Of a DNA stretch of 35,845 bases, positions 1 to 35,845 are shown in pieces. The notes beneath the pieces are model-generated. The model was given only the letters and a program-made list of their open reading frames with translations. It ran no database searches and was not told where the DNA came from. The DNA comes from a virus: positions 1-35,845 of the IMG/VR virus record IMGVR_UViG_3300009182_000009; one strand, written 5' to 3'. Both the position numbers and the translations under genes were made by a program. How positions within the stretch are numbered: the stretch's first letter is position 1; each line of letters opens with the position of its first letter.

Positions 1-123
1 TACGAACGGCACGAGATACATCAACACGAACAGGGCAAACAATGCGGATGCCAGTCAGAATTCCCGTCACATGTATGTGTTTGTGACATCCATGCCAACG
101 CTACCAGTCACTGCGTCTCAATA
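1..123. repeat. Left copy of 123-bp terminal direct repeat
   Basis: Bases 1-123 are identical to 35723-35845. Both copies lie inside the same reading frame of a tail gene, so the repeat is most simply an assembly overlap of a circular or circularly permuted molecule. A true short terminal repeat of a linear virion genome cannot be excluded, but its location in the middle of a coding sequence argues against that. Confidence 0.97.
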
Positions 124-490
124 TCTTATGGGCAGTGGGAATGTTGGATCTTCAGATTCCAGAATCTACATCCCCATCAACACATCCAACATTTCGATGT
201 CACTCTCCAGTACGAGTCTTTCCACTGCGACCAACCCCACACTCGGTGCGGTCAACGGGTTCGGGCTTGCCAGGAACAGTGCTACCACCGTGATTCCCTA
301 TGTGAACGGCAGTCTCGGATCATCCACCAACAATGTGGTCACTCCTACGACCACCAAGATTGGTGTGTTTGCCACAGGCACTGGAGTGTCAAAAGCCAGT
401 GCAAGGATTGGATTTTATAGCATCGGTTCCTTTGCCGACCTTGCCGTCATTGATGCAGCAGTCAAAACCCTGTTCACACAATTGACATGA
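1..490 (+). CDS. Lectin-like tail protein, C-terminal part (continues from right end)
   Basis: The frame is open from base 2 to the stop at 488-490 and is the direct continuation of the ORF starting at 35397. Joined across the 123-bp overlap, the protein is 271 residues. The C-terminal part looks like the LamG/lectin-like beta-sandwich module common at the ends of phage tail proteins: a run of NTNRANN-type Asn-rich loops, then alternating Ser/Thr/Gly strands, ending ARIGFYSIGSFADLAVIDA. That ending (FYSIG.x2-4.DLA.lDa) is typical of the module. It probably sits on the virion surface or tail tip and binds host glycans (inference). The next gene starts inside its stop codon (ATGA at 487-490), placing it immediately upstream of the lysis cassette. 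Confidence 0.8.
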   Translation, partial: TNGTRYINTNRANNADASQNSRHMYVFVTSMPTLPVTASQYLMGSGNVGSSDSRIYIPINTSNISMSLSSTSLSTATNPTLGAVNGFGLARNSATTVIPYVNGSLGSSTNNVVTPTTTKIGVFATGTGVSKASARIGFYSIGSFADLAVIDAAVKTLFTQLT

Positions 491-714
491 GTGCCGACGA
501 AGTTTCCTCAATACGGGAAGATATCGCAACCCTCCAGGCAATCATGGAGGAACGCAGTAAATCTGCTGCACACAACGCTCAACTCCTCCGCACCATTGGT
601 GCTGCCGTTGTCGTGCAGATTTTTTGCACCGTCTATTTTGCAGGGGTTAAGACCCAGATGCTGGATCGTCTCCAGCAGGATGTGGTGGCACTACAAACCA
701 AGATAGACCGATGA
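487..714 (+). CDS. Small coiled-coil / single-membrane-span protein of the lysis cassette
   Basis: This 75-residue protein starts with ATG inside the stop of the preceding tail gene (ATGA). Residues 1-35 are charged and heptad-like, residues about 36-54 (IGAAVVVQIFCTVYFAGV) form one membrane-spanning helix, and residues 55-75 form a second short amphipathic helix with Leu/Val spacing. This coil-membrane-coil plan next to a holin and endolysin fits an accessory lysis protein such as an antiholin, pinholin-type or spanin-like factor. No signal peptidase II lipobox is visible, so an outer-membrane spanin is not supported. I do not recognise a named family. Its stop overlaps the holin start (ATGATCTG at 711). 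Confidence 0.65.
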   Translation: MSADEVSSIREDIATLQAIMEERSKSAAHNAQLLRTIGAAVVVQIFCTVYFAGVKTQMLDRLQQDVVALQTKIDR

Positions 715-1124
715 TCTGGGACATACCTCAAATGGTGACCACCATTGGTGGAATCATAAACAAACTGGTTCCCGACCGTGATGTGCAGATCAAGATTCAA
801 GCGGAGATTGAAAAGCAATTGATCAACATCGAAGCAGATCAACTCTCCGGTCAACGAGAGATCAACAAAGTAGAGGCAGCATCACCTTCCATGTTTGTCG
901 CAGGATGGAGACCAGCATGCGGATGGGTCGGGGCATTCGGTCTGGCATGGCAATTCGTACTCGCACCAATGGCTACTTGGATTGCCACTCTGTGTGGCAG
1001 TCACATTGTGCTTCCGGTGCTGCCTTCCGGTGATCTACTGAACTTGGTTTTTGCTCTTCTGGGCATCGGATCCCTTCGGTCTTTCGACAAGTGGAAAGGC
1101 ACTGAAACGAAATCCGTGAAGTGA
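711..1124 (+). CDS. Holin, three-TM GTA-type family
   Basis: This 137-residue protein matches the holin family described for gene-transfer-agent release (GTA_holin_3TM). It has an amphipathic N-terminus (about 1-55), then the hallmark E-x-x-x-V/A-x-S-x-F-x-A-GWRP stretch around residues 54-68 (EAASPSMFVAGWRPACGW). Hydrophobic helices follow at about 69-90 and 103-121, and the end is basic (GSLRSFDKWKG). The product would oligomerise in the inner membrane and release or activate the endolysin encoded just downstream, whose GTG start overlaps this stop (GTGA at 1121-1124). The position between a small membrane protein and the lysozyme supports the call. Confidence 0.85.
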   Translation: MIWDIPQMVTTIGGIINKLVPDRDVQIKIQAEIEKQLINIEADQLSGQREINKVEAASPSMFVAGWRPACGWVGAFGLAWQFVLAPMATWIATLCGSHIVLPVLPSGDLLNLVFALLGIGSLRSFDKWKGTETKSVK

Positions 1125-1666
1125 AACTGGAAGACATCATTGCTGCCTCGCAGAACAAGCCTGCAAGGTTTCGGGCATGGTTGGCATTTGCAACCCGTGC
1201 CGAGGCAGAACTGGATGCCAAAGGAAATATCAAGGTGGAACATCTTCAAGACGGGGCGGGAACCACGGTGGTGGGCATGACCAGCAGGGACGAGAAGATC
1301 TCCGACAACCCTACACCCCAAGAAATCGTCGCAGGGTACTGGAAGTACTGGACAAAGTCGGAAAGCGAATCCCTTCCCTTGGGGGTGGGTGAGGTGGTGG
1401 CAGATCTTTCGCTAGTTTGCGGAATGGGTCGTGCAGCCGAGTGGCTGCAACACGGCATCGCCGACACGGGTATCCCCATCAAGTGTGACGGGATCATTGG
1501 GGAAAACACCATTGCCAAAGCATGGAAGGTGAACTCCGATGCCCTGGCACAAGACATCATTGAGCAGGGTGTGGATCACTTCCACCGCATCGCAACCGGA
1601 GGCAGGGTGAGGTTTCTCAAGGGGTGGTTGAATCGTGCCGAGGCACTTAAAGAATTCATTGCGTGA
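1121..1666 (+). CDS. Endolysin, GH108-type muramidase with peptidoglycan-binding C-terminus
   Basis: The protein has 181 residues and starts with GTG overlapping the holin stop. The N-terminal half follows the GH108 (PF05838-type) plan: an acidic EAELD segment near residues 27-32 where the catalytic Glu of the family lies, then DGAGTTVVGMTSRD, the equivalent of the DxGGxTxxGIT signature. The C-terminal half resembles the PG_3 domain: ADLSLVCGMGRAAEWLQ, then IKCDGIIGENTIAKAW, ending in RFLKGWLNRAE, which is diagnostic. It cleaves the glycan backbone of peptidoglycan at lysis. No signal peptide is seen, so export should depend on the holin. The N-terminal signature is divergent (canonical EGG absent), so the exact catalytic residue is uncertain. 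Confidence 0.82.
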   Translation: MKLEDIIAASQNKPARFRAWLAFATRAEAELDAKGNIKVEHLQDGAGTTVVGMTSRDEKISDNPTPQEIVAGYWKYWTKSESESLPLGVGEVVADLSLVCGMGRAAEWLQHGIADTGIPIKCDGIIGENTIAKAWKVNSDALAQDIIEQGVDHFHRIATGGRVRFLKGWLNRAEALKEFIA

Positions 1667-1923
1667 AGATCTCGCTACCCAAAACCATCCGAGTGGTGGA
1701 ACGGAAATTGGGTCGGGAGAAAGCTATGGGGCAGGCAACCTACGGGAAGATCCCCTTGGTGGAACTGGACTCCAGGCTACAATCCAAAGAAAGATTGGGA
1801 ACCCTTGTACACGAACTTTTACACATCGTATTTGAAGACCTTACCGAAGAGCAGACGATCCTGGTTGAGCAACGGATTGCCAGTGTTTTATGGCATGACG
1901 GGTGGAGACGCATACATAAATAA
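1663..1923 (+). CDS. Small HExxH putative zinc metalloprotein
   Basis: This 86-residue protein has a GTG start in a GTGA overlap with the endolysin stop. It carries TLVHELLHIVF, with H50-E51-x-x-H54 forming a zincin motif, preceded by an 'I-x-V/L' strand and RL..KERLGTLVHE, as in small phage metallopeptidase-like proteins and the ImmA/IrrE-type minimal zincins. A third ligand could be E/D in the following helix (EDLTEEQ). The location directly before the candidate attP and integrase, at the end of the lysis cassette, allows two readings: a peptidase for cell-wall or virion processing, or an ImmA-like protease that inactivates a repressor. The sequence does not decide between them. It lacks the helix-turn-helix often fused to ImmA partners. 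Confidence 0.7.
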   Translation: MKISLPKTIRVVERKLGREKAMGQATYGKIPLVELDSRLQSKERLGTLVHELLHIVFEDLTEEQTILVEQRIASVLWHDGWRRIHK

Positions 1924-1952
1924 TGGTAGGAGATGTGGTATAAACTACCATT
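1922..1952. repeat. 8-bp inverted repeat AATGGTAG/CTACCATT in the attP region
   Basis: A perfect 8-bp inverted repeat (1922-1929 and 1945-1952) encloses a 15-nt loop immediately after the stop of the HExxH gene. It could act as a weak terminator, but no T-run follows. Its right half overlaps the anticodon-arm-like part of the tRNA-like sequence, so it may instead be part of the integration site. Confidence 0.5.
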
Positions 1953-1992
1953 CTTCAGAGGAGATTCATGGGTTCGAGTCCCAGTCAACCCA
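1935..1992 (+). other. attP: tRNA 3'-half-like sequence, candidate attP core
   Basis: Reading 5' to 3' there is an anticodon-arm-like hairpin (GTGGT, 7-nt loop 1940-1946 with T at the position-33 equivalent, ACCAT). A class-II-like variable arm follows (CTTC-AGA-GGAG), then a T-arm (TGGG, loop TTCGAGT at 1973-1979, CCCA), an acceptor-like strand TCAACCC (1985-1991) and discriminator A1992. The 5' half does not fold as a tRNA: no D-arm can be drawn, although GGGTGGA at 1900-1906 could pair with 6 of 7 acceptor bases. A 3' tRNA half directly upstream of an integrase gene is the classical arrangement of a phage attP that rebuilds a host tRNA on insertion. CCA is not encoded. The tRNA identity cannot be assigned with confidence. 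Confidence 0.6.
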
Positions 1993-2023
1993 CGGTGGTC
2001 TCTGTAGGATTGTCTGACACTTT

Positions 2024-2035
2024 GAACCGCATAAA
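2024..2035 (+). repeat. Left arm of 12-bp inverted repeat flanking the integrase gene
   Basis: GAACCGCATAAA at 2024-2035 recurs in inverted orientation at 3217-3228, on the far side of the integrase gene. The match continues as YAC after one mismatch. Paired inverted sites flanking int, next to the attP-like core, fit arm-type recombinase or accessory-factor binding sites. Confidence 0.6.
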
Positions 2036-2050
2036 CACAGGGTCTATAGA

Positions 2051-2108
2051 GTATTTGATAATATTGGAAAACATTTGAAAATCCTTGAAAGTGGTACTGG
2101 TTGGTACT
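2051..2108 (+). repeat. Helically phased 10-bp repeats upstream of integrase
   Basis: Four consecutive 10-bp units (2051-2060, 2061-2070, 2071-2080, 2081-2090) fit the consensus N-T/C-A-T-T-T-G-A-A-A: GTATTTGATA, ATATTGGAAA, ACATTTGAAA, ATCCTTGAAA. They are followed by TGGTACT at 2092-2098 and again at 2102-2108, also 10 bp apart. The A-tracts recur once per helical turn, so the segment should be bent and every unit faces the same side. This suits integrase arm binding, IHF-independent bending, or autoregulation of int. A further TTGAAA lies at 3249-3254 on the other side of int. Confidence 0.65.
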
Positions 2109-2118
2109 ACAGAGGGGA

Positions 2119-3132
2119 ATGAAGTATTCCAAACTGCACCCCAAGTTCAGCAAGGCACGGAACAAATGGGAGGTGGATGTCTCGGCACGGTTCACCGGAA
2201 AGCGTACCAGGCACTTCTACGACACGCAGGCAGCAGCACTCGCAGGATGCTCTGAAATCGTCTTGAAGTTGGAAATGGGCATCTCGCCCCAACCGGACAG
2301 CAAAGTCACTAGGATCGATGCCCTGGTCGCAGCATTCCTCAAGGACAGGGAACACAAGGTGGTGGCATCCACTCTCACCTCCTTGGTCTGGGGAACCAAC
2401 CTCCTGCGTGAAAGGTTCGGACACCTCCCTGCCGATCAGTTGACTGCCGACATGGTTGATGCATGGATCATGTCCTTACGGTCTCCCAAGGGAAAAGATT
2501 TCACCGTGAGGAGCAAGCACAATGCTTTTACGACATGCAGGACTTTCTACAACTGGAACATGGTGAGGAGACTTGTTCCGGTTTCGCCATTCATCAACGC
2601 ACCGGACAAGCAGGAGAAAGGACACAGACTTGCCATACTGACCGTTGACGAGGCACGACTGCTGCTGGCTCAAGACTTTCCCTGCTGGTTCCGAGCATTC
2701 CTGGTGGGTGGGATGTTCGCAGGGTTAAGGACATGCGAGATGAAACGCATGAGTCACCACCATGTGGATTGGGATTACAACGAGATCGCAATAACCAAAG
2801 AGATCTGCAAGAAGGGAATGGCAATGCGACCGAGGCAGATCAGTCTCACCGAAGCATTCAAGAGGCACATGCACCGAGGGGATGGGGCATTCCTTGAGGG
2901 CAAGACCAACCACGACTTCGACCCGTACTGGAAACGGTGTGCTGCCCTGCTTGGTCTACCGGAGTACCCGTCAAACATTTGCCGTCACACTTTTGCCAGC
3001 ATGCTACTGTCTGCCTCGCAGAACTCGGTCACCACAGCATTTCAGATGGGTCACACCTCTCCGGTGCTGCTGTATTCCACCTATGCCAACCTGGTAACCA
3101 GGAGGGACAGTACGGCATTCTGGCAACTTTGA
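2119..3132 (+). CDS. int: Tyrosine recombinase / phage integrase
   Basis: The protein has 337 residues from ATG 2119; an in-frame TTG at 2101 would add six. Residues about 10-60 form an arm-binding-like beta region, 65-150 the SAM-like core-binding domain, and 165-330 the catalytic domain. Visible catalytic residues are R204 (FAGLR), R289-H290 (NICRHTFAS), H312 (MGHTS) and nucleophile Y322 (YSTYANL). Box II has Asn in place of the usual first His (N-x-x-R), and the C-terminus carries FW, a combination I associate with an integrase subgroup of Verrucomicrobiota and relatives (recollection, not a search). The gene sits next to the attP-like tRNA fragment and phased repeats, so it should catalyse insertion into a host tRNA gene. 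The gap to the preceding HExxH gene suggests its own promoter, perhaps within the phased repeats, but no convincing -35/-10 pair is visible. Confidence 0.93.
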   Translation: MKYSKLHPKFSKARNKWEVDVSARFTGKRTRHFYDTQAAALAGCSEIVLKLEMGISPQPDSKVTRIDALVAAFLKDREHKVVASTLTSLVWGTNLLRERFGHLPADQLTADMVDAWIMSLRSPKGKDFTVRSKHNAFTTCRTFYNWNMVRRLVPVSPFINAPDKQEKGHRLAILTVDEARLLLAQDFPCWFRAFLVGGMFAGLRTCEMKRMSHHHVDWDYNEIAITKEICKKGMAMRPRQISLTEAFKRHMHRGDGAFLEGKTNHDFDPYWKRCAALLGLPEYPSNICRHTFASMLLSASQNSVTTAFQMGHTSPVLLYSTYANLVTRRDSTAFWQL

Positions 3133-3167
3133 TTGTCAAAAAGGTTTTGCGGAAAATTGCTTTTCTA

Positions 3168-3202
3168 TTCCTTTAGCCGACTTTTTTTCTAAACTAAAGG
3201 AA
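3168..3202. repeat. 9-bp perfect inverted repeat after int
   Basis: TTCCTTTAG (3168-3176) and CTAAAGGAA (3194-3202) enclose a 17-nt loop containing a T-run. It lies 36 bp after the integrase stop. It could terminate the int transcript or form a protein-binding dyad in the right attachment arm. The T-run is inside the loop rather than after the stem, so it is not a standard intrinsic terminator. The rest of 3133-3260 is AT-rich with no ORF. Confidence 0.55.
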
Positions 3203-3216
3203 CTCTACACCTAGTA

Positions 3217-3228
3217 TTTATGCGGTTC
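3217..3228 (-). repeat. Right arm of 12-bp inverted repeat flanking the integrase gene
   Basis: TTTATGCGGTTC is the reverse complement of 2024-2035. It lies about 30 bp upstream of the main control-region promoter, so occupancy here could link recombination to early transcription. Confidence 0.6.
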
Positions 3229-3260
3229 TACACCCCATTAAAAATATCTTGAAATAATCA

Positions 3261-3289
3261 TTGACGCATTCAAGAGGTGGGAGTATACC
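3261..3289 (+). promoter_or_regulatory. Sigma70-like promoter with overlapping operator O1
   Basis: TTGACG (3261-3266) and TATACC (3284-3289) are separated by exactly 17 bp, giving the best housekeeping-type promoter in the window. The dyad copy GGTGGGAGTATACC (3276-3289) covers the -10 element, so a bound regulator would block polymerase. The expected start near 3296 leads to the first small early gene at 3340. This is the likely entry point for the whole early region. Confidence 0.7.
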
Positions 3290-3339
3290 TAGTTGTAGAT
3301 GAGGCAATCACGCCGAGTCACAACCAGAAAAAAACAAAC

Positions 3340-3552
3340 ATGAAAAACAGCAATCCACGGTGGGCAGGAGTTGAACCCATCATTCTTTGCAAGGCATTAG
3401 ACATAGCTCAACGGGCATACCAACAAGCAGTGTACATGGGGTTGCCGAATCCCGATGCATATGCTGATCTCCAGCATGACAAGTATCTGAACGACTACCT
3501 GGAGGCACGGGAAGAAAGTTTTGCCCAAGAAGAGAAAAGGACGCATCGCTAA
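3340..3552 (+). CDS. Small early hypothetical protein
   Basis: This 70-residue protein is the first gene after the O1 promoter. I chose ATG 3340, preceded by an A-rich leader (AAAAAACAAAC), because upstream in-frame GTG/TTG starts overlap the promoter. The sequence contains a helical stretch (LCKALDIAQRAYQQAVYMGL), then acidic/aromatic residues and a charged tail (EEKRTHR). I do not recognise a family. Its position suggests an early regulatory or host-interaction role (inference only). Confidence 0.6.
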   Translation: MKNSNPRWAGVEPIILCKALDIAQRAYQQAVYMGLPNPDAYADLQHDKYLNDYLEAREESFAQEEKRTHR

Positions 3553-3571
3553 CCCACCGGAGACCACGACC

Positions 3572-3811
3572 ATGAATTCATACGCAAAGACAAGCAACCG
3601 CACTGGACTTGGTTTTAAGACGGCATCAAAGATCCGAAAGGAGTACCGTGATGCCTCTCGGAATCTGGCAAAAGCACGGGACATTCTGATGGGTCTTTAT
3701 TCCCAAGGCAAAGACATCACCCAAGCAAGAGAAGTAGCGGAAAAAGCTGAACAGGTATTCTGGTCAATAGATCACGAAGCTAGACGCTACAGGTTTTTTT
3801 ATCAGCTTTAA
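3572..3811 (+). CDS. Small basic helical hypothetical protein
   Basis: This 79-residue protein is read from ATG 3572, which has GGAG nine bases upstream, one of the few clear ribosome-binding sites here. An in-frame TTG at 3521 would overlap the previous gene by 30 bases and is less likely. The protein is rich in Lys/Arg and predicted largely helical (TASKIRKEYRDASRNLAKARD; AREVAEKAEQVFWSIDHEARR), with aromatic residues at the end. There is no recognised domain. It is probably co-transcribed from the promoter at 3261. Confidence 0.6.
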   Translation: MNSYAKTSNRTGLGFKTASKIRKEYRDASRNLAKARDILMGLYSQGKDITQAREVAEKAEQVFWSIDHEARRYRFFYQL

Positions 3812-3815
3812 CCAT

Positions 3816-3995
3816 ATGCCCAAAAAGACACCAGCACACGGGGGCAAGCGTACCGGATCGGGGAGACCCCCCACCGGACGCACCTCAACCTCCAAGTCAA
3901 TCACCCTAAAAAACAAGCAGTGGGAGGAGATCGATTCCAAACGGGGAAACCTTTCCCCATCCGGTTACATAGAATCCCAACTCTTTAAAAAATAA
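3816..3995 (+). CDS. Small basic RHH-like DNA-binding protein
   Basis: This 59-residue ORF starts at ATG 3816, five bases after the preceding stop. The first 28 residues are basic and contain GRPP, an AT-hook-like minor-groove motif (SGRPPTGRT). Residues 30-57 (SITLKNKQWEEIDSKRG, then SPSGYIESQLF) follow a ribbon-helix-helix pattern: one beta strand, helix A, a turn with Gly, helix B. RHH proteins bind short dyads as dimers, and a dyad (O2) begins ten bases after this stop. I infer a transcriptional regulator of the early region. RHH antitoxins share this fold, but no toxin gene is adjacent. The assignment is by pattern and modest. Confidence 0.55.
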   Translation: MPKKTPAHGGKRTGSGRPPTGRTSTSKSITLKNKQWEEIDSKRGNLSPSGYIESQLFKK

Positions 3996-3998
3996 CGC

Positions 3999-4027
3999 TT
4001 GCATGGTGTGAGTACACCAGATACGAA
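3999..4027 (+). promoter_or_regulatory. Operator O2 with weak promoter elements
   Basis: GGTGTGAGTACACC (4005-4018) is the most symmetric copy of the repeated dyad: GGTGT and ACACC arms flank GAGT. TTGCAT (3999-4004) immediately precedes it and TACGAA (4022-4027) follows at 17-bp spacing, a weak -35/-10 pair. The operator would fill the spacer. It lies just upstream of the RHH-like gene at 4041, consistent with autoregulation. Confidence 0.55.
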
Positions 4028-4040
4028 TCACCCCAGACCG

Positions 4041-4223
4041 ATGCCAAACCAGAGAAAAAAAGGAAAACGGAAATTTCAGTCATGGTTGACCGAGGAGCAG
4101 CATGTTGCCCTGGCAGCACTGGCGAAGTCCAAGGGAGTGACCATGACCGAAGTTTTGACCCAAGTAGTCGATGCAGTCATTGAGTCTAAAAAAACCAAAA
4201 CCCCTAAACAGAAAGACACCTAA
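4041..4223 (+). CDS. Second RHH-like small regulator
   Basis: This 60-residue protein starts at ATG 4041. A TTG at 3999 would read through operator O2 and is rejected. The basic N-terminus (PNQRKKGKRK) is followed by a strand (FQSWLT) and two helices (EEQHVALAALAKSKG, then TMTEVLTQVVDAVIESK), the Arc/MetJ/CopG plan where S/T-x-T-E-V-L starts helix B. It should dimerise and insert a beta ribbon into the major groove. Placed between dyads O2 and O3, it is the strongest candidate for the factor recognising them. It could act as lysogeny repressor, early-gene regulator or antitoxin-like protein. Confidence 0.6.
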   Translation: MPNQRKKGKRKFQSWLTEEQHVALAALAKSKGVTMTEVLTQVVDAVIESKKTKTPKQKDT

Positions 4224-4226
4224 TCC

Positions 4227-4373
4227 GTGCAACCAATCGATATCCCCATTAATGAAACCCAAGCAGATCAGATCGACAACCTTTTCCCGACCCGTGAGGA
4301 ATTCGTGGACGAATTTCACAAACAACTCCTTCTCGTTTTGCGTGAAGGTGGGAGTACACCGCTTGTTTCCTAA
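4227..4373 (+). CDS. Short acidic hypothetical ORF
   Basis: A GTG-initiated 48-residue frame lies three bases after the previous stop and ends at TAA 4373. The product is acidic with an amphipathic helix (PTREEFVDEFHKQLLLVLRE). It fills an otherwise empty interval, and codon choice resembles its neighbours. The third dyad (4347-4360) lies inside its last codons. There is no family match and no ribosome-binding site, so this is a tentative call. Confidence 0.42.
   Translation: MQPIDIPINETQADQIDNLFPTREEFVDEFHKQLLLVLREGGSTPLVS
4347..4360 (+). promoter_or_regulatory. Operator O3 (GGTGGGAGTACACC)
   Basis: This is the third copy of the 14-bp dyad, 26 bp upstream of the HTH gene at 4386. TTGCGT lies at 4338-4343 but no acceptable -10 stands at 17 bp. 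The candidate TAATGT (4371-4376) is too far away. It is best described as an operator controlling the HTH gene or the recombination genes downstream. Confidence 0.55.
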
Positions 4374-4385
4374 TGTATTACACCC

Positions 4386-4622
4386 ATGAGTAAACCGATT
4401 CCATACTTACGACCCAGGGAAGCAGCCAACTATTGCTCGGTCTCCATGCAGACCCTATACAACTGGATGAACAAGGGAATACTAAAGTCGTACATTATTG
4501 GAGGAACCCGTTTGCTACGGGTCTCTGACATTGACGCAATGATTGAGGCAGGGGGACATCCCCCTTTATGCCCAGAGGTGGCAGTCCACCCAAAGGGAAT
4601 CCTAGCAAAGCTATTCTCATGA
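4386..4622 (+). CDS. Excisionase-type / MerR-like HTH DNA-binding protein
   Basis: This 78-residue protein has residues about 6-52 matching the HTH_17 (excisionase-family) winged-helix plan: YLRPREAANYCSVSMQTLYN, then a wing region WMNKGILKSYIIGG-TRLLRVS and the closing helix DIDAMIEAGG. In temperate phages such proteins are Xis recombination-directionality factors or AlpA-like activators. An integrase in the same genome and an operator immediately upstream make Xis plausible, but a role as early-gene activator is equally possible. The C-terminal 25 residues are Pro/His-rich and unassigned. The stop overlaps the next small gene (ATGA at 4619). Confidence 0.72.
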   Translation: MSKPIPYLRPREAANYCSVSMQTLYNWMNKGILKSYIIGGTRLLRVSDIDAMIEAGGHPPLCPEVAVHPKGILAKLFS

Positions 4623-4720
4623 TTGCACTCCTCCTCCTTATTCTTACCGCAACCCTCCTGCTCTGCCGTGACGAGGCAGCAGAGATCCTTACCTGGATCA
4701 TTTCCCGATTCACCCGATGA
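4619..4720 (+). CDS. 33-residue membrane peptide
   Basis: The ATG overlaps the stop of the HTH gene (ATGA) and its own stop overlaps the next start (ATGA at 4717). The product is one hydrophobic helix (IALLLLILTATLLLC) followed by an amphipathic acidic/basic tail (DEAAEILTWIISRFTR). The double overlap is the pattern seen for real genes across this genome. The role is unknown; small phage membrane peptides can act in superinfection exclusion or lysis timing. Confidence 0.5.
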   Translation: MIALLLLILTATLLLCRDEAAEILTWIISRFTR

Positions 4721-4836
4721 AGACCCTCATCCGATTCTGGAACTGGTACGCACGGTGGACGGGTTACTCCAAAGCCCGACTCCAACGGGATACCGGACTC
4801 CGCATTCAATCTACAGCATTTCCCCCTGGCAAGTGA
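4717..4836 (+). CDS. 39-residue basic aromatic peptide
   Basis: This ORF starts in an ATGA overlap with the preceding membrane peptide. It is rich in Trp/Tyr/Arg (RFWNWYARWTGYSKARLQR) and ends at TGA 4836. There is no family match. An alternative 85-residue frame over the same bases (4623-4880, TTG start) has low-complexity Ser/Pro content and no coupling, so I prefer this one. The 40 bases from 4837 to the next ATG carry no evident signal. Confidence 0.45.
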   Translation: MKTLIRFWNWYARWTGYSKARLQRDTGLRIQSTAFPPGK

Positions 4837-4876
4837 CCGAGGGGATCATCAGACAACCCAAACAGACAAAACACAC

Positions 4877-5554
4877 ATGAACCGATCAGAAAACATCACG
4901 ACCCTCGCCAAAGCATTGGCAAGGTTCCACGCACACGCTCCTGCGATCATCAAGAACGCAGAGAACCCACACTACCGGAATGCCTACGCAAACCTCGGTG
5001 GTATCCTCGACGCAATCCGCACCCCACTGGCAGATGTGGGTCTATCCGTTCTCCAACTCTTGGGGGACACCAACATCACCACCATGCTGCTGCATGAGTC
5101 CGGTGAGTTCCTAGAAACCACCACACCCCTCATCATCACCAAGATGGATGCCCAAGGGTACGGGTCTTCCGTATCGTACCAACGGAGGTACTCCCTATCG
5201 GCACTGCTATCCTTGGCAGCACTTGACGATGACGGGCAGGCAGCTTGCACCCCTGCAAAGAAGTTCCACAACTCCCCTGCTCCTGCTCCAGCACCGGAGA
5301 CCAAGGCAGAGAAGATCGTGAGGGCAAAGGCAGCGATTGCCGAGGCACAGCAACCCCAAGAGGTGGCAGCACCGACCCTCTCGGAACTCATGGAACGGGA
5401 CAAGGTCACCGATGACCAGGTCTTTGGGTTCCTCTATTCCAAGGGGGCAAAAATCGGAGATGCCGAGTATATTGGCGATCTCTCCAAGGGCATCCACCGG
5501 AGACTCATTGAAGTCTGGGACGAAGTGAAAGCATTCACCCCTGTCGCTGCCTAA
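4877..5554 (+). CDS. erf: ERF-family single-strand annealing recombinase
   Basis: This 225-residue protein matches the ERF superfamily, typified by the P22 Erf protein. It opens with LAKALARFHAHAPAIIKNAENPHYRNAYANLGGILDAIRTPLA split around residues 10-50, then QLLGDTNITTMLLHESGEF and SSVSYQRRYSLSALLSLA, the GS-x-x-TYxRRYxL core, near residues 98-118, followed by the D-rich DDDGQAA. Residues 125-165 are Ala/Pro/Lys-rich, a linker, and the C-terminus is a separate helical tail. It anneals complementary single strands during phage recombination and circularisation, working with the exonuclease encoded three bases downstream. Confidence 0.9.
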   Translation: MNRSENITTLAKALARFHAHAPAIIKNAENPHYRNAYANLGGILDAIRTPLADVGLSVLQLLGDTNITTMLLHESGEFLETTTPLIITKMDAQGYGSSVSYQRRYSLSALLSLAALDDDGQAACTPAKKFHNSPAPAPAPETKAEKIVRAKAAIAEAQQPQEVAAPTLSELMERDKVTDDQVFGFLYSKGAKIGDAEYIGDLSKGIHRRLIEVWDEVKAFTPVAA

Positions 5555-5556
5555 TC

Positions 5557-6483
5557 ATGGAAAAGCTACACCACGAACACTCTCCGTCTTCGACGGACAA
5601 GAAGAACCTCTGCATCCCCTTCCAAGGGAAGAAGACCGTAGGCAAGGCTGCACACCGTGGAACTGCCATCCATTTGGACATCACCGACCACTTGGAGGGA
5701 AAGCGGGTCTCCACCGACCCCATGATCCTGCGATCAGTCAAACGGATCCAGCAGCAGATCTCCGAGTTCATCGGGATTGAGAAGATGCTGGATGTCCCAG
5801 GGCATGCGTTTGAGACCCTCACATTCGGCACTCTTGATGCCTATGGGTGGGATGCCACCAAGAAACTGGTCATTCTGGATATCAAGACGGGGGTTCAGCC
5901 TGTCTCATCCTATGTCTACCAACTCTCCTGCTACGCTTTGGCAGCAATGGAGTTGACCGGAGAGAGCGAGTGCCGATGCGTGATCATCCCCCACGACGAT
6001 GATGAGAACGAGGCATGGAGTTTTGAGACCACCTTGGAGGAGTGCAAGGGTCTCATCTACCCCCTGTTTGATCGGATCAAGAAGGGTGTGGAACCACCGA
6101 AAAAGAACCAGTACTGCAACTGGTGCGAGAAGCAATCCACATGCAGTGAATGGGTGGATCCTGCCAAGGTTGCACTGACTCTGGTCGATGCCCTACCGGA
6201 ACGCATCAATGCCGAGTGGATCATGGCATCCCCTGCGAACAAGGGAACTGCTCTGACCCTGCTCAAGTCACTGGAGGGTATCTTTGACTCCCTCGGAGTA
6301 AAAGACTCGTTAAAAGCCGACCTGGAAGCGGGAAAGACCGTCTCCGGTTGGAAACTCCAGACCCGTAAGGGCAGTGAACGACTCGACACCAAGGCAGTCA
6401 AGAAACGGTGGGCAGAACTCACCGACGAACCCATCCCTTCCACAATCTCGGAGGCAACCGTCTCCCTGGTCAGCAGTAAGTAA
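5557..6483 (+). CDS. PD-(D/E)XK exonuclease with Cas4/AddB-like cysteine pattern
   Basis: This 308-residue protein has RecB-family nuclease motifs: R34-G-T-A-I-H39 (motif I), G-T-L-D94 (motif II), VILD108-I-K110-TG (motif III, D-x-K form) and the Q-x-x-x-YA motif (YQLSCYALAA). C19 near the N-terminus and C187-x2-C190-x5-C196 after the core match the spacing of the 4Fe-4S cluster ligands in Cas4/AddB/Dna2-type nucleases. The C-terminal 100 residues are helical and unassigned. Directly after ERF it probably resects dsDNA 5' ends to feed the annealing protein, a two-gene recombination system like Red alpha/beta. An iron-sulphur cluster is inferred from cysteines only. Confidence 0.82.
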   Translation: MEKLHHEHSPSSTDKKNLCIPFQGKKTVGKAAHRGTAIHLDITDHLEGKRVSTDPMILRSVKRIQQQISEFIGIEKMLDVPGHAFETLTFGTLDAYGWDATKKLVILDIKTGVQPVSSYVYQLSCYALAAMELTGESECRCVIIPHDDDENEAWSFETTLEECKGLIYPLFDRIKKGVEPPKKNQYCNWCEKQSTCSEWVDPAKVALTLVDALPERINAEWIMASPANKGTALTLLKSLEGIFDSLGVKDSLKADLEAGKTVSGWKLQTRKGSERLDTKAVKKRWAELTDEPIPSTISEATVSLVSSK

Positions 6484-6508
6484 TACAAACCCAATAGAAA
6501 ACATACCC

Positions 6509-6856
6509 ATGAAAAACAGAGCAACCCTAACCATCAGTCAGAAGATGAGTCTCTTCTCCTGGTTGAAGGATAGACCCAACATCATCAACGAGTTCTACTA
6601 TTCTGACATTGCAGAAATGGCAGCAGAGGAACTGAATATGGTCGTCACGGTTTCCCACATTGGGAATGCGGTGAAGGAAATCTTCCCAGAGAAGATTCGC
6701 AGACGGGTAGCACAGCAGGAACCGGAGGCTTGCCAGATCGAGTGCAAGTTTGAGGACACCATGATCAACCAGCAGATGATTGAAGGGTTCATGTCTACGA
6801 TCCTCACCCGTCTTGACCGGATCGAAGTAGCACTCTCCAACAAGATTACCTACTAG
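6509..6856 (+). CDS. Hypothetical protein with predicted winged-helix-like N-terminus
   Basis: This 115-residue protein is read from ATG 6509, with leader ACATACCC and no Shine-Dalgarno sequence. Residues 8-60 alternate helices (MSLFSWLKDRPNIINEF; SDIAEMAAEEL) with a short segment (VVTVSHIGNAVKEIFP) and could form a DNA-binding fold. The C-terminus forms an amphipathic helix (MIEGFMSTILTRLDRIEVAL) suited to dimerisation. I do not recognise the family. It lies between recombination nuclease and methylase-like genes, so a DNA-metabolism or regulatory role is likely. Confidence 0.6.
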   Translation: MKNRATLTISQKMSLFSWLKDRPNIINEFYYSDIAEMAAEELNMVVTVSHIGNAVKEIFPEKIRRRVAQQEPEACQIECKFEDTMINQQMIEGFMSTILTRLDRIEVALSNKITY

Positions 6857-6860
6857 GTCA

Positions 6861-7079
6861 ATGGCATCGAAACTCCAGGGTGATCTCATTGCCAAGTTGC
6901 AGCAGATCCACCGGAACCACTGCAACCTATCCATGAGAACACGGGACTTGTTCGTGCAGAATGCCCAACTCCAATCCGAGTTGGCAGCAATGAAGGCACT
7001 GAACATGGCACTCCTGTCTCAATTGGATGAGTTCCAAGAGGTCATCCTGGGGTTCGATCCCACCTTTTTTTGCGAATGA
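6861..7079 (+). CDS. Small coiled-coil protein
   Basis: This 72-residue protein is almost entirely helical with leucine/alanine heptads (LIAKLQQIH; LFVQNAQLQSELAAMKALNMALLSQLDEFQ) and ends in FDPTFFCE. ATG 6861 lies four bases after the preceding stop, and its stop overlaps the next start (ATGA at 7076). It probably oligomerises. There is no recognised family. Confidence 0.6.
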   Translation: MASKLQGDLIAKLQQIHRNHCNLSMRTRDLFVQNAQLQSELAAMKALNMALLSQLDEFQEVILGFDPTFFCE

Positions 7080-7741
7080 AAAGACTGCTTGTAGCCTGTG
7101 AGTATTCCGGTCGGGTGCGTGATGCTTTTCGTGCCTTGGGGTGGGATGCCACCTCATGCGATTTGCTGCCATCCGAAACGCCAGGACCGCACCACACCGG
7201 AAGGGTGGAGGATATCATCGGGGACGGGTGGGACATGCTGATTGCATTTCCTCCATGCACCTACCTCTGCTCTTCGGGTATGCACTGGACAAAAAGGGGA
7301 CTGCGTGACCCTAAACTTACCGAGGAGGCACTGGACTTTGTTCGGTTGTTCCTCGACGCACCGATACCCAAGGTTGCCGTTGAAAACCCGATAGGGGTGA
7401 TCAGTAGCAGGATTAGGAAACCGGATCAGATAATTCACCCGCATCAGTTCGGTGAAAATGCCAGCAAGGCAACATGCCTGTGGTTGAAGGGTTTGCCACT
7501 ACTGGTTCCCAATCACCATTTCCTGCCATCCTACGCATGCCAGTGTGGTTGCCGATTCCACTATGACCTTGGGAAGTACGGATGTCCCAACGGATGCCAG
7601 ACTCCTGCACGGCAAGTGTGGGGCAACCAAACTGCTTCCGGTCAGAACAAGTTAGCACCCTCCAAGGATCGATGGAAGATCCGGTCTACCACCTACCAGG
7701 GAATTGCAAATGCAATGGCAACCCAATGGGGAACCCTATGA
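7076..7741 (+). CDS. Cytosine-C5-methyltransferase-like phage protein with zinc ribbon
   Basis: This 221-residue protein starts at ATG 7076. The N-terminal RLLVACEYSGRVRDAF is the SAM-binding motif I of C5-methyltransferase relatives. FPPC with C61 (IAFPPCTYLCSSG) is motif IV with the catalytic Cys, and VE103-NP resembles motif VI (ENV). A cysteine cluster C155-x-C157, C170-x3-C174 (YGCPNGC) forms a probable zinc ribbon seen in this phage subfamily. The protein is shorter than full C5-methyltransferases (usually over 300 residues) and lacks a clear target-recognition domain, so it may modify DNA with low specificity or be a divergent enzyme. Its relation to the missing GGCC/GCGC sites is discussed under findings. 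Confidence 0.75.
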   Translation: MKRLLVACEYSGRVRDAFRALGWDATSCDLLPSETPGPHHTGRVEDIIGDGWDMLIAFPPCTYLCSSGMHWTKRGLRDPKLTEEALDFVRLFLDAPIPKVAVENPIGVISSRIRKPDQIIHPHQFGENASKATCLWLKGLPLLVPNHHFLPSYACQCGCRFHYDLGKYGCPNGCQTPARQVWGNQTASGQNKLAPSKDRWKIRSTTYQGIANAMATQWGTL

Positions 7742-7938
7742 AACAAAACGGCAGACCGATCCGCATGAGAATCAGTGAGATGGGCAGCGACATTTCCCAG
7801 ATGTCGGCAGCAGAGATGAAGCGTCACTGCGACGATTTCTTCAAGAGACGGGGACTCACTCACACCTTCAATTCCTCCTTTGGGCAGGGAATTTACACCT
7901 CGTACCAGAAACCAGACTTACCCAAGAAAAAGAAATGA
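7738..7938 (+). CDS. Small basic hypothetical protein
   Basis: This 66-residue protein starts in an ATGA overlap with the methylase-like gene. It has a basic start (NGRPIRMRI), a Ser/Met-rich middle, an amphipathic helix (AAEMKRHCDDFFKRR) and a KKKK tail. There is no recognised domain. Coupling on both sides (its stop overlaps ATG 7935) supports it as real. Confidence 0.6.
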   Translation: MKQNGRPIRMRISEMGSDISQMSAAEMKRHCDDFFKRRGLTHTFNSSFGQGIYTSYQKPDLPKKKK

Positions 7939-8111
7939 CACTTATAGAATTCAGAAAACTCCAGGCAGAATACATGGCAACCGAGGCAGTGCGTCTCCTA
8001 GTGAGGGAGGGAGATCATGAACGGATCCCGACCACCGAGGAACGGGTGGAGCATGCCTTTGAGTGCGGTTTCCTGGCAGCACTTCAGTACGCAAAGGATC
8101 TGATCCAATGA
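7935..8111 (+). CDS. 58-residue helical hypothetical protein
   Basis: The ATG at 7935 overlaps the previous stop and its TGA (8109-8111) overlaps the next ATG at 8108. The sequence is acidic and helical (LIEFRKLQAEYMATEAVRLL; EERVEHAFECGFLAALQYAK). There is no family match. The chain of two ATGA overlaps makes it part of a coupled block from 7076 to 8533. Confidence 0.6.
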   Translation: MTLIEFRKLQAEYMATEAVRLLVREGDHERIPTTEERVEHAFECGFLAALQYAKDLIQ

Positions 8112-8533
8112 CCCCTCCTGTCCTACCAGTGAACATCCTCCGGTGCATGAGCAAGGATGACCGGAATACTCTAGGTAAGGCAGGGGATCTGCCAGAGGAG
8201 GTGAACCGAAAGATCAAGGATCGGTTGGAGAAGGATCTGCACTCGGAAGTGACTCGGTTCCTCAAGATCCTGGGCATCCCTTTTGTGTACAGCAGAACTG
8301 ACAAACGGTCATATCTCGTACCAACGGGGTGGGCAGATCTTACCCTCTGCTACAAGGGTCTCTTTGTATGCATTGAACTGAAGACCGGAAGCAAGTTGTC
8401 ACCGGAGCAGCAAGCCTGTCGTGAGGAGATCCTACGGGCAGGGGGACGCTACCTGGTGGCACGGCAGACTTCAGAGGTGAAGGATTTCCTACGGGAGATC
8501 GATTCGGAACTCAACCCTCCACCGACCATCTGA
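8108..8533 (+). CDS. VRR-NUC domain nuclease
   Basis: This 141-residue protein matches the VRR-NUC branch of the PD-(D/E)XK superfamily. An acidic helix start (EKDLHSEVTRFLKILG) is followed by GWAD77LTLCYKGLFVCIE90-L-K92, the D...ExK core, then SPEQQACREEILRAGGRYLVA, the conserved Q and the terminal strand/helix of the family. Such small phage VRR-NUC proteins are single-domain structure-specific nucleases, possibly Holliday-junction or flap resolving. The start at ATG 8108 is set by the ATGA overlap with the previous gene. The next gene begins in a TGATG overlap. Confidence 0.85.
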   Translation: MTPPVLPVNILRCMSKDDRNTLGKAGDLPEEVNRKIKDRLEKDLHSEVTRFLKILGIPFVYSRTDKRSYLVPTGWADLTLCYKGLFVCIELKTGSKLSPEQQACREEILRAGGRYLVARQTSEVKDFLREIDSELNPPPTI

Positions 8534-9234
8534 TGCATTTCTTTGCATTTAACATCAAGTCGTATGCTCACGCCACGGTTCACCTTACCAACGAGGAAGA
8601 CCTAGCCTATAGGAGGATATTGGACATCTGCTACGATACCGAAGCACCACTTGATCCCGATCCCAAGGTGATCTCCCGTCGAGTTCGGTGTGAACTAACA
8701 TCTGTGCAGAATGTCTTGGGTGAATACTTCATCCTCACTGACACCGGATGGGTTCACCCCAGGGTGCAGAAGGAACTGGATTCCACCTATGCCAAGAGTG
8801 AAAAAGCCAAGGAGTCGGCACTCCTCTCTGTCAAGGCACGGCAGGATCGAGCGAACGCTCAACGAACGCTCAACGAACGCTCAACGAACGTTGAGCTACC
8901 TATTACCCATGACCCAGTACCTATGACCCAGAAAGAAAAGACAAAAAAGTCGCAGCAAGCTGCTCCGGTTGTTTTTCCTTTTGAGTTGGATACGCAGGAA
9001 TTCAAGCAGGCATGGGAGGAGTACATGACTTACCGAAGGCAGTCGAAATTCAAGACCCTCAAGTCGGCATCCATCCATGCCAAGTTTCAAGAGATGGCAG
9101 AGTGGGGACACGACCAGGCAGTGGAGGCACTCAAGGCATCCATTTCCAACGGGTGGCAGGGAATCTTTCAACCCACCGGAAAGCCCACCCCACATGCTGC
9201 CACCACCTCATCAAAATATGATCATGCATTCTGA
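8533..9234 (+). CDS. DUF1376-family replication protein with internal iterons
   Basis: In this 233-residue protein residues 1-90 match DUF1376 (YdaU-type): FFAFNIKSYAHATVHLTNEE, DLAYRRILDICYDTEAPL, then VL..YFILTDTGWVHPRV. This domain occurs in phage replication-initiation proteins that precede a DnaC-like loader, exactly the gene that follows. Residues about 105-125 are encoded by an 11-bp tandem repeat (QRTLNERSTN). Residues 150-215 form a second helical domain (FKQAWEEYMTYRRQSKFKTL; AVEALKASISNGWQGIF), resembling C-terminal regions of other phage replication proteins. It probably recognises the origin and recruits the loader, like lambda O. The origin may lie within the gene itself. Confidence 0.8.
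   Translation: MHFFAFNIKSYAHATVHLTNEEDLAYRRILDICYDTEAPLDPDPKVISRRVRCELTSVQNVLGEYFILTDTGWVHPRVQKELDSTYAKSEKAKESALLSVKARQDRANAQRTLNERSTNVELPITHDPVPMTQKEKTKKSQQAAPVVFPFELDTQEFKQAWEEYMTYRRQSKFKTLKSASIHAKFQEMAEWGHDQAVEALKASISNGWQGIFQPTGKPTPHAATTSSKYDHAF
8852..8896. repeat. ori: 11-bp iterons, candidate replication origin
   Basis: GCTCAACGAAC occurs three times in direct tandem (8857-8867, 8868-8878, 8879-8889), preceded by a partial CGAAC (8852-8856). It is closed by GTTGAGC (8890-8896), an inverted copy of the first seven bases, so the last unit forms a perfect 7-bp dyad around GAAC. The 11-bp period is about one helical turn. The array lies inside the replication-protein gene and is followed by a repeat of ATGACCCAG and an A-rich tract (8929-8950), as iterons and unwinding element are arranged in lambdoid origins. 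Confidence 0.65.
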
Positions 9235-9913
9235 AACCACGACATGCGAGGAATGCAGCACCTCCTTCCTCTTTCAGCCCGCCATGATCAACGGGAGGAA
9301 TGTCTTCACTCCCAAATACTGCGATCCCTGTGTGGATAAACTCATCCATGAGGAGGCAAGAAATAGCAGGAACGGGAAAACCCAGATGTGCATCCGCAAC
9401 TTGAATGAATCCATACCACCCATCTACAGGGACACGGACAAGAACAGGCTGCCTTTTGACGCAGTGGTCACCGTGGACTCCTGGGAGTTTAATCCCAAGG
9501 GCATTGGGATGGTTGGCACTTCCGGTGCAGGCAAGTCACGATTGGGGGTTCTACTGCTTCAACGCATAGCAAAGGAGTGCAAGTGGTGCTACTTCTGCCC
9601 TGCCACACTTTTTGCCTTCGCATGTGCTGATCAGTTTTCGGATGACATCAAACATCGTCGGCAGGCAGAGGGATTGTTGCATCTGACACGATGGGTTCAT
9701 GTCTTGATGCTGGATGACCTAGGCAAGAACAAGATGACCGACCGTGCAGAGGCATCCCTCTACGAACTCTTGGAGTATCGAACCTCGCACCGCAAACCAA
9801 CCATCTGGACGAGTAACAGTAATGCCAAGCAACTACGCACCATGTTTTCTGCTGACCGTGCCGAAGCAATCATGAGAAGACTCATAGAGTTTTCCGACAT
9901 CTACACCTTCTGA
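9218..9913 (+). CDS. DnaC/IstB-like AAA+ helicase loader
   Basis: From ATG 9218 (or 9224) the protein has about 231 residues and overlaps the end of the DUF1376 gene. Residues near 8-50 carry two CxxC pairs (CEEC...CDPC), an N-terminal zinc-binding module. The AAA+ core shows Walker A GTSGAGKS with K106, Walker B VLMLDDLGK with D166-D167, sensor-like TIWTSN and the arginine-containing end AEAIMRRLIEF. The family loads the replicative DnaB-type helicase. With no phage helicase or polymerase in the genome, it most likely recruits the host helicase to the iteron origin. Confidence 0.87.
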   Translation: MIMHSETTTCEECSTSFLFQPAMINGRNVFTPKYCDPCVDKLIHEEARNSRNGKTQMCIRNLNESIPPIYRDTDKNRLPFDAVVTVDSWEFNPKGIGMVGTSGAGKSRLGVLLLQRIAKECKWCYFCPATLFAFACADQFSDDIKHRRQAEGLLHLTRWVHVLMLDDLGKNKMTDRAEASLYELLEYRTSHRKPTIWTSNSNAKQLRTMFSADRAEAIMRRLIEFSDIYTF

Positions 9914-10101
9914 TGGATGTCGAGGATTTCAAACTCATCCTTCCCTACGCACCGGAACGGGCAATCGCACTGCCAAAACCTGGGTTCCAAGCATCGGAAG
10001 ACATTTACCACGGGGTGGACTCCCACCTTGACTTCCTACCCTACCGTAACCGATATCTCGACCAATTGATCCCAAACCGACGATCAGATGAAAAAAACTA
10101 G
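9913..10101 (+). CDS. Small hypothetical protein
   Basis: This 62-residue protein starts in a TGATG overlap with the loader gene. The composition is Pro/Tyr/Leu-rich (LILPYAPERAIALPKPGF; DFLPYRNRYLDQLIP). There is no recognised fold. Its last 14 bases overlap the next gene. Confidence 0.55.
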   Translation: MDVEDFKLILPYAPERAIALPKPGFQASEDIYHGVDSHLDFLPYRNRYLDQLIPNRRSDEKN

Positions 10102-10603
10102 GAAGGTCACCATTGCATTCAATCAGTACCAACTTCCGGTGCTGGTAATGATTGCCTCCGAGAGGCAGGCATGCAAGACGGCAGCATCCAACCAACGCTA
10201 CTGCGAGTCATCTGATTTTTCCATAGGTCTCCAAGGAGTCATGGGGGAGGCAGCAGTGGCAGCCGAGTTGGGACTCAAGGTGGATCGAAAACCATCCATC
10301 ACAGGAGATGACAAGATCACCGATCTCCAGTACGGGCAGACTCGCATTCAGGTGAAATGCCGAAAGCCCTACACCAAGTATCTGTACTTCAACACCCTGG
10401 AGAAATTCGCAGCAGAGATTGGGGTAGCAACATCCCTATCCGGTGCCAGTGAGGTGGATATCATTGGGTGGATCACCCGTGAGCAATTCCGAGACAAGCA
10501 CATCCTCAAGGACTTTGGCTACGGGCAACGGGTGGCAGTGGCAGATGCCGATCTGCAACCACCGGACACCCTGCTGGATCACCTCAAGGAACTCAACCCA
10601 TGA
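10088..10603 (+). CDS. PD-(D/E)XK-fold nuclease-like protein
   Basis: In this 171-residue protein GVMGEAAVAAELGLKVDRKP supplies the conserved Glu helix. DKITD79-LQYG is followed by TRIQ88-V-K90-C, matching the D...(E/Q)xK core of restriction-endonuclease-fold proteins. A Q-x-K variant is tolerated in several families. The C-terminal third (VDIIGWITREQFRD; VAVADADLQPP) resembles the trailing strands of phage PD-(D/E)XK proteins. Possible roles are structure-specific cleavage or host-DNA degradation. Specificity is not predictable, and a non-catalytic function cannot be excluded. It overlaps both neighbours, so it belongs to the replication block. Confidence 0.65.
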   Translation: MKKTRKVTIAFNQYQLPVLVMIASERQACKTAASNQRYCESSDFSIGLQGVMGEAAVAAELGLKVDRKPSITGDDKITDLQYGQTRIQVKCRKPYTKYLYFNTLEKFAAEIGVATSLSGASEVDIIGWITREQFRDKHILKDFGYGQRVAVADADLQPPDTLLDHLKELNP

Positions 10604-10770
10604 GTGTTCGACCAGGACTCAAACGCACCCAGGGCAAGGGAGATGCTTGGAGGGTCAAACTTTCCGCATTCCGAGATGGGATGGAACAGATCCGTTCGGT
10701 CAAGCGTGAGTCAACCGGAAGGGTGACCCACATGAAGAACGGATTCACCAGAACCACCTACAAAGCATGA
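10600..10770 (+). CDS. 56-residue basic hypothetical protein
   Basis: This ORF starts in ATGA overlap with the nuclease-like gene and ends in ATGA overlap with the next. It is rich in Arg/Lys/Thr with a Trp (GDAWRVKLSAFRDG) and ends RTTYKA. There is no family match. The double coupling is the main evidence that it is translated. Confidence 0.55.
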   Translation: MSVRPGLKRTQGKGDAWRVKLSAFRDGMEQIRSVKRESTGRVTHMKNGFTRTTYKA

Positions 10771-10940
10771 ATGCATACGAACAGGGCAGGCAGGACATGA
10801 GGGAGCAACTCGTTGCTTTCCTTTACACCCAATACATCCACTACCGGACATTCCACGGTCGTGAGAGTGAGCAGGCAATGATCCTCAAAAACATCATCAA
10901 GGAAATCCGACACGATCAAGAAAATGAGCAATCCGAGTGA
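10767..10940 (+). CDS. 57-residue helical hypothetical protein
   Basis: The ATG at 10767 overlaps the previous stop. The product is charged and helical (YEQGRQDMREQLVAFLYTQY; QAMILKNIIKEIRHDQ) and overlaps the following gene by 17 bases. There is no recognised family. Confidence 0.55.
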   Translation: MNAYEQGRQDMREQLVAFLYTQYIHYRTFHGRESEQAMILKNIIKEIRHDQENEQSE

Positions 10941-11148
10941 CACCCCACGCACCGACTCACGGGTCATGCCTGGTGGGTATGCCACCGATCTGGTGGAACA
11001 CGCACGAACCCTAGAACGGGAACTCAACCGTGCCATTGAAATTGCCGAGACCCTCCAGCAAAACGGATGGGCAAAAGCGTATGTCAATTACGAACCCTGG
11101 GGCAGGGCATCGCAGAACCTACGCAAACTCAAGGAGGAGATCCAATGA
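10924..11148 (+). CDS. Conserved small phage protein (DTPRTD...LERELNRA type)
   Basis: This 74-residue protein begins with SDTPRTDSRV, and the central helix TDLVEHARTLERELNRAIEIAE follows a pattern seen in many phage small proteins of unknown function (DTPRTD, then AR-x-LE-x-EL). The C-terminus is basic/acidic helical. The role is unknown. It is coupled to the next membrane peptide (ATGA at 11145). Confidence 0.65.
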   Translation: MSNPSDTPRTDSRVMPGGYATDLVEHARTLERELNRAIEIAETLQQNGWAKAYVNYEPWGRASQNLRKLKEEIQ

Positions 11149-11270
11149 TCACGATGCTGCTCACATTCCTGGCACTCTGCTGCCTGCTCATGTGCCTGTT
11201 GTTTCTGATCTGCTTTATCCCAGAGATTGAGGCAGCAATAGAGTGGATCAAAAAACGCATAAAAAAATGA
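11145..11270 (+). CDS. 41-residue membrane peptide
   Basis: This ORF starts in an ATGA overlap. It has a single strongly hydrophobic, Cys-rich helix (LLTFLALCCLLMCLLFLICF), then an amphipathic helix with a basic end (IEWIKKRIKK). The topology resembles small phage pinholin or exclusion peptides, but it lies in the replication block, not with the lysis genes. The function is unknown. Confidence 0.55.
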   Translation: MITMLLTFLALCCLLMCLLFLICFIPEIEAAIEWIKKRIKK

Positions 11271-11509
11271 GTGACCCCGTCAATCACCCGTCCCACTACA
11301 CCGACAATCCGAAGGGAATCGAACTCATCGACATGATCGGTCACCTCTCGTTCCCCAAGGGTGCTGCCATCAAATACATCTACAGGGCAGGCAAGAAGGG
11401 ATCACCGGACAAGGAACTGGAAGATCTCAAAAAGGCACGGTGGTTTGTGGATCACATGATTGAGGCACTGGAAACAAAAGCATTGCCCACCCCAGACACC
11501 CTGCGTTAG
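11267..11509 (+). CDS. DUF3310 family protein
   Basis: This 80-residue protein is read from ATG 11267, overlapping the preceding stop. It begins DPVNHPSHYTDNPKGIELID and continues FPKGAAIKYIYRAGKK with EDLKKARWFVDHMIE. That is the DUF3310 signature: HPxHY, GIE, F-x-x-G-x-x-IKYxxRxGxK, DLxKAxW. These proteins are widespread in phages near nucleotide-metabolism and replication genes and are sometimes labelled nucleotide-kinase-like without proof. Confidence 0.88.
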   Translation: MSDPVNHPSHYTDNPKGIELIDMIGHLSFPKGAAIKYIYRAGKKGSPDKELEDLKKARWFVDHMIEALETKALPTPDTLR

Positions 11510-11559
11510 TTCGGTCTCAAGGTGGCATCACACCCACCGAGAACAACCAACCGACACGC

Positions 11560-11898
11560 ATGTACCAGAACCAGAAAAACGAATACCCACAAGAGAACAC
11601 CGGAGTCCTGTTTGAAAAGGAAAACATGGGCAACCCCAAGTCACCGACCCACACGGGTCACTTCACCGATGAGAAGGGGAAACGGTGGCAACTCGCTGCC
11701 TGGACAAAAGTCTCACGCAACGGGCAGAATTTTATCAGTCTCAAGGTCAGTGAATTTCGAGAGCAGCAGGGTGCATTCAAGAGTCACCCTTCACCGGATA
11801 AACCGACTCGCAATTCTCCTCCTGTGTACGAACCCAAGAAAAACGCACCCCTGTTCACCGACCTCTCCCCCTATCTCGACGAGGACATCCCGTTCTAG
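11560..11898 (+). CDS. SSB-like single-stranded DNA-binding protein
   Basis: In this 112-residue protein the central part (THTGHFTDEKGKRWQLAAW, TKVSRNGQNFISLKVSEF) resembles the short OB-like beta strands of small phage ssDNA-binding and DUF736-like proteins. After a Pro/Ser-rich linker, the C-terminus is DLSPYLDEDIPF, nearly identical in character to the acidic DDDIPF tip by which bacterial SSB docks replication and repair partners. It probably coats ssDNA and recruits host SSB-binding proteins or the phage nucleases. The ATG at 11560 follows an A/C-rich leader without Shine-Dalgarno. The 102 bases to the terminase contain a weak hairpin (GCAG/CTGC near 11933) but no clear terminator or promoter. 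Confidence 0.72.
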   Translation: MYQNQKNEYPQENTGVLFEKENMGNPKSPTHTGHFTDEKGKRWQLAAWTKVSRNGQNFISLKVSEFREQQGAFKSHPSPDKPTRNSPPVYEPKKNAPLFTDLSPYLDEDIPF

Positions 11899-12000
11899 TT
11901 TCCAGTGCATAAGTTGCCAGAGTGTCGGGGTGCAGGAGTCATTCTGCGTCTTTAGGGTGTCATTCGCAGCATCTCCCCAATCGGCAAAGCGAAACCTTTC

Positions 12001-12480
12001 ATGGCAAAAAAGAAAGCCATAGCAACCATTCCTCCCAAGCCCATCGGGAGACCGTCATCGTTCACTCCAGAAATCGCACAAGAGATCTGCCAGAAGATCG
12101 GTGATGGTCTCTCTTTACGGGATATTTGCTCGGAAGCAGGCATGCCTTCTAGGCAAGCAGTCAATCGGTGGCTGCATGAAAACGAAAACTTTCGTTACCA
12201 ATACGCACATGCCCGTGAGCTACAGATTCAGCACTATGCCGACGAGATTCTCCAGATTGCCAATGACGGCAGGAATGATTGGATGATTAGGGAGGATGCC
12301 AAGACCGGACATCAGTCAACCGTACCCAATACCGACCACATCCAGAGATCCAAGCTACGGGTGGACACCTACAAGTGGCTGCTCGGCAAGCTCGCTCCCA
12401 AGGTCTTCGGGGACAAGGTGGAGGTGGAGCAGACGGGTAGGGTAAAAATCAACATAAAGATCGGTGGAGACTGTAACTGA
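12001..12480 (+). CDS. terS: Terminase small subunit
   Basis: This 159-residue protein has a basic N-terminus followed by GRPSSFTPEIAQEICQKIGD and GLSLRDICSEAGMPSRQAV..WL, an HTH typical of Sf6-like TerS DNA-recognition domains. The helical part YQYAHARELQIQHYADEILQ and the end KWLLGKLAPKVFGDKVE close the family pattern. It binds the packaging site and delivers DNA to TerL, whose gene overlaps its 3' end by 17 bases. It is the first gene of the morphogenesis block. Confidence 0.9.
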   Translation: MAKKKAIATIPPKPIGRPSSFTPEIAQEICQKIGDGLSLRDICSEAGMPSRQAVNRWLHENENFRYQYAHARELQIQHYADEILQIANDGRNDWMIREDAKTGHQSTVPNTDHIQRSKLRVDTYKWLLGKLAPKVFGDKVEVEQTGRVKINIKIGGDCN

Positions 12481-13783
12481 TCTCATTGAGGCAGACATGG
12501 AGGTCTCCCCTCGCAAGCAGTTTCGTGCCTTCCTTGAGCGAAAGCAGAGGTTTGCAATTTTGGTCTGCCATCGACGGGCAGGGAAGACCGTTGCCTGCAT
12601 CCAAGACATGATCCACCAGGTGCTGACCCACCCCAGGCAGGATCCTCCGGTTCGTGCTGCCATGATCGCACCCACCTACTCCCAGGTGAAAGACATCTCC
12701 TGGTCGCAACTCAAGCGATATGTGGAGAAGATCCCCAAGGTGAAGATCACCGAGGCAGATCTGACGGTGACATTCCCGAATGGGGCAGTGATCAAGCTGC
12801 TATCGGGTGAGAACTTTGAGCGAATTAGAGGCACATTCATGGATCTGGTGGTGATTGATGAGATGGCAGACATCCCTGCCTCCGCATGGCATTCAGTTAT
12901 CCGACCCTGCTTGGCAGACTACCAGGGCAAGGCAGTCATTATTGGAACTCCCAAGGGCAGGAACATCTTTTGGCGAATGTGGCAAGAGGCACTGAACGAT
13001 CCAGAATGGTACACGATGCTCCTCACGGCAGATGAGAGTGGTCTCATTGCACCGGAGGAGTTGGCAGCAATCAAACGAGGCACACCGGAGCATGTGTATG
13101 AGCAGGAATTCAATTGTTCCTTTGCCGTCTCACGCATCGGGGCAATTTACTCCCGTGCCTTGGAGACTGCCCGAAACGAGAAGAGGGTGAGTAACGACAT
13201 CCTCTGGCACAAGGAGTCTCCGGTCTACACGGCATGGGATGTGGGTGGAGCCAACAACCAGAGGGTGTGGTGCTTTCAAGTCATCGGTGACCGGATCGTG
13301 ATGCTCCAGTGTCTCTTTGGGGATCATGCCTGTGCCACCCCTGCCGATTGGGTGGCGAGGCTCAAGGGGATTCAGTACCAGTTCGGGTGTCATCTGATCC
13401 CCCACGATGCCCAGACCCGCAACGGATCCCTGTGGGAGGGAAATCTGCTCACTGCTGGTCTGGTCAATATCTCCGGTGTCAACAGGCAGCACAATGTGTG
13501 GGACGGCATCAACCTGGCACTCGACGCATTCCCACGGGTCTCTTTCAACCAGGACGGGTGTGCCGATGGTCTGGACTCGCTTGACAACTACCATGCCAAG
13601 GAAATGAGGGACGGGGTGAGTGTGCAGGAGGTTCCGGTACACGATCACTCCTCCCATGCAGCCGATGCCTTTTCACTGGCATTCCAGGGTCTCAAGCAGG
13701 GTCTCATCATTGATCGCACCCACATCCCACGCACCGCATTCCGTCAACACTTTGGGATGAGGCAGAAGTTTGCCAACCGATGA
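12464..13783 (+). CDS. terL: Terminase large subunit
   Basis: The protein has 439 residues from GTG 12464; ATG 12497, with GAGG five bases upstream, is an alternative giving 428. The ATPase domain has Walker A CHRRAGKT with K41, Walker B LVVID132-E133, and motif III-like AVIIGTPKGRN. The nuclease domain has D259 in YTAWDVGG, QYQFGCHLIPHDAQTR, and D401 in SSHAADAFSLAF, the RNase H-like acidic residues. It is the packaging motor and headful/cos nuclease. Length fits podovirus TerL proteins. No intein or intron is visible. Confidence 0.93.
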   Translation: METVTDLIEADMEVSPRKQFRAFLERKQRFAILVCHRRAGKTVACIQDMIHQVLTHPRQDPPVRAAMIAPTYSQVKDISWSQLKRYVEKIPKVKITEADLTVTFPNGAVIKLLSGENFERIRGTFMDLVVIDEMADIPASAWHSVIRPCLADYQGKAVIIGTPKGRNIFWRMWQEALNDPEWYTMLLTADESGLIAPEELAAIKRGTPEHVYEQEFNCSFAVSRIGAIYSRALETARNEKRVSNDILWHKESPVYTAWDVGGANNQRVWCFQVIGDRIVMLQCLFGDHACATPADWVARLKGIQYQFGCHLIPHDAQTRNGSLWEGNLLTAGLVNISGVNRQHNVWDGINLALDAFPRVSFNQDGCADGLDSLDNYHAKEMRDGVSVQEVPVHDHSSHAADAFSLAFQGLKQGLIIDRTHIPRTAFRQHFGMRQKFANR

Positions 13784-14139
13784 GACCCGTCGAAAGAGCA
13801 GCAGCAGTCTATCAGAAGGAGAAATGTGCCAGGACATTTGCCGAGGATCTGGAGGCACATCTCATGCACGGGTTTGTGTATTCTGATGAGAACCTTTTCT
13901 ACATGGCACGACCCGTATCCCATGACGCAATGGGAGATGATATCGTCAACCCCTGGCACAACACCTGGGATACACCACCCGACATGTGGCATGTCTACCT
14001 TTACTCCGGTGCATTGGTGGACTTGGCAATGTACGCACCTAACAAATACAAGTATGCATCTTTTGAACGAAATAACATCTTGCGTCGATATGAGTGGGAT
14101 GTTATCTGGAGGAAATGCGTGAAATCTTTTCGTTCATAA
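13780..14139 (+). CDS. Conserved hypothetical protein between terminase and portal
   Basis: This 119-residue protein starts in ATGA overlap with terL. It is aromatic-rich and contains FAEDLEAHLMHGFVYSDENL, FYMARPV and DMWHVYLYSGALVDL. Proteins with a FAEDLxAHLxHGxVxxxP-type motif occur at this position in other podovirus-like genomes; the function is unknown. Likely a packaging accessory or minor head factor by location only. Confidence 0.65.
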   Translation: MRPVERAAAVYQKEKCARTFAEDLEAHLMHGFVYSDENLFYMARPVSHDAMGDDIVNPWHNTWDTPPDMWHVYLYSGALVDLAMYAPNKYKYASFERNNILRRYEWDVIWRKCVKSFRS

Positions 14140-14519
14140 TCAATGGATTAACCCCAGAGTTGGCAATTGCTGGAGGTGTCCCGTTTCCTCCTGTCAAGCG
14201 TGATGAAAAGCCCGATCTTCTAGTTGCTAAAGGTGGCAATTTCTTTGGCAATATTGGGAAATGGTTTAGTGGTGGCAGTCATAGCAATCAGAACTACGGC
14301 AATTACACGCCACCACCAGCACCTCCGGTTCCACCTCCAACTCCACCTCCACCACCTCCACCACAATTGGCGACACCCACGCAAATCAATTCTGGAGCAG
14401 CCGAGGCAGGATACCAGGCACAAAAAGACAATGCCAACAAGTATGGTTTCCGTTCGACGATGTTGCAGTCAGCAATTAACCCTGCGACCGGATCCGGTTC
14501 TTTGCTAGGCACAAACTAG
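14115..14519 (+). CDS. Proline-rich small protein upstream of portal
   Basis: The protein has about 134 residues from ATG 14115; a GTG at 14094 would add seven. GGAGG lies at 14108-14112, unusually close to the ATG. The middle is Gly/Asn-rich (GGNFFGNIGKWFSGGSHSN), followed by an almost pure proline tract (residues about 66-86, PPPAPPVPPPTPPPPPPP). The end (AEAGYQAQKDNANKYGFRST, then LLGTN) matches a short conserved tail seen in podovirus proteins next to the portal (R-x-ST-x-L...SLLG). It probably is a minor virion or head-tail accessory protein. Confidence 0.65.
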   Translation: MREIFSFIINGLTPELAIAGGVPFPPVKRDEKPDLLVAKGGNFFGNIGKWFSGGSHSNQNYGNYTPPPAPPVPPPTPPPPPPPQLATPTQINSGAAEAGYQAQKDNANKYGFRSTMLQSAINPATGSGSLLGTN

Positions 14520-14522
14520 GGT

Positions 14523-16289
14523 ATGGCATCCACCAAGCAGGCTATGCCCAATGGTGGCATCACACCACCGGATGACGAAGAATCCGAGGTGTACAGCAAA
14601 AAGGATCACACCAAGATTGTGACCGAAATCACCGCACGGTGGTCGCAGATGGATGCTGATCGGTCGTACTGGATGGGTCAGTGGCAGAAATTAGCCGACT
14701 ACATCATGCCTCGCAGGAGCAGTGTTCTCAACAACACGACCACTCCCACAGGGTGGAAAGAGGCACTGCTCTTTGACACCACGGCAATGAGGGCAAATCA
14801 ACTCAACGCCAGTGGCAGTGCATCCTACATAACCCCTGCCAACACCAGGTGGTTTTCCTACGACCCACCGGACAACCTGGAAGCTGCTGATGGGGTGGCA
14901 GAGTATTTTGGAAAGGTCACCGAGATCGTCTACGAGCAACTGGCATCCAGCAATTTCTACTCGGTCTGCCATGAGCATTACCTGGATCGTTCCTGCTACG
15001 GCACGGCAGTGCTGTTTGTGGAACCCTCTGACACCCAGGCACTGAACTTTTCTTCATTTGATGTGGGTACATTTGCAATCAGCAAAAACCACTTGGGCTA
15101 CATCGATACCATGTTCCGCAAGATCCAGATGTCGGTTCGCAATCTCGTGGACAAGTTCGGCATTGAGAATGTTTCAGATTCCACACGCACGGCATACAAC
15201 AATGCCAATGGCAAGAACCTCGACCAGAAGGTCAATGTGATCCATGCCATCTACCCCCGACCCGACTCGGATCGGGACAAGGGTAAGATGGATGGAGAGA
15301 ACAAGGAAATCGGATCGGTCTGGATCGAATTGGATTCAAAGCACTGCTTGAAGAATTCCGGTTACGACGAGCAACCCTTCTTTTGCAGCCGATACTACAC
15401 CTGGCAGGATGCCCCTTACGGGTACGGTCCTGGATGGATTGCCTTGGCAGACATTCGCCAGTGCCAGCACATCCAGAAGAACCTGGATGCCATCGCAGAA
15501 CTCCTAGCGTACCCACGATTGCTTGTCCCAGAGAACATGGAGGGGGCAGTCGAGATGGGTTCAGGAGGCATCACCTACTTCAACCCTGCCGATAGTTCTG
15601 CCATCCCCCGTGAATGGGCAACGGTGGGGCGAACCGAGGGGCTGCTGGAGAGGCTCAAGGAGAAGCAGGATGCCATCAATGATGCCTTCATGGTTCCCCT
15701 GTTTTCCATGTTCGCACAGCAGGAGCAGAACTCACCGAACCGGATGACTGCCACCGAGGTTCGTGCGAGAGAAGCAGAGAAACTGCTCTCTTTCTCCCCT
15801 GCATTCTCACGACTCTCCAGTGAAATGCTCACTCCCCTGCTCAAGAGGGTCTACGGTCTGTGCATTCGCCAGGGACTCTTCCCAGAACTTCCCCAGGCAC
15901 TCATCCAAATTGCACCCGATGGCACTCCGGTCTCACCGGAACCCAAGATTCAGTACAGCAGCAGACTCGCACTTGCAGTGAAGGCAATGGAAGTCAGTGC
16001 CGTGGACGCAACAATGGCACGGGCAGGGCAACTTCTGCAACTCACCCAGGACTTCTCGGTCACCGACAACCTGGATGCCGATAAAATCCTTCGTGAGAGT
16101 GCCATGTCGGAGGGTCTTGACCCAGAGTTCCTGCGTACTTCCGAGCAGATGGCACAAATGCGTCAGCAACGCATGGAGGCACAGCAGGCAGCAGCACAGC
16201 AGCAGATGCAACAGCACCTTGCCGACACGGCATCCAAGCTAGGAAGCATCAAGCAGGATGCTGCCATTAACCAACCCATGATGGGATGA
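14523..16289 (+). CDS. Portal (head-tail connector) protein, T7 gp8-like
   Basis: This 588-residue protein has the T7-type connector plan (PF12236): RWSQMDADRSYWMGQWQKLA, DYIMPRR, then FDTTAMRANQLNASG and MTPANTRWF-like SYITPANTRWFSYDPPD. The central wing has SFDVGTFAISKNHLGYIDT and VYR-x-x-M-like MFRKIQMSVRNLVDKFG. A C-terminal crown with a Gln/Ala-rich coiled tail (QMRQQRMEAQQAAAQQQMQQ) ends the protein. Twelve copies form the portal ring at one capsid vertex. It matches the usual connector length of 500-600 residues. Confidence 0.92.
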   Translation: MASTKQAMPNGGITPPDDEESEVYSKKDHTKIVTEITARWSQMDADRSYWMGQWQKLADYIMPRRSSVLNNTTTPTGWKEALLFDTTAMRANQLNASGSASYITPANTRWFSYDPPDNLEAADGVAEYFGKVTEIVYEQLASSNFYSVCHEHYLDRSCYGTAVLFVEPSDTQALNFSSFDVGTFAISKNHLGYIDTMFRKIQMSVRNLVDKFGIENVSDSTRTAYNNANGKNLDQKVNVIHAIYPRPDSDRDKGKMDGENKEIGSVWIELDSKHCLKNSGYDEQPFFCSRYYTWQDAPYGYGPGWIALADIRQCQHIQKNLDAIAELLAYPRLLVPENMEGAVEMGSGGITYFNPADSSAIPREWATVGRTEGLLERLKEKQDAINDAFMVPLFSMFAQQEQNSPNRMTATEVRAREAEKLLSFSPAFSRLSSEMLTPLLKRVYGLCIRQGLFPELPQALIQIAPDGTPVSPEPKIQYSSRLALAVKAMEVSAVDATMARAGQLLQLTQDFSVTDNLDADKILRESAMSEGLDPEFLRTSEQMAQMRQQRMEAQQAAAQQQMQQHLADTASKLGSIKQDAAINQPMMG

Positions 16290-16540
16290 ACGAAAAACAA
16301 AGAACCGCAGACTCCTACTGCATCTTCTCTTCGCCTCAAGGCGAACTGGTGATGAAGGATTTGGAAAGCAAATTCGGAACCAATGCCCCTGCATTCATCA
16401 AGAACGAGGATGGCAGTTACTGCCAACTCCATGCAGCCATTCGGGACGGTCAACGCAGTGTCATTTTACACCTCACTCATGCACACCAACGAACCCACCA
16501 AGCCAACCAGGAAGCCAAGGCAACCCAAGCAATCCGATAA
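16286..16540 (+). CDS. Bbp19-like small morphogenesis-region protein
   Basis: This 84-residue protein starts in ATGA overlap with the portal stop. It includes IFSSPQGELVMKDLESKFG, then AAIRDGQRSVILHL, the pattern F.s.p.G..vL.dL...f and (a/r)..eGqR.vvlhI found in Bbp19-type proteins encoded between portal and scaffold genes in podovirus-like genomes. The role is unknown. Confidence 0.7.
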   Translation: MNEKQRTADSYCIFSSPQGELVMKDLESKFGTNAPAFIKNEDGSYCQLHAAIRDGQRSVILHLTHAHQRTHQANQEAKATQAIR

Positions 16541-16664
16541 GACTCCCCCACCGGAGTTCAATCCGTGGCTTGGAGATCTGGATCCTGCCTACATCCAGTG
16601 GTTCAAGGAGAACCACACCGAGGAAGAAATCAAGGAACGCTACCTGGATCGTATCCCCCTCTAA
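16479..16664 (+). CDS. 61-residue hypothetical protein
   Basis: I chose ATG 16479, which overlaps the preceding gene by 62 bases. Earlier in-frame starts would overlap it further with improbable sequence. The N-terminus is basic and Pro-rich (KPTRKPRQPKQ). The C-terminus is acidic and helical (DPAYIQWFKENHTEEEIKER). There is no family match. It lies directly before the scaffold gene. Confidence 0.55.
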   Translation: MHTNEPTKPTRKPRQPKQSDKTPPPEFNPWLGDLDPAYIQWFKENHTEEEIKERYLDRIPL

Positions 16665-16681
16665 TTTTGCCATGAGGTGGC

Positions 16682-17581
16682 ATGCCACCTCTCCACTCTA
16701 TGGAAGAAACCACAGCACCAGCAGTCTCCGACAACTCTGCACCCGTTGCAGAATCGGGGAGTTCACAGGGGAGCATGCTTGCCACCCCTACACCGACACC
16801 GGAATCCGCTACCACAAGCACCGGATTCCTTAACGAAAAGGGGGAGTTCTCCCAAGGGTGGATTGACCGTCTGCCCAAGGAGTACCAAGAGAACGCAGCA
16901 CAGTACGCAAACTTCAAGGATCTGCCGTCACTGCTCAAATCCTACTCGCATGCCCAGAAGATGCTCGGAGGCAAGGCGAATGCCGTGCAGATCCCTGGGG
17001 AGGATGCCACACCGGAGGAACGCACCGAGTTCTTCCGAAAGATTGGAGTGCCAGAGGATGTCAAGGAGTACTCGGTCAAGCCAAGCAACCTACCGGAGGG
17101 TGCTGCTTGGGACACCGATGCCATTGGCAAGTTCAATGAGATCGCCCATGCCAACGGGGTCACTCCCAAGGCAATGGAACAAATCGTTTCTGCCTATGCC
17201 GAGTACGCAACGGTCATGACCGAGAAGGCACAACTCGCAGAAAAAGCACAGAACGATGCCAACCGCAAGGCACTGGCAGATGAGTGGGGTGCGAAGTACG
17301 ACAGCAACCTAGCACTCGCTAAACGGGCAGCACAATCCGTTGGTGCGGATCTCAATTCCCCTGGGTTCTCGGATCCCGCAGTGGTCAAGGCATTCCAGAG
17401 GCTTGCTTCCCACATCAGTGATGACCGTCTGGTCACCTCCGATTCCCCTGCCACGCAGCAAATCGGCAGGGCAAGGGCAATGTCGATCATGCGGGACGAG
17501 AGTAACCCCCTCTATGCCAAGTACAGGGCAGGAGACCCAGACACGGCACGACTTGTGACTGATCTGCTCAAGCAGGGTTAA
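16682..17581 (+). CDS. Capsid scaffolding / assembly protein, T7 gp9-like
   Basis: The protein has 299 residues from ATG 16682, with GAGG four bases upstream; ATG 16700 is an alternative. A disordered acidic Ser/Thr/Pro N-terminus is followed by WIDRLPKEYQENAAQYANFK and DLPSLLKSYSHAQKMLGGKA. Next come EDATPEERTEFFRKIGVPED, and a long helical region typical of phage scaffold proteins (AYAEYATVMTEKAQLAEKAQ). It guides assembly of the major capsid protein encoded downstream and is lost on maturation. Its stop lies inside the first copy of a 15-bp direct repeat. Confidence 0.86.
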   Translation: MPPLHSMEETTAPAVSDNSAPVAESGSSQGSMLATPTPTPESATTSTGFLNEKGEFSQGWIDRLPKEYQENAAQYANFKDLPSLLKSYSHAQKMLGGKANAVQIPGEDATPEERTEFFRKIGVPEDVKEYSVKPSNLPEGAAWDTDAIGKFNEIAHANGVTPKAMEQIVSAYAEYATVMTEKAQLAEKAQNDANRKALADEWGAKYDSNLALAKRAAQSVGADLNSPGFSDPAVVKAFQRLASHISDDRLVTSDSPATQQIGRARAMSIMRDESNPLYAKYRAGDPDTARLVTDLLKQG

Positions 17582-17622
17582 CACAACTATTCTAGGCTCA
17601 AGCCGACTTAACACAACGATTC
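17578..17622 (+). repeat. 15-bp direct repeat, 30 bp apart
   Basis: TTAACACAAC(T)ATTC at 17578-17592 and TTAACACAAC(G)ATTC at 17608-17622 differ at one base and start 30 bp apart, close to three helical turns. The first copy contains the scaffold stop codon. They sit immediately upstream of a terminator hairpin and could bind an antiterminator or regulator, or reflect a small duplication. Confidence 0.6.
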
Positions 17623-17625
17623 AAA

Positions 17626-17660
17626 ACCCTCACCTGGGGAGACCTGGGTGGGGGTCTTTT
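17626..17660 (+). terminator. Rho-independent terminator after scaffold gene
   Basis: A 10-bp stem (17626-17635 with 17646-17655, eight Watson-Crick and two G-T pairs) closes a 10-nt loop and is followed by CTTTT. It should end or attenuate transcription from the packaging block before the capsid gene, allowing separate capsid expression from the downstream promoter. Confidence 0.75.
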
Positions 17661-17720
17661 CGTGTACACGAACTGGCAGGAACTAAACATGTCGATGTTT
17701 TATGTTTACACAATCGACAT
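17661..17720. promoter_or_regulatory. Palindrome CGTGTACACG and 8-bp inverted repeat
   Basis: CGTGTACACG (17661-17670) is a perfect 10-bp palindrome directly after the terminator. ATGTCGAT (17689-17696) and ATCGACAT (17713-17720) form a perfect 8-bp inverted repeat with a 16-nt loop. No gene covers this stretch apart from a possible 23-codon hydrophobic ORF (17689-17760). The dyads are plausible binding sites for a host or phage regulator of capsid transcription. Confidence 0.55.
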
Positions 17721-17748
17721 ATTTCTTTGCACATTCTCAAATTTATTG

Positions 17749-17799
17749 TTGACCAGTTAGGTTAGTACCCTTACATCGCACCTAACGGCACATGTTAGG
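17749..17799 (+). promoter_or_regulatory. Candidate capsid promoter with overlapping dyads
   Basis: TTGACC (17749-17754) is a good -35 element. TACATC (17772-17777) is a moderate -10 at 17 bp. GTTAGGT (17756-17762) in the spacer and ACCTAAC (17780-17786) just beyond the -10 form a perfect 7-bp inverted repeat bracketing the -10. CCTAAC (17781-17786) can also pair with GTTAGG (17794-17799) as a leader hairpin. The remaining leader (17800-17921) is A/C-rich without gene or Shine-Dalgarno sequence, giving a long capsid 5' UTR of about 140 bases. Confidence 0.55.
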
Positions 17800-17921
17800 G
17801 ATAATCGAAAGACCCCGACCCATGTACTGCCAGACCACTGATCCGAGAGGGCAATCAAGTTGGAACTGGACACTCGTCAGTTCAACAACAACTCAAACAA
17901 CACCCCTTACTCACAAACATC

Positions 17922-18845
17922 ATGGCTAATCTCACCGCAATTCCCGACCACTTCGTAACGCAATTTGAACTCAATTGGTTGACCGCAGTTCAGCAAATCC
18001 AGGCTCGCATCAAGGATCGTGCCAAAGTTGTCGCCACCGAAGGACAGGCTCTTCGCCTCAATGTCTTCGGGACGACCAGCATGACCCAGGTCACCACCAA
18101 GAACGCTGCCACACCCAATGTGGACATCGCAATGCCTGCCCGTTGGGCATACCTCACCCCTTGGGAGACTTCCTCCCTTTTCGGTGAGTTTGACGAGCAG
18201 TTCCTCGGTCAAGTGGTTCTGCCGACATCCGATTGTATTGCTTCCCAGGCTGCTGCGTACAACCGTCTTGCCGACTCGACCCTCATCTCTGCTCTCACGG
18301 GCAATGCCACGGTCACCGACACGACAACACCAACGGTCTACACGATCAACAGTGCCACCACCACGGTTGCCCTGCCTTCGTCGCAGCAAGTCGGAGTTCA
18401 GTTCGGCAACAGTGGATCCAATGCCAACCTCACTATCGCAAAACTGCGTGAGGCAAAGCGGATCCTCGACTCCAACGAGGTTCCTGCTGATGGTCGTGTG
18501 CTGGTCATTTCCAGTGGCGAACTCGCAGCACTCCTCGGAACCACCGAGTACACCTCCAACCTCTTCAATTCCGTCCAGGCATTGGTGAATGGAGATGCCA
18601 CCCGATTCCTCGGATTCGATGTGGTTCGCAGCGAACTACTCGGAGTCACCGGAACCCCTGCGGTTCGTACGGTCATCGCTTACCACAAGGATATGGTGGC
18701 GTTTGCCAGTGGCAACCAGAAGAGCTACATGGATGTCCGTCCCGACATCTCCCATGCTCTCCAGGTGCGTTCGGTAGCGTCCCTCGGTGCGACCCGTCTC
18801 CAGGAGAAGGGTGTGGTCACCATCGCTTGCGACACAACCAAGTAG
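17922..18845 (+). CDS. Major capsid protein (Phage_capsid_2-like)
   Basis: This 307-residue protein follows the Phage_capsid_2 pattern: HFVTQFELNWLTAVQQIQAR, GQALRLNVFGTT, then TPNVDIAMPARWAYLTPWET. SSLFGEFDEQF with D-x-x-x-AAAYNRLADSTLISAL corresponds to the E-loop/spine region, and the central VALPSSQQVGVQFGNSG is followed by the P-domain/A-domain alternation (EAKRILDSNEVPADGRVLVI). It ends ARVLQ-like RSVASLGATRLQEKGVVTIA. It has its own promoter region upstream and a strong terminator downstream, consistent with high expression. No Shine-Dalgarno sequence precedes ATG (leader ACAAACATC). Confidence 0.9.
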   Translation: MANLTAIPDHFVTQFELNWLTAVQQIQARIKDRAKVVATEGQALRLNVFGTTSMTQVTTKNAATPNVDIAMPARWAYLTPWETSSLFGEFDEQFLGQVVLPTSDCIASQAAAYNRLADSTLISALTGNATVTDTTTPTVYTINSATTTVALPSSQQVGVQFGNSGSNANLTIAKLREAKRILDSNEVPADGRVLVISSGELAALLGTTEYTSNLFNSVQALVNGDATRFLGFDVVRSELLGVTGTPAVRTVIAYHKDMVAFASGNQKSYMDVRPDISHALQVRSVASLGATRLQEKGVVTIACDTTK

Positions 18846-18860
18846 TCAATCACTAGGACG

Positions 18861-18898
18861 GGGGGTGGTGGCTACATGCTGCCACCCCCTTTCTTTTA
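18861..18898 (+). terminator. Strong rho-independent terminator after capsid gene
   Basis: A 12-bp stem (18861-18872 with 18878-18889; ten Watson-Crick and two G-T pairs, GC-rich) with a 5-nt loop is followed by TTTCTTTT. It isolates the capsid message, but the tail genes downstream have no obvious new promoter, so partial read-through is likely and may set the capsid:tail ratio. Confidence 0.85.
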
Positions 18899-18911
18899 AT
18901 CATTACCCAAC

Positions 18912-19493
18912 ATGGATACCGTCACGATCTGCAATCTTGCCCTGGCACACATTGGTGACCAGAGCATCCTGTCGCTTGACGATCCATCCCAAGAGGCACG
19001 GTTTGCCAACCTCCTCTACGACCCGACCCGTCGAGAGGTTCTCCGGTCACACAACTGGAATTTCGCAGTGGCACTTGTGCAGTTACCGATGCTCACGGAC
19101 GCACCTCCATTTGATTGGACTTATGCGTACCAACTCCCAACCGATTATTTCAAACTGATCCAGGTCAATGCCTTTGGTTCCGAGCAGCCCACGCAAAACT
19201 ACGAGATCCAAGGCAGGATTCTGCTTTCCGATGTGGAAGAAGCAAAGATTTCCTATGTGCGGGACATCACCGATGCCAACTACTTTGACTCGGTCTTCAC
19301 CGAGGTGCTGTCACTCCGACTTGCAGCCCGACTTGCCAAGCCATTGGCAGGCAGCATGGATATCGCCACCCGTCTCAACCAGGAGTACAAGTACATGCTT
19401 GGAGAGGCGAGACGCATCGATGGTGTGGAAAACCAACTCCGCAGGAAACCCCTCTGGGTGAATTCTTCCCTGGTACAGTCAAGGATTGTCTAG
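18912..19493 (+). CDS. Tail tubular protein A-like (T7 gp11-like adaptor)
   Basis: This 193-residue protein is close to T7 gp11 in size (196). It shows the family opening ICNLALAHIGDQSILSLDDP, then FANLLYDPTRREVLRSHNWN (R-x-x-L-x-x-H-x-WNFA), the beta part (DWTYAYQLPTDYFKLIQV; EIQGRILLSDVEEAKISYV) and the helical end (LSLRLAARLAKPLAGS...YMLGEARRIDG). It forms the ring between portal and nozzle. The gene is three bases upstream of tail tube B. Confidence 0.9.
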   Translation: MDTVTICNLALAHIGDQSILSLDDPSQEARFANLLYDPTRREVLRSHNWNFAVALVQLPMLTDAPPFDWTYAYQLPTDYFKLIQVNAFGSEQPTQNYEIQGRILLSDVEEAKISYVRDITDANYFDSVFTEVLSLRLAARLAKPLAGSMDIATRLNQEYKYMLGEARRIDGVENQLRRKPLWVNSSLVQSRIV

Positions 19494-19496
19494 CCG

Positions 19497-22121
19497 ATGA
19501 TCAACACACTCATCTCCTCATTCAATGCAGGGGAGTTGTCACCCTACTTGCAGGATCGGGTGTCGTTGGATAAGTACCGCAACGGATGCCTGCTGCTGGA
19601 AAACATGTATCCCACCATCTACGGGACGGCACACCGGAGACCAGGAACACAGTACATCGGCAACGCAGGATCTCAATCGACACGATCCAGGCTGCATGGT
19701 CTGAACTTTAACGAATCCAACACGGTCGTGATGGAAATCGGCGTGGGATTCATCCATTTCTGGAGAGGGGAACAGCAAATCACCACTGCCAATGCCGTTC
19801 CGGTGGACTACACGGGAGTACCCTTCACCACCGTTCCAGCAGGGTTCTGGTACACCGAGGATGAACTGCGTTCCATTTCGATTCTGCAAATCAATTCGGT
19901 GGTGTACTTGGCACACCCCAACCACCCACCACTGCGGTTGACCTACACTTCCGATAGCAATGTGACCATCGGAGAAATTCCGTACCGATATGCTCCGGTG
20001 CAGGATGTCAATGTCACCACGACCACGGTCACACCATCGGCAAGAACTGGAAATGTTTTCCTCTACCCTTCAGATGGAGTCAGTTCCACCATATTTCAAA
20101 ATTCAGATATCGGTTCCTATTTCCAGTTGCAGCACTTGAATCCAGTGCGTCAATTGTACTTTTCACTGGCGACCAGCAGCACGACCACACCGCTTTTTGT
20201 AAAAGGAAATTACACCGTTCAGACATACAATTATTGGAACGCTACAGTCTATGTGGAGCAGAAAAGTGATGATGGGGTTTGGTATGCTGTCAAAAACCTT
20301 ACATCCAGTGCGGATGCCAATTTCACATTTGGATCATCCATTCCCAAGGGTGGATATGTTCGGTGCAGGATCGTCACAACAACCCCAACCACAGGATCAC
20401 CAAATAATGGAAAGGCAGTGCTGGAACCAGCAGATGGTGTGCTAACGGGTCAAGTTCGCATCACCGGAAGGTCAAGCATTGCCAGCGATACGACTGTGGC
20501 GACAACAGTTGCTGGAACAACGCTGACCATCAACCAAGACTATGCAGGCAACCTGGCAGCAGGAACCCCATGCCCGTTAGTGGGCATGCCCATTTCCGGT
20601 GGGAATATCCCTGCCAATACCACGATCACTGCCATTGCCGTCAACGGCACAACAGGCAAGGCAACCCTCACCTTGTCAAGTACTGTCCCCATCAGTGCAT
20701 CATTCTCGGTAACCTTTGGCAACAATGCCAACTGTGCGACCGGAATTGTCACCCAGACACTCGGTGACACCATTCCAACAGGCATGTGGAGCAGGGGAGC
20801 ATTCTCCGTTCGCAACGGATACCCTAGTGCCGTTGGTCTTTTTGAGGGACGGGTTTTCTATGGTGGAACACTACAGCAACCCAACACGATCTGGGGTTCT
20901 GCTTCGGATGACTTCCAGCAGTTCCTGTTAAGCACTCTGGCATCCGATGCCGTAACATTCACGCTATCCACCACATCGGCAGGGAGAATCCAGTGGTTCA
21001 TTGGAAAGAGCAGCATGATTATTGGAACCACTTCGGATGAGTGGGCAGTATCGGGTTCCAGTGGTGCAATCAATGCTGCCAATATTGTTGCCAAGCTGCA
21101 ATCCAGGTATGGTTCCACCAGTCTCACGCCCCTAGTGGTCAACGAGACCCTTCTCTTCTTCCAGAGGGGCAACCGCAAGGTGCGTGAGATGAGTTATAAC
21201 TTTGGGGTCGATGCCTGGGTCTCTCCCGATCTGACAGTGCTTTCCGAGCAATCCGTTCGCAAAGGAATTCTGGAACGGGCATACACCCGTGTGCCGGACG
21301 GCACGATGTGGTTGGTCACAGCAGATGGTGGTCTCACCAACATGGTCTACGAAAGAGACCAGCAAGTCGCTGCCTTTGCCCGTCACTTCACCGATGGAAT
21401 CATTGAGTCGGTTGCCACCGTCAACGGATCCGGTGGTGAAGACGAGGTGTGGATTTCCGTCAAGCGAACCATCAAGGCATCCGATGGGGTCACCGACATC
21501 AACCAGAGATACATTGAAAAATTGCGACTCGGTGTGCGTACTGCCGTTGAGACTGCCGACAAATCGGGATGGTGGTTCTCGGACTCCGCAAAACTGGTGA
21601 CCAGTTCCACACCATTTTCCACGATCACCGGACTCAACCACCTGGAAGGAAAGACCGTCCAGGTCTGGGGTGACAATGCGGTGGTGGCAATTACCGTCAA
21701 TCCTGTCACTGGAAAGTATGTGGTCAAAAATGGAACCATCTACCTGGGGGAAAGCGTGTCCCGTGCGATTGTGGGTCTCCCATACACATCGAAACTCGCA
21801 CCCATGCGGGTGGAGCATGAACTCAATGACGGGTCTTCGGTGGGTCGCAGGAGCAGGATCCCTCGCATCAAGGTAAGGGTCATGAATTCCCTCGGTGGAG
21901 AGTTTTCTTCTGATAACACCACATGGAGTGAGATGCTGGCACGAACCACGACCGACAAGATGGATGTCTCACCCACTCCCTGGGATACTTTTGAACTGCT
22001 CTCGGTAGGTGGAAACTGGACATACACACCCAATCTCTACCTTCGTCAAAATCTTCCCATGCCATTGTCAGTCGTTTCCATTGTGGTTCTCTGGGAAACT
22101 GCTGAAAATATACGGGACTAA
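19497..22121 (+). CDS. Tail tubular protein B-like nozzle / stabilization protein
   Basis: This 874-residue protein opens with the family signature LISSFNAGELSPYLQDRVSL, DKYRNGCLLLENMYPTIYGT, HRRPGTQYIG. It continues as beta-propeller-like repeats with TVVMEIGVGFIHFWRGEQQI and, later, RVFYGGTLQQPNTIWGSASD and SDEWAVSGSSGAINAANI. Residues about 180-410 (20040-20720) contain Ser/Thr/Ala-rich immunoglobulin-like or carbohydrate-binding-like insertions with more A/T-ending codons than the flanks, suggesting an acquired domain. It is slightly longer than T7 gp12 (794), and the insertion explains the difference. Six copies should form the tail nozzle through which DNA passes. Confidence 0.88.
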   Translation: MINTLISSFNAGELSPYLQDRVSLDKYRNGCLLLENMYPTIYGTAHRRPGTQYIGNAGSQSTRSRLHGLNFNESNTVVMEIGVGFIHFWRGEQQITTANAVPVDYTGVPFTTVPAGFWYTEDELRSISILQINSVVYLAHPNHPPLRLTYTSDSNVTIGEIPYRYAPVQDVNVTTTTVTPSARTGNVFLYPSDGVSSTIFQNSDIGSYFQLQHLNPVRQLYFSLATSSTTTPLFVKGNYTVQTYNYWNATVYVEQKSDDGVWYAVKNLTSSADANFTFGSSIPKGGYVRCRIVTTTPTTGSPNNGKAVLEPADGVLTGQVRITGRSSIASDTTVATTVAGTTLTINQDYAGNLAAGTPCPLVGMPISGGNIPANTTITAIAVNGTTGKATLTLSSTVPISASFSVTFGNNANCATGIVTQTLGDTIPTGMWSRGAFSVRNGYPSAVGLFEGRVFYGGTLQQPNTIWGSASDDFQQFLLSTLASDAVTFTLSTTSAGRIQWFIGKSSMIIGTTSDEWAVSGSSGAINAANIVAKLQSRYGSTSLTPLVVNETLLFFQRGNRKVREMSYNFGVDAWVSPDLTVLSEQSVRKGILERAYTRVPDGTMWLVTADGGLTNMVYERDQQVAAFARHFTDGIIESVATVNGSGGEDEVWISVKRTIKASDGVTDINQRYIEKLRLGVRTAVETADKSGWWFSDSAKLVTSSTPFSTITGLNHLEGKTVQVWGDNAVVAITVNPVTGKYVVKNGTIYLGESVSRAIVGLPYTSKLAPMRVEHELNDGSSVGRRSRIPRIKVRVMNSLGGEFSSDNTTWSEMLARTTTDKMDVSPTPWDTFELLSVGGNWTYTPNLYLRQNLPMPLSVVSIVVLWETAENIRD

Positions 22122-22142
22122 CTTTTCACTTTCCTTCTGTTA

Positions 22143-22619
22143 GTGACGATATTAGATCTATCTGAAATGTCTTCATCTCCCACCCTTAACATATCCGACA
22201 AAATGGATGAGTTGGAGGCACGGGCATCAACCTACCCCCAGACAGATCTTCCTGTCACCCATCGGTTTACAGATGGTCTCTACTCCAGAGAGATCTTCAT
22301 GCCTGCAAACACCCTGGTGACCAGCAGGACTCACCTAACACAGCACCCCTTTGTGGTTTTGGAAGGCATTGTCGATGTCATTGATGAGCAGGGTGTCATT
22401 ACCCAATACCATGCACCCTATGTTGGGATCACCCAACCCAATACCCGCAGGGTGCTAGTGACCGTTACCGACACTCGGTGGATCACCTTTCATGTGACAA
22501 GCAAAACCAACCCCGATGAAATCGGTGAGGAGATCACCACATCCAACAACCCTCTTCTGAATCCAGAATTTCGGCAGGCATACCTAACCAAGGAGGCAGC
22601 ATGTCTTGGGCAGCAGTAG
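22143..22619 (+). CDS. Cupin-like phage tail-region protein
   Basis: The protein has 158 residues from GTG 22143; ATG 22167 is an alternative, and neither has a ribosome-binding site. Residues 35-120 form a single-domain cupin pattern: THRFTDGLYSREIFMPANTL, VTSRTHLTQHPFVVLEGIVD, VIDEQGV, then HAPYVGITQPNTRRVLVTV and WITFHVT. The H-x-x-x-H of THLTQH plus E of LEG are candidate metal ligands. Proteins of this type are encoded among podovirus tail and internal virion genes, but their role in the virion is not known to me. Confidence 0.8.
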   Translation: MTILDLSEMSSSPTLNISDKMDELEARASTYPQTDLPVTHRFTDGLYSREIFMPANTLVTSRTHLTQHPFVVLEGIVDVIDEQGVITQYHAPYVGITQPNTRRVLVTVTDTRWITFHVTSKTNPDEIGEEITTSNNPLLNPEFRQAYLTKEAACLGQQ

Positions 22620-23332
22620 GCATTAGTGCCGTATCAATGGGGGTGTCCTTGTACGGATCCTCCAAGAGTGCAGCACAGCAACGGGAGGCTGCATCCAACA
22701 ATGCCTACCTTTCCCGTCTTCAAGCAGCAAGCACTGCTGCCGTCACCCGTTACCAGGCAAAGCTCAACTACCAGACTGCAATGACCCAGAGTGCCATGCA
22801 GCACCAGAACGCAACGGTTCTGCACAATGCAGCAGGGGTAATTGTAAAAAACGGAGATGAGCAGATCCAACGCATGTATGCCCAAGAAAAACGGGATGCT
22901 TCCGAAATCACGGCAGCATATGCTTCCAGTGGGGTGCAATCCGACTCCGGTTCAGCCCAAGTGGTGCAGGGATACAATGCCTCAATGAATCAACTCAAGA
23001 GGATGGATACCCTCTACGGCATCAACACGGCAGCAGCCGACAAGGATTGGCAGGGAGTCATGTCGGATTATCAGTCACAACTCACGGCAGAGACGGCACA
23101 GCAATTCAAATATGCAGAACAGATGGCAGATTGGAACGAGAAGATGGGCATTGCCAGTGCAGGGGTTCAGCAATCTGTTGCCAATGCCAATGCCGATGCC
23201 ACGCAAATCCAAGGGTACTCCAATGCCATCGGATCCCTGGCATCCGGTTACTCATCGTATGCGGAGCAGAAGTATCGAAGCTCACTGACACCACGCAACA
23301 ACCGACTCGGTTCCGGTGGTGCAATTGACTAA
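22601..23332 (+). CDS. Internal virion protein B-like (T7 gp14-like)
   Basis: This 243-residue protein overlaps the cupin gene by 19 bases. The N-terminal WAAVGISAVSMGVSLYGSSK is a hydrophobic helix, followed by a long Ala/Gln-rich helical region (QQREAASNNAYLSRLQAAST) and the recurrent YASSGVQSDSGSAQVV segment found in gp14-type ejection proteins. It is probably ejected with the DNA and helps to build a trans-envelope channel. The assignment rests on position and composition. Confidence 0.72.
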   Translation: MSWAAVGISAVSMGVSLYGSSKSAAQQREAASNNAYLSRLQAASTAAVTRYQAKLNYQTAMTQSAMQHQNATVLHNAAGVIVKNGDEQIQRMYAQEKRDASEITAAYASSGVQSDSGSAQVVQGYNASMNQLKRMDTLYGINTAAADKDWQGVMSDYQSQLTAETAQQFKYAEQMADWNEKMGIASAGVQQSVANANADATQIQGYSNAIGSLASGYSSYAEQKYRSSLTPRNNRLGSGGAID

Positions 23333-23336
23333 TCAC

Positions 23337-24869
23337 ATGGCACAGATCCGCATCGCAGAAATTCCCAATGCCCCCCAAGAGGTCTTTACCCCTCTGGCAC
23401 AGGCAAACTTTGCAGGAGATCAGATTGGAAACGAGGTCAAGAACGACATCAACCGAGGTCTGGAAGGACTCAAGGTGAACCCGCTTGCAGCAGCAGTCGG
23501 TGGAGAAATGATTATGAAAGGGGCAACCGACATCCAAAAGGCAGGGATGGCAATTGCCGAAGGAAATAGTCGCTTGCAGATGAAAAAGAACCAGGAGGAC
23601 TATGCCTCCGGTCAGATCAAGTTCTACCAGAACCAGATTGCTCTTGGTCAAGCGTTCTCGGATGCCTCGCGGGGGCAACCCGTCGAGCAGTTTCCGGTAA
23701 TCTACAACCAGGTCTACGGCAAGGACGGGGCAAACTATTACGCAGGGATGACCGACAGGGAGAAGCTATTCCAGCAACCCGATGTCATGCACAACTTTGC
23801 CAAGGGCATGGCAGAACAAGTCAACACGGTTGGCACTTTCCACCTCCAGCAGCAGCAAACCAATGCACTGGTCAACTGGCAGGACGCACTTAATCGGGGA
23901 AGTGTTGCCGACATGATTGCCATCAACAAGACGATGGGTGCTACCGGATGGTTCCCACCGCATGTGATGGCACAGCACGACGAGATCATCAAAAACAAGA
24001 ACGATGTTTTCAATGTGCAAAGCATCATCCTGGCAAAACCTCTCGACAACGATTGGGACAAGCAATTGACCAAGTCCCTATCCAGTGGTCAACCCATCAA
24101 GGATGCACCGTTTCTTACCGATCCAGACAAACGGAATCTGCTGACACTCCGACAGGCAGCAAAAACCGATGCCCAGTACGAGATCAGCAACTCCATGATG
24201 AGGAGGCTTGATAACCAAGAGATCACCGATGCCAGGGTGCTTCTCAACGATGAGGGAGTTAAGAAATTAGAACCCGACCAGCAGAAGGCACTCGTTGCCA
24301 GAATGAACAACCGGAATGTCGGAACACCCATCGGCATTGCCTACACCTTGAAAGCACAGCAGGCACTCGACATGTACCCGCAGGCAACCACACCGGAAGG
24401 TCGCATCAAGGAGTTGGATGACATCAGCACCTTGATCACGGCAACCGTGCCAGGGGAGCAGGGTCAGATCCAGCAGGAGCAATTGCAATCCATCCGCAAG
24501 GAGATGGCAACCAATGGTGGCATGCGATCCCAGGATGCCATCGTGAAACAATACTACTCCAAGAAATTGGAAATTGCTGCCGATGCTGGAGCATTCGGAA
24601 CAGTGCCTACTGCCGACCAACTCAAGACACCTGCTGGTGCGGAGATGATGCTGGCAATTGAGCAACGCAAGGCAGACATCAAGGTGCTGCTTTCCAAGGG
24701 GTACAAGGGCAAGCCCATCACGACCATTTCCGAGGCAAATGCTGCACTGCAAGAATACATGCACGGAGAAGAGGCTGCAAAGATCACACCAAGCAGGCAG
24801 GAGGGTCTTGGTGATTTATTCAAGAGACTGCTGCGTGACGGGCAAATGCAGACCAACTCGGAATTATAA
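23337..24869 (+). CDS. Internal virion protein C-like (T7 gp15-like)
   Basis: The protein has 510 residues from ATG 23337; an upstream in-frame GTG inside the previous gene is less likely. It is helical throughout, with NEVKNDINRGLEGLKVNPLA near the start, then repeated 40-60-residue helical hairpins, for example DDISTLITATVPGEQGQIQQ. No catalytic motif is seen. The position between the gp14-like and the giant protein supports an inner-core/ejection role. It is shorter than T7 gp15 (747). Confidence 0.68.
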   Translation: MAQIRIAEIPNAPQEVFTPLAQANFAGDQIGNEVKNDINRGLEGLKVNPLAAAVGGEMIMKGATDIQKAGMAIAEGNSRLQMKKNQEDYASGQIKFYQNQIALGQAFSDASRGQPVEQFPVIYNQVYGKDGANYYAGMTDREKLFQQPDVMHNFAKGMAEQVNTVGTFHLQQQQTNALVNWQDALNRGSVADMIAINKTMGATGWFPPHVMAQHDEIIKNKNDVFNVQSIILAKPLDNDWDKQLTKSLSSGQPIKDAPFLTDPDKRNLLTLRQAAKTDAQYEISNSMMRRLDNQEITDARVLLNDEGVKKLEPDQQKALVARMNNRNVGTPIGIAYTLKAQQALDMYPQATTPEGRIKELDDISTLITATVPGEQGQIQQEQLQSIRKEMATNGGMRSQDAIVKQYYSKKLEIAADAGAFGTVPTADQLKTPAGAEMMLAIEQRKADIKVLLSKGYKGKPITTISEANAALQEYMHGEEAAKITPSRQEGLGDLFKRLLRDGQMQTNSEL

Positions 24870-24878
24870 TTTCTAGTC

Positions 24879-27800
24879 ATGGCAGACCTACTTGACCCTC
24901 AAAAACCCGACACCCTGCAACCCGACATTTTGGCAGATGAAAATTTCATGCAGCAGGAGGATAAGCCCAAGGATATCTTCCCAGACCAGAATCCACAGTT
25001 CGGCATAGTCAAGCAGGATCCCAAGGTTGCCTCTTTTATCAATGAGGCATACGACAAATCGAACCAGTGGCTTGCCAAGACCCTGGACAATGTCGATGCC
25101 ATTCCGGTTCCCAAAGACACAATTGATAAAAAGGCAATGAGGGAAATGGCTGCAAGCTACGCAGTCATCAAGCAACTCACCGGAGTCGAACCCGTAGAAG
25201 CTGCCAAGAATTATCAACTCCTGCAAAAAGGGGTGTCGGCACAGTGGGGTGAGGATGCACCCAAGTCCACGGCAGACTTCCTTGACCAAGCGAGACGGCA
25301 CATCAACGGAACACTCAACTACGGCACTGCTCTCACCAATGCCTTCAATCAAGGGATCACCGACAACGAGGGTGGCAAGATGAAAGATCCGGTCATTTCC
25401 GAGCAGGAATGGCGAACGAGCAATGGGTCTCTGATTGCGTCCAAGGGTGGCAGCACACCACTGGACGAGAAGGGCATCCATGAGGCATTCACCTCCATGT
25501 ACGACAGGGGTGCAGCCATTGCCATGAACCCCATGTTCCCATTGGTCAAGCAGACCTATGATTTCTTCAAGGGGGGAGTCACACCGGAAGGAACCCCAAA
25601 ACTGGATGCCGTCTCCGACACCATGCTGGAATTCGATGCCACACCGTCAGCATCTGAAAGCACTTTGAAGTCAAAGATCATGGGAATGACCGATGAACAG
25701 CAGAATCAGTTTTTCCAGACCCTGGGGCAGTATTCCCTCGCCAAAGGAGATGACAAAGCATCGATAGGTCAATGGTTCGGTGAACTCGGACAAACGCTTT
25801 CTAGGGGCATTGTAGACACGGGAAATGCCATCGTAGAACCACCCCTTCGGTCACTTGCCACATCAGCAGGGGATCTCGGTGTGCTGCTAGGCAACCCAGA
25901 ACTGGCACAGGGTGCTGAAAATTACACCCGTGACCTGGATGTACAGGCACGACTCAAGGATGCAGCCGATAATGTCATCAACCCCCTCCATGAGTATGGG
26001 TTTGCTACCGATGTCATTCGTGGAGCAGTCAGTGCAGTTCCTTGGATGGCAGCATTCGCAGTTGATCCTGCAATTGGTATCGGGGCAATGGGTCTCTCCA
26101 ACATTGGGAATGTGCAGACTGTTTTGCGTCAAAACAACCCAGGGATGTCCCAGGCAGAACTAAACGCCATTTCGGTCATGGCAGCAGCACCCATGACGGC
26201 ACTGCAATCCATCTCAATGGGTTCCGCTTTCAAGGCATTCCCTTGGTTGGAACAACGCATCGCCACCACCTTTGGGGGAGGCATCGTCAACCAGATTGCA
26301 CACATCGGTGTAACCACGGCAGGCATGAACCTTGCCGATGCCACATCCATTGTGTCACAGAAATTGGCACAAGTCTTTGACCCAGAAATCAAGATGGGAT
26401 CCCCTGCATCCGACCAACTGGTGGATCTCATGCTACGACTACCGGAGTCTGCGTCAACCTTTGCACTCATAACCCTCGCAGGGGCAGGCATCCACAAACT
26501 TCAAGGTGGCAAGAATGCAGACCAAGCAAAAAATGCTGCCGTGAATGTGGCTAAAGGTCTGCGAGATGAGCAGGCATTGCGGGCATTGGGATGGAGCAAT
26601 GAGCAGATTTTAGAAGCACAGAATGCTCCTCTAGACAAAGTTCTGGATACCGTCACCCGCATCAAGGGAGACATACGATCTGATGCTATTGCACAAGGCA
26701 AAACCATTGCGGAAAAACAAAGCATCCTATCCAGGCTTTACGCAGAGTCACCGGAAACTCCGACCATGATTGTGCTGGATGATGGTTCCTACCGACTCAT
26801 GGTTCCCGATTCCAAAGGAGTGCTGCAATCGGCAGGCGAAACACCAGACTTTGAGGTGGCAAATTCCAGATTGATTAGGTTGGAAAAATTCCACGAACTA
26901 AAACAACTCCAGCACTTCAACCAATTGATCGACCACATGATGGGGGTGTGGGAAAAGCAGGGGATTAAAAACCGGACGGTGGAAACCCCATCGGAACCAG
27001 GCAAGACCGTACAGGATTACCTCGACCAGAAGGAAAGCACACTCTCCGAGGCAGAACTCCGGTTGAGGGTGGCACTCGCAGGAGGGCATGAGAACGATTC
27101 CCTGTCATCCAGCATCATTGAGGGGTACACCACCAACGAGTGGAAGAACAAGGTCTACACCGACATCATCAAGGTACTGGATCACAACCCCCAGACCTTC
27201 CTGCACGAAAGCAGTGATGCCCACACCAACCGTGCCATCGCAATGGGCAAGTTTACCCATGCCGACCTGGTGCGGTGGATCCGTCAGACCGAGGCAGGGA
27301 TGAAGGCAATCGACGGGCAGGATCACCAGTATCTCAAGCCAGAGTATGAAAATAACCCTGCTGCCATTGTGGAGGCACACACGCAACTATTCCTCGACTA
27401 CGCAGGGGGCAAGTTTGAAGCGTACAAGGCTGCACCCTCGGCACTGAAGGGGTTTTTCAAGGCAATGCTCCGGTACTTCCAGAATGTCCTGGCAAAGGCA
27501 AAGGTTCTCAACGCTGCGATTGAAGCAGGCACGGTTCCCAAAGAATACCACCAGCACCTTGCAGAGACGATGGGTCTCGACATGGGTGAACGACTTGCAC
27601 CGGAGGAAGGCAAAGAGACGGCACGACTCATGGGGGCAGATGTTTCTGATGGGAACCTTGAGCAGCAGACACTTTTCTCGATCAAGCCCAAGGAATCTGC
27701 TGATGATGAAAAGATGAACCCCATTCGTGCAGCATTACAGCAGTACGAAGATGGTGAAAAGATCCAGGACTTTGGTGACCTTGTTGACCATATTGATGAA

Positions 27801-30800
27801 CTGGCAGGGGAGACAGGGAACTCGGATCTGGACACTGCCCTGTATGACTACCGGACGGCAGTTGACGAGGACTACAAGATGTATGGGGGCAGGGGTGATG
27901 CGGAAGAATACGAGGCACAATTCCTTTCAGACCTAGCCAAGGCAGCAGACAACCTGGACAACGAATCTAATGGGGAGCCAATTACCCACCCCGATGGCAC
28001 GGTATCCAATCCCAATGAGACCACGGAACCTGGAACTCCAGCACCGGATACCGGCATCGCCGAGATTGATCCCGACCAACAGGAAGGGGACGGGTGGAAA
28101 GATATCCCGTGGACAGAGGAGACCAATTTCTCCATCAAGCACCTCCCGACATCCTTTGTGTGGATGTCCAAGAAGGAGTACGACAAGATTGCCAAACGAA
28201 CCGACACCATTGCCGGAATCCACATTGATCGGATGAGGGTCGGAGAGTATCTGGGGATTGATCTCCAGGGTGGCATGTACTACCCGACCATTGTTGAGAA
28301 CCTCAAGAAGAGGGTGGTGTGGGCATTCAACTCGGCAGGAGTTGCCAGGACTGTGGCAAGACGGGCAGCAGAGAACGGTGGGTATGTGAAACTCATCCTC
28401 ATGCAGGAGGGGAATGTCATCGGGAACAAAACTTTTGGGAACATCTGGTTTGAGCAGTTACGCAGGAACATTGCTGCTGGATCCATCACTGAGAAGAAGG
28501 CACTGGAGGCACTAAACACAATCCGAGATCGTTACAAGACCAAGAAGGCAATTGTGGACGGCACGGGTGACTTTGTCGTGAAGATGGTCAAAGACAAGGA
28601 GACGGGGAAGATGGTTCCCGAAATGGTCGAAAACAAGAAGACCGGAAAGATGGAGAAGAAGATGGTTCGGGTGAAGGGAACCGGAGAGGTCTACGACAAG
28701 AGTTACACCGGACACATGGAGGAATGGAAATCCCTCGCAGAGGCACAGACGGCAATTCTGGCAATGACCCAGACCAAACGGGCATCCACCTATTTTAACA
28801 AGACCAAGACCAACACCAAGTCAAAGGGTGAGGGCATTTCCTATGGCAACCTACTATCAAAGAAAATGACCGCAATGGGACTGCCAGACGCAGCAACCAT
28901 TGTGGAAGCCATTGAGGAACCCTCATTCAAAGGAGTCCCCAAGGGGGCATCCGTTGCCATCATCAAGTTCGACCCAGTAGCAGATGGTGAAAAGATTCTC
29001 ACCGGAAAACAGGCAGGAGTTACACCACACATTTCCTACAACTATGTGCTAAAGGGTGAACCCGTTGCTAGGATGAGGAAGTTCAAGGTAGTGGACGAGG
29101 AGTTCCCAGAGACCAAGAATCGGATTCTCACCCAAGCACACACCGATTTCCCATTGGAGAGATCGGTCAGTTTTTCAATTAAGCCAGGGGCAAGCGACAT
29201 TCTCAAAAAGTACGAGGGGATGAATAGTGTTGAGACCACCAAAGAGGGCAGGAAGTTTTCACCAATCGTTAGAGACCTGCTCCAAAGGAGGAAGAATGGT
29301 GAGGACATCCCATACTCCGTGATCCAAGAGGCAACCAATGAACACTACCCTGCACAGTTAGTGGAAGTTCCTAAATCCGTAGATGATCTTCCATCACAGG
29401 AGACAATCAAAGACGCAGTTGGTGCAAAGTATCAGTCACCGGATGACAATCTCCCCAAAGCAGGAGACGCAGTTGAGGCACGGCAAGATGTTCCATCGAT
29501 GACCAGGAAAGGAGTCGGGGTGGTTACGCTTACCTCTGGTGATAAGCGTACATATCTTGCAGCAGTAAGAATGGATAAACCGCAGTTTGTGCTGGATGAA
29601 GCAGCATCCTTACGAATCGGACTAGGTCAGAACAAAGCACCTCACATTAAGATCCATGCAACCTTTGCAAAAGATCAAAGCATGCCACCAGACCTTGAGA
29701 CTTGGACTCAAGTTGGATACAACCCAGACAGGCATAGCTACTACTATGATAGGTCTGACATGCGTCAAGTTGTAGGAGCATCCGAGGCATACCAGGTAGG
29801 GAATACGGTTTTTGTGAAGGATCCCGTGTACGGTGACGGAAGACCTTCCAATATTTCCTACAGCATCCGCACCAAGGCAGATGCCGAGAGGGTCAACGCA
29901 GAGTTTGAACGGCAGATGGTTGCATCTCCCACCAAACGCAGGGAGATCATCGAACGAGCAGCAGCACGATTCGGAAAAGTGCAGGAAGACATGGCAAAGA
30001 TCAACGAGGAGTTGGCAAGTGACATGAAGCACCGGAGGGAAGTCAATGCTGCCACCATGCAGGAGAAGAAGGCACGGGAGATCGAAGACATTGAACTCGG
30101 TGAGAAGCAGGAACTGCGTGATGCCTTGGAGAAAAACAAAGACAAGTTCTCCGACCGACTCCTCACTGCCGAGGGGCAGAAGAAGATCTCCTTGGAGGCA
30201 CAGATGAAAGACCGTGCCAGACTCATTGAGAAAGGCATCAAGGATAAGTATGCCGAGAAGAAGAAGGCAATGGAGCAACGCTACTCCGAGGAGGATGTGA
30301 CGGCACTTTCCCGTGCCGACATTCGCCAGGAGATGCAGCAGAATCTGGTGACCTTGGGAGCAATTATACGAACCCTTCCCAAGTCACTGCAAGGCGAAAT
30401 CGGGTCACCCTACACGCAGTACGCAGCACTCACCAACGACACTGCCAAGGCAAAGTTTCTTTCCACGATCATTGGTCGCATGACCAAGGCAATCGATAAC
30501 AACATCAAGGGGGCATTCATTGAGAAGATTGAGGCTGCACTCAAGAAAGCCAAACCCAAGGCGGGGGATAACAAGATCAAGAAGAGTCGATTCGGTGCAG
30601 ATGCCCAAGATTTCCTAGACACAGCATACCGTGCATCCCTCATGGACAACGACAAGGTGGTCGAGGAACTAGATGCCTTGGAGAAAAAGATCAACGATGC
30701 CACCACACCGGAGGAGACATCTGCCCTAGTGCAGGAGTGGGGAATCGTCAACACCTACGGTGATCTCTACGGACGCACGGCACTTCACCTGGAGAATGCC

Positions 30801-33083
30801 TACAAAGAACTTATGGAGACCATGCAGAATGGTCGTGAGGCATGGAGAATGCAGGAGCAGGAGAGGATCGATGACATCAAAGAGAACCAAGGTCTCATCG
30901 AAGACAACCTTCCAGCATGGACGGACGCAGCACTCAAACGGGCAAATGCAGACCGCAAGGGATTCTGGGACATTGTACGAGGCATGGTCTGGTCCCACAC
31001 AGGATACGAGGCACTTTTCCGCAGGATCCTCCCCAAGGGCATGGAACCCTTGGTGCAGGAGTGGAGCAACCGGATTCGTCGTGCCAATAACGAAACCGAG
31101 AAGGCAAGCATGGAAAACTGGACGGGACTCATCAAGAGCATCCAAAAGGGTGCTGGTGGTGACGGTGCATTCAAGACTGCCGAGGCAGTGGAGAAGCTAC
31201 GCACAATGGTCACAGACAAGATCTTCAAGATTGAGGGACGCAGGGTGCAAGACGAAGGGATCCTCATTGAAAAAGCCGAGCAGATGCTCAAGGGAGAGAT
31301 GTCAACTGCTGGATATTCCAAGGAGGAACTCAATGCGATTGCTGACGAACTGGCATCCCTTCCCGTGGATACCAGGAAGAAGTATGTGACCATCACACGG
31401 GTCGTCAAGGAAGGCACACGGCAGGCACTTCCGATGTCCCTGGACGAGATGATTTTCACGACGATGGCATGGGAGCAATTGGATGTCCGTGCCAAAATGG
31501 AGTACACCGGATGGACTGACGAGTCGTACAACCAGATGGTTGCCGAGATCAACAAGTCACCCATTGCCAGCAGTGTTCGTGACTACCTCAAGGATTTCTA
31601 CAAGAACTCCTACGACAAGTTGAACGAGGTTCACATGCGGATGTTCGGCATGCGTATGGCAGATAACCCCAACTATGCCCCCACCAAGTACGAGACCAAG
31701 GGCAGCACTCCCGATCCGACGATGGATGGCATTGCTGGAACCGGAGGGGGGACGACCCCAGGGTTCCTTAAGCCAAGGGTCAAGCACTCGGAACCATTTA
31801 GGGTCGCCAGTGCCACCGATGTCTACCAGCAGAATGCTGCACAGCAGGCACATTGGGTAGCCTTTGCAGAACTCTACCGTGAGATTTCCTCCACTCTCAA
31901 CGGCAAGGATGTCCGGTTGGCACTCAAGGGTGCAAACGGCATGGGACTTACAGAACTTCTGAATAGTTCACTCAAGACCTTGGCACAGGGTGGTGGTGTC
32001 AACAACGACCCCATGTGGGTCAAGAAAGTGGGCAGTGTCGCCACATCGGGAACGGCAGTCGCAGCAATGGGGTACAACTTGAAGACCATTGCCAACCAGT
32101 TGGAGTCTGGTTCTAGGTTCCTGTATGCATTGCCACTCAAGGATGTGGCACGGGCATTGAGCAATCCGGTGGCATTACTAGAATCCATGCCAAAGGTTTG
32201 GAACTCCGAGACCGTGCAGAACCGACTAGTGGGTGGATCCAACCCTGCTGCTCGGTTTGTATTTCAGAATGCCCACATGTCTCCCTCCAAGTGGTTGTCA
32301 TCATACTATGCTTTGGGAACGACCGGATTGCAGCCCATGCAGTACGCAGACGCAGCACTCACTACCCTGTCATCGGCAATTGTCTACCGTGATGCCTACA
32401 CCAGGGCAATGAAAGCAGGCTTATCCGAAAAGGCAGCAGAGGCACGGGCATTGGATGCAATGGATGCTGCCGTCTATCGCTACTCCCAACCCGTCATGTT
32501 CTCTGCCAAGTCGGATGTGGAAAACACTTCCAACGCTGCCATGAAACTCCTGTTCATGTTCATGTCGGATCCCCGTCTGAAGACCGGAATTATCACCGAT
32601 GCCGTGCATGGAATCGTCAGTGGCAAGGGCGATAAAGGTGACCATTGGAGGAGGATCGGTGCAGTGATGCTCGGTGCATTGCTCTCCCAGACAGTTGCCA
32701 ATGTCTATCGGGACATTTTCTCCGATGATTCTGATGACAAAATCTGGACGGTGGGTGGTTATGCCAAGGCTTTAGCACTCGCACCCTTTCAGGGGTTTTT
32801 CCTGCTTGGCACGGCAATTGATGTGGGTCTCTCATCGGTCTCCGGTCAACCCTCATACCAAAATTCTAGCAACCCCTTGGTCACCTCCGGTGAGAATGCC
32901 ATTCGTGCAGCCAAGCATGCAGGAGACATCCTCCAGACCGACAACATGGACAAGTGGATGGATGAACTCAACCGGATTGCCAGGGCATTGGCAGTCACTC
33001 CAGTGACGGCAGTGCCTGCTGCTGTGTTGAATGTCGCCAAACCGATCAGAGGTGCTATGAAAAACGCACAAAAAAGTGACTGA
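24879..33083 (+). CDS. Giant internal virion / polyvalent protein (gp16 position)
   Basis: This 2734-residue protein covers 23% of the genome. Region 1-770: helical, with hydrophobic segments near 385-440 (VPWMAAFAVDPAIGIGAMG) that may insert in membranes. Region 770-900: zincin-remnant-like segment (FLH776-E777-SSDAH...EAHTQLFLDYAGG) like the metallopeptidase part of phage polyvalent proteins but degenerate. FSIK-type motifs at F933, F1084, F1432 and YSIR at Y1661 separate modules: an acidic linker, a MuF-neighbour-like module (VWAFNSAGVARTVARR), and a module containing GYNPDRHSYYYDRSDMRQVV. Region 1662-1900 is coiled coil. The remainder resembles large-polyvalent-protein C-terminal domains (possibly LPD38) with hydrophobic helices near 2590-2660. 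It is probably ejected with the DNA and carries host-takeover domains. No lysozyme/SLT domain is evident. Confidence 0.8.
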   Translation: MADLLDPQKPDTLQPDILADENFMQQEDKPKDIFPDQNPQFGIVKQDPKVASFINEAYDKSNQWLAKTLDNVDAIPVPKDTIDKKAMREMAASYAVIKQLTGVEPVEAAKNYQLLQKGVSAQWGEDAPKSTADFLDQARRHINGTLNYGTALTNAFNQGITDNEGGKMKDPVISEQEWRTSNGSLIASKGGSTPLDEKGIHEAFTSMYDRGAAIAMNPMFPLVKQTYDFFKGGVTPEGTPKLDAVSDTMLEFDATPSASESTLKSKIMGMTDEQQNQFFQTLGQYSLAKGDDKASIGQWFGELGQTLSRGIVDTGNAIVEPPLRSLATSAGDLGVLLGNPELAQGAENYTRDLDVQARLKDAADNVINPLHEYGFATDVIRGAVSAVPWMAAFAVDPAIGIGAMGLSNIGNVQTVLRQNNPGMSQAELNAISVMAAAPMTALQSISMGSAFKAFPWLEQRIATTFGGGIVNQIAHIGVTTAGMNLADATSIVSQKLAQVFDPEIKMGSPASDQLVDLMLRLPESASTFALITLAGAGIHKLQGGKNADQAKNAAVNVAKGLRDEQALRALGWSNEQILEAQNAPLDKVLDTVTRIKGDIRSDAIAQGKTIAEKQSILSRLYAESPETPTMIVLDDGSYRLMVPDSKGVLQSAGETPDFEVANSRLIRLEKFHELKQLQHFNQLIDHMMGVWEKQGIKNRTVETPSEPGKTVQDYLDQKESTLSEAELRLRVALAGGHENDSLSSSIIEGYTTNEWKNKVYTDIIKVLDHNPQTFLHESSDAHTNRAIAMGKFTHADLVRWIRQTEAGMKAIDGQDHQYLKPEYENNPAAIVEAHTQLFLDYAGGKFEAYKAAPSALKGFFKAMLRYFQNVLAKAKVLNAAIEAGTVPKEYHQHLAETMGLDMGERLAPEEGKETARLMGADVSDGNLEQQTLFSIKPKESADDEKMNPIRAALQQYEDGEKIQDFGDLVDHIDELAGETGNSDLDTALYDYRTAVDEDYKMYGGRGDAEEYEAQFLSDLAKAADNLDNESNGEPITHPDGTVSNPNETTEPGTPAPDTGIAEIDPDQQEGDGWKDIPWTEETNFSIKHLPTSFVWMSKKEYDKIAKRTDTIAGIHIDRMRVGEYLGIDLQGGMYYPTIVENLKKRVVWAFNSAGVARTVARRAAENGGYVKLILMQEGNVIGNKTFGNIWFEQLRRNIAAGSITEKKALEALNTIRDRYKTKKAIVDGTGDFVVKMVKDKETGKMVPEMVENKKTGKMEKKMVRVKGTGEVYDKSYTGHMEEWKSLAEAQTAILAMTQTKRASTYFNKTKTNTKSKGEGISYGNLLSKKMTAMGLPDAATIVEAIEEPSFKGVPKGASVAIIKFDPVADGEKILTGKQAGVTPHISYNYVLKGEPVARMRKFKVVDEEFPETKNRILTQAHTDFPLERSVSFSIKPGASDILKKYEGMNSVETTKEGRKFSPIVRDLLQRRKNGEDIPYSVIQEATNEHYPAQLVEVPKSVDDLPSQETIKDAVGAKYQSPDDNLPKAGDAVEARQDVPSMTRKGVGVVTLTSGDKRTYLAAVRMDKPQFVLDEAASLRIGLGQNKAPHIKIHATFAKDQSMPPDLETWTQVGYNPDRHSYYYDRSDMRQVVGASEAYQVGNTVFVKDPVYGDGRPSNISYSIRTKADAERVNAEFERQMVASPTKRREIIERAAARFGKVQEDMAKINEELASDMKHRREVNAATMQEKKAREIEDIELGEKQELRDALEKNKDKFSDRLLTAEGQKKISLEAQMKDRARLIEKGIKDKYAEKKKAMEQRYSEEDVTALSRADIRQEMQQNLVTLGAIIRTLPKSLQGEIGSPYTQYAALTNDTAKAKFLSTIIGRMTKAIDNNIKGAFIEKIEAALKKAKPKAGDNKIKKSRFGADAQDFLDTAYRASLMDNDKVVEELDALEKKINDATTPEETSALVQEWGIVNTYGDLYGRTALHLENAYKELMETMQNGREAWRMQEQERIDDIKENQGLIEDNLPAWTDAALKRANADRKGFWDIVRGMVWSHTGYEALFRRILPKGMEPLVQEWSNRIRRANNETEKASMENWTGLIKSIQKGAGGDGAFKTAEAVEKLRTMVTDKIFKIEGRRVQDEGILIEKAEQMLKGEMSTAGYSKEELNAIADELASLPVDTRKKYVTITRVVKEGTRQALPMSLDEMIFTTMAWEQLDVRAKMEYTGWTDESYNQMVAEINKSPIASSVRDYLKDFYKNSYDKLNEVHMRMFGMRMADNPNYAPTKYETKGSTPDPTMDGIAGTGGGTTPGFLKPRVKHSEPFRVASATDVYQQNAAQQAHWVAFAELYREISSTLNGKDVRLALKGANGMGLTELLNSSLKTLAQGGGVNNDPMWVKKVGSVATSGTAVAAMGYNLKTIANQLESGSRFLYALPLKDVARALSNPVALLESMPKVWNSETVQNRLVGGSNPAARFVFQNAHMSPSKWLSSYYALGTTGLQPMQYADAALTTLSSAIVYRDAYTRAMKAGLSEKAAEARALDAMDAAVYRYSQPVMFSAKSDVENTSNAAMKLLFMFMSDPRLKTGIITDAVHGIVSGKGDKGDHWRRIGAVMLGALLSQTVANVYRDIFSDDSDDKIWTVGGYAKALALAPFQGFFLLGTAIDVGLSSVSGQPSYQNSSNPLVTSGENAIRAAKHAGDILQTDNMDKWMDELNRIARALAVTPVTAVPAAVLNVAKPIRGAMKNAQKSD

Positions 33084-33102
33084 TATTTGACGATGTAAAG
33101 TG

Positions 33103-33130
33103 TTGCACAGGGTAGGGTGTGATGTTAAAT
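33103..33130 (+). promoter_or_regulatory. Weak candidate promoter for tail-fibre genes
   Basis: TTGCAC (33103-33108) and TTAAAT (33125-33130) are 16 bp apart in the 57-bp gap before the fibre gene. A start would fall only a few bases before ATG 33141, giving an almost leaderless message. TTGACG at 33087-33092 lacks a partner at 17 bp. Low confidence. Confidence 0.25.
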
Positions 33131-33140
33131 CGATCAAAAC

Positions 33141-34592
33141 ATGGCACTCAATAATGACACTTCTTCGGTATCTCTAGTCGGAACTGGCAGTGCCAGCATT
33201 CCGTACCAGGTTCCCTTTGAGTTCCTGGCAAATGAAGATCTCTCTGTTTATGTCACGACCGGAGGGGTGATCACTCAACTTTCCTATACCAACGGTGATT
33301 TCACTGTGACGGGTGCTGGAAACACCTCTGGTGGAACCGTTTCCACAAAGGTTGCAGTGCCTATAACATCGACCGTGTACATTGCTCGGAATGTCAGTCT
33401 GACCCAGAAGACCAGTTTCATCACGGGAGATCGGTTCCCCTCGCAGGCAATGGAACGGGCATTGGATAAGTTGACGATGATCTGCCAGCAGATGCAGCGG
33501 GTATTCTCCAAGGGGATTCGGTTTTCTGACACTGCTCCGGTTCAACCCTCACTATCCCCCCAAACCAACTCCATCCTGGGATTTGATAACAATGGCACAG
33601 TCACCTCCCTGTCGAGCAACGGTCTCACAGGTGCTCCACCCTATGTCTTGGGGACATCAGCAGCAGGAACCATTCCCACCTTCCTTTCCCTGCCCACATT
33701 TTCTTTGACTGACAATTCCGTATCACCACAAAAATTGACAGATGGTCACCCGTATTGGGATGCCACGGGAATCCTGCACACATCGGGAACCGCAAACGGG
33801 TTCAAGGTAACCGAGAGAACCGGAACCAAAACCGCATCATTCTACAAGGACGCAGGAGTCACCTACATTGCTGACCAGGATAAGGGGGCATGCGTGACCA
33901 TTGATGCCACCACCGGAAAGGTGGCAGCACCATTCGGGTTCAGTGGGAATGTGACAGGAAATGTCACTGGCAGCGTGACGGGTGATGTCACGGGGAATGT
34001 TTCTGGAACTTCTGCCTCTTCCTCGGCTGCTGTTGCTGGATCGACACTGCAAAAAAGTACTGCTAGGGCATTTGCCAAAATCGCAACCACGGCAACCAAT
34101 TCCGATTCATACCTAGTAACCACTGCTGGAACTGCAACCGCAGGTGCAGTCATCACGGTGACTACTGGGAAAGTACATGGTTTAGCAGTTGGCAACACAG
34201 TCTATGTTTCCGGTTCAAGCAATATCGGTAATGCACTTCGCACGGTTACTACTGTTCCCTCAACGACCACTTTCACATTTACAAATACTGTTGGTATATT
34301 GTCAGTCACTACCACTTCGCAGACATGCTATTGGCTGCAATCCCTGGCAGTTCCTACGATTCTCAACAATTTCAATGTGTTGAGTATCACCAACACCAGT
34401 TTGGGTGCGTATACGGTGACTATGACCAATGCCGTCAATACTGACTATTCCGTTATTGCCAATTCTAGAACTCCGAACAGTGGCAATACTTACGCAGTTC
34501 CTTCATCTACCACCGCATTTGTTTTGTACACCTACACGGGTGGCATAGCAGCACTCAATTCCAATACTGATTTTGCCGTCTTCTCTATCTAA
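33141..34592 (+). CDS. Tail fibre protein with T7 gp17-like N-terminus
   Basis: In this 483-residue protein residues 1-135 resemble the T7 tail-fibre attachment domain: IPYQVPFEFLANEDLSVYVT, then YIARNVSLTQKTSF, RFPSQAMERALDKLTMICQQ and FSKGIRFSD. The shaft region around residues 270-292 (33943-34005) is a tandem GNVTG/SVTG/DVTG/NVSG repeat, typical of triple-stranded fibre shafts. The C-terminus is Thr/Ser/Asn-rich beta structure with more A/T-ending codons, likely the receptor-binding part and possibly exchanged. No chaperone domain is seen at its end. Confidence 0.85.
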   Translation: MALNNDTSSVSLVGTGSASIPYQVPFEFLANEDLSVYVTTGGVITQLSYTNGDFTVTGAGNTSGGTVSTKVAVPITSTVYIARNVSLTQKTSFITGDRFPSQAMERALDKLTMICQQMQRVFSKGIRFSDTAPVQPSLSPQTNSILGFDNNGTVTSLSSNGLTGAPPYVLGTSAAGTIPTFLSLPTFSLTDNSVSPQKLTDGHPYWDATGILHTSGTANGFKVTERTGTKTASFYKDAGVTYIADQDKGACVTIDATTGKVAAPFGFSGNVTGNVTGSVTGDVTGNVSGTSASSSAAVAGSTLQKSTARAFAKIATTATNSDSYLVTTAGTATAGAVITVTTGKVHGLAVGNTVYVSGSSNIGNALRTVTTVPSTTTFTFTNTVGILSVTTTSQTCYWLQSLAVPTILNNFNVLSITNTSLGAYTVTMTNAVNTDYSVIANSRTPNSGNTYAVPSSTTAFVLYTYTGGIAALNSNTDFAVFSI

Positions 34593-34594
34593 CC

Positions 34595-35017
34595 ATGCCA
34601 CTTGTAACCTTCCCCAACCCAGACGGTAGCCTCGCAATCCTCATTCCCGTGGACACCACGGTTCCATTGGAGGAAATCATTGCCCGATCCTTGCCACCAG
34701 GAACTCCACACTTTGTGTGTGACTCCATAGATCGGGATCCATCATTCCACGATGCCTACGATTTTGATCCCACCACCGGATCAACATTCATCCCTGCCAG
34801 GGGCAAGGAGGTTCAACTCAATCTGTGGAGGGAATTCCGCAAACCTCTGCTGGAGAAACTCGACATCGCTTTCACCAAGGCACTGGAGACCAACGACACG
34901 ACTGCCATGCAAGAGGTCTCTGCCAATAAGCAGGCACTGCGGGATGTCACCAAGACCCCATTGCCAGATGACCTTGACGGCATCAAATCCACCTTCCCCT
35001 CAATCCTCAACCCATAA
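34595..35017 (+). CDS. Conserved phage tail-region protein (possible tail assembly factor)
   Basis: This 140-residue protein has the plan VTFPNPDGSLAILIPVD...PLEEIIARSLPPGTPHFVCD, then DFDPTTG, followed by an amphipathic C-terminal half (EFRKPLLEKLDIAFTKALET, NKQALRDVT, LP..LDGIKSTFPSIL). The R.PLL..LD..f.kALE and KQ-LRD signatures occur in a phage protein family next to tail fibres, sometimes labelled tail assembly chaperone. The function is unproven. It starts two bases after the fibre stop. Confidence 0.72.
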   Translation: MPLVTFPNPDGSLAILIPVDTTVPLEEIIARSLPPGTPHFVCDSIDRDPSFHDAYDFDPTTGSTFIPARGKEVQLNLWREFRKPLLEKLDIAFTKALETNDTTAMQEVSANKQALRDVTKTPLPDDLDGIKSTFPSILNP

Positions 35018-35022
35018 CCACC

Positions 35023-35136
35023 ATGACCATAACCACCGTAGTGACCCAAGGTTCCACCAGCAGAACCATCAGCACATTCTCCCAGGAGGGAGGCAAGACT
35101 CCGACAGAAGTCAATGCCGACCCTAGCAGGGAATAA
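35023..35136 (+). CDS. 37-residue Thr/Ser-rich ORF
   Basis: The ATG at 35023 follows the previous stop by five bases. The product (TITTVVTQGSTSRTISTFSQ...) is Thr/Ser-rich, like beta-strand sections of tail proteins. No family match. It may be a minor structural peptide. Called because it fills the gap in frame-consistent fashion with typical codon use, but unproven. Confidence 0.42.
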   Translation: MTITTVVTQGSTSRTISTFSQEGGKTPTEVNADPSRE

Positions 35137-35148
35137 CACGCACCACCC

Positions 35149-35397
35149 ATGCCCAACTCTATCTCCAATCCTTTCGACTCCGGTTTCAACGGGGGCACTC
35201 TCATCACCGGAACCACTGCCAAGACCGGATCTTGGTATGCCGTCCAAGTCGTTGCCGATGTGGTTTTTTCGACCCTTACTGGCAACCTCGGTGGCGACAC
35301 CTACGCAGGGGTCACCTTTGCTGCTGGCACGGTGATCTACGGTTCATTCACTGCCATCACCCTGGCATCCGGTAAAGTCATTGCCTACTCCAGGTAA
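35149..35397 (+). CDS. Small beta-rich phage virion-associated protein
   Basis: This 82-residue protein contains TGSWYAVQVVADVVFSTLTG and AGTVIYGSFTAITLASGKVI with a terminal AY, a short beta-sandwich pattern (sW.aiqvl.d..f..lt.n...G..i.G.fT.i.LaSG.viAY). I recognise this from small proteins encoded near phage tail-fibre and lectin genes. The role is unknown. Its TAA overlaps the next ATG (TAATG at 35395-35399). Confidence 0.7.
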   Translation: MPNSISNPFDSGFNGGTLITGTTAKTGSWYAVQVVADVVFSTLTGNLGGDTYAGVTFAAGTVIYGSFTAITLASGKVIAYSR

Positions 35398-35845
35398 TGC
35401 CACTACTCGGTCTCGGTATTGAACTTGGAAAGCAGGGGGGGATTACCTCCTCTCCTGCTCCATCCCCGTATGATCCCGATGCACTGAATTGGTTTTCAGC
35501 AGTATCAGCATTGGGAGGCACTGTCTCCGATGCCAACAAGCCTGCCATCAATGCGTTCTTTGTAGCACTCAAGACCGGAGGGGTTTGGTCGTCAATTGCC
35601 CAAGCTAACTTGTTTGCAGGGGCATCCACCGTAGCCAGTGCAATGGCTCCGATTGTTGGAAGCACCATTGCCAACAATGGGTTTCTTGATGCCGACTACA
35701 GCAGCACATTGGGTCTCACCAATACGAACGGCACGAGATACATCAACACGAACAGGGCAAACAATGCGGATGCCAGTCAGAATTCCCGTCACATGTATGT
35801 GTTTGTGACATCCATGCCAACGCTACCAGTCACTGCGTCTCAATA
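35397..35845 (+). CDS. Lectin-like tail protein, N-terminal part (continues at base 1)
   Basis: ATG 35397 overlaps the preceding stop. The frame stays open to the end of the window and continues at bases 2-490, where the 271-residue protein ends. The N-terminal part has a short Gly/Ser/Pro-rich leader, then ALNWFSAVSALGGTVSDANK and INAFFVALKTGGVWSSI. That is the helical cap (D..a..f..aaG.t......Ai..lv..LK..glW..) preceding the LamG-like module in phage tail proteins. The YIN-x-NR loop leads into the lectin part. Likely a receptor- or glycan-binding tip component. Confidence 0.85.
   Translation, partial: MPLLGLGIELGKQGGITSSPAPSPYDPDALNWFSAVSALGGTVSDANKPAINAFFVALKTGGVWSSIAQANLFAGASTVASAMAPIVGSTIANNGFLDADYSSTLGLTNTNGTRYINTNRANNADASQNSRHMYVFVTSMPTLPVTASQ
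35723..35845. repeat. Right copy of 123-bp terminal direct repeat
   Basis: Identical to bases 1-123 and in the same codon phase, so the tail gene reads smoothly across the junction. This shows that the sequence closes into a circle. Confidence 0.97.

Follow-up and report, generated by a model that had tools for sequence, protein, structure and literature searches.

The 35,845-base genome analysed here (the window), one entire virus record (IMGVR_UViG_3300009182_000009), belongs to a temperate podovirus and has lost no fewer than 14-15 palindromes that correspond to known Type II specificities, together with the asymmetric word CCTGA. Very probably, the sites of many orthodox Type II enzymes, met in the hosts of this lineage, have been purged from the genome. 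Site avoidance is an established counter-restriction strategy for Type II sites (PMC6286503).

The same phage, at 99.99% over 13,047 bases, also occurs in another record (IMGVR 3300010158). We classify the phage as temperate by its integrase and an attP-like tRNA end, a candidate attP formed by a 33-base tRNA 3' end just ahead of the integrase gene (Table 1). The sequence of this end for matching bacterial tRNAs is GGGTTCGAGTCCCAGTCAACCCA. The portal and major capsid proteins are homologous to, and encoded in the same head gene order as, those of HTVC010P-like and BPP-1-like podoviruses (phrog_332 E 2e-120, PF19821 E 6e-51; 29-35% identity).

Table 1. Genes, candidate attachment site and sole remaining copies of three eliminated words in the window.
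Feature	Coordinates	Strand	Remarks
Candidate attP, 3' end of tRNA gene	1960..1992	+	T-arm ATGGG-TTCGAGT-CCCAG, acceptor TCAACCC-A
Tyrosine integrase	2116..3132	+	PHROG phrog_1 E 2.7e-27; PF00589 E 2.8e-5, below Pfam's cut-off
Erf-like single-strand annealing protein	4877..5554	+	
Exonuclease (PD-(D/E)XK, DUF2800)	5557..6483	+	
Short DNA cytosine-5 methyltransferase-like protein	7076..7741	+	phrog_757 family; PPC (Cys61), ENP invariant
Sole ACGT	8888..8891		within short repeat GCTCAACGAACGCTCAACGAACGTTGAGC
Terminase large subunit	12464..13783	+	
Portal / head-tail connector	14523..16289	+	29-31% to BPP-1 and HTVC010P
Major capsid protein, HTVC010P type	17922..18845	+	basis of relatives' tree
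Sole CGCG	23668..23671		
Sole CTNAG (CTGAG)	28489..28493		

Absence of GGCC and GCGC

Across all 35,845 bases, GGCC and GCGC do not occur and CGCG occurs once (for these palindromes, a plus-strand count covers both strands). A sequence-only reading of the genome had reported these two absences and a single CGCG near 23668, and the exact counts bear it out. The same reading called CCGG, GATC, GTAC and TGCA common. Their counts are indeed 131, 241, 101 and 200, but the CCGG figure is misleading: 128 of the 131 copies are ACCGGA/TCCGGT, at 3.4 times the codon null, and the remaining contexts are nearly empty.

We compared the counts with a codon null (200 shuffles preserving every protein and the codon usage) and with a dicodon null, whose shuffles also preserve codon-junction dinucleotides. 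Against zero observed, the codon null predicts 92 GGCC and 56 GCGC, and the dicodon null 84 (lowest shuffle 68) and 22 (lowest 12). Both nulls thus fail the codon-shuffle comparison that had been proposed for this genome, with no site found where tens were expected, and the two words fall far below expectation after protein and codon content are allowed for. The absence is independent of reading frame, as neither word is found in any of the three frames. The 4,860 non-coding bases also contain neither, compared with about 18 of each predicted from base composition. At the protein level, the dipeptide Trp-Pro, which forces GGCC, is absent where 7.2 are expected, while Pro-Trp occurs 6 times against 7.2; taken by itself, this shortage is modest.

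Codon choice next to the would-be sites follows the same rule. After a codon ending in G, alanine (n=301) is encoded by GCA 276 times, GCT 16 times, GCG 9 times and GCC never; after a codon ending in T, GCC takes 231 of 435 positions. This is the alanine rule that had been read from the sequence, and it holds. A parallel proposal, that GGG replaces GGC before C, was half right: GGC is used in none of 92 such glycine codons, but GGT (52) and GGA (23) both outnumber GGG (17).

The wider set of eliminated words

GGCC and GCGC are only two of the words missing from this genome. Under nulls of the same kind, the following words are all nearly emptied. Among four- and five-base words, whole-genome counts are 1 for ACGT, 1 for CTNAG, 3 for GGWCC, 0 for CCSGG and 0 for GCSGC, and the depletion of ACGT is as strong as that of GGCC. 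Six-base words are similarly near-empty, with GDGCHC at 2, GGYRCC at 1, CYCGRG at 0, RCCGGY at 1 and GRCGYC at 0; also emptied are CTGCAG (0), TCCGGA (0), CCATGG (0) and YTCGAR (2). The asymmetric CCTGA/TCAGG has three copies in the whole genome, and we know of no enzyme matching CCTGA. A stepwise codon-choice model successively picks broad and narrow words of this kind, and CCTGA. The words overlap, so how many independent specificities they represent is uncertain. Of the two remaining YTCGAR copies, one (at 1973) lies in the tRNA end of the candidate attP, as would be expected if it cannot be removed without losing identity with a host tRNA.

The edges of these words are sharp and track enzyme specificities. 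CCSGG is absent while CCWGG is present 130 times; GCSGC is absent while GCWGC is present 165 times; ACGT has one copy and GTAC 101; and CTGCAG is absent although other TGCA contexts are common. GATC (241) and CATG (222) are likewise kept at normal numbers. Overall, the depletion is limited to recognition words, and similar words are spared. In our word panel and in the tables for relatives, figures exceed the genome counts because each site is counted once per codon that it overlaps. For GGWCC we relied on the codon null, since the maximal-order compositional statistic (CB 1.15) is misleading there because the sub-word GGNCC is itself emptied.

A further trend is broader than any single word. 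Only in the window is VGCB depleted, to 0.29 of expectation, and this depletion persists after the listed words have been modelled; discrete known specificities therefore leave part of the pattern unaccounted for. Motifs grown from the residual signal were SMGCKS (2/108) and CCGSC (6/96). ACCGGA and TGGCA are enriched, neither of them within an extended motif. We considered a functional iterated motif behind ACCGGA and rejected it, as its flanks contain no extended motif.

Relatives, hosts and the phage methyltransferase

We placed the window and its relatives on a 44-locus capsid tree, a quick, midpoint-rooted and effectively unrooted tree on which gain and loss are indistinguishable. The nearest relatives are three records of 35-37 kb with 57% capsid identity. 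They share with the window the loss of CTNAG, GGWCC and GDGCHC and, largely, of CYCGRG and CTGCAG; they retain GGCC, GCGC, CGCG, CCSGG, GCSGC, GGYRCC, GRCGYC and CCTGA, and in them ACGT is reduced, not eliminated. More distant relatives have emptied different sets, such as ACGT, GTAC and GDGCHC, and the tree implies 3-5 state changes for many words. Among the 44 loci, the window alone has eliminated GCGC, CGCG, GCSGC and GRCGYC, and just one other locus (L085) shares its elimination of GGCC; GATC and CATG are eliminated in none. Eliminations therefore differ between lineages, and the sequence-only reading, which attributed the lack of GGCC and GCGC to counter-selection by host restriction, was too narrow in scope. 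Restriction remains the best fit and a codon-only null is rejected, but these words are two of at least 14-15, and they form a lineage-specific part that the nearest relatives have kept.

We ranked 213 fetched loci of at least 4 kb on a 26-word panel against a base-composition null. The window and its own fragments come top, with 15 of 26 tested words eliminated. Prophages from named bacteria with a portal of this family have eliminated 0-4 words; the corresponding figures are 4 of 17 testable words for HTVC010P, 1 of 25 for BPP-1 and 0 of 25 for P22. Textbook examples of GGCC- or GCGC-poor phages have lost GGCC-type sites through host restriction and are known for the loss of one or a few sites, compared with the 15 of 26 tested words here. 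An otherwise unrelated phage (L144) has eliminated ACGT, CTNAG, GCGC, GGWCC and CCTGA and kept GGCC. It mirrors the window in having kept GCSGC (52/16) and lost GCWGC (3/29), a mirror image that fits, as expected, with differing host repertoires.

Megablast and tblastn searches in phages gave no close host, and a portal scan of genome contigs found just 26-31% identical prophages in various Proteobacteria, Myxococcales and Desulfovibrionales. The portal protein had no close prophage counterpart in 398 Pseudomonadota genomes or in 198 genomes of the phylum of a sampled Halodesulfovibrio genome. The att tRNA end was absent from the 398 Pseudomonadota genomes, and tRNA matches in relatives yielded no host name. 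No host genome with the predicted restriction enzymes was found in the phage, contig and two-phylum sample searches. Counting against a purge by Type II enzymes are this lack of matching host enzymes, the temperate lifestyle of the phage, the loss of the asymmetric CCTGA and the remaining VGCB depletion.

The gene at 7076-7741 encodes a putative C5-cytosine methylase. The AlphaFold model of its product (pLDDT 84) has the C5-cytosine methyltransferase fold with PC and ENV-type motifs, here invariant PPC and ENP, and its best PDB match is M.HaeIII (E 3e-6, though with a TM of only 0.40). The product scored above cut-off with no Pfam or NCBIfam family and had no sequence match in the PDB. In the 20 related records searched, the sole carrier of the gene was the same phage; it was not found in other clade members, some of whose records are fragments. 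Among phages whose enzymes are 58-70% identical, most show no avoidance of GGCC or GCGC. The suggestion from the sequence-only reading that this methylase may not protect GGCC and GCGC sites is compatible with these results. Gene presence thus does not track avoidance in these phages, and the gene therefore does not explain the pattern; we rejected the phage methylase as the cause of the missing words.

Restriction by past hosts as the probable source of the pattern

Several other processes could empty words from a genome. The one that keeps some weight, though we consider it unlikely, is that fewer, broader host endonucleases, for instance VGCB-like and GC-centred, remove many words jointly, so that a figure of about 15 systems is inflated. 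The window-only VGCB depletion and both residual motifs argue for such enzymes, as does the codon-choice model, which starts by picking words as broad as SVGCBS and VSGCSB. However, ACGT, CTNAG, GGWCC, CTGCAG, CYCGRG and CCSGG do not fit VGCB and have been eliminated in their own right, and relatives and L085 lose several words with no VGCB depletion. Modification-dependent (Type IV) cleavage, in which the phage's own cytosine methylase marks sites and the phage has lost its own target words, is very improbable. The C5-methyltransferase-like protein and its resemblance to M.HaeIII, a GGCC enzyme, would suit it, but specificity cannot be read from a fold match, a single enzyme cannot account for about 15 words, relatives that lack the gene also eliminate many words, and GGCC and GCGC persist in most phages with similar enzymes.

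Biases unrelated to restriction are scarcely credible as a cause, whether of codon usage, codon pairs or mutation. Codon choice in this genome is strongly neighbour-dependent, and the residual VGCB trend and the enrichment of ACCGGA and TGGCA are what a bias might leave; yet both codon nulls fail, the depletion extends to all frames and to non-coding DNA, close relatives of similar composition retain GGCC and GCGC, and a mutation bias would give shifts, with zeros not expected. We give next to no credence to a general avoidance of palindromes or hairpins. Six-base palindromes are lowered overall (196 against 549), but GATC, CATG, GTAC, AATT, GGATCC and GCATGC reach or exceed their expected numbers, no locus on the capsid tree has eliminated GATC or CATG, and CCTGA, which has been lost, is not a palindrome.

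We therefore favor a purge driven by Type II restriction, with restriction enzymes as the probable selecting agent. A phage free of a given site cannot be cut there, and variants without sites would have left more offspring, with the purge proceeding mainly via synonymous codon changes. Selection would recur whenever the phage entered a cell whose restriction system was new to it, and the purge would accumulate. The layer shared with the nearest relatives (CTNAG, GGWCC, GDGCHC, CYCGRG and CTGCAG) is probably the older on this effectively unrooted tree, and a layer specific to the window relative to them comprises GGCC, GCGC, CGCG, ACGT, CCSGG, GCSGC, GGYRCC, RCCGGY, GRCGYC and CCTGA. The hosts' restriction systems are likely to be many and to differ between strains, so methylation acquired from one lysogen would give no protection in the next host.

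In the survey of Rusinov et al (2018), elimination affected 7.1% of Type II site/phage pairs, and temperate phages had eliminated a smaller fraction of sites than non-temperate ones; elimination fell below 0.5% for other types and was near-absent for Type III and IIG sites (PMC6286503). Like the avoidance described there, our case concerns a dsDNA phage from which short palindromic Type II sites are nearly gone and similar words spared. It differs in that the phage is temperate and about 15 words are eliminated, one of them asymmetric, and so departs from the usual, though not obligatory, setting of a non-temperate phage and Type II palindromes. Given the temperate lifestyle, the asymmetric CCTGA and the roughly 15 eliminations, the window represents an extreme variant of known avoidance.

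A more far-reaching reading, to which we assign a somewhat less than even chance, is that this is a clade of temperate podoviruses with lineage-specific barcodes that record which restriction systems one group of hosts carries. The roughly 15 eliminations of the window would then include at least one uncharacterised asymmetric system (CCTGA) and one broad VGCB-like system, and site loss would be its main defence although it is temperate. If true, the genome is a readable record of the restriction systems of past hosts. Such a record could point to an uncultivated phage's host, could predict new enzyme specificities (CCTGA and a VGCB-like activity), and could test the speed at which sites are lost and regained.

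Base context of GC and CCGG in the window

Across the whole window, VGCB (GC with a base other than T before it and a base other than A after it) occurs at 0.29 of expectation, compared with 0.8-1.1 in relatives. In 120 of the 130 GGC codons the next base is A. Of the 131 copies of CCGG, 128 lie within ACCGGA/TCCGGT. These 128 occurrences compare with 37 under a null model that preserves proteins and codon usage, a 3.4-fold enrichment genome-wide, and their flanks show no wider motif.

Word elimination among relatives

In the related clade comprising L013, L021, L023, L059, L086 and their kin, many members lack GTAC and ACGT entirely, and CTAG and CCWGG are frequently low or missing. In the window's clade as a whole, GATC and CATG are eliminated in none of the 44 relatives. 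L085 (IMGVR 3300042905_006261), a distant relative, ranks second for purging in this wider clade: of the 19 words tested in it, 12 are eliminated, including GGCC, ACGT, GTAC, CTAG, CTNAG, CCSGG, CCWGG and GDGCHC.

Mapped features

Features mapped in the window
Feature	Position	Description
Candidate attP	1960-1992	tRNA 3' end, CCA not encoded; adjoins integrase
Short direct repeat	8870-8900	CTCAACGAACG; contains the genome's only ACGT
Reading frame	24879-33083	2,734 residues; nearly one quarter of genome

An NCBIfam search with the first half of the 2,734-residue reading frame returned no significant match. A 23-base stretch of the candidate attP is also present in a tRNA-Lys gene of L125, an 83-kb virus contig.

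The methylase gene and its GGWCC site

L144 (IMGVR 3300025366_000006), a phage otherwise unrelated to the window, encodes a methylase 61-69% identical to that of the window. GCGC, CGCG, ACGT, CTNAG, GGWCC, CCTGA and GCWGC are lost from L144; GGCC is kept, and GCSGC is abundant. The window contains only three GGWCC sites in total, one of which, at 7184, lies within its methylase gene, and may reflect a later arrival of this gene in the genome.
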